The position numbers and the translations under genes are program-made. A model generated the notes under the pieces. The model was not told the origin of the DNA. It was given only the letters and a program-made list of their open reading frames with translations, and ran no database searches. Positions 1 to 64,000 of a stretch of 64,000 nt of DNA are shown piece by piece (position 1 is the stretch's first letter; the number at the start of each line of letters is the position of its first letter). The DNA is from Microbulbifer halophilus (GTDB lineage: Bacteria > Pseudomonadota > Gammaproteobacteria > Pseudomonadales > Cellvibrionaceae): assembly GCF_026183675.1 (NCBI RefSeq), contig NZ_JAPIVK010000003.1, forward strand, positions 6,407 through 70,406. The letters are read 5' to 3'.

Positions 1-121
1 AGCAGGGCCGCTCTGAATCATCTTACGGGCGCAGGATCGTCCCGGATCAGCTTACGGAGCACAGCGGGGCAACCCCCGCGCTACAACAATCTCTTTAACA
101 ACAGCGGGCTAGACGGCACCG

Positions 122-1573
122 ATGCGAATAGCGGTAATTGCGCGAATTTTCGGAATCTTACTGACGGTGTTCAGCCTCACGCAACTGCCGCCGATCGCCG
201 TGTCCCTGTGGTATGAGGACGGCACCCACACCGCCTTTACCGCCGCTTTCGTGATCACGCTGGTTACCGGCCTGTTCATGTGGTTGCCGGTACACGACCT
301 GCGCCAGGAGCTGCGCACCCGCGACGGCTTTGTGGTGACCTCCCTGTTCTGGCTGGTACTGGGCAGCTTCGGTGCCCTGCCGCTGATCATCAGCCCATAC
401 CCGGCGCTGGGTATCACCGATTCCATCTTCGAGTCCATCTCCGGGCTGACCACCACCGGCGCCACGGTAATTACCGGGCTCGACGATCTGCCGCCAGCCA
501 TTCTCTACTACCGCCAGCAGTTGCAGTGGTTCGGCGGTATCGGCGTGATCGTGATCGCGCTGGCAATTCTACCCATGCTGGGGATCGGCGGCATGCAGCT
601 CTACAAGGCGGAAATTCCCGGACCGGTAAAAGATACCAAACTGACACCGCGCATCGCCGAAACCGCGCGCGCACTGTTCGTGATCTATATCACTCTCACC
701 CTGCTCTGTGGCCTGGGTTACTGGTGGGCCGGCATGACCGCGTTCGACGCCGTGGGCCACGCCTTTTCCACCGTCGCCAACGGCGGCTTCTCCACCCACG
801 ATGCCAGCATGGGTTTCTACGCCAACAACCACGCGATCATGGCCATCTGTATCGTGTTCATGTTTACCGCGGCAATCAACTTCGGTTTGCACTTCATCGC
901 CTTTCGCAGTCGCGGCCTGTCCCACTACTGGCGCGACTCCGAGTTCCGCTTCTATGTAATCCTGACCCTGTCCGCGGCATTGCTGATCAGCTGCTACCTC
1001 TGGTACCTGGGCACCTTTACCCCCACCGGCAGCTTCCTGCACGGCTTTTTCCAGGTGGTGTCTATCGGAACCACCGCCGGCTTTGCCTCGGAGAGCTTCT
1101 ATGCCTGGCCGGCTTTTCTGCCCTATGTACTGCTGATGCTGGGTATTCTCGGCGCCTGTGCCGGCTCTACTTCCGGCGGCATCAAGGCAGTGCGCGGCAT
1201 GCTGATCCTGAAATCCGGCCTGCGCGAGTTGAATCGCCTGGTACACTCCAACGCCGTGGTGCCGATCAAGGTCAACCGCAAGATAGTGCCGGAGCGGGTC
1301 ACCGACGCCGTGTGGGGGTTTTTCGCCGTCTATATCCTGTCGTTTTTCGTGCTGACGGTGATCGTGATGGCTACCGGGGAGAATTTCGTGACGTCATTTT
1401 CCACCGTTGCCTCCTGCCTGAGCAATATCGGTCCCGCCCTGGGCGAGGCCGCCGCTCACTACGGCTCGGTCAACGAAGTGGCCAAGTGGTTCCTGGTCCT
1501 GGCGATGCTGATGGGTCGCCTGGAAATCTTCACCCTGCTGGTATTGCTGACCCCGGCCTTCTGGCGACACTGA
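122..1573 (+). CDS. trkH: Trk potassium uptake channel subunit TrkH
   Basis: This is the membrane-embedded K+-translocating subunit of the Trk system, which works with the cytoplasmic NAD-binding protein TrkA. The 483-residue product is almost entirely hydrophobic, with about ten membrane segments and repeated pore-loop elements. The first loop reads SGLTTTGATV near residue 110, followed by TVANGGFST, TTAGFASES and the last loop around TVASCLSNIGP. Length matches family members of about 480 residues. The start is the ATG at 122, which gives the typical short N-terminus before the first membrane helix; no strong ribosome binding site is visible. The 121 bases before it hold no gene I can support. 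In Pseudomonas, trkA lies upstream, but it is not in this window. Confidence 0.95.
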   Translation: MRIAVIARIFGILLTVFSLTQLPPIAVSLWYEDGTHTAFTAAFVITLVTGLFMWLPVHDLRQELRTRDGFVVTSLFWLVLGSFGALPLIISPYPALGITDSIFESISGLTTTGATVITGLDDLPPAILYYRQQLQWFGGIGVIVIALAILPMLGIGGMQLYKAEIPGPVKDTKLTPRIAETARALFVIYITLTLLCGLGYWWAGMTAFDAVGHAFSTVANGGFSTHDASMGFYANNHAIMAICIVFMFTAAINFGLHFIAFRSRGLSHYWRDSEFRFYVILTLSAALLISCYLWYLGTFTPTGSFLHGFFQVVSIGTTAGFASESFYAWPAFLPYVLLMLGILGACAGSTSGGIKAVRGMLILKSGLRELNRLVHSNAVVPIKVNRKIVPERVTDAVWGFFAVYILSFFVLTVIVMATGENFVTSFSTVASCLSNIGPALGEAAAHYGSVNEVAKWFLVLAMLMGRLEIFTLLVLLTPAFWRH

Positions 1574-1680
1574 AACGGGAGGCCAACCCCGCAACCGGCA
1601 CCTTTGTGGAATAGTCAGAGCCGATTTTTTCTGCCAGAGTCAGTCCTTACAGGGAGTGGCAATAGTGGAGACCGTACCGG

Positions 1681-2313
1681 ATGGCCGAACAACCGACTCT
1701 CTACGCCGCCAAAGGTGGCGGCTCCGCAATCATCGAGGCGCTGTTTGCTCTCGCGGGAGTGGATTGCAAGGTCCGTTATTTTTCCTGGGAGGAACTGCCC
1801 GATGATGAATTGCTGGCGGTAAACCCGCTGGGGGAAATTCCCGCTCTGCGCCTGCCGGGCGGCGAGGTGCTCACCGAGACCGCCGCCATCACCCTGTGGC
1901 TGGGCGACGGGTTTCCCGATTCCGGCCTGGTACCATCGGCCGGCGACCCGCGCCGCAACCAGTTCCTGCGCCACCTGATCTGGCTGGTGGCCGCGGTCTA
2001 CCCCACTTTTACCTACAGCGACCACCCCGAGCGCTTTGTGGCAGATCGCGAGGGCGCGCAGTCGCTGTACGATTCCACCGAGCGGCGCCGGCAACAGCTG
2101 TGGCGCCAGCTGGAAGCGGAACTGGAAGGTCCCTGGCTCTGCGGTGGGGCAATGACGGCGCTGGATGTCTTCATTGCCGTAATGAGCTCCTGGCGGCCGC
2201 AGCGCGATTGGTTTGCCCGGGAGTGCCCGACACTTTTCACCATCGCGCGGCAGGTGGATCGATTGCAGCCCCTGCAGCCGGTCTGGCGCGACAACGGGTT
2301 GCCACAGTCCTGA
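1681..2313 (+). CDS. Glutathione S-transferase family protein
   Basis: A 210-residue soluble protein with the two-domain GST layout. The N-terminal thioredoxin-like half contains the NPLGEIPALRLPGG stretch, which holds the cis-proline, and ETAAITLWLGD, which normally contacts the gamma-glutamyl part of glutathione. The C-terminal half is helical. GGAG about ten bases before the ATG at 1681 supports the start. Its TGA stop abuts the stop of the convergent acyltransferase gene, the two sharing the palindrome TGATCA at 2311-2316. The substrate cannot be told from the sequence. Confidence 0.85.
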   Translation: MAEQPTLYAAKGGGSAIIEALFALAGVDCKVRYFSWEELPDDELLAVNPLGEIPALRLPGGEVLTETAAITLWLGDGFPDSGLVPSAGDPRRNQFLRHLIWLVAAVYPTFTYSDHPERFVADREGAQSLYDSTERRRQQLWRQLEAELEGPWLCGGAMTALDVFIAVMSSWRPQRDWFARECPTLFTIARQVDRLQPLQPVWRDNGLPQS

Positions 2314-3198
2314 TCAACTCTTCCGGTAAATACGGCTCCTGCCTTCCGGCTGCTTCCTGAAACGCTTGTACTCCCACTGGTACTGCTCCGACGCCTCGGC
2401 GATGCAGGCTTCCACACCGCGGTTCATGGCCGCCAGGGACACTTTGGTCTCACCGCTGTAGATCGCCTTTTCCGCCGGCAGGAACACCAGCTCGAAACCG
2501 TCTTCCACCCGCTTGCCAAAGCCGAACACACAGCGGCAGCCGGTGCGCTGCAGCAGGTTGTGGGCCAGGGTCATGGTCAGCGCCGGCTTGCCGAAGAAGG
2601 GCGCGAAGTCGCCGCCCATATCCGGTTCCTGGTCTGGCAGTACCATGGCGATACCGCCGGATTTCAGCGCCTTCAGCAGCGCGCGCACACCGTGCATATT
2701 GGTGGGCACCATGCGCGCGCCGGTGGCCTCGCGGCCGGCGCGGATAATCGGGTCCAGCGCGGCGATTTTCGGCGGCGCATAGAGGGCCGTCGACGGCCCC
2801 AGGGTCGCCAGGTACATGCCGAAGATCTCCCAATTGCCGGTGTGGGGCATCAGCACCAGTACGCCGCGATCGTCGCCGATCTCCTCACATAGCAACTGCT
2901 GGTTGCGCACCCGCACAATGCGATCCTCGCTGCGGCTCCAGGGCTGGCGCCACAGGGTGGCGACCTCGCAGCCGGTCATGGCAGTACTGACCACACTGCG
3001 CCGCGCCAGGCGCTCGCGCTCCGCCGGATCCATGCCCGGATAGCACAGCGCCAGGTTGATACGGCTGAGGCGCAGGCTGTCGCCGCGGGTCCAGACCGCG
3101 ACCTTGCCGACGATCCAGCCCAGCCGGCGCGACCAGCGCAACGGGAGTTTACCGACCAGCTTCAGCGACGAGGCGGCCAGCCAACCTTTTATATCCAA
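2314..3198 (-). CDS. Lysophospholipid / lipid A-type acyltransferase (LpxL/HtrB family)
   Basis: A 294-residue membrane-associated acyltransferase of the family that adds secondary acyl chains to lipid A precursors. The active-site motif HTGNWE lies near residue 119. The downstream LPDQEPDMGG and FFGKPA blocks and the C-terminal WEYKRFRK motif are characteristic. The N-terminus (SLKLVGKLPLRWSRRLGWIVG) is the usual hydrophobic/basic anchor. In Pseudomonas-type genomes such a gene lies next to glyQS-gmhB; here it is divergent from glyQ, with about 190 bp between. Whether it acts on lipid A or on ornithine/phospholipid cannot be decided by eye. Confidence 0.88.
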   Translation of the reverse strand: MDIKGWLAASSLKLVGKLPLRWSRRLGWIVGKVAVWTRGDSLRLSRINLALCYPGMDPAERERLARRSVVSTAMTGCEVATLWRQPWSRSEDRIVRVRNQQLLCEEIGDDRGVLVLMPHTGNWEIFGMYLATLGPSTALYAPPKIAALDPIIRAGREATGARMVPTNMHGVRALLKALKSGGIAMVLPDQEPDMGGDFAPFFGKPALTMTLAHNLLQRTGCRCVFGFGKRVEDGFELVFLPAEKAIYSGETKVSLAAMNRGVEACIAEASEQYQWEYKRFRKQPEGRSRIYRKS

Positions 3199-3290
3199 TG
3201 CAACTACTTCCCAATGACTGAATCCAATGCGGGATTTGCGGGACAGCCGGTCCCGCCTTCAAAGTATGGGGCCCAGACGGCCGCGGCGCC

Positions 3291-3319
3291 TTTAGTGCGC
3301 CACCCGCTGCCGCTATAAT
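3291..3319 (+). promoter_or_regulatory. Predicted sigma-70 promoter of glyQS
   Basis: TTTAGT at 3291-3296 and a perfect TATAAT at 3314-3319 are separated by 17 bp. They lie about 70 bp before the chosen glyQ start in the divergent gap with the acyltransferase gene. Confidence 0.6.
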
Positions 3320-3387
3320 TGCGACCCTTTGCCCGCAGCCACCCGACGGGGCGGTGCGGTTCGAACACAAGCTATCCGGAGAACGCG

Positions 3388-4344
3388 GTGTCCAAGCAAT
3401 ACGACCTCAGCACCTTCCAGGGATTGATCTTTGCCCTGCAGGACTACTGGGCGCGCCAGGGGTGTGTCATTCTACAGCCTCTGGATATGGAAGTGGGCGC
3501 CGGCACCTTCCACCCGGCCACCTTCCTGCGCGCCATCGGCCCCGAGACCTGGAACGCGGCCTACGTGCAGCCCTGTCGCCGCCCCACCGACGGCCGCTAC
3601 GGCGACAACCCCAACCGCCTGCAGCACTACTATCAGTACCAGGTGGTGATGAAGCCGTCGCCGGACAACATCCAGGACCTCTACCTGGACAGCCTGCGCG
3701 CCATGGGTGTGGACCCGGCGGTGCACGATATCCGCTTTGTCGAGGACAACTGGGAGTCCCCCACCCTGGGCGCCTGGGGCCTGGGCTGGGAGGTGTGGCT
3801 GAACGGCATGGAGGTGACGCAGTTCACCTACTTCCAGCAGGCGGGCGGCCTGGAGTGCTTCCCGGTCACCGGCGAGATCACCTACGGCCTGGAGCGCATC
3901 GCCATGTACCTGCAGGGCGTCGAGTCCATCTATGACCTGATCTGGACCCGCAACCCGGACGGCAGCCCGGTCACCTACGGCGACGTCTTCCACCAGAACG
4001 AGGTGGAGATGTCCCAATACAACTTCGAGCACGCGGACGTGGAATTCCTGTTCGCCACCTTCGACCACTGCGAGCGCGAGAGCGCCCGCCTGATCGAGCT
4101 GGGCCTGCCGCTGCCCGCCTACGAACAGGTGATGAAAGCCTCCCACGCCTTCAATATGCTGGACGCGCGCCACGCCATCTCCGTGACCGAGCGCCAGCGC
4201 TATATCCTGCGCGTGCGCACCCTGGCCCGCGCCGTGGCCCAGGCCTACTACGACGCGCGCCGCAGCCTCGGCTTCCCGCTGGCTGCAGAACACATTCGCA
4301 ATGAAATGAATCTGGTCGAATCCTTAGAGGGGGGAGAGAAGTAA
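3388..4344 (+). CDS. glyQ: Glycine--tRNA ligase alpha subunit
   Basis: This is the alpha chain of the bacterial alpha2beta2 glycyl-tRNA synthetase; it carries the glycine activation site. The protein begins [20 protein letters not shown] and contains the class II signature region [17 protein letters not shown] chose the GTG at 3388 because GGAGA lies six bases upstream and because it yields 318 residues, close to the family length of about 300. A longer frame from 3319 would add an unrelated leader. The stop codon overlaps the start of glyS by one base (TAATG), so the two are translationally coupled. Confidence 0.96.
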
Positions 4345-6425
4345 TGGCTCAGGATTTTCTGGTAGAGCTGGGCACCGAAGAGCTGCCCCCCAAAGCATTG
4401 CACACCCTGACGACCGCCTTCGCCGAGGGTATCGAACAGGGACTCAAAGGCGCGGAGCTGGCATACGGCGCAGTGAAAGCCTACGCCGCACCGCGACGCC
4501 TGGCGGTGGCCGTGTCCGGCCTGGCCGACAAGCAGGACGACAAACAGATCGAAAAACTGGGCCCGGCCGTCAAGGCCGCCTTCGATAGTGACGGCAACCC
4601 CAGCAAGGCCGCCGAAGGCTTCGCGCGCAGCAACGGTGTCACCATCGACCAGCTCGAGCACAGGGACACCGACAAGGGCGAGCGGCTGGCATTCGTCAGC
4701 GAGCAGAAAGGCGCTGAAACCACGCGCCTGCTTGGCGATATTGTCAGCCACGCGTTGGCCAAACTGCCGATTCCGAAGCGTATGCGCTGGGGCGATTCCC
4801 GCGAGGAATTCGTGCGCCCGGTACACTGGCTGCTGATGCTGTTCGGCAACAGCGTGGTCGACGCCGAGGTACTGGGCCTGAAGGCCGGCAATACCAGCCG
4901 CGGCCACCGCTTCCACTGCAACCGCGAGCTGGAAATCCACTCGGCGCAGGACTATGTGCAGAAGTTGCGCGAGCCGGGTTACGTGGTGGTCGATTTCGCC
5001 GAGCGCCGCGAAATCATCCGCGAGCAGGTCACCTTTGAAGCCAACAACGTCAACGGCGAGGCGGTGATCGACGACGACCTGCTGGACGAGGTCACCGCGC
5101 TGGTGGAGTGGCCGGTGGCACTGACCGGTCGCTTCGAGGAGCGCTTCCTGGACGTGCCCGCCGAGGCGCTGATCTCGTCGATGAAGGAGCACCAGAAGTA
5201 TTTCCACGTGGTGGACGGCGATGGCCAGTTGATGCCCTTCTTTGTCACCGTCTCCAATATCGAGAGCACCGACCCGGTGCAGGTGATCCGGGGCAACGAG
5301 CGGGTGATCCGCCCGCGGCTCGCCGACGCCGCCTTCTTTTTCGATACCGACAAGAAAACCGGCCTGGAAGCGCGCCGGGAAAAGCTCAAGCAGGTGATAT
5401 TCCAGAAACACCTGGGCACCGTCTACGACAAGACCGAGCGCCTGGCGACACTGGCACCGAAGATCGCCGAACGCACCGGCGCCAACCCGGACTGGGCCGA
5501 ACGCGCCGCCAGACTGTGCAAATCGGACCTGGTCACCGAGATGGTGTTCGAATTCGCCGACATGCAGGGCATCGCCGGCTACTACTACGCGGAGAACGAC
5601 AAGGAACCGCTGGAAGTGGCCAAGTCCATGTACGAGCAGTACATGCCCAAATTCGCCGGCGACCAGCTTCCGACCAGCGATACCGGTACCGTCATCGCGC
5701 TGGCGGATCGTCTCGATACGCTGGTGGGTATCTTCGGCATCGGCCAGCCGCCCAGCGGCTCCCGCGATCCCTTCGCCCTGCGCCGCGCCAGCCTGGGGAT
5801 CATTCGCATCCTGGTGGAGAAAAAGCTCGACCTGGACCTGCGCCACTTGCTGGAGCAGGCCCGCGACAACTACCCGCGTACCGCACTGGGCGAGTACAAC
5901 AGCGTGGTCGACGAGGCGCTCAACTATATCCTCGAGCGCTTCCGCGCCCGCTACGAAGATCAAGGCATTTCCGCCGAGGTGTTTATGGCAGTGGCCGCGC
6001 GCAAACTGTCGCACCCGCTGGATATCGACAACCGCGTACACGCGGTGCACACCTTCAGCCAGCTGCCGGAAGCGGCGGCCCTGGCCGCGGCCAACAAGCG
6101 CGTGTCGAATATCCTCGCCAAACTGGACGGCCCGGCGCCCACCGAAGTGGACGAGAGCCTGCTGCAGGAAGACGCGGAAAAGGCACTGCATGCGGCGGTG
6201 AAGGACGCCCGGCAACAGGTGGACCCCCTGTACGCAGACGCCCTCTATACTGAGGGCCTGGCCGGGCTCGCCGGACTGCGGGAAACCGTCGACAACTTCT
6301 TCGACCGGGTAATGGTCATGGCCGATGACGAAAAACTCCGCAACAACCGCCTGGCGCTACTGGCACAGTTGCGGGATCTGTTCCTCGAGGTGGCGGATAT
6401 CTCGCTGCTGGCGCCGGCGAGATAG
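4344..6425 (+). CDS. glyS: Glycine--tRNA ligase beta subunit
   Basis: The tRNA-binding beta chain partner of GlyQ, 693 residues, the usual size. It opens [19 protein letters not shown], the family hallmark, and includes the SRGHRFH and SSMKEHQKYF segments in the N-terminal half and an anticodon-binding helical C-terminus ending DISLLAPAR. GGGGAGAGAAG just before the ATG provides a strong ribosome binding site inside the end of glyQ. In related genomes gmhB follows directly; here about 870 bp of low-GC DNA with two small genes intervenes. Confidence 0.97.
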   Translation: MAQDFLVELGTEELPPKALHTLTTAFAEGIEQGLKGAELAYGAVKAYAAPRRLAVAVSGLADKQDDKQIEKLGPAVKAAFDSDGNPSKAAEGFARSNGVTIDQLEHRDTDKGERLAFVSEQKGAETTRLLGDIVSHALAKLPIPKRMRWGDSREEFVRPVHWLLMLFGNSVVDAEVLGLKAGNTSRGHRFHCNRELEIHSAQDYVQKLREPGYVVVDFAERREIIREQVTFEANNVNGEAVIDDDLLDEVTALVEWPVALTGRFEERFLDVPAEALISSMKEHQKYFHVVDGDGQLMPFFVTVSNIESTDPVQVIRGNERVIRPRLADAAFFFDTDKKTGLEARREKLKQVIFQKHLGTVYDKTERLATLAPKIAERTGANPDWAERAARLCKSDLVTEMVFEFADMQGIAGYYYAENDKEPLEVAKSMYEQYMPKFAGDQLPTSDTGTVIALADRLDTLVGIFGIGQPPSGSRDPFALRRASLGIIRILVEKKLDLDLRHLLEQARDNYPRTALGEYNSVVDEALNYILERFRARYEDQGISAEVFMAVAARKLSHPLDIDNRVHAVHTFSQLPEAAALAAANKRVSNILAKLDGPAPTEVDESLLQEDAEKALHAAVKDARQQVDPLYADALYTEGLAGLAGLRETVDNFFDRVMVMADDEKLRNNRLALLAQLRDLFLEVADISLLAPAR

Positions 6426-6438
6426 AGAAAGTAAACTG

Positions 6439-6474
6439 CTGTGGCGGGGACTTTCAAGTAAGCTCCCGCTACAG
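6439..6474. repeat. Hairpin downstream of glyS
   Basis: A 10-base stem (CTGTGGCGGG at 6439-6448 against CCCGCTACAG at 6465-6474, one wobble pair) closes a 16-base loop. No T-run follows, so it is not a classical terminator. It may be a short intergenic repeat or an mRNA 3' stabilising stem. Confidence 0.5.
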
Positions 6475-6523
6475 CCTGCTCTGTTACGCACATCAACTTA
6501 GCGACGATACATAAGGAAATGTA

Positions 6524-6841
6524 ATGCCAAAACTCTACCAGTATCTCGAAATAACACTTTTCTTCTACAGCAATGAGCATGAACCTATTCACGTTCATGC
6601 CAAACACGAAGGCCGGGAGAGTAAAGCCGAAATACATTTTTTTCATGGAAAAATTAAAGAAATCATTATTAAGGATAAGGGGCGGGGGTTAGACACCAAG
6701 AAACGAAAGGAATTTGAAGAGTTCGTGAACGTTTATGCGGAAGAGATAGTAGAAAAGTGGGTTGCTTACTTTGTAAGGAAGCAGCCAATAGCTCCCAAAG
6801 TAATCACGCAGCGAGTTAAAAATGTCAGAAATTTCGGTTGA
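6524..6841 (+). CDS. DUF4160 domain protein (possible toxin-antitoxin-like pair, first gene)
   Basis: A 105-residue protein that matches the DUF4160 pattern: MPKLYQYLEITLFFYSNEH, then a PIHVHAKHEGRESKAEI segment with the conserved HxHA-type motif, then a helical EEFVNVYAEEIVEKW tail. AAGGAAATGT precedes the ATG at 6524. It overlaps the next gene by 20 bases. Base composition and codon use are clearly AT-richer than in glyS and gmhB, suggesting recent acquisition. DUF4160 genes are frequently paired with DUF2442 genes, and such pairs have been suspected of being toxin-antitoxin-like, but the biochemical role is unknown. Confidence 0.8.
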   Translation: MPKLYQYLEITLFFYSNEHEPIHVHAKHEGRESKAEIHFFHGKIKEIIIKDKGRGLDTKKRKEFEEFVNVYAEEIVEKWVAYFVRKQPIAPKVITQRVKNVRNFG

Positions 6842-7079
6842 ATCCGCAAAACACCTCAAGTCTCATATACTGGAGATCGAGTTCTCTGACGGTTATAAGC
6901 AGATTGTCGATTTTGCACCATTTATTTTTTCTGTCGGGCACCCCGACTACGAAAAATACAAGTCTGAATCCGCTTTTCTGGATTTTGAAATAATTGACGG
7001 CAACTTAAACTGGGACGACTATACAATGATTTTCCCGGTTGAAGATCTGTACACAAACAACATACTTAAGAATAAATAG
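6822..7079 (+). CDS. DUF2442 domain protein (second gene of the pair)
   Basis: An 85-residue protein with the DUF2442 architecture: an N-terminal strand pair carrying the FSDGYKQIVDFAPFI motif and a C-terminal region with INPUT-like WDDYTMIFPVEDLY, where family members usually read ...W-x-N-G-x-D...P-x-x-LY. Its ATG lies inside the end of the DUF4160 gene, so the pair is co-translated. It is AT-rich like its partner. Function unknown; by family habit it could be the antitoxin or a DNA-binding partner. Confidence 0.75.
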   Translation: MSEISVESAKHLKSHILEIEFSDGYKQIVDFAPFIFSVGHPDYEKYKSESAFLDFEIIDGNLNWDDYTMIFPVEDLYTNNILKNK

Positions 7080-7292
7080 CCGCTTATTGCTATAGGACAG
7101 TCTTTTCCCTCTCACAATCGCAATACCCCGAAATTTTTGAGGAGCACGAGAGAGTCTGGTGAAAAGGTAAGATTGCTGTTGAAATCCCTGAAAGAAAAAG
7201 CTATTAGCCAGTACGGCGTAGGTATCGTCAACTCCCGAGAATCCTTGTAAGCAAACGGAAGCACAAGCGCAAACAGGTGGTGTAAAAACTTA

Positions 7293-7844
7293 ATGGCAAT
7301 CATCGTTCTCGACCGCGACGGCGTCATCAACCAGCAGACGAGTGACCATATCACCAGCCTGGACGAATGGGTGCCCGTACCCGGCAGCATCGAAGCCATG
7401 GCGGACTTGAGCCGCGCCGGCTACCAGCTGGCGATCGCCACCAACCAGGACGGCCTGGCCCTGGGCCTGCTCGATCTCGACGACCTGGAAGCCATCCACG
7501 CCAGACTGCGCACACTGGTGGAAGACGCCGGCGGCGAAGTGGCCGGCATCTTCTACTGCCCCCACGGCGACGCCGACAACTGCCGCTGCCGCAAGCCCAG
7601 GACCGGGCTGCTGGACGTGATCGAGGCGGAATTCGATACCAGCCTCCACGGCTGCTATATGGTCGGCGACCGGCTCAAGGACCTGCAGGTGGCGCTGGCC
7701 AAGGGTTGCAAACCGGCACTGGTAAAAACCGGCTGCGGCAGCGATACCCTGCAGCAACTGATCGACGAGCCGGATGAGCGGCTGGCAGATACGGCCGTCT
7801 TCGATGATCTGGCGGCATTTGCAGATTACCTGTTGCAGGGGTGA
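7293..7844 (+). CDS. gmhB: D-glycero-beta-D-manno-heptose 1,7-bisphosphate 7-phosphatase
   Basis: A HAD-superfamily phosphatase of 183 residues that removes the 7-phosphate in ADP-heptose synthesis for the LPS inner core. The nucleophile motif is LDRDGVIN at residues 6-13. Motif II is ATNQDG, and motif III/IV lies in KPRTG and MVGDRLKD. The zinc-binding CPHGDADNCRC loop (Cys-x-His...Cys-x-Cys) is intact. It starts at the ATG at 7293, with GGTGG upstream. In Pseudomonas the gene sits directly after glyS, which supports the call and marks the preceding 0.8 kb as an insertion. Confidence 0.93.
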   Translation: MAIIVLDRDGVINQQTSDHITSLDEWVPVPGSIEAMADLSRAGYQLAIATNQDGLALGLLDLDDLEAIHARLRTLVEDAGGEVAGIFYCPHGDADNCRCRKPRTGLLDVIEAEFDTSLHGCYMVGDRLKDLQVALAKGCKPALVKTGCGSDTLQQLIDEPDERLADTAVFDDLAAFADYLLQG

Positions 7845-7963
7845 TAGCCAGAGGCTCGAATACCGGGAAATATCCATTGCCGCCCCGCACACCAGCCAGC
7901 CGAGACAATAGTCTTATCGCCCGCCAGTGCCGATATGTCCTGCGGCCCCAGGGCTGAGACCCC

Positions 7964-8305
7964 TCACCCCCGCTCCTTCAACCGATGCCCCACCCGCACT
8001 ATCGCCTCGATCGCCGGCTTCAGTTCCGCCCCCAGTTCGGTCAGGCGGTATTCGACACTGGGCGGCGATGTGGGCATGACCTCGCGTATGACCACGCCGC
8101 GGGATTCCAGTTGTTTGAGGCGCGTGGTCAGCATCTTGGCAGAAATGCCGTGGATATCTTCCTTCAATTCACTGAAACGCCGCGGGCGCCGGCTCAGGAA
8201 CCAGATGATATTCGGTGTCCAGGCGCCGCCTATCACTTTCATGCACTCGCCGATGGGACAGGCCGGCGGCGGCGCCTCAACGGGATTTTTTCTGCGCGGC
8301 AGCAT
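7964..8305 (-). CDS. HxlR/MarR-like winged-helix transcriptional regulator
   Basis: A 113-residue HxlR-type repressor or activator. It contains CPIGECMKVIGGAWTPNIIW with the N-terminal cysteines often used for redox or quinone/electrophile sensing, then the HTH and wing (RFSELKEDIHGISAKMLTTR, REVMPTSPPSVEYRLTELG). It is divergent from the nitronate monooxygenase operon, with GGTTACC-type repeats in the gap, so it probably controls that operon and itself. The effector is unknown. Confidence 0.88.
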   Translation of the reverse strand: MLPRRKNPVEAPPPACPIGECMKVIGGAWTPNIIWFLSRRPRRFSELKEDIHGISAKMLTTRLKQLESRGVVIREVMPTSPPSVEYRLTELGAELKPAIEAIVRVGHRLKERG

Positions 8306-8357
8306 GGCATTACCTATTCGCTGGCTGGAGACAGGGATTGTACCGGCGTTCTCTTCA

Positions 8358-8438
8358 GGTTACCTGCCAATCACATGGTTACCTTGCAGTAACCCCTAAT
8401 TTTAGTTACCAACTATCCTCTAGTATACTTTGGTAACC
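8358..8438. promoter_or_regulatory. Candidate HxlR operator cluster (GGTTACC repeats)
   Basis: The divergent gap holds a perfect 6-6-6 palindrome GGTTAC-cttgca-GTAACC at 8377-8394. Further GGTTACC-type half sites lie at about 8359, 8405 (GTTACC) and 8432 (GGTAACC). Several even-spaced half sites between a regulator and a divergent operon are what an autoregulated HxlR protein would bind. Confidence 0.6.
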
Positions 8439-8488
8439 TTCATGGCTAGACTCCTTCCCGAATCACACAAGCAGGGGTCAGCAACACC

Positions 8489-9592
8489 ATGTGGGAAAAC
8501 AATCCCGTTACCCGAGCGCTGGGAATTCAGCAGCCGATTTTTCAGGGACCTTTCGGCAGCGGCCACTCCAGCGCCGAGCTGGCGGCGGCGGTTTCCAACG
8601 CCGGCGGCCTCGGCGCCTACGGCGCGCACCACCTGTCCGGAGAGCAGATACTCGCACTGGCAGCGGATATCCGCCGCCGCAGCGAGCGGCCTTTCAACCT
8701 GAACCTGTGGGTGCCGCGATCGGCCGAGTGGGGCCGGCCGATGGATGAATCCCGCGAGACCGCCTACCTGCAACAATTGAAGCCCCTATTCGAGCAGCTC
8801 GACCTGTCGCCGCCGGCAAGCGCCGGCAACCCGCTGCACGATTTCAACGAACAGGTGGAAGCGCTGTTGGAGGCGCGGCCCGCGGTCTTCAGTTTCGTGT
8901 TCGGCATTCCCGAACGATCTATCCTGGACCGCTGCGCCGAGCGCGGTATCGTCACCCTGGGCGCAGCCACCTGTGTTGCCGAGGCGCGGGCGCTGGAAGA
9001 CGCCGGCGTCAATATGGTGGTGGCCTCCGGACTGGAGGCCGGCGGCCACCGCCCCGCCTTCCTCGAGGAGCCGCAGCCGAGCTCGCTGCTGAGCACCTTT
9101 GCCCTGCTGCCGCGGGTTCGCGATGCAGTTTCGATCCCGGTGATTGCCGCCGGAGGTATCGGCGACGGCCGCGGTGTGGCCGCCGCCTTTGCGCTAGGGG
9201 CGGACGCCGCGCAGGTTGGTACCGCCTTCCTGGGCTGCGATGAATCCGGCGCAAGTACTCTGCACCGCTCCCTGCTGCGGGATCCCGAGGGATGTGACAC
9301 GGTACTTACCCGCGCCGTTTCCGGCCGCCTGGCGCGCTATATCCGCAACCGCCTGACCGAATCCGCAGATCAGTGGCCGGACCCGGCCCTGTCCTACCCG
9401 TTACAACTGTCGTTGACGCGGCCGCTGGCAAAGGCCTCCGTCGACCGCGGTAGCGCCGACTTCGCCACCATGGCCGCGGGCCAGATCGCCGGCCTGTCAC
9501 GCCACCGCCGCGCGGCTGAGCTGATGGCGTCACTGATTGCCGACAGTACGCTGCATACCAATTCACCCGACCCGGAAACCACCGAGGAGTAA
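8489..9592 (+). CDS. Nitronate monooxygenase family flavoprotein
   Basis: A 367-residue FMN-dependent TIM-barrel enzyme of the NMO/2-nitropropane dioxygenase family. It shows the N-terminal PIFQGPFGSGHSSAELAAAV and NAGGLGAYGA segments, the GLEAGGHRP flavin/substrate loop near residue 180, and the phosphate-binding AAGGIGDGRGVAAAFALGA and VGTAFLGCDES loops. It oxidises alkyl nitronates in characterised members; the real substrate here is unknown. A GST gene starts six bases after the stop, suggesting a detoxification operon under the divergent HxlR regulator. Confidence 0.9.
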   Translation: MWENNPVTRALGIQQPIFQGPFGSGHSSAELAAAVSNAGGLGAYGAHHLSGEQILALAADIRRRSERPFNLNLWVPRSAEWGRPMDESRETAYLQQLKPLFEQLDLSPPASAGNPLHDFNEQVEALLEARPAVFSFVFGIPERSILDRCAERGIVTLGAATCVAEARALEDAGVNMVVASGLEAGGHRPAFLEEPQPSSLLSTFALLPRVRDAVSIPVIAAGGIGDGRGVAAAFALGADAAQVGTAFLGCDESGASTLHRSLLRDPEGCDTVLTRAVSGRLARYIRNRLTESADQWPDPALSYPLQLSLTRPLAKASVDRGSADFATMAAGQIAGLSRHRRAAELMASLIADSTLHTNSPDPETTEE

Positions 9593-9597
9593 ATCCC

Positions 9598-10206
9598 ATG
9601 TACAAGCTCTACTATATGCCCGGCGCCTGTTCCCGCGCCGTCCACGCGCTGCTCAACGAACTGGAGCAACCGGTGGAACTGATCCCGCGGGATTCCGCCG
9701 CCGACTTCCGCCAGCTCAACCCGACCAACCAGGTGCCGGTACTGGTGGACGGCGACCTGGTGCTACGCGAAGGTAGCGCCATAGTGCTGCACCTGTTGGA
9801 AAAACACCGCAGCCCCACGCTGCCGGACGATTCCCGCCAGCGGTCCGAGTTTTACCAGTGGCTGCTGTTTGCCAACGCGACCCTCCACCCGGCCTACAGC
9901 CTGCTGTTTTTCGCCAAGCTGGGACTCGAGGGCGATGCCGCCAGGAAAGAGGTGTTCGACAAGGGTGCCGCACGCCTGTCGGCACTGTGGGATAGCGTCG
10001 AGGAGAGGCTGCGGGACAAACCCTTTATTTTCGGCGACACGCCCACCGCAGTGGATATGATGCTGGCGGTCTACGCCGACTGGAATCAGCACTTTCCGGT
10101 GGAAATAGCACTGGGCGACAGCACCCGGCAGATGATCGCCCGCGTGCAGGCGCATCCTCCGTTCTCCCTCGCCGTTGAGCGGGAGCGGGACGCCGCCGTC
10201 GCCTGA
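9598..10206 (+). CDS. Glutathione S-transferase family protein
   Basis: A 202-residue GST of the bacterial beta/theta-like type: MYKLYYMPGACSRAVHALL at the N-terminus (the Ser/Cys of this loop contacts glutathione), NPTNQVPVLVDGD with the cis-proline, and REGSAIVLHLLEK. Its GGAG ribosome binding site overlaps the end of the nitronate monooxygenase gene, so the two are co-transcribed. A clear terminator follows at 10222. Confidence 0.88.
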   Translation: MYKLYYMPGACSRAVHALLNELEQPVELIPRDSAADFRQLNPTNQVPVLVDGDLVLREGSAIVLHLLEKHRSPTLPDDSRQRSEFYQWLLFANATLHPAYSLLFFAKLGLEGDAARKEVFDKGAARLSALWDSVEERLRDKPFIFGDTPTAVDMMLAVYADWNQHFPVEIALGDSTRQMIARVQAHPPFSLAVERERDAAVA

Positions 10207-10221
10207 CCGCCGCTTTCACAG

Positions 10222-10249
10222 GGGGAGCCGACGGCTCCCCTTCTTTTTT
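10222..10249 (+). terminator. Rho-independent terminator after the NMO-GST operon
   Basis: A perfect 8-bp stem GGGGAGCC/GGCTCCCC with a three-base loop (10222-10240) is followed by TTCTTTTTT. Confidence 0.9.
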
Positions 10250-10539
10250 CAGGCTCTCTGTTTACCCTTTTCTCCCCCGGCCTCCCGGAAAATCAACAAG
10301 AAAATCATTGTCGCGCCAACGGATTGATTTGCACGCCCCCCTGCAGTAAAAGCGAAGAACAGGAAGGTTAGTCCGAATTTTTCTGTTTTTTAGTAGATAA
10401 AATTCGGACAAGGAAGGTTTGAAGGACCAGACCTGCTACACGCTGCCAACGGGCTTCACCGAATCCCATTACTGGCGGCTCCCCTCCTTTGATCGCTTCC
10501 GTTCCTGAAAACCCAATAACTACAACGGGACATATCTTT
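10250..10539. other. Gap before the S8 peptidase, with a small inverted repeat between direct repeats
   Basis: No gene is visible in this stretch. An 11-bp perfect inverted repeat (GTCCGAATTTT at 10371-10381, AAAATTCGGAC at 10399-10409) is bracketed by a 9-bp direct repeat AGGAAGGTT (10361-10369 and 10411-10419). It could be an operator, a terminator-like stem or the footprint of a small mobile element. Confidence 0.55.
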
Positions 10540-13518
10540 ATGAAGTTTACAGCCATTTCCTCGCTGATCGCGGGGCTACTACTGTCTTTCGCCAGTGCGG
10601 CGGATCCCGCACCGGTACCCGATCTCCACAAGGAGCGGAAAATCTATATCGTGCAGCTGGCCGAGAAACCTCTCGCCGCTTATCGCGCGCAACTGCCAAG
10701 CCTGGCCGCCGCCCAGCCGCGCGCCAGCGGCCGTATAGATCCGCAGAGTGCCGAGTTTCGCGGCTATTCGGCATTTCTCCGCTCGCGCCGCAACGAGGTG
10801 CTCTCTTCCATTTCCGGGGCGCGCAAAATCCACGACTACGAGGTGGTTTTTAACGGTTTCGCTGCACAGATTACCGGCAAGCAGGCGGAGCAGTTGCGCG
10901 CGCGCAAGGACGTGCTCGGCGTGTGGGAAGATGAGCTGCTCAAGCCGCAGACCGATTCCACACCGGATTTTCTTGGCCTGACCGGTGTTTTCGGGCCCTG
11001 GCTGTGGGGTTTCACTGGCGAGGACGTGGTGGTCGGCGTCATCGACAGCGGCATCCACCCGGAACACCCGAGCGTCGTCGATATGCCGACGCGCAAGCGC
11101 GGCAATCGCGGCCGCAAGATGCCCTACGGTCCGGCACCAGAGGACTTTACCGGCGCGGGTTGCGATTTCGGCAATACCGCGTTCAATCCGGACGACGCAC
11201 CCTTCGACTGTAACAATAAGCTGCTCAAGGCCGAATCCTTCTCGGAATCCTTTCTCAGCCTGAACACCCTGGCGGACTACGAGTTCCTGTCCGCCCGCGA
11301 CGCCGACGGTCACGGGACCCACACCGCCACCACCGCCGCCGGCAACTACGGCGTCGAGTCCTCTCTCGGCGGCACCGTCAGCGGCATGGCGCCGCGGGCA
11401 CGACTGGCCGTTTACAAGGTCTGCTGGGATGCGCCCGATCCGGATGACAGCGGCTGCTTCTCGTCGGACTCCATGGCCGCCATCGACCAGGCGGTGGCCG
11501 ACGGTGTCGACGTAATAAACTTTTCCGTCGGCGGCAGCAGCACCGCCTTTACCGGTCCCGACGACCTGGCATTCCTGTACGCCGCCGACGCCGGGGTCTT
11601 CGTCTCCGTTTCCGGCGGCAACAGCGGCCCGGGATCCGAGACCATCGGCACACCATCCGGCGCTCCCTGGGTTACCTCCGTGGCTGCCGCCGAGGACAAT
11701 CAGAACTTCGGCACCGGCCTGCAGCTGGATGTGCCCGCCGAAGTAGCAACCATTTACGAGGGCCAGGAAGGCAGCGGTCCGGTCACGCTGGCCGATAGCG
11801 GCGCCATTTCCAGCGACGTGGTGGCAGCAGAACCACTGGAGGCCTGCAGCACGCTGACCAATGCATCGGCCATTGAGGGGCAGATCGCACTGGTCATCCG
11901 TGGCGCCTGCTCTTTCACCGAGAAGTATGACTATGCCGCCGCGGCCGGCGCCCGTGCCATCGTCGTCTATAACGACGGCACCGCAGCGGACCGCATAGAC
12001 CCGATTGTAATGTCGGCGCCGGAGACCACTATTCCGGGCATCATGATCCGCCATCCGGACGGTGAATTGATCGCCTCCACCACCGATACCGCCGGCACAC
12101 TGAGTCCCGAGATTCAGGTTCCGCGCGAGGATCGCGTAACCGGCTTCTCATCCCGCGGCGCCAATGCCGGCGCACCGGATATCATCAAACCGGATGTGGC
12201 GGCGCCCGGTGTCGGAATCATCGCCGGAACATCGCCGGTCTCCAGCGGCGGCAACCTGTTCGCGGCCCTGAGCGGCACCTCCATGGCCAGCCCGCACGTC
12301 GCCGGCGTGATGGCTCTGCTGAAACAGGCGCACCCGGACTGGACTCCGGCAATGGCCAAGTCGGCACTGATGACTACCGCGCGCGCCGACCTGCAGAAAT
12401 CCTTCGGTCCGGAAGCGGCGGATCCGTTCGATATGGGGGCCGGAGCCATCGAGCCGGGAGGCGCAATGGTTCCCGGGCTGGTTTATAACGCAGGCTTTTA
12501 CGATTACCTGGCCTTCTTCTGTGGCGCCGAACGCCAGTCCCCGCCCTTCGATCCCTCTCTCTGTGCGTCTCTGGAAGAAGCCGGATATTCCCTTGATCCC
12601 AGCGATCTCAATCTGTCTTCAATCGGCATCGGTTCACTGATCGGAACCCAGACCGTGACACGCACTGTTACCAGCGTATTGCCGGGAACCCATCATTTCT
12701 GGGCATCGGTTGACGCACCGGCAGGCATTGATGTTTCCGTATCTCCGGCGGTCATCCGGCTCGCGGAAGGCGAATCGGCGACGTATCGGATTACCTTCTC
12801 GACAACGGCCGATACCACCTTCGGCGAGTGGAGCTTCGGCGCCCTTACCTGGAAGTCTTTTGGTAACTTTATCCAGGTGCGCAGTCCCATCGCGGTCAAT
12901 CCGACACCCATGGCGGCGCCGGGTCAATTGCAGTCCAGCGGAACGGATGGCTCCCTGAGCTTCAACGTGGATTTTGGATATGAAGGCCCCTATGAGGTTT
13001 CCATAGCCGGGCTGGTCGAAGCCCAAACCACAGTAAGTGCAGTGGAAGACGGCTCGAAAGATGAAATCTTCTTTGAACTTGCACCGGGTAAAAATCTGCT
13101 GAGGCTGGCTCTTTACGATGAAAACGTAGGTGCAGGCGACGGGTCAGACGATATAGATATGGAGCTTCTTTATCAGCTCGACTCTGATTTTGTCTTGATT
13201 GGTGCGAGCGGCTCACCGACTTCAGAGGAGTCGATCGACATAGCCAATCCGCCACCCGGGCAGTACAAAGTCGTTGTCAAGGACTTTGCCACTGCAGCTG
13301 GAGCGACGCCCTATACACTGTTCAATTATGCCATTGGCAATGAAGACACGGGCAATACAGCAATCGATGCCCCAGAAAACTCCAATCCGGGCGGCAGCGG
13401 TACTGTTACAGTGAACTGGTTTGATTTGAGTCCAGACACCCGCGCGCTGGGCATACTGGAGCACAGCGACGGCGGTGCGCCCTTCGCGCAGACGGAAGTC
13501 ATGATCGACACCCAGTAA
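10540..13518 (+). CDS. Secreted subtilisin-like serine peptidase (S8 family) with PA domain
   Basis: A 992-residue exported protease. I start it at the ATG at 10540, whose product begins MKFTAISSLIAGLLLSFASA, a clean signal peptide; the 17 codons before it in frame would spoil this. An inhibitor-I9-type propeptide follows (about 30-140). The catalytic triad is visible as Asp169 in GVIDSGIHPEHPS, His258 in DGHGTHT and Ser581 in SGTSMASPHVAG. The oxyanion Asn lies in VSGGNSGPGS. A PA domain is inserted between His and Ser (about 395-500, CSFTEKYDYAAAAGARAIVVY). After the catalytic domain come an Fn3-like region and a C-terminal beta-rich domain. The likely role is extracellular protein degradation. 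The gene stands alone with its own terminator. Confidence 0.93.
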   Translation: MKFTAISSLIAGLLLSFASAADPAPVPDLHKERKIYIVQLAEKPLAAYRAQLPSLAAAQPRASGRIDPQSAEFRGYSAFLRSRRNEVLSSISGARKIHDYEVVFNGFAAQITGKQAEQLRARKDVLGVWEDELLKPQTDSTPDFLGLTGVFGPWLWGFTGEDVVVGVIDSGIHPEHPSVVDMPTRKRGNRGRKMPYGPAPEDFTGAGCDFGNTAFNPDDAPFDCNNKLLKAESFSESFLSLNTLADYEFLSARDADGHGTHTATTAAGNYGVESSLGGTVSGMAPRARLAVYKVCWDAPDPDDSGCFSSDSMAAIDQAVADGVDVINFSVGGSSTAFTGPDDLAFLYAADAGVFVSVSGGNSGPGSETIGTPSGAPWVTSVAAAEDNQNFGTGLQLDVPAEVATIYEGQEGSGPVTLADSGAISSDVVAAEPLEACSTLTNASAIEGQIALVIRGACSFTEKYDYAAAAGARAIVVYNDGTAADRIDPIVMSAPETTIPGIMIRHPDGELIASTTDTAGTLSPEIQVPREDRVTGFSSRGANAGAPDIIKPDVAAPGVGIIAGTSPVSSGGNLFAALSGTSMASPHVAGVMALLKQAHPDWTPAMAKSALMTTARADLQKSFGPEAADPFDMGAGAIEPGGAMVPGLVYNAGFYDYLAFFCGAERQSPPFDPSLCASLEEAGYSLDPSDLNLSSIGIGSLIGTQTVTRTVTSVLPGTHHFWASVDAPAGIDVSVSPAVIRLAEGESATYRITFSTTADTTFGEWSFGALTWKSFGNFIQVRSPIAVNPTPMAAPGQLQSSGTDGSLSFNVDFGYEGPYEVSIAGLVEAQTTVSAVEDGSKDEIFFELAPGKNLLRLALYDENVGAGDGSDDIDMELLYQLDSDFVLIGASGSPTSEESIDIANPPPGQYKVVVKDFATAAGATPYTLFNYAIGNEDTGNTAIDAPENSNPGGSGTVTVNWFDLSPDTRALGILEHSDGGAPFAQTEVMIDTQ

Positions 13519-13531
13519 CCCGCCCTATGAA

Positions 13532-13560
13532 GATCCCCTCCAGGCGGGGGGATCTTTTTT
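13532..13560 (+). terminator. Rho-independent terminator of the S8 peptidase gene
   Basis: GATCCCC/GGGGATC forms a 7-bp stem (13532-13554), followed directly by TTTTTT. Confidence 0.92.
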
Positions 13561-13574
13561 CCCATCGATATCCC

Positions 13575-13652
13575 GCTGGTTCTATTTCGAGCTTTCCCAA
13601 CGCAGATGGGCGTTTTGGCGCAGCGAGCTGTTACAGAATTTTGCGCTCGGCC
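13575..13652. repeat. Half copy of a dispersed palindromic repeat (partner at 50235-50318)
   Basis: This 78-bp stretch aligns at roughly 90% to the right half of the palindrome at 50171-50319, from GCTGG through TCTATTTCGAGCTTTC, GGGCGTTTTGGCGCAGCG and TTACAGAA to the final CGGCC. The left arm seen at the other site is absent here. It lies between the S8 peptidase terminator and the end of a small minus-strand gene. Confidence 0.8.
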
Positions 13653-13655
13653 CAC

Positions 13656-13997
13656 TTATGGGCCTTTGCGCACGACCCCCGTGCAGACAACACCTTCATT
13701 CTCGCCAAGATGAACCCGGTACTGTTGCTTGTCGTACTGGACCACCGCCCTGTAGCCGGACTCGATCGAGGGCAGGTAGCGGCGCCCGGGTTTCGGGCAG
13801 CCAAGGCTGGAATCCTGCCACTGTGCAGGCTGTAGGTCGAGCAACTGTAACTCTGCGGCGCTCACATCGAGATGGTCGGCGGCGACCTGGAGCGCCCGCT
13901 GTTTGACGGTGCGGTATTCGTCGTCCGGGATTTGCGCCGTCGCGTGCAGTGCGAAAAGTGCAGCGACAAGCAGCGGCCCGAAGATGTGGCGAGCCAT
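13656..13997 (-). CDS. Small exported hypothetical protein
   Basis: A 113-residue protein with a signal peptide (MARHIFGPLLVAALFALHATA, cleavage likely near residue 21). The mature part contains two cysteines (LGCPKPGR and VVCTGVV), likely a disulfide. The SSLGCPKPG...GYRAVVQYDKQQYRVH pattern recurs in small periplasmic proteins of unknown function. It follows the serine hydrolase gene on the same strand 50 bp downstream, so it may be the last gene of that operon. No function can be assigned. Confidence 0.6.
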   Translation of the reverse strand: MARHIFGPLLVAALFALHATAQIPDDEYRTVKQRALQVAADHLDVSAAELQLLDLQPAQWQDSSLGCPKPGRRYLPSIESGYRAVVQYDKQQYRVHLGENEGVVCTGVVRKGP

Positions 13998-14047
13998 GGC
14001 AGTTTTCTCCGCGCGCGTATTTCCAGTAATCGATAGATTTCCGTTAT

Positions 14048-15403
14048 TTATAGTCTCGCCACCGCCCGCTTGGCCACTCTTTCCGGTCGGCGTTGCGGCG
14101 ACGGTCCGGTGTCCGATAGCGCCGCCGTACCGGTGCAGCTTCCACCGCCCGCGCGGATAAATTCGGCCGCAATCCGCTCTGAGATGCGGCCAAAATCCCA
14201 GAAGACCCCGGTTTTGCGGTTGATATTCACCGCGATCGCCATCTTGTAATCCGGCATCAGCATCAGCCAGCTCTGGCCACCGCGGGAAACACCGCCGTGA
14301 TTGGCATTGGGCACTGCACCGACACCCGGCACTTCCAGTTGGGCAATGCGCCAGCCGAGCGCGTATTTCTGTGGATTTATGTCGCCGCTGGCGGTTTTCT
14401 GCGGCGTCCAGAACTGTGCGCGAACCTCCGGCGCCAGGTAGTCGTCATCGAAATAGAGACTGCCGAATTGCACCAGCTCGGTCGGCGTCGACACAAAACC
14501 GCCGCCGGGCAGCCGGTGGCTCAGATCCACATCCCGCCAGGGGCGCAGCCGGTGCGCGTCGCCGGGCTGGCGGTTGCTTCTGTAGGGCGTGGCGATACGG
14601 TTTCTGCTGTCACCGCCCACCGGCGCGACGATGGTGGCGCTCATGCCCGCTGGCTCGAATACCTGTTTGCGCAGCACCTGCAGGTAACTCTGCTGTTCCA
14701 CTGCACCGATAGTTGCACCGAGCAGCACCGTATCGAAAGTGCTGTAGTGAAATTCCGTGCCCGGCTTGTTAACCAGCGGAGTTTCGTCGAAAACCTCCAG
14801 CGCATCCACCATATTGTCGTAGTGCTTGCGCAGCGCCAGTGTGTGATAGAGACCATCCCAGTCGCGATTCTCCTTGTACTCCGGCATGCCCGCCATATGC
14901 GAGGCCAGCTGGCGCGGTGTGAGCTTTTCCCAGGCCGGGTTGGGCAGCGGCTGCAGGTATTCGGAGATGGGGGTATCCAGTTGCATGCGACCGGATTGCA
15001 CCAGGCGCGCCAGCGCCGTGGCGGTCAGGGCTTTCGAGGTGCTGCCGATACGAAAGCGCGTCGCCGGGGTGGCCGGCGTTTTCGATTCGACATTCTCCCA
15101 ACCGGCAGCGCCAGCCCAGACGACTTTTCCGCACTGTGCCACCGCGGCACCGATGGCCGGAGATGCTATTTTCTGCCGGTGTTTTTCAATCGCCCGCAGC
15201 GAAAGACTGGCGGCCTCCGCGTACACTGGATCGCGCAGTTCCTGTACGGACGGCGCCTCCGGCGGCATTTCCAGCCAGCCGAGCGGCGGCAGCGGCACGG
15301 CGCCCTTGCTGTAGGCGAAGAACTGGTAGACGGGCCACAGCAGCCAGGCCAGTAACAGCATCAGCGACGCCACCGGAAGCAGCAGCCATTTTCTTTTTAT
15401 CAC
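14048..15403 (-). CDS. Membrane-anchored serine hydrolase, beta-lactamase (class C/PBP) fold
   Basis: A 451-residue protein. I use the GTG at 15403, preceded by AAGGAAA, which gives MIKRKWLLLPVASLMLLLAW, an N-terminal membrane anchor. The beta-lactamase-fold motifs are IGSTSK (SxxK, Ser121 to Lys124), a tyrosine motif in FHYSTFD (Tyr-x-Thr in place of Tyr-x-Asn) and HGGVSRGG (the KTG-equivalent HxG). Such proteins include esterases, D-aminopeptidases and peptidoglycan-active enzymes; true beta-lactamase activity is not implied. It lies third in a minus-strand series headed by blaI and the BlaR1-ankyrin gene, which suggests BlaI control. Confidence 0.85.
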   Translation of the reverse strand: MIKRKWLLLPVASLMLLLAWLLWPVYQFFAYSKGAVPLPPLGWLEMPPEAPSVQELRDPVYAEAASLSLRAIEKHRQKIASPAIGAAVAQCGKVVWAGAAGWENVESKTPATPATRFRIGSTSKALTATALARLVQSGRMQLDTPISEYLQPLPNPAWEKLTPRQLASHMAGMPEYKENRDWDGLYHTLALRKHYDNMVDALEVFDETPLVNKPGTEFHYSTFDTVLLGATIGAVEQQSYLQVLRKQVFEPAGMSATIVAPVGGDSRNRIATPYRSNRQPGDAHRLRPWRDVDLSHRLPGGGFVSTPTELVQFGSLYFDDDYLAPEVRAQFWTPQKTASGDINPQKYALGWRIAQLEVPGVGAVPNANHGGVSRGGQSWLMLMPDYKMAIAVNINRKTGVFWDFGRISERIAAEFIRAGGGSCTGTAALSDTGPSPQRRPERVAKRAVARL

Positions 15404-15448
15404 GAGAGTTTCCTTTTTTGTGGTTTTCCAGGCCCAGCCGGGTGACAT

Positions 15449-16927
15449 TCACTCATTCAGCGGTGCCATATTCGGCAGGCTGACTGTGATGCTGGTCTTT
15501 TTTATCGGTCGGCTTTCCATAAATCGATCGATAACCTGCTGGACTTCAGTGGATGCCATAAACAGGTTGTGGCCGGCGTTTTCCACCGTGACGCCTGTCA
15601 GCTCGGTGAGCCCGGATACCGCCTTTCTCTGGCTCTCGAGAGTGGTCCTTCCATCCAGGGTGCCGCTCAACAGCAGTACCGGGACATCGCTTGCCGGTGC
15701 TGTGCGGAAGCTTTGGCCCAGATCCAGCTCCGGCGCTATGCCATCGTAGTGGTAGGAAAAATTGAGGTAGTCTTTCAACAGCGACGATCCGGCCTGCCTG
15801 GCAATTTTGGCCTTGCGGTTTGCGTCTATGCCGGAGGCGATATCCATGGCCGTTGGCATGGCGTCCATGGAGATCGGCTCGCCCGGTTTTAGAAACGCAT
15901 CCGGGAAGTAGCGCGCGGGCACCGTAGCGAAATCGGGTTTGCCACCTCGACCCAGGGTGCGGTAGAAATCCAGCAACCTGGCGGCGCTTTTCGGGTCGGC
16001 AATAAAGCTCGACGCGATCAGCTGCATATCCCGCCGCTGCAACAGGTAATCGACTCTGCTGCCATCCCTCCGGGTCATTTGCATCGGCAGCGGCTCTCTA
16101 TCCAGCTTGCGGTGTACACGACGCATCAGGTCCTCGATATCGGGATAGGCTTCCCTTGCAGCGGGCTGGCTGTTGATCGCAGTCTGCAAGCGCTCCAGAT
16201 AGGCGTCGGTGCGGGCGGGGAGCCTGACCGCCTGATGCAGCCCCTCGGCGCTGGAGATAATCACTTTTTCGATCCTGTCTTCCATCTCCTTTAACGCCGC
16301 CAGGGCCAGGTGGCTGCCGTAGGAAGTGCCCCAGAGTACGATTTTCCCGGCACCGAGATGTCGGCGCAGCGCATCCAGGTCGCGGGCATTTTCGACGGTA
16401 TTGTAACCGGCGAGATCGACGCCACTTTCGCGCCAGAAGGCCAGGCACTCCCGCAGTGCTTCGCGGTGGTATTCGATATAACGGCGATCGGACACCGGGA
16501 TTGTGGATGGGATGGCCTGTCCGGAGCGGCATGTCGGCAGAACGTCAGATGCGCCTGTGCCTCGCTGGTCCAAGGCGATGACGTCGCCATACTCGCGCAG
16601 GGCCATAAACATGCCGAAGCGGTAGTTTACCGCCGCAATCCCGGAACCACCGGGGCCGCCGGCGAGATAGACGATGGACGCACCGGCTTGTTCACCCGTT
16701 GCCGGGAAGCGCACATATTTGATGGGAATGGCACGGCTCTGTTTCTTGTTCCCGTTTTCCGGCACGGAAAAGGAACCGCGGTAGCGGTCCGCTTTCTGTT
16801 TGCTCCAGGTTTCAAAGGTAAACTTCTCCTCCCCTTTGAGCGGTGTAGAAAGTGCTGGCGGGCATCCGCAGAGGGAGACGGCGAACGCGAGCAGAAAGGA
16901 TAACAGTTGGACTTCTATTGTCTGCAT
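15449..16927 (-). CDS. Exported alpha/beta hydrolase, S33 proline-iminopeptidase/TAP-like
   Basis: A 492-residue alpha/beta hydrolase. I prefer the ATG at 16927 (AGGGA about ten bases upstream) over the one at 16939. The N-terminus is a signal sequence ending in a possible lipobox (LCGC), so it may be a lipoprotein. The oxyanion motif YLAGGPGGSG, DQRGTGASD, the nucleophile elbow GTSYGSH, the Asp in GTLDGRT and the His in NAGHNLF are all in order, as in tripeptidyl/prolyl aminopeptidases. It sits between the BlaR1-like gene and the serine hydrolase on the same strand. A peptidase acting in the periplasm or at the outer surface is the best guess. Confidence 0.87.
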   Translation of the reverse strand: MQTIEVQLLSFLLAFAVSLCGCPPALSTPLKGEEKFTFETWSKQKADRYRGSFSVPENGNKKQSRAIPIKYVRFPATGEQAGASIVYLAGGPGGSGIAAVNYRFGMFMALREYGDVIALDQRGTGASDVLPTCRSGQAIPSTIPVSDRRYIEYHREALRECLAFWRESGVDLAGYNTVENARDLDALRRHLGAGKIVLWGTSYGSHLALAALKEMEDRIEKVIISSAEGLHQAVRLPARTDAYLERLQTAINSQPAAREAYPDIEDLMRRVHRKLDREPLPMQMTRRDGSRVDYLLQRRDMQLIASSFIADPKSAARLLDFYRTLGRGGKPDFATVPARYFPDAFLKPGEPISMDAMPTAMDIASGIDANRKAKIARQAGSSLLKDYLNFSYHYDGIAPELDLGQSFRTAPASDVPVLLLSGTLDGRTTLESQRKAVSGLTELTGVTVENAGHNLFMASTEVQQVIDRFMESRPIKKTSITVSLPNMAPLNE

Positions 16928-16996
16928 TTTTGCCGGCATCCCTGACGGAGTTGTTACGGATTCCTTCCTGAAAAACTACTTTCCCACAGGAGGCTT

Positions 16997-18751
16997 TTAT
17001 TCGGCGGCGCCCATGGCAACCAGGTACTCGCGTATTTGCGAACTGCCCGCCCGGTTCAGCGGCGTCCTGTACTCATCGCCGTCGGCCCTCACGCCCAGGT
17101 TCACATCCGCTCCGTTTTGCACCAGGAAGCGAACCATCTCGAAGTGGCCGTGGTGAGCGGCGTTGATCAGCGGCGTTTCATCGGTCGACACAACGCCATT
17201 GATATCCGCACCCCGCTGGTAGAGTTGTCGGGCGATTTCCAGATTGCCGGTCATGGCCGCGGCGATCAGCGGGCTGCCATCCCATTTGGCTGATTGATTG
17301 ACGTCGGCACCCCAGTCGATCAGTTGCTCCACCATGACCTGGTGACCGGAACGGATGGCGACAATCAGCGGTGTACCGTCCCTCGGTACTGCGGCATCCA
17401 GATCCGCACCGCGCTGGTGGAGCAACTTCGCCAGCTCCAGTCGGTTGTGCCGGGCCGCGGCGATCATCGGGTTGCCGTCACCGAGGGCGGGCAGGTTGAC
17501 ATCCGCACCGGAGCGGATCAGGAATTCCGAAATTTCACGGTTGTTCTCGCGCACCGCCTCTATCAGGGCGGTGCCCTCTCCCAGCACCGGGGTATTGATA
17601 TCGAGGCCGTTGCTCTGCATTTCCCTCAGCGTCTGCATGTCACCCCTGCGGACCACCGCCATCATTCGCTCGCCTTCGGCGCGAGACAGGCCGGAGGCAT
17701 ATGCGGGTCGATCGGTGATGGACGCCAGATTCAGGCGCGGTGCGTATTCCCCGGCAACGCCCAGGCTGGCGATGGCAAGCGCGGAACAGGCGGCTGCGAT
17801 CGCCAACCACTTCGGCTTTTTTTCATTCCTGAATTTCAGCGCGGCATTAATTCTCTCTGCCAGGTCCTTCTTTTTTCGGAACAGGCCCATGGCCAGCACA
17901 CTCTGTCGCCGGGTAATCATCAACTCGGCGCAATCGAGCAGGGACTGCGCGAAGCGCTTGCCACTTCCCAGCATTCTGGCCGCGCGCAGATCGCAGGCCA
18001 GTTCCCGCGAAACATGAATCCTGCGATTGATCAGCCGCACCAGCGGGCTCCACCAGAACACAATCGCAACCAGCTCCTGCAGCGCGCCGACCCAGAGATC
18101 CCGGCGCCGGATATGGGCCCACTCGTGCAGAAGGATCGGTGCCAGTTGTCCACTGTCGAATTTTTCCGTAAACACTTCTGGCAGCAGGATCACCGGCTTT
18201 ATAAACCCGGCGGCCATGGGCGCGTCGATGGCGTCGGAAACCAGCAGCGGGCAGCGAATCGCCGCCGGACGGCTACCGCTGTGGCGGATAGCGGTTTTTA
18301 TCAGCCAGCGGGTACGCTGCGCCGAGCGCAGCAGGGCGCCCGCGCGCCAGACTGCGCCCAGCAGCCAGATCGACAGCAGCGCATAGACACCGGTTGCGGC
18401 TCTTTTCACCCAGCGGCCCGGCAGCGCCCGGGCATGGGCCTCACCGGCGGACGGGACTGCCGCCGCGTTGTCTGCTGTCCGGACCTTGTCGGCAATTGGC
18501 GCCGGGGTGCCGGTCTGCAGTGGCGAGGTCTGTGCGGCCTGGGTAGCGGCGACGCCCGGCTGTGTCGCCGGCGCCAGCGATAAAAAGGGCACCAGTACGC
18601 AGATGGCCAAGGCGGTGGTCCAGAGCCAGCTTTGCAGTTCGGCGTTCAGGTTCCACAGCCGATTGACTGCCAGCAGCGCCAGGATCAAGCAGGTCCCGAT
18701 CAGCAGGTGGCTCAACGTAAAGGTGGTAAAGAGGTTCAGTTCGAAAAGCAT
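16997..18751 (-). CDS. BlaR1/MecR1-type M56 membrane metallopeptidase with C-terminal ankyrin repeats
   Basis: A 584-residue membrane protein. Hydrophobic segments lie at about 8-30, 43-62, 122-143 and 314-333. The M56 zinc site HEWAH is at 209-213 with the downstream Glu in SRELACD. This is the layout of BlaR1, where a cytoplasmic-facing protease cleaves the BlaI repressor. In BlaR1 the segment after the fourth helix is a periplasmic penicillin-binding sensor; here it is replaced by about six ankyrin repeats (about 357-580: GADVNLPALGDGNPMIAAA, RGADLDAAV, WGADVNQS, RGADINGV, NGADVNLG). By that topology the ankyrin repeats would be periplasmic, which is unusual. It starts 15 bp after blaI. 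Confidence 0.9.
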   Translation of the reverse strand: MLFELNLFTTFTLSHLLIGTCLILALLAVNRLWNLNAELQSWLWTTALAICVLVPFLSLAPATQPGVAATQAAQTSPLQTGTPAPIADKVRTADNAAAVPSAGEAHARALPGRWVKRAATGVYALLSIWLLGAVWRAGALLRSAQRTRWLIKTAIRHSGSRPAAIRCPLLVSDAIDAPMAAGFIKPVILLPEVFTEKFDSGQLAPILLHEWAHIRRRDLWVGALQELVAIVFWWSPLVRLINRRIHVSRELACDLRAARMLGSGKRFAQSLLDCAELMITRRQSVLAMGLFRKKKDLAERINAALKFRNEKKPKWLAIAAACSALAIASLGVAGEYAPRLNLASITDRPAYASGLSRAEGERMMAVVRRGDMQTLREMQSNGLDINTPVLGEGTALIEAVRENNREISEFLIRSGADVNLPALGDGNPMIAAARHNRLELAKLLHQRGADLDAAVPRDGTPLIVAIRSGHQVMVEQLIDWGADVNQSAKWDGSPLIAAAMTGNLEIARQLYQRGADINGVVSTDETPLINAAHHGHFEMVRFLVQNGADVNLGVRADGDEYRTPLNRAGSSQIREYLVAMGAAE

Positions 18752-18766
18752 GGGGTGGCCCGCCGC

Positions 18767-19144
18767 TCAGTCCGTTTCGTCGATTTTCTTCTGCAGGGCC
18801 TCGAGGTCCTTCAGCTCGATATCCGTTTCCCGCATCAGGTGCTGCGCCAGCAGTTCCGGCGAACTGCCGAAGAAGCGATTCAACAGGTTCTTGAGCGCGC
18901 TCTGGCGGGCCTCGGTGCGGCTCATACGAGCGCGGTAGATAAATGCACGCCCCTCCTTGCGGAAGTCGGCATGGCCTTTCTCCGCGAGGATTTTGCACAT
19001 GGTCTGCACGGTGGTGTAAGCGACGGGCTTTTCTGCCGCAAGGGCGCCGGCGATATCCTTCACCGAGGATTCGCCCCGCTCCCAGAGTATTTCCATGATG
19101 CCCTGCTCGCCGTCGGTGAGCTGTTCGGATCTTTTCCTGGCCAT
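18767..19144 (-). CDS. BlaI/MecI/CopY-family transcriptional repressor
   Basis: A 125-residue winged-helix repressor: LTDGEQGIMEILWERGESSVKDIAGAL and the recognition segment AYTTVQTMCKILAEKGHADF are the family core, followed by a C-terminal dimerisation helix region. BlaI proteins are inactivated by cleavage by a BlaR1-type protease, and that gene follows 15 bp downstream. Two perfect palindromes in the upstream gap are the likely autoregulatory operators. Confidence 0.93.
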   Translation of the reverse strand: MARKRSEQLTDGEQGIMEILWERGESSVKDIAGALAAEKPVAYTTVQTMCKILAEKGHADFRKEGRAFIYRARMSRTEARQSALKNLLNRFFGSSPELLAQHLMRETDIELKDLEALQKKIDETD

Positions 19145-19157
19145 CGGTCAACCTACT

Positions 19158-19218
19158 AACTAATTAGTTTTATTGACTCTAGCCAGGCGAGTCTTGCCAG
19201 TCAACTAATTAATTAGTT
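19158..19218. promoter_or_regulatory. Two palindromic operators upstream of blaI
   Basis: AACTAATTAGTT (12 bp, perfect palindrome) at 19158-19169 and AACTAATTAATTAGTT (16 bp, perfect palindrome) at 19203-19218 lie 13 and 58 bp before the blaI start. Paired dyads of this kind are typical BlaI/MecI binding sites. Confidence 0.75.
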
Positions 19219-19340
19219 TTAGTGGGCGATCAGAACGGTTCTCTTAAGAAGGGAAAGCCCGATGCCCGGCATGCCCTGGAAATGCTGTTTCACGACGTGA
19301 TCCATATCCGGGGCACCAGCGGACATGGAAAACCCTCACC

Positions 19341-19970
19341 CTATTCCGGGCGGGAGCGACGGTCGCCGGCAAACCCCGCCTCCGCCAGCCGCAGGCAGTG
19401 GTCGCGGATATCGGCGGGCCAACCGGCGATCTCGTTCGCGTACAGATCCCGCTCGCCGGCGAACAGGGCGCGGCTGGCCTCCTCGAAACGGGGGCGATTG
19501 CCGGCCATGGCCACCATAAATCGGTAACAGGACTCCCGTGCCGCGCGGCGCCGGTCCCTGCCGGAATTGGCCCGCCGCGCCTCCTCCACCAGCCTGCGCA
19601 GTGCCACCGAGGCGCCGCCTGGCTGGCTGGCCAGCCACTCCCAGTGGCGCGGCAGCAAAGTCACTTCCCGCGCCACCACGCCGAGCTTCGGCCGCCCGCG
19701 ACCGCGCTTCTTCGGCGGCCCGTCCGCGCCGGTATCCGCGGCTCCGGTTTCTCTGCGGGAGTCCAGGCGGCGCACCACATCCGCGGCGCTGCCGCGAAAG
19801 TCCACTTCCACGAGGCGGCTGTCCCGTTCATCGAATATCAGCACGGACGGCAGCTGGTCGTCGGTCAACTCAAGTTTGCAAGCACTCACTACAGATTTGA
19901 TGGCGCCCCTGGCGACGAGCTTTTCGCCCATAAATGCGCTGCAGGATCGGCTCGATGGATTGTCATTCAC
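19341..19970 (-). CDS. DUF2239 family protein, probably DNA-binding
   Basis: A 209-residue protein with the DUF2239 layout: an N-terminal beta domain (CSAFMGEKLVARGAIKSVV, LIFDERDSRLVEVDFRG), a basic AT-hook-like KKRGRGRPKLG linker near residue 100, then VAREVTLLPRHWEWLASQPG and ASVALRRLVEEARR, which read like a ribbon-helix-helix domain, and a helical tail. Two near-identical direct repeats lie just upstream. Function is not established; a role as a regulator that controls its own promoter is an inference. Confidence 0.8.
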   Translation of the reverse strand: MNDNPSSRSCSAFMGEKLVARGAIKSVVSACKLELTDDQLPSVLIFDERDSRLVEVDFRGSAADVVRRLDSRRETGAADTGADGPPKKRGRGRPKLGVVAREVTLLPRHWEWLASQPGGASVALRRLVEEARRANSGRDRRRAARESCYRFMVAMAGNRPRFEEASRALFAGERDLYANEIAGWPADIRDHCLRLAEAGFAGDRRSRPE

Positions 19971-19986
19971 GAATCTCTCTCCAGTA

Positions 19987-20032
19987 TTTTACCCGGATAA
20001 AATTATAGCCCTATTTTTACCCGGATTAAATT
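19987..20032. promoter_or_regulatory. Direct-repeat operator candidate upstream of the DUF2239 gene
   Basis: TTTTACCCGGATAAAATT (19987-20004) and TTTTACCCGGATTAAATT (20015-20032) match at 17 of 18 positions with a 28-bp period. Each contains an imperfect dyad around CCGG. They lie 17-62 bp before the DUF2239 start and could also serve the divergent GNAT gene. Confidence 0.6.
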
Positions 20033-20130
20033 CTTTTGGATCTGCTGAATCCTGAGCAAGGGATCCGTCGGTAGGAGATCAGTCGGCGTCTGATTAGCAT
20101 TGTTTGCAAGTGTTCACTTACGGGGAGCCG

Positions 20131-20583
20131 ATGATACGCAAGGCATCGAGCGCAGATCTGGAAAGGATGGAGCAGCTCTGGCTCTATTCGGTTGTCACCG
20201 CCCATCCGAGCCTGCCCAGAAGTTACTGGCAGGCCCGCTTGACCGCGTTTCGCCGCAACTGTCTGGGGGCCTCGAGCTGTCTCGTCTACTGTGAGGGCCG
20301 CCACCGGGCTGCGGACGGATTTGCGGTGGTGGGGCCGGACCGGGCACTGGTGTTCCTGTGCGTGACACCCGCGGTCAGCCGCCGCGGCGGCGGCGGGGAG
20401 CTGATGCGGGCGGCGAAAGTGGGGCGCACGGAAATGCACGCCACGGTGTTGCAGGAAAACCTGGCCGGACGCTACTTCCTGCAGCGGCACGGTTTTGTGG
20501 AAACGGAACGTCTTCCCTGCGCCGATGCGGGCCAGACGGAGATTGTCATGCGCTATAGCGCCCGGCGCGCGGACGCAGCCTGA
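20131..20583 (+). CDS. GNAT-family N-acetyltransferase
   Basis: A 150-residue acetyltransferase. I take the ATG at 20131 (MIRKASSADLERMEQLWLYS, the classic GNAT opening), with GGGGAG just upstream, rather than the TTG at 20104. The acetyl-CoA site appears as FLCVTPAVSRRGGGGELMRAA. The AGRYFLQRHGFVETERLP segment is the usual beta5-alpha4 region, and the end is VMRYSA. It resembles YjaB/RimI-like members. The substrate is unknown. Confidence 0.85.
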   Translation: MIRKASSADLERMEQLWLYSVVTAHPSLPRSYWQARLTAFRRNCLGASSCLVYCEGRHRAADGFAVVGPDRALVFLCVTPAVSRRGGGGELMRAAKVGRTEMHATVLQENLAGRYFLQRHGFVETERLPCADAGQTEIVMRYSARRADAA

Positions 20584-20695
20584 GGCGCGCCCCTCCATAT
20601 ATAACCAAAACTTTAGTTATCACTCATTTTTATTGTTTCTCAATCCTTCCCGGCGCGAGTAGCATTTCCCCTGTCCATTTACCAACACAGCTTTG

Positions 20696-21379
20696 ATGAC
20701 CATGGGACTGAACGCCAGCACTCGCAATATCGTCGCACCGCAGCGCACCTTTCACCACGGCGCCGACCTGGATGCCTTCAATCAGCGCTTCCGGGATGCA
20801 AAGCCGAGCGAGATCATGCGCTTTACCATCGAGGAGGCGGAGAATCCGGTGGTGTTCACCAACTTCCGGCCGCTGGCGGTGGCCTTCCTGCACCTGGTGA
20901 CCCGCGCCAAACCGGATGTTCCGGTGATCTGGGTGGATCACGGCTATAACACACCGGAGACCTACCGGCATATCGAGCGGCTGATCAAGCAGCTGGACCT
21001 GAACCTGTACACCTATTCGCCGAAAATGTCGGCGGCGCACTACAACGCTGTCTACGGCGGTATTCCCAAGCTGGATACGCCGGAGCACGACTTCTTCTCG
21101 CGCACCGTCAAGCTGGAACCGTTCAACCGCGCCATGCAGGAGCTCCAGCCGGACGTATGGCTGAACGGTATCCGCCACGACCAGAACGCCCACCGCAAGA
21201 ACCTGGATGTGTTCACCAGGGGCAACCACGGCACCGTGCGCGTGGCGCCGATGTTCCACCTGAAGGAGATCGACGTCGAGGAGTATGTGTACGAGAACGA
21301 CCTGCCGGACAACGACGTCTACTTCGATCCGACCAAGGGGGAGGAGCATCGGGAGTGTGGGTTGTTGCTGCAGAAGTGA
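20696..21379 (+). CDS. Phosphoadenosine phosphosulfate reductase (CysH) family protein, divergent
   Basis: A 227-residue PP-loop-type protein that follows CysH throughout: PDVPVIWVDHGYNTPETYRH, then LNLYTYSPKMSAAHYNAVYGG, NGIRHDQNAHRKNL (the RxxQxxxR block) and the final cysteine motif. Two features differ from E. coli CysH. The PP-loop reads FTNFRPLA instead of a Ser-Ser-Ser-Phe-Gly type loop, and the C-terminal ECGLH is ECGLLLQK, so the His after the catalytic Cys region is lost. It stands alone, with no cysI/cysJ beside it. A normal assimilatory role is therefore uncertain. Start ATG 20696 or 20702. Confidence 0.8.
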   Translation: MTMGLNASTRNIVAPQRTFHHGADLDAFNQRFRDAKPSEIMRFTIEEAENPVVFTNFRPLAVAFLHLVTRAKPDVPVIWVDHGYNTPETYRHIERLIKQLDLNLYTYSPKMSAAHYNAVYGGIPKLDTPEHDFFSRTVKLEPFNRAMQELQPDVWLNGIRHDQNAHRKNLDVFTRGNHGTVRVAPMFHLKEIDVEEYVYENDLPDNDVYFDPTKGEEHRECGLLLQK

Positions 21380-21390
21380 CTTTTCCTTCC

Positions 21391-21434
21391 CCCCAACAAA
21401 AACGGCCGCTAGAAAGCGGCCGTTTTTGTTGGGG
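21391..21434. terminator. Bidirectional terminator between the cysH-like gene and gyrB
   Basis: A perfect 20-bp stem (CCCCAACAAAAACGGCCGCT / its complement) with an AGAA loop carries A- and T-runs in both arms, so it can end transcription from both converging genes. Confidence 0.93.
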
Positions 21435-21542
21435 GATGGCTGTCTGTTTGGGGCCTCTTTAGGCTGCCCTCTCTCCCGGCCCCTCTCCCGGGGGGAGAGG
21501 GGAGCTTGCTGTTAGTGCCGAGCTGGGGCTCGGCGCTCCCGG

Positions 21543-23975
<2,433 letters not shown>

Positions 23976-23981
23976 TCATCA

Positions 23982-25088
23982 TTACGGGGCCGACTCGGGT
24001 TCGGCACAGATACGCCCATGTTCCACGTGGAACACTGTCGGGCAATTCCAGGGTGAAGGCAGGGTCAGCCAAGGCCGACTGGTGGCTTCACGGTCAATTC
24101 CGGTTACCAGCACCTGGCTGGCGCAACGGCTCACCCATTGGGCGAACCGGGTCTGGTTATCCTTGTCCAGTTCCGCCGGCAGGTCGTCTACCAGGAACAC
24201 CGGCTTCTGGTTGTGTTGGCGCACCAGTTCCGCCATGGCGGTGCGCAGGGCGCAGACCAGCATCTTCTGCTGGCCGCGGGAGAGGATATGTTGTGCTGCC
24301 TCTCCGGCGACGGTAAAGCGCAGGTCGGCCCTGTGCGGGCCGCTGCGGGTGTGCCCCTGGGCCAGGTCGCCCTCGCGGGATTCCGCCAATGCCCGATGCA
24401 GATCCAATTCCCGGCGCCAACCGCGCCGATAGGACAGCTCCACACGGGTCAGCGGAGAGTCCGGCAGCTCGCGGATAAAGGCACTGGTAATTGCCTGCAG
24501 CTCGCCGAACACAGCGCGGCGCAGCTCGTCCATACGATTGCCACTCTGAGCCAGTCGCTGCTCCCAGATATCCATTTGCTCGGCGCTGATTTTACCACGT
24601 CGGAGCAGCGCATTTCGCTGGCGCAGCGCTATCTGGTAGTTTTTCCACTCCTGCGCGTAACCATGTTCCACGTGGAACACTGTCCAGTCCAGCAGGCGCC
24701 GGCGCACGCCGGGACCACCATCCAGTGCCGAGAAGCTGTCGCTGTTGATCACCTGAAGCGGCAGGCAGCTGGCAAGCCGGGAGCTGGATTCCGCCGGCGC
24801 CCGGTTGATACGGATACGGCCGCCGCCGCTGCGCAGGCGCTCCACGCCGAGACTATCGCCCCCGTCCAGTCGGCCGAAAACGGTCAGCGCCTCGGCGCCC
24901 TCCTGAATCACCGCCCGGTGCTGGCGGGAGCGGAAGGAGCGGCCGGTGGCGAGCATGTGCACCGCTTCCAGCAGTGATGTCTTGCCGCTGCCGTTGGCGC
25001 CGTAGAAGAGGTTGATGCCCTCCCCCAGGGAGAGATCGGCGTTGTCGATATTGCGCAAGTGGGTCAGTGACAGTCTGCTCAACGCCAC
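23982..25088 (-). CDS. recF: DNA replication and repair protein RecF
   Basis: An SMC-like ATPase that helps load RecA at gaps. It has Walker A (GANGSGKTSLLEA near residue 30), the signature block SRGQQKMLVCALR and Walker B (VFLVDDLPAELD). I start it at the GTG at 25088 because GGAGG sits seven bases upstream, which gives 368 residues beginning MALSRLSLTHLRNI, like E. coli RecF. A GTG at 25109 is the alternative. Two parS sites are embedded in the coding sequence and encode the same peptide VFHVEH at residues about 137 and 352. Confidence 0.95.
   Translation of the reverse strand: MALSRLSLTHLRNIDNADLSLGEGINLFYGANGSGKTSLLEAVHMLATGRSFRSRQHRAVIQEGAEALTVFGRLDGGDSLGVERLRSGGGRIRINRAPAESSSRLASCLPLQVINSDSFSALDGGPGVRRRLLDWTVFHVEHGYAQEWKNYQIALRQRNALLRRGKISAEQMDIWEQRLAQSGNRMDELRRAVFGELQAITSAFIRELPDSPLTRVELSYRRGWRRELDLHRALAESREGDLAQGHTRSGPHRADLRFTVAGEAAQHILSRGQQKMLVCALRTAMAELVRQHNQKPVFLVDDLPAELDKDNQTRFAQWVSRCASQVLVTGIDREATSRPWLTLPSPWNCPTVFHVEHGRICAEPESAP
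24020..24035. promoter_or_regulatory. parS: parS centromere site 1
   Basis: TGTTCCACGTGGAACA is a perfect 16-bp palindrome matching the bacterial parS consensus (TGTTNCACGTGNAACA). It lies near the 3' end of recF and would be bound by the ParB encoded at 37059. Confidence 0.93.
24664..24679. promoter_or_regulatory. parS: parS centromere site 2
   Basis: A second identical copy of TGTTCCACGTGGAACA, 644 bp from the first, again inside recF and in the same reading phase. Confidence 0.93.
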
Positions 25089-25149
25089 TCGAACACCTCC
25101 GGCGCGCACACGGTCACAGCGGGGAACAGTGCAGTGTGCCCCCCATATA

Positions 25150-25180
25150 AAAAGACCGCCATCCCCGGAGAGATGGCGGT
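25150..25180 (-). terminator. Terminator between dnaN and recF
   Basis: Read on the minus strand, ACCGCCAT/ATGGCGGT makes an 8-bp stem (25155-25180) followed by TCTTTTTAT. It would separate dnaN from recF-gyrB transcription or attenuate read-through. Confidence 0.75.
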
Positions 25181-25215
25181 TTCTTCAATCGAAAACCGGG
25201 TGCGTTCGACTGCCA

Positions 25216-26322
25216 TCAGAGCCGCATCGGCATGATCACGTAGACCGCATCGCCCTCTTCCGGCTGCTGCAAGAGCGCACTGCTGTTGGCATCGGCAAGG
25301 CCGATACGGATCTGGTCGCTGTGGATGGCACCGGTCACGTCCAGGAGGTAGCCCACGTTGAAGCCGATCTCCAGCGGTTCGCCCACGTAGTCCACCACCA
25401 GCTGCTCTTCAGCCTCTTCCTGCTCCGGGTTGTTGGCAACGATCTGCAGCAGGCCCTCGGAAACCTGCAGGCGCACGCCGCGGTACTTCTCGTTGGACAG
25501 GATGGCCGCGCGGGAGAACGCCTGGCGCAGCGTCTGGCGGTCGGCAAAAATCTCGTTGCCGGTAGCGCGGGGCAACACCCGCTCGTAGTCCGGGAACTTG
25601 CCGTCCACCAACTTGGAGGTGAAGGTGAACTGGCCGCTGTTGACGCGGATATGGTTGTTGCCCAGCACCACGTCCGCCTGGGCATCGGTGTCCTCCAGCA
25701 GGCGGCCGAGCTCCAGTACCCCTTTGCGCGGCACGATCGCCTGGATCGGCGATTCCACATTCAGGCCCGGCGCATCGCGATCGCACAGCGCCAGGCGGTG
25801 GCCGTCGGTGGCCACGGCACGCAACTGTTGCGGGCGGCACTCCATCAGCAGGCCGTTCAGGTAGTAGCGCACATCCTGCTGCGCCATGGCGAAGCCGGTG
25901 GCCTCGATCAGGCGGCGAATCTCGCGCTGGGAGATTTCGAAGCGGGTCTGGGCCGTGGTCTCTTCCTGGTTGGGGAAGTCCTCCGCCGGCAGGGTCGAAA
26001 GCTGGAAGCGGCTGCGGCCGCTGCGCAGAATCAGGCGCTCGCCGTCGCGCTCGAACTTGAGTTCGGCACCCTCCGGCAGGGAGCGGCAAATATCCAGCAG
26101 CTTGCGCGCCGGAACCGTCACCTCGCCTTCCATCTCCACGCCGTCCACTGGCAGGCGGCCGACGATTTCCACCTCCAGGTCGGTACCGGTCAGGGACAGC
26201 TCCTGTCCCTGCAGTTGCACCAGTACATTGGCCAGCACCGGCAGTGTCTGCCGCTTTTCCACCACACCGGCGACCAGCTGTAGGGGCTTGAGAAGGGCGT
26301 CCCGGCTCACATTGAATTTCAT
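25216..26322 (-). CDS. dnaN: DNA polymerase III beta subunit (sliding clamp)
   Basis: The ring-shaped processivity clamp, 368 residues, the standard size. It begins MKFNVSRDALLKPLQLVAGVVEKRQTLPVL and ends in VYVIMPMRL, the conserved C-terminal MPMRL that forms part of the hydrophobic partner-binding cleft. It is 53 bp downstream of dnaA on the same strand, in the usual dnaA-dnaN-recF-gyrB order. Confidence 0.98.
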   Translation of the reverse strand: MKFNVSRDALLKPLQLVAGVVEKRQTLPVLANVLVQLQGQELSLTGTDLEVEIVGRLPVDGVEMEGEVTVPARKLLDICRSLPEGAELKFERDGERLILRSGRSRFQLSTLPAEDFPNQEETTAQTRFEISQREIRRLIEATGFAMAQQDVRYYLNGLLMECRPQQLRAVATDGHRLALCDRDAPGLNVESPIQAIVPRKGVLELGRLLEDTDAQADVVLGNNHIRVNSGQFTFTSKLVDGKFPDYERVLPRATGNEIFADRQTLRQAFSRAAILSNEKYRGVRLQVSEGLLQIVANNPEQEEAEEQLVVDYVGEPLEIGFNVGYLLDVTGAIHSDQIRIGLADANSSALLQQPEEGDAVYVIMPMRL

Positions 26323-26375
26323 CGGTAGTTTCGCCTTGCTTGTTTGTCGGTTTATTCGTTTCCCGATCGCTCGGA

Positions 26376-27992
26376 TCAGGTCGTCAGCGAGCGCGTCAGG
26401 AGTTTTACATCCTCGCTGATATCCGCATCGGACTCCTGCAGTTCGCGGATTTTACGGCAGGCGTGCAGCACCGTGGTGTGATCTCGCCCGCCAAAGGCGT
26501 CGCCGATTTCCGGCAGACTGTGATTGGTCAACTCCTTGGCCAGCGACATGGCCACCTGGCGCGGCCGCGCCACCGAGCGGCTGCGACGCTTGGAGAGCAG
26601 ATCCGCCACTTTGATCTTGTAGTACTCGGCCACCACGCGCTGGATATTGTCCACGCTCACCAGGCGATCCTGCAGCGCCAGCAGATCCTTGAGCGCCTCG
26701 CGCACCAGAATATCGTCGATCGGGCGGCCGGTGAACTGGGCATTGGCGATCACCCGCCGCAGCGCCCCCTCGAGTTCGCGCACATTGGAACGAATGCGCT
26801 GCGCGATAAAGAAAGCGGAATCGTGGGGCAGGTCCACGCCCACCTGCTCCGCCTTCTTCATCAATATGGCCACCCGCGTCTCCAGCTCCGGCGGCTCCAC
26901 CGCCACCGTTAGGCCCCAGCCGAACCGGGACTTGAGGCGCTCCTCGAGACCGTCGATCTCCTTCGGATAACGGTCGCAGGTGAGGATGATCTGCTGTCCA
27001 CCCTCGAGCAGCGCATTGAAGGTGTGGAAGAACTCCTCCTGGGAGCGCTCCTTGCCGGCGAAAAACTGGATATCGTCGATCAGCAGTGCGTCCACGGAAC
27101 GGTAGTAGCGCTTGAAGTCGCTGATCGCGTTCAACTGCAGTGCCTTGACCATATCGGCGACAAAGCGCTCCGAGTGCAGATAGACCACTTTCGCATTGGG
27201 GTTGCGCTCCAGCAGCGCATTGCCCACCGCGTGCATCAGGTGGGTCTTGCCCAGGCCCACGCCACCGTAGATGAAGAGGGGATTGTAGGAGCCGCCGGGG
27301 TTATCGGAAATCTGCTGCGCCGCCGCCAGGCCCAACTGGTTGGACTTGCCCTCGACGAAAGAGGTGAAGGTGAAGTTCCGGTTCAGGGAGCTGCCGTGCT
27401 TGATGGCGCCCTCCACCTCCACATTGCGCACCGGCTCCGCGGCCGGGCGCTGGGTCGGAGGGCTGGGCGGCGCGCGCAGATCGGTCAGCGCCAGCTCGCC
27501 GCTGGTAACCTGGTCCGCGGTGGCCTCTTCCGCGGCGGCGCGGGAGGCCGCGGTGGTGTCGTAGCCACCGAAGCGGGTCTGGGAACTGCCGTTGAACGGG
27601 GAGGAGAATGCGCCCTGCGATACCGGCGAACCGGCCACACCCGGCTGCGGGGTGCCGCCGCCGAAGGCGGAATTGCCGCCGTCGGCCCGCCCGCGATCCG
27701 CGGCCGGGCGGTTGCGCTGGAAACGCGTGGGGCGGCGATCCGCCGGGCGGCGCTCGATGATACCCAGCACCACCCGGGGCGGCTGCTCGCCACCGAAATG
27801 CTGCACCAGCTCGAGGATGCGGTTCAGGAACTTGTCTCCCACCCAGTCGCGCACGAAGCGGTTGGGCGCCAGCAGGCGCATTTCCCCCGCCGCCGGACTC
27901 ACCCGCAGCGGTCTGATCCAGGTGTTGAACTGCTGTGATGGCAGCTCATCCTGCAAACAGCTGGCGCACTGCTTCCATACGGATTCAGACAA
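26376..27992 (-). CDS. dnaA: Chromosomal replication initiator DnaA
   Basis: The AAA+ initiator that binds DnaA boxes and melts the origin. Domain I opens [29 protein letters not shown]. Domain II is a long, poorly conserved linker rich in Gly, Ser and Pro (about 95-215). Domain III carries Walker A ([14 protein letters not shown]), Walker B ([14 protein letters not shown]) and the arginine-rich [10 protein letters not shown] box. Domain IV has the DnaA-box signature [15 protein letters not shown]. No ATG lies at the right place: three in-frame TTGs occur, and I prefer the one at 27992 (GGGGGG four bases upstream, 538 residues) over the one at 28013. A hairpin with a U-run lies just upstream in the leader. 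Confidence 0.96.
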
Positions 27993-28010
27993 GAAACCCC
28001 CCAAAAACCC

Positions 28011-28045
28011 CAAGAAAAAAGACCCGGAGAACAGGAACGTCCGGG
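28011..28045 (-). terminator. Terminator-like hairpin in the dnaA leader
   Basis: Reading toward dnaA, CCCGGA (28045-28040) pairs with TCCGGG (28028-28023) around an 11-base loop and is followed by TCTTTTTT, about 20-30 bases before the start codon. It could act as an attenuator. The stem is only six pairs, so efficiency is uncertain. Confidence 0.5.
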
Positions 28046-28347
28046 GCCATCGACAAGACGGAGGAGTATACCTTCAGAGCTCAGGGTTATCCACAGAAAG
28101 GCGTCAAATTGTTGAAAAAAAGTACGTGAAAAGTGCCTTACAATCAACAACTTGCCCATTATTTAGGCAGCCACTTGCGGACACCACTGAAATCAATCCA
28201 CAGGCAATCTGTGGATATCTTGGGGTCAATCGGTGGGCTCTCGGGAATACCTGCGCCAACTCAATCACTTGCCATCGGCGCCGAAAACACCACACTTAGA
28301 GCGGCACGCACCTTTCCCCGGGGCGGCCGTATTTGTCCCGCCGCGCG
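28046..28347. other. oriC: dnaA-rpmH intergenic region, candidate oriC
   Basis: All genes to the left (dnaA, dnaN, recF, gyrB) point left and all to the right (rpmH to atpC) point right, so strand polarity switches here. The region holds a perfect DnaA box (28087-28095), a box with one mismatch (TGTGGATAT at 28210-28218), a palindrome ATCCACAG-gcaat-CTGTGGAT (28196-28216) and an AT-rich stretch around 28105-28165. Pseudomonas origins lie at this position. A second DnaA-box region at 32.7-33.2 kb competes for the assignment. Confidence 0.5.
28065..28095 (-). promoter_or_regulatory. dnaA promoter region with a DnaA box
   Basis: On the minus strand TATACT (28070-28065) is a good -10 element. 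A perfect DnaA box TTATCCACA lies at 28087-28095 on the plus strand, close to the -35 position, as expected if DnaA represses its own gene. Confidence 0.6.
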
Positions 28348-28376
28348 TTGATTTAGCTGGTTCCTTTCTATACAAT
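28348..28376 (+). promoter_or_regulatory. rpmH promoter
   Basis: TTGATT (28348-28353), a 17-bp spacer and TACAAT (28371-28376) form a strong sigma-70 promoter about 120 bp before rpmH. Confidence 0.75.
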
Positions 28377-28498
28377 CCGCCGCCTTCGCAGCGCAATGCT
28401 CCGCCTGCGCCGGTGGATACCGGAACCGGAGCTCGGGCGGCGGCCGGGGTCTGCCCCACCACGAAATTCCGAATACAAAAGTCTCAGGTAGCAAGACA

Positions 28499-28633
28499 AT
28501 GAAACGTACATTTCAACCCAGCAACTTGAAGCGCAAGCGCAACCACGGTTTCCGCGCCCGTATGGCCACCAAGAACGGCCGCAAGATCCTGGCCCGTCGC
28601 CGCGCCAAGGGTCGCAAGGTCCTGTCTGCATAA
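28499..28633 (+). CDS. rpmH: 50S ribosomal protein L34
   Basis: A 44-residue, extremely basic protein beginning [20 protein letters not shown] and ending [12 protein letters not shown], identical in style and length to bacterial L34. It heads the rpmH-rnpA-yidD-yidC cluster and is divergent from dnaA, as in most gammaproteobacteria. Confidence 0.98.
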
Positions 28634-28670
28634 ACGTATGCTTCCCGCCACAGCGGGAGCTCTTCCTTTT

Positions 28671-29090
28671 ATGCAACAGACGCGCAGCGACTTCGGATTC
28701 CCCAAGCCGCTGCGTCTGCTAAACGCGGCCCAGTATCGCTCGGTCTTCTCCGGCACACAGATACGCGCCGCGCACCCCAATCTCCTGCTCCTCGCCAGCC
28801 GCAATGATCTCGGGCACCCGCGCTTGGGCCTTGTCATGGCGAAAAAACACGTTCGCAACGCCACCGATCGCAATCGCATCAAGCGCATCGCCCGCGAGAC
28901 CTTCCGCCTTCGCCAGCACCAACTGCCCGCAGTGGACACCGTGGTCCTGGCGCGCCCCGGCGCCGGGAAACTGGACAACGCCGCGCTGACAAAACTGTTC
29001 GACAAGCTGTGGCGCAAACTGGCCAGACGCGCCCAGGAACCGCCCTCCGACAGGCCGAAGCACCCCGGTAACAGGCGCAGGCCGTCGTGA
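28671..29090 (+). CDS. rnpA: Ribonuclease P protein component
   Basis: The protein subunit that binds RNase P RNA and helps process tRNA 5' ends. The RNR motif region is RNATDRNRIKRIARETFRLRQ, preceded by PRLGLVMAKKHVRNA. I use the ATG at 28671, giving 139 residues with the usual FGFPKPLRLLNAAQYRSVF opening; an ATG at 28638 would add eleven residues. Its last codons overlap yidD by four bases (GTGA), so the two are coupled. Confidence 0.95.
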   Translation: MQQTRSDFGFPKPLRLLNAAQYRSVFSGTQIRAAHPNLLLLASRNDLGHPRLGLVMAKKHVRNATDRNRIKRIARETFRLRQHQLPAVDTVVLARPGAGKLDNAALTKLFDKLWRKLARRAQEPPSDRPKHPGNRRRPS

Positions 29091-29338
29091 CCCGCCTGCT
29101 CATCAAGCTGATCCACGTCTACCGCTACCTGGCCAGTCCCTGGATCGGCAACCAGTGCCGCTTCTACCCGACCTGCTCGCATTATGCGGAAGAGGCATTA
29201 AAAACCCACGGATTCCTAAAAGGGGGTTATTTAAGCGTCCGGCGCCTTATAAAATGCCACCCTTGGCATCCCGGCGGACTGGACCCGGTTCCCCCCGCCC
29301 GACAGGAAACCGACCCGAAACCTCGCTCAACTAGGTAA
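29087..29338 (+). CDS. yidD: Membrane protein insertion efficiency factor YidD
   Basis: An 83-residue protein with the YidD core: LIHVYRYLASPWIGNQCRF, then YPTCSHYAEEALKTHG and RLIKCHPWHPGGLDPVP, including the three conserved cysteines. GTG start at 29087. It is membrane-associated through an amphipathic N-terminal helix and aids YidC-dependent insertion; yidC starts five bases downstream. Confidence 0.96.
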   Translation: MTRLLIKLIHVYRYLASPWIGNQCRFYPTCSHYAEEALKTHGFLKGGYLSVRRLIKCHPWHPGGLDPVPPARQETDPKPRSTR

Positions 29339-29342
29339 CAAG

Positions 29343-31013
29343 ATGGATTGGCAACGCTATACACTGCTGGGCGGAATCGCCGCAGTCGTCCTGGCACTGA
29401 TATTCCAGTGGAACGAATTCAAAGAGGAGCGCGCGCCCGCGGTCGACCGGGAAACCGTCGTGCGCGGGGATGCCCCCACCCTGCCCCAGGGACAGGAAAA
29501 AGACGCACAGGCCGAGACCAACAGCGATGTCCCCCAGCTGCAGAGCGAAGCCGAGCAGCCGCAGGTCGACAATGGCGAGCAGCGCCAGCTGATCAGTGTC
29601 ACCACCGACGTGTTCGAGCTGCTGATCGATCCCCGCGGCGGCGATATCGTCAAGGTCGCCCTGCGCGACTTCGACCAGGAGTTGAACACGCCGGATCGCC
29701 CGATGATCCTGCTGAATCGCACCCGGGGCCACACCTATATCGCCCAGAGCGGCCTGATCGGCCCCAACGGCACCGACAGCAGCGCCGGGCGCCCGCTGTT
29801 CGAGAGCGAGGCCACCGAGTACGCGCTGAGCGAGGGCAAGGACACCCTGACCGTCGACCTGACGCTGCGGCAGGAAGACGCCAATATCACCAAGCGCTAC
29901 ACCTTCAATCGCGGCGATTATCTGGTCGACATTTCCTACCTGGTGGACAACACCAGTGGCGAAGAGTGGTCCGCCGCCATGTTCGGCCAGATCAAGCGCG
30001 ACAGCCAGGAACCGCCGGTAGATACCGGCATCGGCATGTCGCCCTTTCTGGGTGCGGCCATCCGTACCGCGGACGAAAACTACTTCAAGCAGGATTTCGA
30101 GGAAATCGCCGAAGAGCCCACCCGCGAGACTATCGAGGGCGGCTGGGTCGCAATGGTGCAGCACTATTTCCTGAGCGCCTGGGTACCGCCCCAGGACGAG
30201 CAGAACACCTTCGAGTTGCGCGAACTCTCCGGCGATCTATTCCGCATGGGCTTCACCGCCACCCCGGTGACCGTGGCCGCCGGCACCCAGGGTGAGCTGA
30301 GCGCCTCCTTCTACGCCGGCCCCAAAGACGTGATCCGCCTGGAACAGATCTCCCCCTACCTGGACCTGACCGTCGACTACGGCTGGCTCTGGTGGATCGC
30401 CAAGCCACTGTTCCGCGTGCTGAATTTCATCCAGGAGCATATCGTCAGCAACTGGGGCTGGGCCATCGTGCTGCTGACGCTGTTCATCAAGGCGCTGCTC
30501 TATCCCCTGTCCTCCGCCGGCCTCAAATCCATGGCCCGCATGCGCAAGTTCGCGCCGCAGATGAAAAAGCTGCAGGAACAGAATAAGGGCAACCGCCAGA
30601 AGCTGGCGGAAGAGACGATGAAGCTCTACCGGCGCGAGAAAATCAACCCGATGGGCGGCTGCTTCCCGATCCTGCTGCAGATGCCCGTATTCATCGCCCT
30701 CTACTGGATGCTCAACGAGACGGTGGAACTGCGCCACGCGCCCTGGATCCTGTGGATCCACGACCTGTCGACAAAGGACCCCTTCTTCATCCTGCCGGTA
30801 CTGATGGGCGCCACCATGTGGTTCATGCAGAGACTGAACCCGCAGCCCACGGACCCGACCCAGGCCCGTATCATGCAACTGATGCCGGTGATGATGACCT
30901 TCTTCTTCCTGTGGTTCCCGGCCGGGCTGGTGCTCTACTGGCTGGCGAACAACGTCATCTCCATCGCACAGACCTGGTTTATCAACAAGCAGGTGGAGGC
31001 CGGGAAGGTCTGA
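29343..31013 (+). CDS. yidC: Membrane protein insertase YidC
   Basis: A 556-residue inner-membrane insertase of the Gram-negative type. The first membrane segment is at residues 7-21 (YTLLGGIAAVVLALIFQW). A large periplasmic beta-supersandwich domain spans about 45-340, and the conserved five-helix core starts around 350 (GWAIVLLTLFIKALLYPLSS). The core has the hydrophilic-groove arginine region, the C1 hairpin MKKLQEQNKGNRQKLAEE, MGGCFPILLQMPVFIALYW and the last helix region LVLYWLANNVISIAQ. A long-arm hairpin repeat begins 16 bp after its stop. Confidence 0.98.
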   Translation: MDWQRYTLLGGIAAVVLALIFQWNEFKEERAPAVDRETVVRGDAPTLPQGQEKDAQAETNSDVPQLQSEAEQPQVDNGEQRQLISVTTDVFELLIDPRGGDIVKVALRDFDQELNTPDRPMILLNRTRGHTYIAQSGLIGPNGTDSSAGRPLFESEATEYALSEGKDTLTVDLTLRQEDANITKRYTFNRGDYLVDISYLVDNTSGEEWSAAMFGQIKRDSQEPPVDTGIGMSPFLGAAIRTADENYFKQDFEEIAEEPTRETIEGGWVAMVQHYFLSAWVPPQDEQNTFELRELSGDLFRMGFTATPVTVAAGTQGELSASFYAGPKDVIRLEQISPYLDLTVDYGWLWWIAKPLFRVLNFIQEHIVSNWGWAIVLLTLFIKALLYPLSSAGLKSMARMRKFAPQMKKLQEQNKGNRQKLAEETMKLYRREKINPMGGCFPILLQMPVFIALYWMLNETVELRHAPWILWIHDLSTKDPFFILPVLMGATMWFMQRLNPQPTDPTQARIMQLMPVMMTFFFLWFPAGLVLYWLANNVISIAQTWFINKQVEAGKV

Positions 31014-31028
31014 ATAAGACTAGGTGGC

Positions 31029-31155
31029 GGCCTCGGTACCGGGAGTGTCTTGCGGGACACGGACTAGGCGTCCCCCCGGTGAATACATCCCTGTAGGCTT
31101 GTCTGCGAGGTCCCTCTCGCAGACAGTCCCGCAAGACACTCCCGGTACCGAGGCC
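31029..31155. repeat. Hairpin element, copy 1 (forward)
   Basis: Perfect 30-bp inverted arms at 31029-31058 and 31126-31155 enclose a 67-base centre. The centre ends in the family-conserved block TCCCTGTAGGCTTG plus an internal hairpin TGTCTGCGAG-gtccct-CTCGCAGACA (31100-31125). It shares the centre with elements at 50003-50109 and 57215-57310. It lies between yidC and mnmE; the arms could form a very stable RNA stem. Confidence 0.9.
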
Positions 31156-31245
31156 TTCGCATCTGACCGCGGAGCGCCCCCACCCAATACCAAACCATAA
31201 AGGGGCCGCACCAGCGGCCCCTTTGCGTTGGAGTAAACTGCTTCC

Positions 31246-32622
31246 ATGTCTGAACAGAATCTCAACCGCGATACCATCGCCGCCCTCGCCACCGCCCCCG
31301 GTCGCGGCGGTATCGGCGTGATCCGATTGTCCGGCTCCGCGGCACTGGAGATCGCCCGCGGTATCTGCGGCGAGGCGGAACTGGAACCGCGCCGGGCCCA
31401 CTACCGCAGTTTCCGCCGCGGCGGGCAACTGGTGGATCGGGGCATCGCCCTCTTCTTCCCCGGGCCCAACTCCTTTACCGGCGAAGACGTGGTGGAACTG
31501 CAGGGCCACGGCGGCCCGGTGATTCTCGACCAGTTGCTGCAGTCCGCCATCGAGCTGGGCGCCCGACAGGCCCGGCCCGGCGAGTTTTCCGAGCGCGCCT
31601 TCCTCAACGACAAGATCGATCTGGCCCAGGCAGAGGCGATTGCGGACCTGATCGAGGCCGGCAGCGAGCAGGCCGCGCGCAATGCGATGCGCTCACTGCA
31701 GGGGGTATTCTCCGAAAAAATCGAAAACCTGGTGGAAGATCTCACGCATTTGCGTATCTACGTCGAAGCATCAATCGATTTTCCCGAGGAAGAAATCGAT
31801 TTTCTCGCCGACGGCAAGGTGGCGGCGGATCTCGACGCCCTGTTGGAGCAACTGGCGTCCGTAGAGGCCGAGGCGCGCCAGGGCAGCCTGATGCGCGAGG
31901 GTATGCAGGTGGCCATTGCCGGCCGCCCCAACGCTGGCAAGTCCAGCCTGCTCAATGCACTGGCCGGTCACGACGCCGCCATTGTCACCGATGTCGCCGG
32001 CACCACCCGGGATATCCTGCGCGAGCACATCCACATCGACGGCATGCCACTGCAGTTCGCCGATACCGCCGGCCTGCGCGACTCGCCGGACCGGGTGGAA
32101 CAGATCGGCATCCAGCGCGCCTGGGACGAGATCCGCAGCGCCGATCGTGTGTTGCTGCTGGTGGACGCGGAACAGGCCCACTCCCTGGACCCGGAAACCG
32201 TCTGGCCCGAATTCACCGCGCAACTGCCGGACGCGGAAAAGCTGACGCTGGTACTCAACAAGATCGACCTGACCGATTACAGCGCCGGCCTGCAGGCGCA
32301 CACCGACGGCGTGCCGGTCATCGCCATCAGCGCCAAGACCGGCGCCGGGCTGGAGGCGCTGAAGGAGCACCTGAAACAGTGCATGGGCTACAGCGGTGGC
32401 GGCGAGGGCAACTTCAGCGCCCGCCGCCGCCACCTGGACGCCCTGGCCCGGGCACGCGCCTTTATCGAACAGGGCGCCGGCCAGCTGCACGAGAGCGGCG
32501 CCGGCGAACTGCTGGCGGACGATCTGCGTCGGGCGCAGCAGGCCCTGGGTGAAATCACCGGCGAAATGACCGCCGACGAACTGCTGGGCAAGATCTTCGG
32601 CAGCTTCTGCATCGGCAAATAG
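31246..32622 (+). CDS. mnmE: tRNA uridine-5-carboxymethylaminomethyl modification GTPase MnmE
   Basis: The GTPase partner of MnmG, which together make cmnm5/mnm5 modifications at the tRNA wobble uridine. It is 458 residues. The N-terminal folate-binding domain begins [21 protein letters not shown]. The G domain has [14 protein letters not shown] (G1), DVAGTTRD (G2), DTAGLRDS (G3) and NKIDL (G4), and the C-terminus ends with the catalytic-type motif FCIGK. Here mnmG is the next gene, 0.7 kb away. Confidence 0.98.
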
Positions 32623-32729
32623 ACACTTTTTCCCTCCCTCTTACTCCACTTTTCCGGGGCGTCGCCGGGCGCCCCGAATGACTCTCCCGCCCGACGCCAA
32701 AGGAAATCCATCCGCCCCGCCGGCGGGAA
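32623..32729. other. Gap after mnmE with a hairpin
   Basis: No gene. CGGGGCG (32655-32661) and CGCCCCG (32670-32676) make a 7-bp stem; a T-rich run precedes it rather than follows it, so terminator function is doubtful. Confidence 0.45.
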
Positions 32730-33180
32730 ATCCGTCCACAGCGGCACACTTTTCCACAGCGACTACCCGCTACCCCACCAGAAGGTCACAAAAGTTGCGC
32801 ACATCAACCCACAGAGTTATCCCAAACTGGGTAGTTATGCACAGCTCCCCCTCACCCTGTTGGCGCAGACATGCACAGTGGGTGGGCCGGCGCGTCGGCC
32901 TGTGGGTAGAACCGGGGGTAAGCGGGCGCACAGCGAGCGAGTGAATTGGGTATAACCCGGAGCCTAAGCGAAAGTCGCCAAAGTTATCCCGTCCCTCCAC
33001 AGCGGCATACCGCGTTTACCCCGCGCTGAATGCAGAGGTTTGTGCCCCGCTTATAAACCGGGTAACTCTTTGATTTAAAAGGAAATTTTTTATTTATACA
33101 GGAAATCGCCGCCCCCAATAATTACAACAACAACAAAACACTACTCTCTACATACATGTATAACTTCTCTATTGATTAAT
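32730..33180. other. DnaA-box cluster and AT-rich stretch upstream of mnmG, alternative oriC candidate
   Basis: The 716-bp mnmE-mnmG gap has no gene. A perfect TTATGCACA box lies at 32835-32843, with near matches TTTTCCACA (32750-32758), TTATCCCAA (32818-32826), TTATCCCGT (32984-32992), TTGCGCACA (32795-32803) and CTACCCACA on the other strand (32901-32909). From about 33062 to 33178 the sequence becomes markedly AT-rich (TTTGATTTAAAAGG, TTTTTTATTTATAC), like a DNA-unwinding element. E. coli oriC lies in the equivalent place beside mnmG. Confidence 0.55.
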
Positions 33181-33274
33181 CCGTTTCCCGACCCGTTCGC
33201 CAGATCGGTAGAACCCCGTCCGATCCTATGCTTCCCCGAGGCGGCTTCTGCCCCCGGACAGACGCAATCAGTGT

Positions 33275-33304
33275 TTGCTGTCGAGCGCCGGCTGGCTATA
33301 AAAT
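33275..33304 (+). promoter_or_regulatory. mnmG promoter candidate
   Basis: TTGCTG (33275-33280) and TATAAAAT (33297-33304) are 16-18 bp apart depending on register and end 35 bp before the mnmG ATG. Confidence 0.55.
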
Positions 33305-33338
33305 ATGCGCCCTTTTTCGACCCCCTGCGGCGACAGCT

Positions 33339-35228
33339 ATGGATTACCCCAAAACCTACGACGTCATCGTCATCGGCGGCGGCCACGCTGGCACCGAGGC
33401 CGCGCTCGCCGCTGCGCGTATGGGATCCACCACGCTGCTGCTGACCCACAACATCGAGACTCTGGGGCAGATGTCCTGCAATCCCGCCATCGGCGGTATC
33501 GGCAAGAGCCACCTGGTCAAGGAAGTCGACGCCCTCGGCGGCGCCATGGCCGAGGCCACGGACCTGGGCGGTATCCAGTTCCGCGTGCTGAACGCCCGCA
33601 AGGGCCCGGCGGTGCGCGCCACCCGCGCCCAGGCCGACCGCGCGCTCTACCGCAGCGCCATCCGCGCGACACTCGAACACCAGCAAAACCTGGAGATTTT
33701 CCAGCAGGCCGCCGACGACCTGATCGTCGAGGGGGAGCGGGTCACCGGCGTGGTGACCAACGCCGGCGTGCGCTTTCGCGGCAAGACCGTAGTGATCACC
33801 GCCGGCACCTTCCTCGGCGGCAGGATCCATATCGGCCTCGATAGCCATTCCGGCGGCCGCGCCGGGGATGCCCCGGCCATCGCCCTGGCCGAGCGGCTGC
33901 GGGAGCTCCCGTTTCGCGTCGAGCGCCTGAAAACCGGCACGCCGCCCCGTATCGATGCGCGCTCCGTGGATTTTTCCGCCCTCGAGGAGCAGTGGGGCGA
34001 TACCCCCACCCCGGTGATGTCCTACCTCGGCGCGCGCTCTCAGCACCCGCGCCAGGCCTGCTGCTGGATTACCCACACCAACAGCGCCACCCACGAGGTG
34101 ATCCGCGAAGGCCTGGACCGCTCGCCGATGTTCTCCGGCGATATCGAGGGCGTCGGCCCGCGCTACTGCCCGTCCATCGAGGACAAGGTGCACCGCTTCG
34201 CCGACAAGAGCAGCCACCAGATTTTCGTCGAGCCGGAGGGGCTGACCACCAACGAGCTCTACCCCAACGGCATCTCCACCAGCCTGCCGTTCGACGTGCA
34301 GATCCAACTGGTGCAGTCGATCCGGGGCTTTGAGAACGCCCATATCACGCGGCCCGGCTACGCGATCGAGTACGATTTCTTCGACCCCCGCGACCTGCTG
34401 CCGTCGCTGGAGACCAAATTCATTCAGGGGCTCTATTTCGCCGGCCAGATCAACGGCACCACCGGCTACGAGGAGGCCGCCGCCCAGGGCCTGCTGGCCG
34501 GTGCCAACGCCGCACTGCGCGCGCAGGAGCGCGAGGCCTGGTGCCCGCGCCGCGACCAGGCCTACTTGGGCGTGCTGGTGGACGACCTGATCACCAGCGG
34601 TACCAGGGAGCCCTACCGCATGTTCACCAGCCGCGCCGAGTACCGGCTGCTGCTGCGCGAGGACAACGCCGACCTGCGCCTGACCGAGGTGGGCCGCGAG
34701 CTGGGGCTGGTATCCGACGAACGCTGGGCCGCCTTCAGCGAAAAGCGCGAGGCCATCGCCCGCGAGGAGCGGCGCCTGCGGGAAACCTGGGTTCACCCGA
34801 AGACGACCCAGGCCGCCGCCGTGGAGACAAAACTGCCCAAGCCGCTGGCGCGCGAATACAGCGCCATGGACCTGCTGCGCCGCCCGGAACTGAAATATGC
34901 CGATGTGGCGTCGCTGAAGGGCGAGGCCGTCGTCGACGAGCGCGTCGCCGAGCAGGTGGAAATCGCGGCCAAGTACGCCGGCTATATCGACCGCCAGCGG
35001 GACGAGATAGAGCGACTGCAGGCCTACGAGGACACGCCGATTCCGGCGGACTTCGACTACAGCAATGTGTCCGGGCTCTCCAGCGAAGTGAAACAGAAGC
35101 TCGGCGACACCCGCCCGGATACCCTGGCGCGGGCCTCGCGGGTTCCCGGGGTCACGCCCGCCGCGGTGTCGCTGCTGCTGATCCAGTTGAAAAAGCGCGG
35201 CCTGCTGACGCGTAAGAAGGCCGTTTAA
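33339..35228 (+). CDS. mnmG: tRNA uridine-5-carboxymethylaminomethyl modification enzyme MnmG (GidA)
   Basis: The FAD-dependent partner of MnmE. Starting at the ATG at 33339 gives 629 residues, the same as E. coli, with the dinucleotide-binding motif [19 protein letters not shown] near residue 9. Further family blocks are [39 protein letters not shown] and [14 protein letters not shown]. An in-frame extension to 33228 has no homologous content. rsmG follows 76 bp later. Confidence 0.98.
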
Positions 35229-35230
35229 GC

Positions 35231-35272
35231 GGTGCGCACGGGTCGTGTGATGTAGGGTGCGCCGTGCGCACC
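35231..35272. repeat. GTGCGCAC-type palindromic repeat, copy 1
   Basis: GGTGCGCAC (35231-35239) is followed by GTAGGGTGCGCCGTGCGCAC (from 35252). The 21-bp unit GTAGGGTGCGCC + GTGCGCACC recurs inverted at 60757-60777 and, with one change, at 61659-61679. It is a REP-like intergenic palindrome. Confidence 0.75.
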
Positions 35273-35304
35273 GATAACCGGGGGATCCCGCAATTTCTCT
35301 GCAG

Positions 35305-35970
35305 ATGGAACCATTCCGCCCACGCCTGCTCGAGGCCGCGGCACAGTTATCAGTTGAATTGAACGCCGAACAGCAGGACCTGCTGCTGGAATATCTGGCG
35401 ATGTTTGCGCGCTGGAATGCCGCCTACAACCTGTCTGCGGTGCGCGATCCGGCGCAGATGCTGGAGCGCCATATCGTCGACAGCCTCAGCGTGGTAAATC
35501 TCTGCGGCGGGAACGCGGACCCGCTGGTGGATGTGGGCAGCGGCGGCGGCCTGCCGGGTATTCCACTGGCGATCGTTCACCCGCAGCGGCCCGTAACCTT
35601 GCTCGACAGCAACGGCAAGAAAACGCGCTTCCTGTTCCAGGTGGCCACCACCCTGCCGCTGCCCAATGTCACCGTGGTCAACGAGCGGGTCGAGGCCTTC
35701 CGGCCCCGCTCGGGGTTCGCGGCGGTGGTCTCCCGGGCCTTCGCATCCATCGCCGACATGGTGTCCGGAAGTGAGCACTTGCTAGCGCCCGGTGGCAACT
35801 TCTATGCGATGAAGGGTAAACTACCGCGAGATGAGTTGAGCGCACTCCCAAAAGGGATTAAGGTCGAGCGGGTGCACCCCCTGTCGGTACCGGGTTGCGA
35901 CGCGGATCGCCACCTTGTCGTTCTCGGTCGCGGTGAAGACAGCGACAATCTGGCGACAGTCCCGCTATAA
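35305..35970 (+). CDS. rsmG: 16S rRNA (guanine527-N7)-methyltransferase RsmG (GidB)
   Basis: A SAM-dependent methyltransferase of 221 residues that modifies G527 of 16S rRNA. The SAM-binding motif is VDVGSGGGLPGIPLAI, preceded by the ERHIVDSLSV motif and followed by LLDSNGKKTRF and VVSRAFASIADM. It sits in its usual place between mnmG and parA. Loss of this gene is known to give low-level streptomycin resistance in other bacteria. Confidence 0.96.
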   Translation: MEPFRPRLLEAAAQLSVELNAEQQDLLLEYLAMFARWNAAYNLSAVRDPAQMLERHIVDSLSVVNLCGGNADPLVDVGSGGGLPGIPLAIVHPQRPVTLLDSNGKKTRFLFQVATTLPLPNVTVVNERVEAFRPRSGFAAVVSRAFASIADMVSGSEHLLAPGGNFYAMKGKLPRDELSALPKGIKVERVHPLSVPGCDADRHLVVLGRGEDSDNLATVPL

Positions 35971-35979
35971 CTTGGCACT

Positions 35980-36040
35980 CAGGTTTCGGGGTTCGAAATG
36001 CCTTTCGATGCCACAAGCCGAAACTGAACCTCGAAACTTG
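35980..36040. repeat. Uninterrupted copy of a dispersed palindromic repeat (interrupted copy at 49978-50140)
   Basis: CAGGTTTCGGGGTTC (35980-35994) and GAACCTCGAAACTTG (36026-36040) form an imperfect 15-bp inverted pair. The reverse complement of this block aligns over both flanks of the hairpin element at 50003-50109, including GCTTGTGGCATCGAAA, so this copy appears to be the empty version of that site. Confidence 0.75.
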
Positions 36041-36223
36041 GGTTAGAATCATTTTCGCGCCTGCGCGCCCGTCGATGCAGGCGACAATCTTTCCGAGACC
36101 TGCGCACTCCTGAACAGGAAGCCCGATTCGGGGGGAGGAGTGCCCGTTGATGCCGGCGTTTTTGCGGCGAGACCCGAAGAGCTTCCGGGAGAGCGCTGTT
36201 CGGGAAAACAAAGGACAATAACC

Positions 36224-37045
36224 TTGAGCAATATATTCGCTGTGGCCAACCAGAAAGGCGGGGTGGGCAAGACCACCACCTGCGTCAACCTGGCCGCGTC
36301 CCTGGTCGCCAGCAAGCGCCGGGTACTGCTGATCGATCTCGATCCCCAGGGCAACGCCACCATGGGCAGCGGCATCGACAAGAGCGAGCTGCAACTGTCC
36401 AGCTACGATGTGCTCGCCAGCGAGCTGCCGCCCAACAAGGCGATCGTCCCCACCTCCAGCGGCTACGACCTGATGCCCGCCAACGGAGACCTGTCCGCGG
36501 CGGAAGTGGAGCTGCTGGAGATGGACGGCCGCGAGGCGCGCTTGCGCCGCGCCCTGCGCTACCTGGACGGCGGCCACGACTATATCGTCGTCGACTGCCC
36601 GCCGTCTCTGAACATGCTGACCGTCAACGCCCTCTGCGCGGCCCACGGCGTGCTGATTCCGATGCAGTGCGAGTACTACGCCCTCGAGGGGCTGTCGGCA
36701 CTGGTCGACACCATCACCCAGATCCAGCGCGCCGCCAACCCGGAGCTCAGGATCGAGGGCATATTGCGCACCATGTACGACCCGCGCAACAGCCTTACCA
36801 ACGATGTGTCCGAGCAGCTGTCCGAGTACTTCGGCGAACGCCTCTACCGCACCTGCATTCCGCGCAATGTGCGCCTGGCCGAAGCGCCCAGCTTCGGTGT
36901 GCCGGCGCTGGAGTACGACCGACACTCCAAGGGCGCCATTGCCTACCTGGCGCTGGCCGGCGAAATGACCCGCCGCCACGCCGCCAATCCCAGCACTACC
37001 AACAGCGGTCCCGGCCAGGGCCGCCCGGTGGCGGAAGCGGTTTAA
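36224..37045 (+). CDS. parA: Chromosome partitioning ATPase ParA (Soj)
   Basis: A 273-residue deviant-Walker ATPase that drives ParB-parS segregation. I start at the TTG at 36224 (AAAGGA upstream) because the conserved protein begins MSNIFAVANQKGGVGKTTTC. The in-frame stretch back to 36140 is GC-repeat-like and lies beside a repeat. The Walker A is QKGGVGKTTT, and the A' and Walker B regions are LLIDLDPQGNAT and YIVVDCPPSLNMLT. parB begins 13 bp after the stop. Confidence 0.96.
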   Translation: MSNIFAVANQKGGVGKTTTCVNLAASLVASKRRVLLIDLDPQGNATMGSGIDKSELQLSSYDVLASELPPNKAIVPTSSGYDLMPANGDLSAAEVELLEMDGREARLRRALRYLDGGHDYIVVDCPPSLNMLTVNALCAAHGVLIPMQCEYYALEGLSALVDTITQIQRAANPELRIEGILRTMYDPRNSLTNDVSEQLSEYFGERLYRTCIPRNVRLAEAPSFGVPALEYDRHSKGAIAYLALAGEMTRRHAANPSTTNSGPGQGRPVAEAV

Positions 37046-37058
37046 GAGGTAACGAGTT

Positions 37059-37958
37059 ATGGCCGCAAAACGCAAGGCCCTGGGTAAAAACCTGTCCCAC
37101 CTGATCGGCGACAACGCCAGCGAAGCCATCGCCGTGGCCTCCGGCGACGGCGGCGGCGAATCTGTCGACGGCGAGCTGCGCGAGCTGCCGATCGAGTTCC
37201 TGCAGCGCGGCCGCTACCAGCCGCGCCGCGATTTCCCGCAGGAATCCCTGCAGGAACTGGCCGACTCCATCCGCGCCCAGGGCATCATGCAGCCGATCGT
37301 GGTGCGCCCCGTCGGCGAACACAGGTACGAGATCGTCGCCGGCGAGCGTCGCTGGCGCGCCGCGCAACTGGCCGAACTGGACCGGGTGCCGTCGCTGGTG
37401 CGCGAGGTCTCGGACGAAGCTGCCATCGCCATGGCGCTGATCGAGAATATCCAGCGCGAGGACCTGAACCCGGTGGAGGAGGCCTCGGCGTTGAAGCGGC
37501 TGCAGGACGAATTCGAGCTGACCCAGGCGGAAGTGGCCGAGGCGGTGGGCAAATCCCGCACCGCGGTGACCAACCTGTTGCGCCTGCTCAGCCTCACGGG
37601 CGAGGTTCGCACCCTCCTCGAGCGCGGCGACCTGGAAACCGGCCACGCCAAGGCCCTGTTGGGCCTCGCCGGCGACACCCAGCGTGCCGCCGCCCGCCAG
37701 GTGGTGGAGCGCGGCCTGACTGTACGCCAGACCGAGACGCTGGTGCGCCGCCTGCACCAGCAGGCGGAAAACCCGGCCCCGGCCAGGCCCAAAGAGGATC
37801 CGAATATCCGTCGCCTGAGCGAGCGCCTGTCGGAGAAAGTCGGTGTGCCGGTGGCCATCGATCACAACGACAAGGGCGTGGGGAGGCTGGTACTGCGCTA
37901 CAGCAGTCTCGATGAGCTGGACGGGATTCTCGCCCACCTGGGTTACAGCGAGGACTGA
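37059..37958 (+). CDS. parB: Chromosome partitioning protein ParB (Spo0J)
   Basis: A 299-residue CTP-dependent clamp that loads at parS. It opens KRKALGKNLSHLIG. The N-terminal CTP-binding domain has IRAQGIMQPIVVRP and the GERRWRAAQ motif. The central HTH (LTQAEVAEAVGKSRTAVTNLLRLL) recognises parS, and a short C-terminal dimerisation domain ends LDGILAHLGYSED. Two perfect parS sites lie 12-13 kb away inside recF. Confidence 0.97.
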   Translation: MAAKRKALGKNLSHLIGDNASEAIAVASGDGGGESVDGELRELPIEFLQRGRYQPRRDFPQESLQELADSIRAQGIMQPIVVRPVGEHRYEIVAGERRWRAAQLAELDRVPSLVREVSDEAAIAMALIENIQREDLNPVEEASALKRLQDEFELTQAEVAEAVGKSRTAVTNLLRLLSLTGEVRTLLERGDLETGHAKALLGLAGDTQRAAARQVVERGLTVRQTETLVRRLHQQAENPAPARPKEDPNIRRLSERLSEKVGVPVAIDHNDKGVGRLVLRYSSLDELDGILAHLGYSED

Positions 37959-38123
37959 TAGGGCCCTGCGTTGCCGCGGGGTCGATCCGGCGCGTTTCCG
38001 CTGCCCGCCCCATCGCTGCCGCACCATTGTGGCGCGCAACCTCTCGGTTAGTGAATACTTACAATGTGGTCAAACCACCGGGAAAAAACCTCGAAAATTA
38101 GATAACTTGGCGATATTTGCCGG

Positions 38124-38175
38124 TTGAACCGGCGATGCCCTTGCTCCTATAATTCGCTCGCCCAAAATTTGGGCG
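38124..38175 (+). promoter_or_regulatory. atp operon promoter region
   Basis: TTGAAC (38124-38129), an 18-bp spacer and TATAAT (38148-38153) make a good promoter about 85 bp before atpI. A 17-base palindrome CGCCCAAAATTTGGGCG (38159-38175) covers the expected transcript start and could be an operator or leader stem. Confidence 0.7.
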
Positions 38176-38238
38176 GACAGCGCGCTGCGGGCCCGAATAA
38201 ATCGGACCCGAGCAACCAGGGTCGGCTTAATCCCGCCT

Positions 38239-38601
38239 ATGCGAAAACCCCCGGTATTAGTCATTGCCGCGGTACAGCTGTTGCTGGTATCGCTCGCCGG
38301 TGCGGGTCTGCACTTTGCCGGCGAGCCGGTGACGGCGCTGTCCGTTGCGATGGGCGGCGCCCTGTGCGCGCTGCCCAATGCGTATTTCGGCCTGCGTGCC
38401 TTTCGCCACAGTGGTGCGCGCGCGGCCAACCGGGTGGTGGAGAATTTCTACCGTGGGGAAACGGGCAAGTTTGTGCTCACCCTGGCGGGCTTCGCGGCGG
38501 TATTCGCCCTGGTCCGACCGCTGAACCCGGCGGCACTGTTTATCAGCTACGGCCTCTGCGCAATGCTGCAGTGGAGCCTGGTGGCGCGCTCGGTGCGTTG
38601 A
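38239..38601 (+). CDS. atpI: ATP synthase assembly protein AtpI
   Basis: A 120-residue hydrophobic protein with four predicted membrane helices (VLVIAAVQLLLVSLAGAGL, TALSVAMGGALCALPNAYFG, FVLTLAGFAAVFALV, ALFISYGLCAMLQWSLVA). The PNAYFGLRAFR segment is typical of proteobacterial AtpI. It is the first gene of the F1Fo operon and assists c-ring assembly. Confidence 0.9.
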   Translation: MRKPPVLVIAAVQLLLVSLAGAGLHFAGEPVTALSVAMGGALCALPNAYFGLRAFRHSGARAANRVVENFYRGETGKFVLTLAGFAAVFALVRPLNPAALFISYGLCAMLQWSLVARSVR

Positions 38602-38656
38602 GCCTGGAGCTCCGCAGAGCGGCGCGGAAAAGAATTCATACTTTTACGATTGCTGA

Positions 38657-39586
<930 letters not shown>

Positions 39587-39640
39587 CAGAATTTCCGACT
39601 AACCCTTTACTCAACTTTTACAACAACTCTCAACCTTTAA

Positions 39641-39901
<261 letters not shown>

Positions 39902-39973
39902 TCGCATCGCCTAATTGCCCTTAACCCCCCCAACGTTCTTTTTATAAAGAGCTAAAGAGCAAGAGGTGTCGGT

Positions 39974-40444
39974 GTGAATATCAACCTGACTCTAATCGGC
40001 CAGTCGATTACGTTTCTGGTCTTCGTATGGTTCTGCTGGAAGTATGTCTGGCCGCCGCTGCTGGGCATCATGCAGGAACGTGAACAGAAGATCGCTACCG
40101 GCCTCGAAGAGGCCGATCGCGCGGGCAAGGACCTGGAGCTGGCGCAGCGCAAAGCCGCCGACCAGCTGAAGGAAGCCAAAGAACAGGCCGCGGAAATCAT
40201 CGATGGCGCCAACAGGCGCGCCAACCAGATCGTCGAGGAGGCCAAGCAGGCCGCGCACGCCGAGGGCGACCGCCTGAAGGCGGCGGCCCAGGCGGAGATC
40301 GAACAGGAAGTGAACCGCGCCCGGGAGCAGTTGCGCTCGCGCGTGGCGGAGCTGTCTGTGGCCGGCGCGGAGAAGATCCTGTCGGTCAATATCGATGCCA
40401 AGGCCCACGACGACCTGATCGAACAACTGGCAGCCGAGCTGTAA
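39974..40444 (+). CDS. atpF: ATP synthase Fo subunit b
   Basis: A 156-residue peripheral-stalk subunit: one N-terminal membrane helix ([20 protein letters not shown]) and a long charged coiled coil (about 35-140). It starts at GTG 39974, with AAGAGG upstream; family members commonly start [10 protein letters not shown]. This size fits the classic b-type subunit. Confidence 0.96.
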
Positions 40445-40456
40445 GCGAGGAACCCC

Positions 40457-40993
40457 ATGGCGGAACTCAGCACCCTGGCCCGGCCCTACGCCAAAGCGGC
40501 ATTCAGCTATGCGCAGCAGGCCTCCGACCTCAAGGGTTGGGGGGCGCTGCTCGCCACGGCGGCGGCGGTCAGCCAGAGCGAAAAAGTGCGTGAGCTGCTG
40601 GATGATCCACAGCTCACCAGTGACCAGCGCACAGATAAATTCCTGTCGATCTGTGCAGACGACCTCAGCGATTCCGGTGCGAATTTCATCCGGCTGCTGG
40701 CGGAAAATCACCGCCTGGCCCTGCTGCCGGAGATTTCCGAACTGTTCGATGCGCTGAAAGCCCAGGCGGAAGCCACCCTGGAAGTGGAAGTCGTATCCGC
40801 GCGCGCCCTTAGCGACGCCCAGTCGCAGAAACTGACAGAGGCGCTGGCGAAAAAGTTCGAGCGCGAAGTACACCTGCACAACTCGGTGGACGAGAGTCTG
40901 CTGGGCGGTGCCGTAATCCGTGCAGGAGATACGGTCATCGATGGCACGGTGCGCGGCCGGCTGGCCAAACTCGCCGAGGCAACAAACTCCTAA
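40457..40993 (+). CDS. atpH: ATP synthase F1 subunit delta
   Basis: A 178-residue stalk protein linking F1 to the b dimer. It opens STLARPYAKAAFSYA and carries the C-terminal signature LLGGAVIRAGDTVIDGTVRGRLAKL. It starts twelve bases after atpF in the standard operon order. Confidence 0.97.
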   Translation: MAELSTLARPYAKAAFSYAQQASDLKGWGALLATAAAVSQSEKVRELLDDPQLTSDQRTDKFLSICADDLSDSGANFIRLLAENHRLALLPEISELFDALKAQAEATLEVEVVSARALSDAQSQKLTEALAKKFEREVHLHNSVDESLLGGAVIRAGDTVIDGTVRGRLAKLAEATNS

Positions 40994-41035
40994 TTTAATT
41001 TTCCGGCCGTTGCCGGAAAATGCGAGGAACTGAGC

Positions 41036-42580
<1,545 letters not shown>

Positions 42581-42680
42581 TCACTCTCCCTGCCCCTCCG
42601 CATGTGAAGGGGCACTCTTCCTCCCCTCTTCCGCAAGCGGGAGCGGGGCCGGGCGAGAGGGCAAGAAAAGGTAAATCACT

Positions 42681-43541
42681 ATGGCAGGCGGAAAAGAAGT
42701 ACGCACAAAAATTGCCAGCATCAAGAGCACGCAGAAAATCACCTCGGCCATGGAAATGGTCGCGGCGAGCAAGATGCGCAAGGCTCAGGATCGCATGGCA
42801 CTGGGGCGTCCCTACGCCCAGCGCATACGCGCGGTGATCGGCCATGTCGCCAACGCCTCGGCCGAGTACCAGCATGTCTACCTGCAGGAGCGCGAAGCCA
42901 AGCGGGTCGGCTTTATTGTGGTATCCACCGACCGGGGGCTCTGCGGCGGCCTGAACGTGAATATGTTCAAGTCGGCCATCCGCGATATGCAGGCCTGGTC
43001 GGAGAAGGGTGCCGACGTCGAAATCTGTACCGTCGGCAACAAGGCGGCCAGCTTCTTCAAAACCATCGGTGGCAAGGTCGTGGCAGCTCTGCGCGACGTC
43101 GGTGACCAGCCCGAGGCCAACAAGCTGGTCGGCTCGGTCAAGGTCATGATGGATCGCTACGCCGAAGGCGATATAGACCGTCTCTTTCTGGTCTCCAATG
43201 AATTCATCAATACCATGTCGCAGAAGCCCCGCGTGGACCAGCTGCTGCCGCTGCCGAGAGCCGAGCAGGAAGAGGGACAGCACAGCTGGGACTACCTCTA
43301 CGAGCCCGAGCCGGTAGAGTTGCTGAACGGGCTCCTGGCCCGCTACATCGAATCCCAGGTGTACCAGGCGGTGGTCGAGAACAAGGCCTGCGAACAGGCC
43401 GCGCGCATGATCGCGATGAAGAGCGCCACCGACAACGCCGGTGAAATGATCGACGACCTGCAGCTCCTCTACAACAAGGCGCGCCAGGCAGCCATTACCC
43501 AGGAGCTGTCTGAGATTGTGGGCGGCGCCGCCGCGGTGTAG
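42681..43541 (+). CDS. atpG: ATP synthase F1 subunit gamma
   Basis: The central rotor shaft, 286 residues. The N-terminal helix contains [20 protein letters not shown], and the C-terminal signature is [18 protein letters not shown]. The 100-bp gap after atpA contains GC-rich stems, possibly lowering downstream expression. The middle DRGLCGGLN motif is intact. Confidence 0.98.
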
Positions 43542-43553
43542 TTCCCTTTTTAA

Positions 43554-45014
<1,461 letters not shown>

Positions 45015-45034
45015 AACCGGAAAAGAGAAGCGCT

Positions 45035-45076
45035 GAATTCCCCGCCGCGCCCCGAAAGGCACCGCGGCGGGAATTC
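45035..45076 (+). promoter_or_regulatory. Hairpin between atpD and atpC
   Basis: GAATTCCCCGCCGCG (45035-45049) and CGCGGCGGGAATTC (45063-45076) pair over 14 bp with one bulged C. No T-run follows. It may trim or stabilise the message and set the lower level of epsilon. Confidence 0.6.
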
Positions 45077-45108
45077 TTCCGGCAAACTGTAGAGAATGAG
45101 GTAGCCTT

Positions 45109-45528
45109 ATGGCTATGACTGTACATTGCGACATCGTAAGCGCCGAGGAATCCCTCTTCTCCGGACTGGTGGAGATGGTGATTGTCACCGGTGTCGAGGG
45201 GGAGCTGGGTATCACCTATGGTCACGCGCAGCTGCTTACCGCACTGAGGCCGGGCCCGGCGCGCATCATCAAGCAGGGTGGTGAAGAGGAGGTGTTGTTC
45301 CTGAGCGGCGGCTACGTTGAAGTGCAGCCGAACGGCATCACCATCCTCGCCGACATCGCCGAGCGCGAGATCGACGAGGAGTCCGCGAAGAAGGCCCGCG
45401 AGGAAGCGACCCACGCGCTGCACAAGGCGCCGTCGGAAATCGACTACGCCCGCGTATCCGCGCAACTGGCCGAAGCCGAAGCGCGCCTGCGCACCCTGCA
45501 GGCCATCCGCAAGGCGGCCGGCAAGTAA
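45109..45528 (+). CDS. atpC: ATP synthase F1 subunit epsilon
   Basis: A 139-residue regulatory subunit: N-terminal beta sandwich ([36 protein letters not shown]) and C-terminal two-helix arm ending [14 protein letters not shown] that can inhibit ATP hydrolysis. Last gene of the operon; a strong terminator follows. Confidence 0.97.
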
Positions 45529-45561
45529 TCCCGGGAGCGCGGAGTTCCAGCTCCGCAAGCA

Positions 45562-45600
45562 GGGCACAAGAAAGCAGCTTCGGCTGCTTTTTTTGTGCCC
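45562..45600 (+). terminator. Terminator of the atp operon
   Basis: An inner AGCAGC-ttcg-GCTGCT stem and an outer GGGCACAA/TTTGTGCCC stem surround the run TTTTTTT (45588-45594). The A-run in the upstream arm also lets it act for the convergent gene. Confidence 0.88.
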
Positions 45601-45617
45601 CCCTGGCGCTGTCGGAG

Positions 45618-47255
45618 CTAATTCCCCTCCAAGTACTTCCGGGCCCGCTGTAACGCCTCTCTCTCTCCGCCTTTATCACCGCCCATCCGCACCAGTTCGC
45701 GATAGTACTCCCGCGCCTTGTCTCCCTGTCCGGCCTGCTCCGCGGCGCGGGCCGCGCCGTAGAGGCTGTTCAGGCGTTTAGGCGAGACCGCGAGGCTCTC
45801 CTCGTAGGCGTGCAGTGCCTGGGCCGGCTGATCGTTCGCAAGCAGCATATCGCCGAAAAGCTCGCGCGCCGGCAACGGCGCTCCCGGTGTCACCGGATGT
45901 TTGTCCACGGAATCCTCCACCTTGGCGGCCCTGCGCATCTGCTTCAGCGCAAGGCCTTTCTGTCCAGTCGCGTAGACACTCCAGGCGCGCACGGCCAGCC
46001 GTTGGGCGTCTACCCGAGTGGCCCAGTATTCCTCGCCCGCCTCCAGCGTACGCTGGTGTAGTTCGTCCATCTTCCTGGCCGCGGCTTCGGCGCCCTCGGG
46101 GTCGCCTGCGCGCGCGGCGCCGATACCGCGGGTGAACTGGATCAGCGATTCGACCCACGGGTACTTATGCCACGGAAATTCCGGGTGGCTGCGCTCCCGC
46201 AGGTCGGCCGCGCCCTGCCAGTCGCGCGTCTCCAGCGGGAAGCGCGCCCGCGACGCGGCGATGCCGTAGGCCGATGCGAATTTGTCCTGGGGATTTTCCG
46301 CCGCCGTGACTTTCTCCAGCACTTGCTGCGCCTTTTCATCCCTGCCCTGCTGCAGGTAGGCGTACATCAGGTAGTCGAGCGCGTGGTAGTAGTGCAGTGA
46401 GGTGGCATCCCCGGCCGGTTGGCGCTTTGCCGCCGCCGCCGAGCGGATATTCCAGTCGATGGTGTCCGGCCATATGCCCAGCCGCACGAAGATATGGCTG
46501 GGCATATGCAGCGCATGTGGCACCTCGGGAGCAATCTTGTCGTAGTCCCGCGCCACCTGCAGGGCGTCTTCTGCCAGCGCCGGGTTGTCGTAGCTGTGGA
46601 TCAGGTAGTGGTACACGGCCGGGTGCTGCGGTGCGCGCTTGCGCAATTTCTGCAGTAGGCTGCCGGCCCGTCGCTGGTGGTGGTACTCTTTGTCATCCGC
46701 GGGGGCCGTGGCGACCAGCGACAGGGCGTAGAGCGCTCCGGCGTCGTTGTCTTGCGGGTTGTCGTCAAACACCCGCTTCTGGGCCTCGCTCCAGGCGCGC
46801 AGTTTTTCTCCATGTCTGTCCTGGCTCCAGTCGCGAAAAAATGCCGCCGCGGCATCTATATAGGCGCGTTCCCGTTCGGTCGGCGGATTCAGGGATTCCG
46901 CCTTTGCGATCGCCTCTGTTCCCGTTGCGACCGCCTCCGGAGGCGGCGGTGCCCACAGCGGGTGAAACGAGGCCATGGCCAGGCCCCAGTACGCCATGGC
47001 GCAGTCCGGGTCCTCGCGGGTGATTTCGGTAAAGGTGTCGGTGGCTTGCCCATACATCATATGGTGCAGCAGCGCGAGGGCATGGTTGAAATCTGCGCGG
47101 ACATCGTCGGAACAGGATATGGGGAAATCGACCTCGCCGATGGCGCTATCCGCCGGATCCGGGTCTCCGGCCCCCGAAGTGGTTTCGGCACAGATACCGG
47201 GGACCGACAGCACCGCAGTGACCAGCAGCCCCCAGGTTTTCCGGTGAATCTTCAT
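45618..47255 (-). CDS. Exported tetratricopeptide-repeat protein
   Basis: A 545-residue protein. I start it at the ATG at 47255 (MKIHRKTWGLLVTAVLSVPGICA, a signal peptide) rather than 56 codons upstream. The mature protein is helical with TPR-like motifs (ADFNHALALLHHMMYGQATDTF...DPDCAMAYWGLA, and C-terminally QALHAYEESLAVSPKRLNSL and AAEQAGQGDKAREYYRELV). Conserved segments such as ALHMPSHIFVRLG are shared by a family of uncharacterised bacterial proteins. It is divergent from an HExxH peptidase gene. Function unknown. Confidence 0.8.
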   Translation of the reverse strand: MKIHRKTWGLLVTAVLSVPGICAETTSGAGDPDPADSAIGEVDFPISCSDDVRADFNHALALLHHMMYGQATDTFTEITREDPDCAMAYWGLAMASFHPLWAPPPPEAVATGTEAIAKAESLNPPTERERAYIDAAAAFFRDWSQDRHGEKLRAWSEAQKRVFDDNPQDNDAGALYALSLVATAPADDKEYHHQRRAGSLLQKLRKRAPQHPAVYHYLIHSYDNPALAEDALQVARDYDKIAPEVPHALHMPSHIFVRLGIWPDTIDWNIRSAAAAKRQPAGDATSLHYYHALDYLMYAYLQQGRDEKAQQVLEKVTAAENPQDKFASAYGIAASRARFPLETRDWQGAADLRERSHPEFPWHKYPWVESLIQFTRGIGAARAGDPEGAEAAARKMDELHQRTLEAGEEYWATRVDAQRLAVRAWSVYATGQKGLALKQMRRAAKVEDSVDKHPVTPGAPLPARELFGDMLLANDQPAQALHAYEESLAVSPKRLNSLYGAARAAEQAGQGDKAREYYRELVRMGGDKGGEREALQRARKYLEGN

Positions 47256-47395
47256 TTCCGCCCTCGTCTTCTGTCCTGTTGTGATTGAGTGTAGTTTCCA
47301 CGACGGGCGATCGTGCTCGGAGCGGGGACAATCCTGTCCCGAAATCGCGCTCAACATTGTATCCTGAGCGGAGTTGGACAAAGTCGGGTCGCCGT

Positions 47396-48886
47396 ATGCG
47401 CAACACTCTTTCCTTTCTCGCACTGCTGCTCGCTGCGGTCGCCGGCTCCCCGCAGGCCGCCGCCGGGGACTGGTACGAGTACAAATCCGACCACTTCACC
47501 GTCTATTCGGACGTTCCGGAAGAGCGGGTCGAGGCGATGATGCGGAACCTGGAGCGTTTCCGCCGGGCGGCACTGGCGTTCACGGGCCTGGAGGACCGGC
47601 CGGAAAATCGCAAGCTCCGGGTTTACCATTTCGACAGTGCGCGGGAATTCCGCCGCTTCGCCGACAGGGACAATATCGCCGGCTTCTACCGCGAGACCTG
47701 GGACGGCCCCATCATCTTCTCCCACCGGGGCACCGCCGGTATCTCCGATTCCGGGCTGATGTTTCACGAGTATGTGCACCACCTGATGCGCGAGCGCAGC
47801 GGCATCGCCTACCCCAAGTGGTACTCCGAGGGATTTGCCGAACTGCTGGCCAGCGCGGAACTGCGCGAGGACACGGTGGTGATCGGCGGTGTGCCCTCGT
47901 GGCGGCTGGGCGCCTGGGTGGGAGCGGAAAGCCGCCCGCTGGGCCTGCGCGAACTGCTGAAGCCGGATTACGGGCGCAACAGTAAGCGTTACTGGAACAA
48001 CTACTACGCCACTGCCTGGCTGTTTACCCACTATGTGCAGTTGGGCATGCACGCCGGCAACCCCGACTACAAGGCCGCCAGCAACCGCTACCTGAATGCG
48101 GTTGCCGATGGTGCCGATCCGGAGGCGGTGTTCGAAGAGCACTTCGGCAGGTCCATGGCGGAAATGCGCCGGGAAATGCGGCGCTATATGCGCGATGACA
48201 TTTACGGTTTCCATTTCGATGTGCCCCCCTACGAATACGCCCTATCGCGCCGACCGCTGGGCGACAACGAGCGCCTCTACCTGCTGGCGCAAAAGGCGCG
48301 GGATCTCGGCCGGGAGGGGCTGGCCCTGGAATACCTGCAGGAATCGGAGCGCCACGCGCCGGGCTGGCAGGAAAACCGCGCTGCCATCGCGGTATTGAAG
48401 AGCCAGCGGAAGGATTTCGAGTACGGCGACAAGCTGCTGGAGGATATCGAGGGCTGGGGCCGCATCAGCCATCTCACCGCGACCAAGCTGTCCCGCCTGT
48501 ACCTGGATCGTCTGCGGGCGCAACTGGCGTCCGGCGAGTGGGATAAGCGGGCCTACCGGGGGGCGGTGAAATACGCAAAGCTGGCGGTGGAACAGGACCC
48601 GCACCACCTTCCCGGCTATCGCTACCTGTGGATGGCCTATCAACACCGGGGGAAGGAGCAGGAAGCGGTGCGGACCATGATGAGCGCCTATCGGGTGGAA
48701 CCCAACCATGTTGCCCTGAACGGCGCCATCGGTTTCTACCTGGCGAAAATCGGCCGGCGGGAACGCGCCCGGGATTTCCTCCAGCGGCTGCTGGCCTGGT
48801 CCCACTCGGCCGAAGTGCGCGCGCGGGTGGAAGCGCTTCTTCAGCGAGGGAAGAATGGCCGCGCCGGGAAGCCCGATGCCGATTGA
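47396..48886 (+). CDS. Exported HExxH metallopeptidase-like protein with TPR-like C-terminus
   Basis: A 496-residue protein with signal peptide (MRNTLSFLALLLAAVAGSPQAAA). A gluzincin-type zinc site is visible: HEYVHHLM, then WYSEGFAEL about 20 residues later, giving the third ligand Glu. The first 60 mature residues (WYEYKSDHFTVYSDVPEE) resemble the DUF1570-type peptidase start. From about residue 300 it is helical with TPR-like repeats (RGAVKYAKLAVEQDPHHLPGYRYL). It is the divergent partner of the exported TPR gene. The substrate is unknown. Confidence 0.8.
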   Translation: MRNTLSFLALLLAAVAGSPQAAAGDWYEYKSDHFTVYSDVPEERVEAMMRNLERFRRAALAFTGLEDRPENRKLRVYHFDSAREFRRFADRDNIAGFYRETWDGPIIFSHRGTAGISDSGLMFHEYVHHLMRERSGIAYPKWYSEGFAELLASAELREDTVVIGGVPSWRLGAWVGAESRPLGLRELLKPDYGRNSKRYWNNYYATAWLFTHYVQLGMHAGNPDYKAASNRYLNAVADGADPEAVFEEHFGRSMAEMRREMRRYMRDDIYGFHFDVPPYEYALSRRPLGDNERLYLLAQKARDLGREGLALEYLQESERHAPGWQENRAAIAVLKSQRKDFEYGDKLLEDIEGWGRISHLTATKLSRLYLDRLRAQLASGEWDKRAYRGAVKYAKLAVEQDPHHLPGYRYLWMAYQHRGKEQEAVRTMMSAYRVEPNHVALNGAIGFYLAKIGRRERARDFLQRLLAWSHSAEVRARVEALLQRGKNGRAGKPDAD

Positions 48887-48932
48887 ACAGCGCGGAATTC
48901 CCGCTCCTCTCCCCTAATCCCAGGTATTTGCC

Positions 48933-49949
48933 ATGGTGTCACACAGAAACGCCAACACCGCGCCCGCCCGCTCCCCGTGTATCGGCCTCGCCCTGGGCAG
49001 TGGTGCCGCCAAGGGGTTTGCGCATATCGGTGTGCTGAGGGTCCTGGAGCAGATGGGAGTGCGCCCGCAGGTGATTGCGGGTACCTCCATGGGCGCTTTT
49101 GTGGGCGCCGCTTATTCCGCGGGCGACCTGGACCGGCTGGAGGACTGGGTGCGGCTGCTGGACAACTGGAAGGTGTTTTCCCTGCTGGATATCAACTGGA
49201 CGCTGAGCGGCGGTGTACTGGGTGGCAAGAAACCCTTCCGCGCCTTCTTTGAAAGCTTCGAATACCGCAATATCGAGGACCTACCGCTGCCTCTGACCGC
49301 TGTGGCCACGGACCTGCATACCGGCCAGGAAATCTGGCTGCAGGAGGGCAACCTGCAGGACGCGGTCAGTGCCTCCTGTTCCATTCCCGGTCTGCTGTCT
49401 GCCAAATCCCTATCCGGGCGCTGGCTTGTGGACGGCGCCGTGGTCAATCCGGTGCCGGTGGATGTGTGCCGCGCCATGGGCGCCACCCGGGTCATCGCTG
49501 TGGATGTCACCGAGGACGGCGCACCCCTGTCCGACCAGCAGCAGGGCCAGGTCAAGACAGTCGTCAGTGAAAGTAGCGGTGAGAATGAGGAGTCGGCGGG
49601 CGATACCGACCCGGTGCCAGAGGCTGTGGGCGACGACGGCGCGGCGATCGGTTTCGGTCGCTGGCTGGAACAGGGAAAGGAGCAGTTGTCCCAGTTCCGC
49701 CATTTTCGCAATCGAAGCCGGCTCGCCGCCCCGGGCATGTTCGACACCATGTCGCAGGCGATGGATATTCTCGAGCGGCGCCACAAGCGCACACGCATGA
49801 TGGGCTCGCCGCCCGATGTGCTGATCATGCCCAAGGTGGGCGACATCGGCGGGCTGGAGTTCTCCCGTGCGGCGGAGGCGGTCGACGCCGGTGAAGTGGA
49901 GGCCCGGCGGGTGCGGACCTGGATCGAGGATATGATCCGCGGCGGCTGA
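48933..49949 (+). CDS. Patatin-like phospholipase, RssA-type
   Basis: A 338-residue lipid acyl hydrolase. The oxyanion glycine-rich loop is LGSGAAKGFAHIG, the nucleophile elbow is GTSMGAF and the catalytic Asp is in VDGAVVNPVP, so the Ser-Asp dyad is complete. After about residue 205 comes a low-complexity acidic stretch (SSGENEESAGDTDPVPEAVGDD) not expected in the core fold, then a C-terminal helical region ending VRTWIEDMIRGG. No signal peptide, so it is probably cytoplasmic. Confidence 0.9.
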   Translation: MVSHRNANTAPARSPCIGLALGSGAAKGFAHIGVLRVLEQMGVRPQVIAGTSMGAFVGAAYSAGDLDRLEDWVRLLDNWKVFSLLDINWTLSGGVLGGKKPFRAFFESFEYRNIEDLPLPLTAVATDLHTGQEIWLQEGNLQDAVSASCSIPGLLSAKSLSGRWLVDGAVVNPVPVDVCRAMGATRVIAVDVTEDGAPLSDQQQGQVKTVVSESSGENEESAGDTDPVPEAVGDDGAAIGFGRWLEQGKEQLSQFRHFRNRSRLAAPGMFDTMSQAMDILERRHKRTRMMGSPPDVLIMPKVGDIGGLEFSRAAEAVDAGEVEARRVRTWIEDMIRGG

Positions 49950-49977
49950 TCCGGGAGGCGCCCGGCTATCCCTACCT

Positions 49978-50140
49978 CAAATTTCGGGGTTTAGTTTCGG
50001 CGGCCGGGGCGGGGAGCACCTTTCTGGGACACGCCGTGTATACGTCCCTGTAGGCTTGTCCGCGAGGTCCCTCTCGCAGACAGTCCCAGAAAGGCGCTCC
50101 CGCCCCGGCTTGTGGCATCGAAAAGCCTTCCTAACTCCGA
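49978..50140. repeat. Dispersed repeat interrupted by hairpin element copy 2
   Basis: The left flank (49978-50001, ending AGTTTCGGC) and right flank (GCTTGTGGCATCGAAA...CCGAAACTTGAG) together reproduce the reverse complement of 35980-36040. The bases GGC or CGGC occur on both sides of the inserted hairpin, consistent with a short target duplication. Confidence 0.75.
50003..50109. repeat. Hairpin element, copy 2 (forward)
   Basis: Arms at 50003-50030 and 50083-50109 pair over about 27 bp with one mismatch and one bulge. The centre holds ACACGCCGTGTATACGTCCC, TGTAGGCTTGTC, and CGCGAGGTCCCTCTCGCAGA shared with copy 1. Confidence 0.9.
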
Positions 50141-50170
50141 AACTTGAGTTCCTACTAATCTTTCCCTAGT

Positions 50171-50319
50171 GGGCCGTGCGTAAAGTTGTGTGACAAAGGA
50201 GCCCAGCCAAAACGTTCAGATCAAGGCGAGAAAGCGCTGGAGGTTCTATTTCGAGCTTTCTCAACGCAGTGTTGGGCGTTTTGGCGCAGCGAACTGTTAC
50301 AGAACTTTGCGCACGGCCT
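50171..50319. repeat. 149-bp imperfect palindrome (MITE-like), half copy at 13575
   Basis: The left end GGGCCGTGCGTAAAGTTGTG matches the reverse complement of the right end AACTTTGCGCACGGCC. GCCAAAACG pairs with CGTTTTGGC, and GAGAAAGC pairs with GCTTTCTC at the centre (50229-50261). The right half is repeated at 13575-13652. It ends 44 bp before the FNT gene start. Confidence 0.8.
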
Positions 50320-50363
50320 ACTCGACCGGCGCCCATCCCGCCGCCGGCGGCACGGAGAGATCG

Positions 50364-51155
50364 ATGTCCAGCGAGTCCGACCGACCCAAGCGCGACCGGG
50401 AAATCCTGCAGGAGCAGATGGATGCCAGCCTGCACGAGTACGAGCGCGACAACCGCTCGCTGCTGCTGTCGTCCATCGCCGCCGGGCTGGAGATCGGCTT
50501 CAGCTTTTTCCTGATGGCGTCGCTCTATACCCACTTCCACAATCTGGTGGGAGACGACCTGCTGCACTTCATCATCTCGCTCAGCTACCCGATCGGTTTC
50601 GTGATGGTGATTATCGGCCGCGCCGACCTGTTTACTGAGCACACCACCCTGGCGATTCTGCCGGTACTGGACCGGAAGCAGAGGTGGGGGGACCTGGGCC
50701 GTATCTGGTCGGTGATCTACTGCGGCAATATTCTGGGCGCGCTGGTGTTCAGCCTGATCTTCGTCCGTTTCGTCGCCCTGAGCCAACATATCGATGGGGC
50801 GGCCTTCGATTACTACAGCGACAAGATGACCGCCGACAGCAATGCGGGCCTGTTGCTTGGCGCAATTTTTGCCGGCTGGCTGATGGGACTGCTGGGCTGG
50901 GTGGTGACTTCTTCCACCGACACCATCGGCCGTATCGTTGTGATTACCGTGATCACCTTCGTCATCGGCCTCGGTGGCCTGGCGCACTGTATTGCCGGTG
51001 CGGTGGCGATTTTCAGTGCCTGGTTCGGCACTGACAACGGCGTCGGGCCGATGGATGTGCTGCGTTTTCTCTCTCTCGCCACGGTCGGGAATGCTGTCGG
51101 CGGCTCGGTGTTTGTGGGGCTGCTGAAATACGGCTATATCGCCAATCGCCGATAA
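50364..51155 (+). CDS. Formate/nitrite transporter (FNT) family channel, YfdC-like
   Basis: A 263-residue membrane protein, started at the ATG at 50364 with GGAGAGA ten bases upstream (earlier frame overlaps a repeat). After a polar N-terminal helix it has six membrane helices with the FNT half-repeat pattern: IAAGLEIGFSFFLMASLY, IGFVMVIIGRADLFTEHT, VIYCGNILGALVFSLIF, LLGAIFAGWLMGLLGWVV, IGLGGLAHCIAG (central His) and VGNAVGGSVFVGLLKYGY. The long charged N-terminus and FTEHT motif resemble E. coli YfdC more than FocA. The substrate is unknown. Confidence 0.88.
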   Translation: MSSESDRPKRDREILQEQMDASLHEYERDNRSLLLSSIAAGLEIGFSFFLMASLYTHFHNLVGDDLLHFIISLSYPIGFVMVIIGRADLFTEHTTLAILPVLDRKQRWGDLGRIWSVIYCGNILGALVFSLIFVRFVALSQHIDGAAFDYYSDKMTADSNAGLLLGAIFAGWLMGLLGWVVTSSTDTIGRIVVITVITFVIGLGGLAHCIAGAVAIFSAWFGTDNGVGPMDVLRFLSLATVGNAVGGSVFVGLLKYGYIANRR

Positions 51156-51157
51156 AA

Positions 51158-51186
51158 AAGGCCAGCGGGCGGAGCCCGCTGGCCTT
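51158..51186. terminator. Bidirectional terminator between the FNT and amidohydrolase genes
   Basis: AAGGCCAGCGGGC (51158-51170), a GGA loop and GCCCGCTGGCCTT (51174-51186) form a perfect 13-bp stem, with an A-run upstream and T-rich sequence downstream. Confidence 0.9.
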
Positions 51187-51212
51187 CTGTTTCGCCGTTT
51201 GCCAGTGCGGCG

Positions 51213-54200
51213 TCAGTGCACCCAGTGGTGGCGCTCCTGCTTCTCCTGGATGGCCTCGGCGGTCGGCGCCGGCATGGCGCTGATCGGCAGGCGCTCGTGG
51301 AAGAACGCCAGCCGCTCGTCGGCATCCAGCTCGTTCATGCTTTCCGCTTCGAAGACACGGCCGTTGATCACCGTATAGGTGATATTTTCCGACCGGCGCA
51401 GGTTTTCCAGCGGATTGCCGTCGACGACGATCAGGTCCGCCAGCTTGCCCGGCTCGATACTGCCGATATCCCCGTCCATGCCCAGGTAGCGGGCGCCGTC
51501 GATGGTGCCGGCGCGGAAGGCCTCCCAGGGGGTGAAACCGCCCTGCTCCATCATCCACAGTTCCCAGTGGGCGCCGAGTCCCTCGCGCTGGCCGTGGGCG
51601 CCGATGTGCACGGTCACGCCGCGCTCGCGCAGCTGTTTGGCGTGCTCGGCCACGTCGAAGTGGTTGTAGTGGGCGTCCGGCGCCGTCGGCCGTCGGATGG
51701 AGCGCGGTGCGACGATAAAGTCCGGCGTGAAGGTCGTCAGGCGCTCGTTTTTCCACACCTCGGTGCGGTCGTACCAGTACTCCTCACCCCAGAGACCGCC
51801 GTAGGCGACCACGAAGGTGGGCGTGTAGCCGACCTGCGTCTGGCCCCAGAGCTGCTTCACATCGGAATAGATATTGGCGATCGGCAGCGAGTGCTCCAGG
51901 CCGGTGTGGCCGTCGACGATCATGGTCATATTGTGCTGGTATTTGCCGCCGCCCTCGGGCACCACCATCATGCCCCGCTCGCGGGCCGCCTGCAGCACCT
52001 GTTGGCGCTGGTTGCGGCGCGGCTGGTTGTAGCTTTTCACCGAGATGGCGCCCATCTCCTGCAGTCGGCCGATGTGGAAGTCGGCGTCCTCCAGCGAGTT
52101 GATCTTGGCGCGATAGCCCGGCCCCTTGGCGCCGTAGAGGATGGTGCCGGTGGAGAAGATGCGCGGCCCGGTAATGATGCCGGCCTTCTGCATTTCCGCG
52201 GCGGAGAAGATCTCGCTGCTGTCGTTGGACGGGTCGTGAATGGTGGTGACGCCGAACGCCAGGCTGGAGAAGAGGTTCCAGTTCTGCTGCGGGACAATCT
52301 CCTCGCGGCCCTGGGCGCCGTGGGCGTGGGCATCGATCAGGCCCGGCAGCACCGTCTTGCCGCTGACGTCAATGCGTTTGGCGCCCATCGGGATTTCCAC
52401 ATCGCCGGCTGCGCCCACGGCGAGGATGCGGTTGCCGCGGAACAGCACGGTGCCGTTTTCGATCACTTCGCGGGTGTTTTCCGCGTCGCGCATGGTGACC
52501 ACCCTGCCGCCGGTCAGCGCGATCAGTTTGTCGTGATTTGCGAACGGCTGGCTGAAGCTCAGGTCGCGGCCCTCGGCCACCGGCTGCGGCAGTTGCTCCG
52601 GCGCACCGGCGACAAAGTCGAAGGCTTCCGCCAGTTTGCGCTCGTAGAGTTTCGGCCCGTGGGCCCAGCCCAGGGTCTCGCTGTCGGCGGACCAGTGCAG
52701 GTTCTCGCCGGCGCGCGCCGATACCTGCGTCACCGCCACGGCCTTCGAGTCCGGGCCGATGGGCTCCGCCTTGCCGGTGTGCATGAACGGTGCCACATAG
52801 GCCTTGAAGTCCTGGGTGAAGGCGACCCAGTTGCCGTCCGGCGACAGGCGATAGGAGGTGATCTCCTCGCCGTGCAGGTGTTCGCGCTCGTCCTTGCCGT
52901 GCACATCCACGCTCTTCAGCAGTCGCTTGTTGTCGCCGTGATCGGAGAAATAGATGCGGTCGTCGGTGGCGCCGAAGTGCGGCTCGTAGCCGGATTTCAC
53001 CAGCCGGCGCTGCCAGTCGCCGTCCGCATCCGCTAGGTAGATACCCGGTTCCAGCGAGTACTCCGGGCTCATCAGGTAGCCGCCGGTAAAGCGGCGGAAG
53101 GCCACGGTGTCGCCGCTGGGGGAGAAGGACGGCTCCACGTACAGGCCCGGCTCGCGGGTGATATTCTCGCCGCGGCCGCTGCGGGCGGAGACCGCGCGCA
53201 CATGGCCCAGTTCCTCGTCGTCCCAGGTCACGTAGGTGATCTGGCGGCCGTCGCGGGACCAGCTGGGGTAGAACTCGAAGTGGTCGTCCTGGCGGGTCAG
53301 CCGGCGGCGCTCGCCGCTGTCCGCATCCTGGATGTAGATCTTGCCCAGGGCCTGGAAGGCGACCTGTTCGCCGTCCGGGGATTTCTGTGCCCAGCGGATC
53401 ATCTTCACGTCGAAGGTTTCCGGGGCCACGTCCACCGGGAAGCGCACGGCGTCGGCGACCTTCTTGTCGACGCTGATGTGTGCGGTGATCTCCTCGATAT
53501 CGCCGTCATCAGCGTCGATATGCTGGAATTTACCGTTTGACCAGACAATCAGCGATTCGCTGTCCGGCATCCAGTCGTACTGCACATAGTTGCCGTGGGA
53601 ACCGAAGGTTTCCTGCAGGTCCCGCTCCAGTTCCGTGTAGATGGGCGTCTCCAGGCCGGTGTTCAGGTTCTTCAGGAACAGCACCGTCTTGTCGTCCTGG
53701 CGGCGCACGAACGCCAGTCGCTCGCCGTCCGGCGACGGTACCGGCGCGATGGCGCCGCCGGGGCCGGAGACAAAGGTCTCCTCTTTTCCGTCCCGCAAGT
53801 CGTAGCGGTTGATGGCAAAGATCTGTTGGGTGGAATTCTTGTTGTACTCCCACACGGTGCCCGGTGTGGTGTCGATGGAATAGTAGATATAGCGGCCGTC
53901 CGGGGAGAAGGTCGGGTCGGCGATATTCTTCTGCGCGATATCGCCCCCGAGGCGCTCTTTCAGCTGGCGCCCCGTGCCGCCGCCGAAGTGATACATCCAG
54001 ATTTCGCCGGCGGGGATACTGCGGCCGGACATGAAGCCTTTGCGCGCCACCAGGGTGCGGCCGTCCGGGCTCCAGGCGGGCGAGTGCACCAGGTTTTCCT
54101 TCTCCTCGGTGAGTTGGCGCAGGTTTTCGCCATTGCGGTCCATGACCCAGATATTGTCGGCGCCGTCGCGGTCGCTGACGAAGACGATGGAGTCGCCGTC

Positions 54201-54548
54201 GGGACTGAAGCGCGGCTCCATGTTCCAGGCGATCTCGTTGGTCAGCGGTATCGCCTCGCCGCCGGAGACCGGCACCGTGTAGATATCGCCGAGCGTATCG
54301 AAGACGATTGTCTCGCCGTCGGGGCTGATATCCAGGTTGCTCCAGGTGGTCTCGTTGGTGTCGAGGCGGATGGGTTTGAATTCGTACGGCGGCTGGTTCA
54401 CCTTCCAGGATTCCGCCTTTTGAGTGTCGCCGCTCTTCTGCCCCGTTTCCGCTGCGGGTGCCGCCAGCGCGCTCAGCGGCATGGCCAGAGCCAGCGCGGA
54501 CAGCCCCAGCAGCCGGCGGCAGAGGCCGGTCTGTTTGTTGTCGATCAT
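51213..54548 (-). CDS. Exported PD40 beta-propeller / amidohydrolase fusion protein
   Basis: A 1111-residue protein. A signal peptide lies at the N-terminus (LLGLSALALAMPLSALAAPA, residues about 13-32). Residues about 60-650 form a TolB/tricorn-like propeller with repeated W-SPDG-type blades (DISPDGETIVFDTLGDIY, PRFSPDGDSIVFVSDRDG, PAWSPDGRTLVARKG, PTFSPDGRYIYYSID). From about 700 there is a metal-dependent amidohydrolase: LPGLIDAHAHG (HxH metal ligands) and the C-terminal SIEPGKLADLIVVDGNPL. Such fusions are common in proteobacteria and are thought to be periplasmic peptidase or dipeptidase-like enzymes; the substrate is unknown. Confidence 0.92.
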   Translation of the reverse strand: MIDNKQTGLCRRLLGLSALALAMPLSALAAPAAETGQKSGDTQKAESWKVNQPPYEFKPIRLDTNETTWSNLDISPDGETIVFDTLGDIYTVPVSGGEAIPLTNEIAWNMEPRFSPDGDSIVFVSDRDGADNIWVMDRNGENLRQLTEEKENLVHSPAWSPDGRTLVARKGFMSGRSIPAGEIWMYHFGGGTGRQLKERLGGDIAQKNIADPTFSPDGRYIYYSIDTTPGTVWEYNKNSTQQIFAINRYDLRDGKEETFVSGPGGAIAPVPSPDGERLAFVRRQDDKTVLFLKNLNTGLETPIYTELERDLQETFGSHGNYVQYDWMPDSESLIVWSNGKFQHIDADDGDIEEITAHISVDKKVADAVRFPVDVAPETFDVKMIRWAQKSPDGEQVAFQALGKIYIQDADSGERRRLTRQDDHFEFYPSWSRDGRQITYVTWDDEELGHVRAVSARSGRGENITREPGLYVEPSFSPSGDTVAFRRFTGGYLMSPEYSLEPGIYLADADGDWQRRLVKSGYEPHFGATDDRIYFSDHGDNKRLLKSVDVHGKDEREHLHGEEITSYRLSPDGNWVAFTQDFKAYVAPFMHTGKAEPIGPDSKAVAVTQVSARAGENLHWSADSETLGWAHGPKLYERKLAEAFDFVAGAPEQLPQPVAEGRDLSFSQPFANHDKLIALTGGRVVTMRDAENTREVIENGTVLFRGNRILAVGAAGDVEIPMGAKRIDVSGKTVLPGLIDAHAHGAQGREEIVPQQNWNLFSSLAFGVTTIHDPSNDSSEIFSAAEMQKAGIITGPRIFSTGTILYGAKGPGYRAKINSLEDADFHIGRLQEMGAISVKSYNQPRRNQRQQVLQAARERGMMVVPEGGGKYQHNMTMIVDGHTGLEHSLPIANIYSDVKQLWGQTQVGYTPTFVVAYGGLWGEEYWYDRTEVWKNERLTTFTPDFIVAPRSIRRPTAPDAHYNHFDVAEHAKQLRERGVTVHIGAHGQREGLGAHWELWMMEQGGFTPWEAFRAGTIDGARYLGMDGDIGSIEPGKLADLIVVDGNPLENLRRSENITYTVINGRVFEAESMNELDADERLAFFHERLPISAMPAPTAEAIQEKQERHHWVH

Positions 54549-54606
54549 CGGAGATTTCCCCTGCGCCGCGCCTTGTGGGCCGGCGTTCGTGCGAGTTGTT
54601 ATAAGT

Positions 54607-54615
54607 TGTGGATAA
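54607..54615. promoter_or_regulatory. Isolated perfect DnaA box upstream of the amidohydrolase gene
   Basis: TGTGGATAA (TTATCCACA on the other strand) lies 59 bp before the gene start, 26 kb from dnaA. A single box may be chance or a site of DnaA-linked regulation. Confidence 0.45.
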
Positions 54616-54728
54616 GTTGTGCAATTGATCGAATTGCGCGCCTCAAACTAACCGCTTTGGCGCGAGGCGGCAATCCGGTTGCGCCGATTGTCCGCTTGAT
54701 GCGGTAAATGGAACTGAAATGCGGAAAC

Positions 54729-55619
54729 TCACAAATAGTCCGGATCGGTGGTGAAGACCACGTCGAACTCCTGCTCGTGCACGAATTCGCCCATGCGATT
54801 GGTGAGGATTTCGCGCCATTCATCCGCCTGCTCCACCGGCGCCCCCCGGTAGGCGTCGTCCACCAGGATGCGCGCGTGCAGGTACAGGGAGCGGCCGGTC
54901 TTGGTCATGCTCAGGGACCAGCGGCGCCCGGGGATATTCTGCATGGCCCCGGCGAAGGCGCTGCGGATCTGCCGCTGTATCTTGGACGACGGTGACGCCA
55001 GCAGCACTTCCATCAGGTTGCGGTACAGGATCCGCACCGGCACGGGCAACATCACCGCCACCATGCCGATCACCATCCAGGCATCCACATAGGGCAGCTG
55101 GCCACCCAGCAGCTCGCCGAACTGCCACACGAAGGCAAAGGCGCACAGCACCACACCGCTCAGGATGGCGTCCATCAGCCAGGCGAAGGCGTCCACCTCT
55201 ATCAGCGATGAACCGGTGGCCCGCGCGATGCGGCGCAACACCAGGTGCACCGCCAGGCAGCCGAGACTGGCAACGGCCGCGTAAACCGTGGCAATCCCCG
55301 CCTCCAGTGAGCGGCCGCCCTGGTAGAGCGCGGCGATGGCTGAGGACAGTGCCATCAGCATCACGCCCAGAATCACCATGCTCTGCAGCACATTGAAGGC
55401 CGGCTCGAAACTGGCGTAGCCGAACGGAAAGCGCCGGTCGGCGCCGCGGCGGATCAGGCGCGATACACTCAACATCACCAGCGACATGGCGAAGTTGACC
55501 AGGGAAAAGACGCCATCGAGAAAGATGGCGTCGGAGCCGGTCCAGTGGGCAAAGCCGAAACCCAATGCCGCCATTGCCAGGCAGCCGATAATCGATAGCC
55601 AGAGTCCCTTTGTTTCCAC
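54729..55619 (-). CDS. Cation diffusion facilitator (CDF) family protein with altered metal site
   Basis: A 296-residue protein with six membrane helices and a C-terminal cytoplasmic domain, the CDF layout (GSDAIFLDGVFSLVNFAMSL for helix 2, FPFGYASFEPAFN after helix 2, EVDAFAWLMDAILSGVV for helix 5). In ordinary CDF zinc exporters helix 2 and helix 5 each supply an (H/D)xxxD pair. Here, aligned by eye, helix 2 has Phe and Asn and helix 5 has Ala, leaving only one Asp. It may therefore carry a different ion or have another role. It lies alone between the amidohydrolase and glmU genes. Confidence 0.85.
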   Translation of the reverse strand: METKGLWLSIIGCLAMAALGFGFAHWTGSDAIFLDGVFSLVNFAMSLVMLSVSRLIRRGADRRFPFGYASFEPAFNVLQSMVILGVMLMALSSAIAALYQGGRSLEAGIATVYAAVASLGCLAVHLVLRRIARATGSSLIEVDAFAWLMDAILSGVVLCAFAFVWQFGELLGGQLPYVDAWMVIGMVAVMLPVPVRILYRNLMEVLLASPSSKIQRQIRSAFAGAMQNIPGRRWSLSMTKTGRSLYLHARILVDDAYRGAPVEQADEWREILTNRMGEFVHEQEFDVVFTTDPDYL

Positions 55620-55755
55620 AGTGTCTTACTCCCGGTGAGGTTGGATGATTCTAACGTTTGGCAAGATGGTTTACCTGCCGCCAACTTGTGGTCCTGTCGC
55701 GAAGTCGCCACAATTCGCAGCCATTCCTGAATAAACACCGCGAAAAAGAGTTTCC

Positions 55756-57117
55756 ATGAGTATCGATGTTGTCATTCTCGCCGCGGGCAAAGGCACCCGC
55801 ATGCGCTCCGACCTGCCCAAGGTGCTGCACCCGATCGGGGGAGTGCCCATGCTGGGGCGGGTGATCGCGTCCGCCAAACAGCTGGGCGAGGTGGAGATCA
55901 CCGTGGTGATCGGCCACGGCGCCGATCTGGTGCGCGAGCAGTTTGCCGACAGCGGCGTGAAATTTGTCGAGCAGGCGGAGCAGCTGGGCACCGGGCACGC
56001 GGTCGCCCAGGCGATCCCTAACTTCCGCCGCGGCTCCACGGTACTGGTGCTCTACGGCGATGTGCCGCTGGTGAAAACCGGCACGCTGCAGTCCTTGCTG
56101 TCCGCCTCCGACAAAGGCCCCGCCCTGCTGTCGGTGGAGATGGCCAACCCGGCCGGTTACGGCCGTATCGTGCGCGACGACGCCGGCCGAGTACAGGCGA
56201 TCTGCGAGGAGAAGGACGCCGACGCGGACACCCTGGCAATCCGCGAAGTAAACACTGGCATACTCGCCGCGCCCGCCGATCTGCTGTCCCAGTGGCTGCC
56301 GGAGCTGTCCAACGACAACGCCCAGGGCGAGTACTACCTGACCGACGTGGTCGCGCGTTCGGTGAACGAAAATATCCCCGTCACCGGGGTGCGCGCCAGC
56401 GATCCGCTGGAGGTGGCCGGCGTCAACAGCCGCGCCCAGCAGGCCCAGCTGGAGCGGGCCCTGCAGCACGGCCGTGCGCTGGCGCTGATGAATGCGGGCG
56501 TGACCCTGCTGGATCCGGCGCGCCTCGATATTCGCGGCGGCCTCGAGTGCGGCACCGATGTCTCCATAGACATCAACTGCGTATTCGAGGGCGAGGTGGT
56601 ATTGGGCAACGGCGTACAGGTCGGCCCCAATTGCCTGCTGAAAAACTGCCGCCTGGCGGATGGCACTACAGTGGAGGCCAACAGCATTATCGAGGATGCC
56701 GAGGTGGGCCAGGCCTGCACCGTGGGCCCCTTCGCGCGCCTGCGCCCGGGTACGCAACTGGCGGACGGCGCCAAGGTGGGCAACTTCGTCGAGACCAAGA
56801 AGGCGCAGATCGGCCGCGGCAGCAAGGTCAACCACCTGTCTTACGTCGGCGATGCCATCGTCGGCGAGGGCGTCAATATCGGCGCCGGCACCATCACCTG
56901 TAACTACGACGGCGTCAACAAGTTCACCACCGAGATCGGCGACGGCGCCTTTATCGGCTCCAATACCGCCCTCGTCGCCCCGGTGAAGGTCGGCCCCGGT
57001 GCAACTGTCGGCGCCGGTTCCACCATCACCCGCGAAGTGAGCACTGACGAACTGGCCGTGGCCCGCGGCAGGCAGCGCAATATCAGCGGCTGGCAGCGTC
57101 CGACGAAAAAATTCTGA
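55756..57117 (+). CDS. glmU: Bifunctional UDP-GlcNAc pyrophosphorylase / glucosamine-1-phosphate acetyltransferase
   Basis: A 453-residue cytoplasmic enzyme making UDP-GlcNAc for peptidoglycan and LPS. The N-terminal uridylyltransferase opens VILAAGKGTRMRSDLPKVLH, with YGDVPLVK and ANPAGYGRIVRD. The C-terminal left-handed beta helix with hexapeptide repeats carries KKAQIGRGSKVNHLSYVGDA and INIGAGTITCNYDGVNKFTT-type acetyl-CoA site residues. Length is near E. coli GlmU (456). glmS, an earlier pathway step, lies 4.6 kb downstream. Confidence 0.98.
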   Translation: MSIDVVILAAGKGTRMRSDLPKVLHPIGGVPMLGRVIASAKQLGEVEITVVIGHGADLVREQFADSGVKFVEQAEQLGTGHAVAQAIPNFRRGSTVLVLYGDVPLVKTGTLQSLLSASDKGPALLSVEMANPAGYGRIVRDDAGRVQAICEEKDADADTLAIREVNTGILAAPADLLSQWLPELSNDNAQGEYYLTDVVARSVNENIPVTGVRASDPLEVAGVNSRAQQAQLERALQHGRALALMNAGVTLLDPARLDIRGGLECGTDVSIDINCVFEGEVVLGNGVQVGPNCLLKNCRLADGTTVEANSIIEDAEVGQACTVGPFARLRPGTQLADGAKVGNFVETKKAQIGRGSKVNHLSYVGDAIVGEGVNIGAGTITCNYDGVNKFTTEIGDGAFIGSNTALVAPVKVGPGATVGAGSTITREVSTDELAVARGRQRNISGWQRPTKKF

Positions 57118-57447
57118 GACCGTCGAGGAACCGCGGAGCTCAGTCCAACCTACATCGTTATCCGACTATGCGGATAGTTCGAAAAGAATACTAAAGCCGA
57201 TGCAAAGGCCCTGATACCGGAAGCACCTTGTGGGACTGTCAGCGAGAGGGACCTCGCTGCCAAGCCTCTAGGGATGGATTAACGGCGTGCCCCACAAGGT
57301 GCTCCCGGTAGCTGGGTCGCCCCTGAGTTGGCTACCAGACCGGGCCTGGAAACGACGAAAAATCCGGCGGCATAACCCACCCCACCAAAACAGCCTCCCG
57401 CTGCCCGTCCATTACACTTCCTCATCGGGGCCACAAGGAAACATCCG
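57118..57447. other. Gap between glmU and the E1 alpha gene
   Basis: A 330-bp stretch without a gene. It contains hairpin element copy 3, then GGTAGC...GCTACC (57307-57343), another possible stem that shares the element's last bases. No convincing promoter was recognised for the downstream operon. Confidence 0.7.
57215..57310. repeat. Hairpin element, copy 3 (reverse orientation)
   Basis: Arms at 57215-57236 and 57289-57310 pair over 22 bp with two wobble positions. In reverse complement the centre reads GCACGCCGTTAATCCATCCC, AGAGGCTTG and GCGAGGTCCCTCTCGC, matching copies 1 and 2. Confidence 0.9.
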
Positions 57448-58548
57448 ATGCACAAACCCAGAATGCACCTGGTCGCGTCGTTCGATATTGCTCACCTGCA
57501 GTATCTCGACGAACAGGGCCGCGCTTCCCAGGAACTGCCCGATTTCGCCACGCCGGACACGCTGCAGGCGCTCTATCGGCAGATGGCGCTGGCGCGGTTG
57601 GTGGACGATCGTGCGGTAAAGCTGCAGCGCACCGGTCGCCTGGGCACCTACCCGTCCACACTGGGCCAGGAGGCCATTGGCGTGGGCACCGGTTCGGCCA
57701 TGGACAGCGCGGATATCTATTGCCCCTACTACCGGGAAACCGGTGCGCTGCTGGAGCGCGGTGTCGACATTGAGGAAATTCTCGCCATCTGGGGTGGCGA
57801 CGAGCGCGGCCAGTGTTTCCAGCACGCTCCCGAAGACCTGCCACTCTGTGTGCCCATCGCCACCCAGTTGCTTCACGCCGCCGGTGTTGGCGTCGCGTTG
57901 AAATACAAAAACGAACATTTCGACGAACCGCAACGGGTGGCCGTTGCCAGCGCCGGCGACGGCGCCACTTCCCGCGGCGATTTTTACGAAGCGCTGAATC
58001 TGGCGGGAGTCTGGCAGTTGCCGGCAGTGTTCGTGATCAACAACAACCAGTGGGCCATCTCCGTGGCCCGCAGCGACCAGACCGCTTCCCAGACCATCGC
58101 CCAGAAGGCCGTGGCCGCCGGTATTCCCGGCCTGCAGGTGGACGGCAACGATGTCATCGCCGTGCGCGCGGCGGTGGCCGACGCCGTCGAGCGTGCCCGC
58201 CGCGGCGAGGGGCCGACCCTCATCGAGGCGCTAAGCTACCGCCTCTGCGACCACACCACCGCCGACGACGCCGGCCGCTACCGCCCGGCCGGAGAACTGG
58301 AGCGGGCGCAGAAGCGCGAGCCCCTGGCGCGGTTGGCACACTACCTGGAATCCGCGGGCCACTGGAATGAGGATGCGGAAACCGAACTGCAGCGCGAACT
58401 GGCGGAGATCCTCGAGCGGGAGGTAAAGGCCTACAGCAGTCGCTCCAAAGACAGGCCCGCGGCGATGTTCGAGCACCTCTACGCCGAATTGCCGGAAGCC
58501 CTCTACGAGCAGCACGACGAACTGGCGGAACGCGGGGGGGATCGCTGA
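57448..58548 (+). CDS. pdhA: 2-oxo acid dehydrogenase E1 component alpha subunit (pyruvate dehydrogenase type)
   Basis: The thiamine-diphosphate-binding alpha chain of a heterotetrameric E1, 366 residues. The TPP motif runs from GDGATSRGDFYEALN to VINNNQWAIS (about 172-202), and the GTYPSTLGQEAIGVG and CPYYRETG blocks match the Gram-negative PdhA-type group. The phosphorylation-loop-like region YRLCDHTTADDAGRY is present. AGGAAA lies seven bases before the ATG. Its stop overlaps the beta-subunit start by one base (TGATG). Whether pyruvate or a branched-chain oxo acid is the natural substrate is not certain. Confidence 0.9.
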   Translation: MHKPRMHLVASFDIAHLQYLDEQGRASQELPDFATPDTLQALYRQMALARLVDDRAVKLQRTGRLGTYPSTLGQEAIGVGTGSAMDSADIYCPYYRETGALLERGVDIEEILAIWGGDERGQCFQHAPEDLPLCVPIATQLLHAAGVGVALKYKNEHFDEPQRVAVASAGDGATSRGDFYEALNLAGVWQLPAVFVINNNQWAISVARSDQTASQTIAQKAVAAGIPGLQVDGNDVIAVRAAVADAVERARRGEGPTLIEALSYRLCDHTTADDAGRYRPAGELERAQKREPLARLAHYLESAGHWNEDAETELQRELAEILEREVKAYSSRSKDRPAAMFEHLYAELPEALYEQHDELAERGGDR

Positions 58549-59543
58549 TGGCGGAAATCACACTGGTGGAAGCCGTCACCCAGGCGCTGGCCCACGAGCT
58601 GGATGCGGACGAGCGGGTGCTGGTGCTCGGCCAGGATGTGGGCGCCAACGGCGGCGTTTTCCGCGCCACCGACGGCTTGCAGGAACGATTCGGCGCCGAT
58701 CGCGTGCGGGATACACCGCTGGCGGAGACCATGATCGCCGGCATCGCCGTGGGCATGGCCGCGCAGGGCCTGAAGCCGGTGGCGGAATTCCAGTTTATGG
58801 GCTTTATCTACCCGGGCCTGGACCAGATCCTCAGCCACGCCGCGCGACTGCGCAACCGCAGCCGCGGGCGCCTGTGCTGCCCGATTGTCTACCGCGCCCC
58901 CTATGGCGGTGGTATCCGTGCGCCGGAACACCACTCCGAGAGCACCGAGGCGCTGTTCGCGCACATTCCCGGCCTGCGCGTGGTGGTGCCCTCCTCCCCG
59001 GCCCGCGCCTATGGCCTGCTGTTGGCCGCCATCCGCGATCCGGACCCGGTGGTCTTCCTGGAGCCCAAGCGCATCTACCGCGCCGCCAGGCAGGAGGTGC
59101 CGGACGATGGCGAGGCGCTGCCGCTGGATCGTTGCTTCCGCCTGCGCGAGGGCGGCGATATCACCCTGATCAGTTGGGGCGCGTCGCTGAAGGAGACCCT
59201 GGCCGCCGCCGAACAGCTGGCGGAAGACGGTGTAGGGTCGGAGGTTATCGACCCCGCCACGCTGAAACCGCTGGATATCCACAGCATTATCGACTCTGTG
59301 GAAAAAACCGGCCGTTGCCTGGTGGTGCACGAGGCAGCGCGCACCGGCGGCCTCGGCGCCGAGATTGTCGCTCAGATCAACGATTACGCCTTCGACCTGC
59401 TGCGGGCGCCGGTACAGCGGGTCACCGGCTACGACACGGTGATGCCCTACTACCAACTGGAAAACTACTACCTGCCGGATGTGGAGCGGATTGTCGCCGG
59501 CGCCCGCGCGGTGCTGGACTACTCGCACGGAGGTGGCCGGTGA
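58548..59543 (+). CDS. 2-oxo acid dehydrogenase E1 component beta subunit
   Basis: The 331-residue beta chain that completes the E1 tetramer. It begins ITLVEAVTQALAHELDADER, has LVLGQDVGANGGVFRATDGL, the E60-type catalytic Glu region TPLAETMIAGIAVGMA, and the C-terminal transketolase domain TLISWGASLKETLAAAEQL and EVIDPATLKPLD. It overlaps the E2 gene by four bases (GTGA). Confidence 0.93.
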   Translation: MAEITLVEAVTQALAHELDADERVLVLGQDVGANGGVFRATDGLQERFGADRVRDTPLAETMIAGIAVGMAAQGLKPVAEFQFMGFIYPGLDQILSHAARLRNRSRGRLCCPIVYRAPYGGGIRAPEHHSESTEALFAHIPGLRVVVPSSPARAYGLLLAAIRDPDPVVFLEPKRIYRAARQEVPDDGEALPLDRCFRLREGGDITLISWGASLKETLAAAEQLAEDGVGSEVIDPATLKPLDIHSIIDSVEKTGRCLVVHEAARTGGLGAEIVAQINDYAFDLLRAPVQRVTGYDTVMPYYQLENYYLPDVERIVAGARAVLDYSHGGGR

Positions 59544-60727
59544 AGCGGTTCGAATTGCCGGACCTGGGCGAGGGCCTGCCGGACGCGGTGATCCGCGAGT
59601 GGCATGTGGCCGAGGGAGACAGCATCGCCGCCGACGAGAGCCTGGTCACCGTGGAGACTGCCAAGGCGCTGGTGGAGGTGCCCTCCCCGCGCGCCGGCAC
59701 CATCGAAAAACTCTACGCCGCCGAGGGCGACACCGTCGAGGTGGGCCAGCCGCTGGTCGCCTTTGCCGATGAAAAGCCTGCCAAGGGAACGGCGGTGGCC
59801 GCCCGGGATCGGGAGTCCGGTGAATCGGAAGCCGATAGCGGAGGCGGCGATTCCGGCACCGTGGTGGGTCAGATCCAGCGCAGTACTGAAGTGCTGGGCC
59901 GGGAAGCGGCGCCCACATCGGTACCGCGCCGGCTGGCCACCCCCTCCGTACGCGCCCTGGCCCGGCGCCTGGGCGTCGACCTGGAGAATCGCCGGCCCGA
60001 CGGCGAACGCTTTACCGCCGCCGAGGTACGGGATCTGGCTGAGGCATCGGAAAAATCGCCGAAGTCATCGGAAACGTCGGTCAAAGAGCCGGGAAAAGCG
60101 AAAAAGCCGGTGGCGGAGATGACCCCGGCCCGCCGCGCCATGGCACTGGTCATGGGCAATGCACGGGACACGGTGGCGCCCATGACCCTCTGCGACGAGG
60201 TGGGTATCTCCGCCTGGTGGGGCGAGGCCTCCGCGACCCTGCGGCTGATCCGCGCGGTGCAGGCGGCCTGCGCGGCGGAGCCGAACCTGAATGCGCTCTA
60301 CCAAGACGAGCGGCTGGCTCCATCGCAATCGGTCCATATCGGCCTGGCAGTGGATTCGCCGCGCGGCCTGTTCGTGCCGGTACTCCGCGATGTTGGCGAG
60401 CAATCCGATCGAGCGCTGCTCCGGCAGATCGAGGACTACAAGCGACAGGCCCGCGATACCGGCATCGCCCGCGAGGACCTGCAGGGTGCCACCATCCTGT
60501 TGTCCAACTTCGGCGCCCTGGCCGGCCGCTACGCGACGCCGGTGGTGATGCCGCCCACCGTCGCTATCGTCGGCGCCGGGCGCACCTACGACGGCGTGAT
60601 CGCGGTGGACGGCAAACCCGCGGTGCGCCCCCTGCTGCCGTTGTCCGTCAGCGCCGATCACCGCGCCGTCACCGGCGGCGAACTGGCGCGCTTCCTGAAG
60701 ACTCTGATGGAATCCCTGTCCTCGTAG
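59540..60727 (+). CDS. 2-oxo acid dehydrogenase E2 component (dihydrolipoyl acyltransferase)
   Basis: A 395-residue E2 starting at GTG 59540, with GGAGG six bases upstream. The single lipoyl domain (1-80) has Lys42 in VETAKALVEV. A linker of Glu, Ser and Pro runs to about 125, then the E1/E3-binding domain (TPSVRALARRLGVDLEN, 133-170), a second linker, and the catalytic domain from about 200 (TPARRAMALVMGNARD). The usual active-site motif HxxxDG reads HRAVTGGE, with Thr in place of Asp. No E3 gene is in the cluster, so it must share a dihydrolipoamide dehydrogenase encoded elsewhere. Confidence 0.9.
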   Translation: MKRFELPDLGEGLPDAVIREWHVAEGDSIAADESLVTVETAKALVEVPSPRAGTIEKLYAAEGDTVEVGQPLVAFADEKPAKGTAVAARDRESGESEADSGGGDSGTVVGQIQRSTEVLGREAAPTSVPRRLATPSVRALARRLGVDLENRRPDGERFTAAEVRDLAEASEKSPKSSETSVKEPGKAKKPVAEMTPARRAMALVMGNARDTVAPMTLCDEVGISAWWGEASATLRLIRAVQAACAAEPNLNALYQDERLAPSQSVHIGLAVDSPRGLFVPVLRDVGEQSDRALLRQIEDYKRQARDTGIAREDLQGATILLSNFGALAGRYATPVVMPPTVAIVGAGRTYDGVIAVDGKPAVRPLLPLSVSADHRAVTGGELARFLKTLMESLSS

Positions 60728-60735
60728 GGGGCCCC

Positions 60736-60777
60736 GTGCGCACCAGATACCCCGGCGGTGCGCACGGCGCACCCTAC
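60736..60777. repeat. GTGCGCAC-type palindromic repeat, copy 2 (inverted)
   Basis: GTGCGCACC (60736-60744) and then GGTGCGCACGGCGCACCCTAC (from 60757), the exact reverse complement of the 21-bp unit at 35252-35272. It follows the E2 stop and lies upstream of the DeoR gene. Confidence 0.75.
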
Positions 60778-60860
60778 CCTCCCATGGCACCGCCCACAAA
60801 CTGTGGGAATTTCGCTTTCGTTTTGCTATTGTTAAGTTTCATATCGAAATTTAATGGATC

Positions 60861-61631
60861 ATGTCGAAACGCAACACCCAGCAACGCCGCCACCAGATTC
60901 TGGCGCTCCTGAACGAAGCCGGCGAAGCCAGTGTCGAACAACTGGCGCGGCAGTTCGAAACCTCCGAAGTTACGATTCGCAAGGACCTGACTGCCATGGA
61001 GACCCACGGCCTGTTGCTGCGCCGCCACGGCGGTGCGATACCGGTGCCGCGGGAGCTGGTGGTGGAAGAGGCCCCTTCGGAGGTGAAGCGCGCCATCGGC
61101 CGCGCCGCGGCGGCGTTGATTCCGGATCACCACCGCATCGTGATCGACTACGGCCGCACCACCGCGGCGGTGATCCCGGAGCTGGAGCGCAAGCGCGGCC
61201 TGGTGGTGATGACCAACTCCCTGCACGTAGCCAACGCCCTGCGCGAGCTGGAAAACGAGCCCACGCTGCTGATGACCGGCGGCACCTGGGATCCGCATTT
61301 CGAGGCCTTCCAGGGCCGGGTGGCCGAGCAGGTACTGCGCGGTTACGACTTCGACCAGGCGTTTATCGGCGCCGACGGCATCGACCTGCAGCGCGGCACC
61401 TGCACCTTCAACGAGCAGCTCGGCCTGTCGCGGGTGATGGCGGAAGTGGCGCGCCAGGTGGTGGTACTGGCGGAATCCAGCAAGGTCGGCCGCCGCATCC
61501 CCAACCTGGAGCTGCCCTGGGAACAGGTAAACACCCTGGTCACCGACAGCGACCTGGAGGACGGCACTCGCGCCCGGTTGGAGCGACAGGGCGTGCGGGT
61601 CATTTGCGCCGAAGTGAGCGCTTACGTCTGA
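60861..61631 (+). CDS. DeoR/GlpR-family transcriptional regulator
   Basis: A 256-residue repressor: N-terminal DeoR HTH (RRHQILALLNEAGEASVEQL, QFETSEVTIRKDLTAMETHG, RRHGGA) and a C-terminal sugar-phosphate sensor domain (IVIDYGRTTAAVIPEL, FIGADGIDLQRGTCTFNE, VLAESSKVGRR). It lies 134 bp before glmS on the same strand, so control of glmS or amino-sugar use by a sugar phosphate is plausible. The gene is flanked by inverted copies of a 21-bp repeat. Confidence 0.9.
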   Translation: MSKRNTQQRRHQILALLNEAGEASVEQLARQFETSEVTIRKDLTAMETHGLLLRRHGGAIPVPRELVVEEAPSEVKRAIGRAAAALIPDHHRIVIDYGRTTAAVIPELERKRGLVVMTNSLHVANALRELENEPTLLMTGGTWDPHFEAFQGRVAEQVLRGYDFDQAFIGADGIDLQRGTCTFNEQLGLSRVMAEVARQVVVLAESSKVGRRIPNLELPWEQVNTLVTDSDLEDGTRARLERQGVRVICAEVSAYV

Positions 61632-61658
61632 GCAGTCTCGCGGCTGCTCGATGGTCGA

Positions 61659-61679
61659 GTAGAGTGCGCCGTGCGCACC
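61659..61679. repeat. GTGCGCAC-type palindromic repeat, copy 3
   Basis: GTAGAGTGCGCCGTGCGCAC plus C matches the 21-bp unit at 35252-35272 at 20 of 21 positions. Confidence 0.7.
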
Positions 61680-61711
61680 GCATCAAGCTAGGTTTAACTC
61701 AGTGCCATTCG

Positions 61712-61732
61712 GGGCGAACCCTGTGTTCGCCC
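61712..61732 (+). promoter_or_regulatory. Hairpin in the glmS leader
   Basis: GGGCGAAC-cctgt-GTTCGCCC is a perfect 8-bp stem 33 bp before the glmS ATG. It resembles a short intergenic repeat; an effect on glmS translation is possible but unproven. Confidence 0.5.
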
Positions 61733-61764
61733 AACCGGCATTCAGATTACAGAGGTAGAGGACT

Positions 61765-63594
61765 ATGTGTGGAATCGTCGGCGCGCTGGCCCAGCGCAAT
61801 GTCAGTGAAATCCTGCTGGAAGGCCTGCGGCGCCTGGAGTATCGCGGCTATGACTCCGCCGGCGTCTGCCTGCTGGACAGCGACGGCCAACTGCAACTGC
61901 GCAAGAGCCGGGGCAAGGTCGCGGACCTGGAGGCGCGGCTGGCCGGGTCCCCGGCCGCCGGCCGCCTGGGCATTGCCCACACCCGCTGGGCCACCCACGG
62001 CGCGCCGTCCGACGACAACTCCCACCCGCATATGTCCGGCGATATCGCCCTGGTGCACAACGGCATCATCGAGAACTACCGGGCGCTGCGCACACAACTG
62101 GAGGAACAGGGCTACCAGTTTGCCTCGGATACCGACACCGAGGTGGTGGTACACCTGATCCACTCGCTGGTGGCCGGGGGCAGAAACCTGCAGGCCGCGG
62201 TCACCGCCGCCACCCAGCAGCTCGACGGCGCCTACGCCCTGGGCGTCATCAGTGCCGCAGAACCCGACACCCTGATCTGCGCCCGCTCCGGCAGCCCCCT
62301 GGTGATCGGCATCGGTATCGAGGAAAACTTTATCGCCTCGGACCCGCTGGCACTGCGCCAGGTGACCGACCGCTTTATCTATCTCGAAGAGGGGGATATC
62401 GCCGAGATCACCACCGGCGGCATCGCCGTGCGCGATCGGAGCGGCGAGGAAGTCAGTCGCCCGGTGAAGAAACTGAACGGCAGCTATGACGCCGCCGACA
62501 AGGGCCGCTACCGCCACTATATGCAGAAGGAAATCTTCGAGCAGCCCCAGGTGGTGGAGGCCACCCTGGCCGGCCGCATCGGCGACAAATCGGTGCTGGC
62601 CCAGGCGCTGGGCGCGCGCGCCAACGAGATACTGCCGGAAGTGCAGCAGGTGCAGATCGTCGCCTGTGGCACCAGCTACCACGCCGGCCTGGTGGCCCGC
62701 TACTGGCTGGAGGACTGGGCCGGTGTGCCCTGCTCCGTCGAGGTGGCCAGCGAAATCCGCTACCGCAAGGCGGCGGTGCGCCCCGGCACCCTGTTCGTCA
62801 CCATCTCCCAGTCCGGGGAGACTGCCGACACCCTGGCGGCACTGCGCCAGGCGAAGGAGCTCGGCTACCTGGCCTCGCTGACCATCTGCAATGTGCCCAA
62901 CAGCTCGCTGGTGCGCGAGTCGGAACTGTCCCTGATGACCGAGGCCGGCCCGGAGATCGGCGTTGCCTCCACCAAGGCCTTCACCACCCAGCTGGTGGCG
63001 CTGCAACTCTTCTGCATCGCCCTGGCCAGGATCAACGGCCTGCCGGCGGCGCGCGAGGCGGAACTGGTGGACGCCTTGCACAAACTGCCGGACTTGATGG
63101 AACAGTTCACCGGTCTCGACAGCCGTGTGCAGGTCACCAGCGAGGCCTTCGCCGAAAAGATTCACACCCTGTTCCTCGGCCGCGGCGTCGAATACCCGAT
63201 CGCCCTCGAGGGCGCGCTGAAACTGAAGGAAATCTCCTACATCCACGCCGAGGCCTACCCGGCCGGCGAACTGAAACACGGCCCGCTGGCGCTGGTGGAT
63301 GGGGACATGCCCGTGGTGGTGGTGGCCCCCAACGACGAGCTGCTGGGAAAACTGAAATCCAACCTGCAGGAAGTCCGCGCCCGCGGCGGCGAACTCTTCG
63401 TATTCGCCAGCCCCGAGGCGGGATTCGAGAGCGAGTCGGGACTGACCGTGATCGAAGTGCCGGATGCTCCCGAGAGCCTGGCTCCGATCCTGTACACGGT
63501 GCCGCTGCAGTTGCTCAGCTATCACGTGGCGCTGTTGAAGGGCACAGATGTGGACCAGCCGCGGAATCTGGCCAAGTCGGTGACGGTGGAGTAA
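61765..63594 (+). CDS. glmS: Glutamine--fructose-6-phosphate aminotransferase (isomerising)
   Basis: It makes glucosamine-6-phosphate from fructose-6-phosphate and glutamine, the first committed step to UDP-GlcNAc; 609 residues, the E. coli length. The nucleophile is Cys2 in [10 protein letters not shown]. The glutaminase domain has [13 protein letters not shown] and [18 protein letters not shown]. The two SIS domains carry [21 protein letters not shown] and ASTKAFTTQ, and the C-terminus ends [22 protein letters not shown] precedes the ATG. Confidence 0.98.
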
Positions 63595-64000
63595 CGATTG
63601 CTTCTCCTTCGCCTGTGTCCGCGCCAATTCGGCCAAGAGCGGATTTGCACTGCGAAGCTGACCGAAAGTCGAGTGCCATGGATGGCGCTTGTCAATGACA
63701 CTGGGAAAACGCAAGCTTCAATTACGGCTTGCAAATATCAACCAAGCTCAATAGGAACACAGCACTGCCTATTCCGGCAACTCCACTATTTACAGTCAGA
63801 AATTACGATGGTAGTTTCTTTAAAAATCCCGCTACCGATATGTGAGTTACCAGCGGTTCCCAAAAAAATAAGAGGGGAATGGAGTATCGAGCATAAAACT
63901 TAGCCAGCCAACCCAAAATTTTAGGCTCCGCACATTAGCGGGGCCAGATCTTTCATTTGACACAATCTGGAAATTGTAAGACCTGACTCCCGTCGCTCGA
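63595..64000. other. Window end, no supported gene; possible edge of a REP-transposase element
   Basis: The open frame 63598-63903 has no recognisable content, and the DNA turns AT-richer after 63700. The last 70 bases contain TTTGACACAATCTGG, CAATCTGGAAATTG and GTAAGACCTGACTCCCGTCG. From memory, motifs of the type GACCTGACCCC next to TTTGACA often border Y1-transposase (TnpA-REP) genes in gammaproteobacteria, so such a gene may start just past the window. Confidence 0.4.

Follow-up and report, generated by a model that had tools for sequence, protein, structure and literature searches.

A MITE-like hairpin repeat of Microbulbifer and its candidate CsrA-binding loops

The window, by which we mean the whole 64,000-nucleotide stretch of Microbulbifer halophilus DNA analysed here, contains three hairpins in which the centre is conserved and the arms differ from copy to copy but stay complementary within each copy, raising the question of what maintains the fold. 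The reading that we favour, with a probability of roughly 60%, is that of a MITE-like repeat whose predicted transcript binds CsrA. It is sequence-based: copy number, signs of mobility, in-place covariation, a one-strand excess of G.U pairs, the loop consensus and the spread across the class all point in this direction. The working form would be the RNA of one strand, hereafter the GGA strand (opposite the one that reads ATCCCTGTAGGCTTG), which is presumed to be transcribed. In this RNA, a stem of ~20-33 bp, largely free in sequence, would enclose two small hairpins with A-N-GGA-N hexaloops, a conserved AGCC-type linker lying between the two and UUCACGGCG after them.

Copies, spread and mobility of the repeat

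Copy 1 (31029..31155, GGA strand −) lies between yidC and mnmE. Its arms (31029-31058 and 31126-31155) are 30 bp long and 100% complementary, and enclose hairpin 1 (31084-31095) and hairpin 2 (31100-31125), both with the GGA on the minus strand, as well as an additional small hairpin near 31061-31078, between arm and centre. Copy 2 (50003..50109, GGA strand −), located between a patatin gene and a formate/nitrite transporter gene, has arms at 50003-50030 and 50083-50109 around hairpin 1 (50041-50052) and hairpin 2 (50057-50082), likewise on the minus strand. This copy is embedded in a MITE-like unit (49976..50148, unstranded) with inverted ends CTCAAATTTCGGGG... and ...CCGAAACTTGAG, bordered on the left by a 7-bp target duplication, TCCCTAC (49969..49975, unstranded), the right partner of which, TTCCTAC (50149-50155), carries one mismatch. 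Copy 3 (57215..57310, GGA strand +), between a glmU-like gene and an E1-dehydrogenase gene, has arms at 57215-57236 and 57289-57310 and, on the plus strand, hairpin 2 (57237-57262) and a degenerate hairpin 1 (57267-57278; UCUAGGGAUGGA). The original prediction had placed the three hairpins and their arms correctly and had also read the inner arms correctly, with one A.C mismatch apiece in copies 2 and 3.

The three hairpins are not a product of chance. In the genome, ATCCCTGTAGGCTTG-N(2-60)-AGTCCC has 21 matches, as against none for the reversed control, and the predicted folds of copies 1, 2 and 3 (z-scores of -10.2, -6.6 and -7.2) were equalled by none of 200 shuffles. The covariance-model search and copy count proposed at the outset, carried out with model R1 at E<=0.01 on the best 150 candidates, yielded at least 131 matches at no fewer than 115 distinct places in this genome. 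Matches to the model are present in 46 of the 48 genomes of the genus Microbulbifer, where a copy count of 94 is to be read as at least 94. Cellvibrionales, the search range originally suggested, proved too narrow: the core, with unrelated yet complementary arms, was found in 55 of the 274 sampled genomes of Gammaproteobacteria, the counts per genome resting on the best 16 candidates. The class-wide scan recovered at least 119 stretches with the core, with many gammaproteobacterial orders represented among the matches listed.

Overall, the repeat appears to be a high-copy, MITE-like and mobile-looking element. Copies occur as close inverted pairs (<400 bp) six times in this genome (G000) and 28 times in G001, all in the +- or -+ arrangement. 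Type B units, as around copy 2, have inverted ends, carry no gene and are 147-263 bp long; 7-bp duplications with at most one mismatch border 16 of the 39 units, against a shuffled mean of 0.64 and a maximum of 5. In the genome G031, the sites equivalent to those of copies 1 and 2 are empty and that of copy 3 is occupied. Across genomes, six of the 18 yidC loci read on one strand, out of 30, hold a copy. A plasmid search with a Microbulbifer copy as the query gave no match. Four gaps of 2.4-3.0 kb between facing copies, one of them read without its left end, were rejected as a gene-bearing parent, their ORFs being by eye those of ordinary genes. RAYT was likewise rejected as the mover: G012 gave no PF01797 match despite 47 matches to the repeat, and G003, G004, G009 and G010 gave PF01797 matches yet only 1-4 matches to the repeat.

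Covarying arms and strand asymmetry

The claim that the arms differ yet remain complementary holds on a larger scale. In a 15-copy alignment, 98.0% of the cells pair and 12 of the 34 pairs have changed on both sides. Such two-sided changes affect the hairpins as well as the arms. Among 148 distinct copies from two genomes, in an alignment that had been fitted to the covariance model, 97.8% of the cells pair and 1,372 are changed on both sides, compared to a shuffled mean of 428, values of 99-199 for slid structures and 0 of 500 shuffles reaching the observed value. Covariation is also seen in place: across 11 orthologous pairs, chosen by hand from 21 pairings (#41 and #97 being the least certain), arm pairs changed on both sides were still complementary in 19 of 19 cases, against 28 single-sided changes with G.U counted in. 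Within the genus, the TT/AA and GG/CC positions of the arms are nearly invariant, and the middle stretch is near random yet complementary. The G000, G001 and G031 arm set comprises 254 of 260 copies, cores of <85 letters being excluded, and leaves out 27 of 115, 22 of 126 and 24 of 92 copies, respectively; for the G000 and G001 set (180 of 185 copies under the same exclusion; 34 of 115 and 22 of 126 left out), hand-added per-position sums amount to 181 versus 7. Selection on a folded nucleic acid, as originally proposed for RNA or DNA, is supported.

The choice between RNA and DNA can be narrowed by the mismatches. Arm mismatches favour G.U on one strand, with 47 on the GGA strand versus seven on the other (p = 2e-8; 59 elements), or 18 versus 3 when counted by taxon label. 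A second set gave 30 versus 6 in favour of the GGA strand, but it partly overlaps the first, its elements were picked by a model built on elements resembling the first set, and G120, G109 and G302 look like species already included there (5 G.U, no A.C); among the class-wide elements, the arm score is <13 in 26 of 85. The more stable fold is on the GGA strand in 47 of the 59 elements. Such a one-sided excess points to pairing in the RNA of that strand. We consider it very probable that the GGA strand gives rise to a structured RNA.

The original prediction also offered a copying mechanism that rewrites one arm from the other, such as template switching or cruciform-based correction at replication, with no role for RNA. 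The compensated changes in orthologues are in line with such upkeep, and the inner 19 arm pairs of three Microbulbifer genomes are nearly strictly Watson-Crick, with 54 A.C versus 34 G.T (hand-added), a small G.U excess which suggests little tolerance of wobble. However, arm rewriting alone does not predict the excess of G.U on one strand, nor does it sit well with the fixed positions within the arms or with loops and a linker that are kept across the class while the stems vary. We regard it as improbable compared to selection on an RNA, though less so for the inner arm.

Hairpin loops and candidate CsrA sites

On the GGA strand, the centre of the repeat appears to form two hairpins with variable stems and constant A-N-GGA-N loops which conform to the CsrA/RsmE consensus. 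With hairpin 1 chosen by stem pairing alone, the loop of G000 has A in 78 of 80 copies and G, G and A in 80 of 80 each; all 101 loops of G001 agree, and in G031 the A, G, G and A are found in 60, 58, 62 and 59 of 62. The N positions and the short stem (3-4 bp) vary, and hairpin 1 was left unparsed in 3 of 83, 3 of 104 and 5 of 67 copies of these genomes, respectively. For hairpin 2, parsing succeeded in 48 of 61 (G000), 72 of 88 (G001) and 31 of 55 (G031) copies. Class-wide, its loop, which lies outside the scan pattern, contains GGA in 46 of the 47 parsed cases, on 38 different stems. Among the unparsed class-wide cases, TCC is visible in many and inserts in some.

The SELEX consensus of CsrA is RUACARGGAUGU, presented in an ANGGAN hexaloop, according to PMC7652899 and PMC3791407. 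The loops of the repeat match this site (the loop region reads UACAGGGAUGU in copy 1 and UACAGGGACGU in copy 2), with the exception of the degenerate hairpin 1 of copy 3. Given that two loops match a CsrA/RsmA site, a CsrA dimer is the most likely partner of the predicted transcript, and we consider such binding probable; a single csrA gene is present in this genome. The repeat RNA might then serve as a decoy, or it might supply the untranslated region of an adjoining transcript with a CsrA site; a decoy instead of a local role appears about half as probable as the binding itself. Among the publications listed by literature searches, judged by title and the start of the abstract, none tied CsrA to such repeats or to Yersinia palindromic sequences, and a search on Microbulbifer and REP yielded nothing useful.

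Several observations weigh against this reading. Orientation relative to the flanking genes is unbiased (62 versus 62), and hairpin 1 is weak, being missing from the predicted minimum-energy folds of copies 1 and 2. In copy 3, the strand preference is reversed, the GGA strand folding worse than the other (-53.0 versus -60.9), and the inner arms show the small G.U excess described above. Among the orthologues, single-sided changes with G.U counted in are more numerous than compensated ones (28 versus 19). Furthermore, six of the 48 genus genomes lack a CsrA match, and five of these carry from 59 to at least 94 copies; masking may be responsible, to judge from the example of G008, in which csrA extends into masked sequence.

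A simpler function, in which the long stem alone would matter as a transcription terminator or an mRNA stabilizer, fits the preference of copies for convergent over divergent flanking ORFs (44 versus 18; a crude ORF caller placed 71 of 260 copies from G000, G001 and G031 inside ORFs). It also fits excerpts of PMC2229807, in which the Yersinia repeat YPAL is reported to be co-transcribed with upstream genes, with a possible effect on stability. Yet, a plain stem has no need for GGA loops and a linker conserved throughout the class, and the arms of copies 1-3 are not followed by a T-run, rendering this the least likely of the alternatives.

Relation to known repeats and small RNAs

That no named family exists is only partly correct, given that the core is found inside YPAL/RU-2, a Yersinia palindromic sequence of about 168 bp (PMC2759123, excerpt). 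The printed Y. pestis sequence (PMC2759123 Table 1b) has the core on the GGA strand, both GGA hairpins and TTTACGGCGTC, and the Y. similis locus L292 likewise carries the core with both GGA hairpins and aligns by eye with it. As described in extracts of the respective papers, YPAL is mobile and intergenic (PMC2229807), inserts at or near dyad symmetry with target duplications of 3-26 bp (PMC2267715, PMC2759123, PMC2229807) and appears as an annotation track in PMC5193452. By contrast, type B units have 7-bp duplications, and the repeat is flanked here by GGTGGCGGC or CTCAAGTTTCGGGG rather than by the TTTGTCA-type ends reported for YPAL; judging the flanks by eye, neither the window copies nor their relatives have the outer sequence and ends of YPAL. 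As the core is shared but the flanks differ, we do not file the window copies as YPAL. The extracts contain no CsrA interpretation of YPAL. In the whole window, no Rfam family reaches its gathering score, and copy 1 alone, at a low threshold, yields weak matches only, mainly to eukaryotic microRNA families.

The fold might instead serve transposition, with a transposase or another mobility enzyme reading the folded strand and using the GGA loops and linker as marks, without use to the host. The inverted ends and duplications of type B units, the empty sites in G031 and the recent mobility reported for YPAL (PMC2229807, in part) are all in line with this, but folding of DNA alone would not yield a one-strand G.U excess, the same core travels in different carriers (with type B or YPAL ends), and neither the gaps between facing copies nor the RAYT-type genes revealed an enzyme. 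We find this possibility as improbable as arm rewriting.

If binding of CsrA by the repeat RNA is the correct reading, a tentative extension, which we hold to be less likely than not, is that across Gammaproteobacteria a superfamily of mobile repeats, with YPAL as one of its branches, spreads CsrA/RsmA-binding RNA hairpins. With tens to more than a hundred two-loop copies, it would act as a dispersed CsrA sponge or rewire the control of neighbouring transcripts by CsrA, and lineages would gain extra CsrA genes or lose copies in response. YPAL has until now been a Yersinia repeat of unclear use; if its core were an RNA carrying CsrA sites throughout the class, a testable function would be at hand for a repeat that so far has none. 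There would then be a large, overlooked set of CsrA sites, perhaps the most numerous ones in the carrier species, that is missing from the CsrA target maps of these species. The activity of CsrA would, in that case, vary with the copy number of the repeat and with read-through. As a natural library, the repeat also preserves one fold across scores of different arms in each genome, which makes it useful for quantifying compensation in RNA.

CsrB/C and RsmX/Y/Z are single sRNA genes. They resemble the repeat in presenting several GGA triplets of the ANGGAN form in hairpin loops, but the repeat is dispersed, has two loops within a long stem and reaches no Rfam gathering score. REP/BIME elements are similarly palindromic, short, high in copy number and often arranged in inverted pairs; however, their constant tag, GTAG or CGTC (PMC3733652, excerpt), is absent here, the hairpin 1 stems being TGTAGG, TGGGGG and TGGAGG, and the copy number does not follow RAYT-type genes. 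ERIC and other MITE-like repeats share with type B units the lack of coding sequence, the terminal inverted repeats and the target duplication, but ERIC, considered here by description, has TA at its ends according to part of PMC2229807. In Sodalis, the copy L289 looks, by eye, as if flanked by a duplicated palindrome.

The hairpin element and its copies

Sequence inspection bore out the three copies originally placed at 31029-31155, 50003-50109 and 57215-57310, and all three fold far more stably than shuffled sequence. According to the Pfam assignments of neighbouring genes, copy 1 is flanked by yidC and mnmE, copy 2 by a patatin gene and a formate/nitrite transporter gene, and copy 3 by a glmU-like gene and an E1-dehydrogenase gene. 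Beyond these, the 4.66-Mb genome yielded 115 distinct model matches, the window copies among them. The core of the element is nearly identical to that of M. rhizosphaerae L254. Its outermost part is a stem of ~29 bp with the inner end GGGAC/GTCCC, which encloses, in order, hairpin 1, a GGCT linker and hairpin 2, followed by the second arm. Hairpin 1 is TACATCCCTGTA, with variants carrying CCCA and TCCA stems, and some copies, including copy 1, contain an additional small hairpin. On the opposite strand, GGA is present in the loops of both hairpins, and we refer to this strand as the GGA strand (minus in copies 1 and 2, plus in copy 3). Three of the 21 copies from the genome pattern search (L004, L007 and L013) share a similar insert of ~36 nt in the hairpin-2 loop; it holds GTATTCACGGCG, a stretch of the element's own sequence in reverse complement. 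Copies less than 400 bp apart are inverted in every case (6 pairs in this genome and 28 in the congeneric genome G001).

We mapped 31 insertion sites to G031, the nearest relative found (yidC 92%, flanks 79-95%); this relative lacks the element at the sites of copies 1 and 2 and has a counterpart of copy 3. Copy 2 belongs to type B, a subtype residing in a MITE-like unit that is bounded by the inverted ends CTCAAGTTTCGGGG and flanked by a 7-bp duplication. This duplication is found with at most one mismatch in 16 of the 39 type B units (shuffled mean 0.64, maximum 5) and exactly in eight (shuffled 0.21). No mobility gene tied to the repeat was found, either by comparing RAYT-type gene matches with copy number or in four gaps between facing copies. 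Type B ends (CTCAGGTTTCGGGG ... CCTCGAAACTTGGG) without a hairpin between them occur at 35967-36043, a relic that reads like a unit that lost the long palindrome. Other repeats in the window include a 50-bp sequence at 13607-13656 and 50273-50322 (92% identity), the latter just downstream of copy 2, and REP-like palindromes of the GTAGGGTGCGCCGTGCGCACC type (60755-60803, 61633-61681 and 35240-35275), a separate family that frequently neighbours the element in the genus. An Rfam match to AsdA, the antisense RNA of dnaA mRNA, lies at 27189-27269 (58.7 bits; cut-off 52).

Arm covariation and the probable RNA strand

The original observation that the arms differ between copies yet remain complementary within each held across an alignment of 148 distinct copies, with both-side changes at 18 of 19 arm pairs and 98.0% of arm cells paired. 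Counting from the junction, positions 12 and 13 in G001 are Watson–Crick in 102 of 104 copies each, and all four pairs occur at both (37, 23, 22 and 20 copies; 31, 27, 26 and 18 copies), positions 7-8 (TT/AA) and 16-17 (GG/CC) being almost invariant. Among 308 arm pairs in 11 selected orthologous copies shared with G031, 19 changed on both sides, complementarity being kept in both species every time, and 28 on one side. A different subtype occupies the yidC site in five other genomes; its arms differ among genomes and match within each with few mismatches at most. Because of these orthologous pairs and the yidC-site arms, we conclude that the arms change in place and jointly, though not always.

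If RNA pairing is at work, the transcribed strand should tolerate G.U but not A.C. Across the Gammaproteobacteria, arm mismatches comprise 47 G.U on the GGA strand versus 7 on the other, and 39 of other kinds; by taxon label, the bias favours the GGA strand 18 to 3, with 9 equal. A second set (38 elements, 25 genomes), which overlaps the first by at least three species, gave 30 versus 6, with 12 others, and 14 versus 2 genomes. Within the genus, the outer arm shows a strong excess (181 versus 7), many of these cases being inherited from a common ancestor, and the inner arm a small one (54 versus 34). The GGA strand is the more stable fold in 47 of 59 elements; in the window it folds better in copies 1 and 2 and worse in copy 3. 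Mutation bias of transcribed DNA would shift G.U in the same direction, but an effect of five- to sevenfold is, in our judgement, more than such bias would produce. The original interpretation is partly supported: selection on a folded nucleic acid is narrowed towards RNA of the GGA strand by the one-strand excess.

Distribution and a named relative

A core-pattern scan of one genome per species returned at least 119 stretches. The 80 listed are all gammaproteobacterial by species name and include Stenotrophomonas, Xanthomonas, Marinobacter, Rheinheimera, Methylotuvimicrobium, Alteromonas, Saccharospirillum, Sodalis, Yersinia similis and others. Complementary arms extend over 13-48 bp in 59 of 85 elements, and arm sequence is unrelated between genera. 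A class-wide covariance model (R2; 35 sequences, 94.5% of cells paired) shows both-side change in 353 cells versus 105 in shuffles, and matches 55 of 274 sampled genomes of the class and 46 of the 48 genomes in the genus.

No named family was originally known for the element. However, the GGA strand of RU-2/YPAL, in the 168-nt sequence as printed in PMC2759123, carries the same core. Passages on RU-2/YPAL from PMC2759123 and PMC2229807 make no mention of CsrA, and a literature search joining the Yersinia palindromic sequence with CsrA found no paper. What appears new beyond this relative is that the core extends across the class, that the RNA evidence points to one strand and that the loops are of the CsrA type; our literature searches found none of this in print. 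A YPAL-like stretch (~76% identity to that of Y. similis) occurs in 27 enterobacterial plasmid records (Pantoea, Klebsiella, Escherichia, Citrobacter and Shigella) and in 5 of 5426 E. coli genomes; among the plasmid matches listed, no annotated gene overlaps it.

GGA loops and CsrA

When hairpin 1 was selected by stem pairing alone, its GGA-strand loop in this genome had A in 78 of 80 copies, a free position (G 72, T 3, C 3, A 2), G, G and A in 80 of 80 each, and a last free position (T 52, C 27, G 1). The A, G, G and A are each present in 101 of 101 copies in G001, and in 60, 58, 62 and 59 of 62 in G031. GGA also occupies 46 of 47 parsed class-wide hairpin-2 loops, which lie outside the scan pattern and sit on 38 different stems. 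In sequence, loops that hold A and GGA constant and let the N positions vary correspond to the ANGGAN rule of CsrA/RsmE, as given, with the consensus RUACARGGAUGU, in passages of PMC7652899 and PMC3791407; against that consensus, copy 1 reads UACAGGGAUGU and copy 2 UACAGGGACGU. Counting against a CsrA reading, the hairpin-1 stem is short (3-4 bp), the minimum-energy folds of copies 1 and 2 lack hairpin 1, and hairpin 1 of copy 3 is degenerate. This genome has one csrA match, the sequence of which we take to be ordinary.

The GGA strand would probably be made by read-through or by its own transcription, whereupon the long stem would close the RNA and display two candidate CsrA-type loops. In copy 1, the GGA triplets are separated by 20 nt, a spacing that a CsrA dimer could bridge. 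An inverted pair would carry one set of two loops per strand, so that a transcript of either direction would hold one. The role could be titration of CsrA or its recruitment to neighbouring RNAs; a purely local role is disfavoured because orientation relative to flanking genes is equal (62 versus 62).

CsrA-family matches number 5-27 in each of 11 genomes of the genus (G003, G004, G006, G009, G010, G039, G040, G043, G048, G050 and G051) and 0-2 in the other 37; the zero counts in six genomes may be a masking effect. With repeat copies counted to at most 94 per genome, 10 of the 11 genomes with at least five matches have 15 or fewer copies, versus 6 of the 37 others (Fisher p 1e-5; kinship ignored), and Spearman correlation over the 48 genomes is −0.44 (kinship likewise ignored). 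We regard this inverse relation as a lead; the exception is G006, with 9 CsrA matches and 76 copies.
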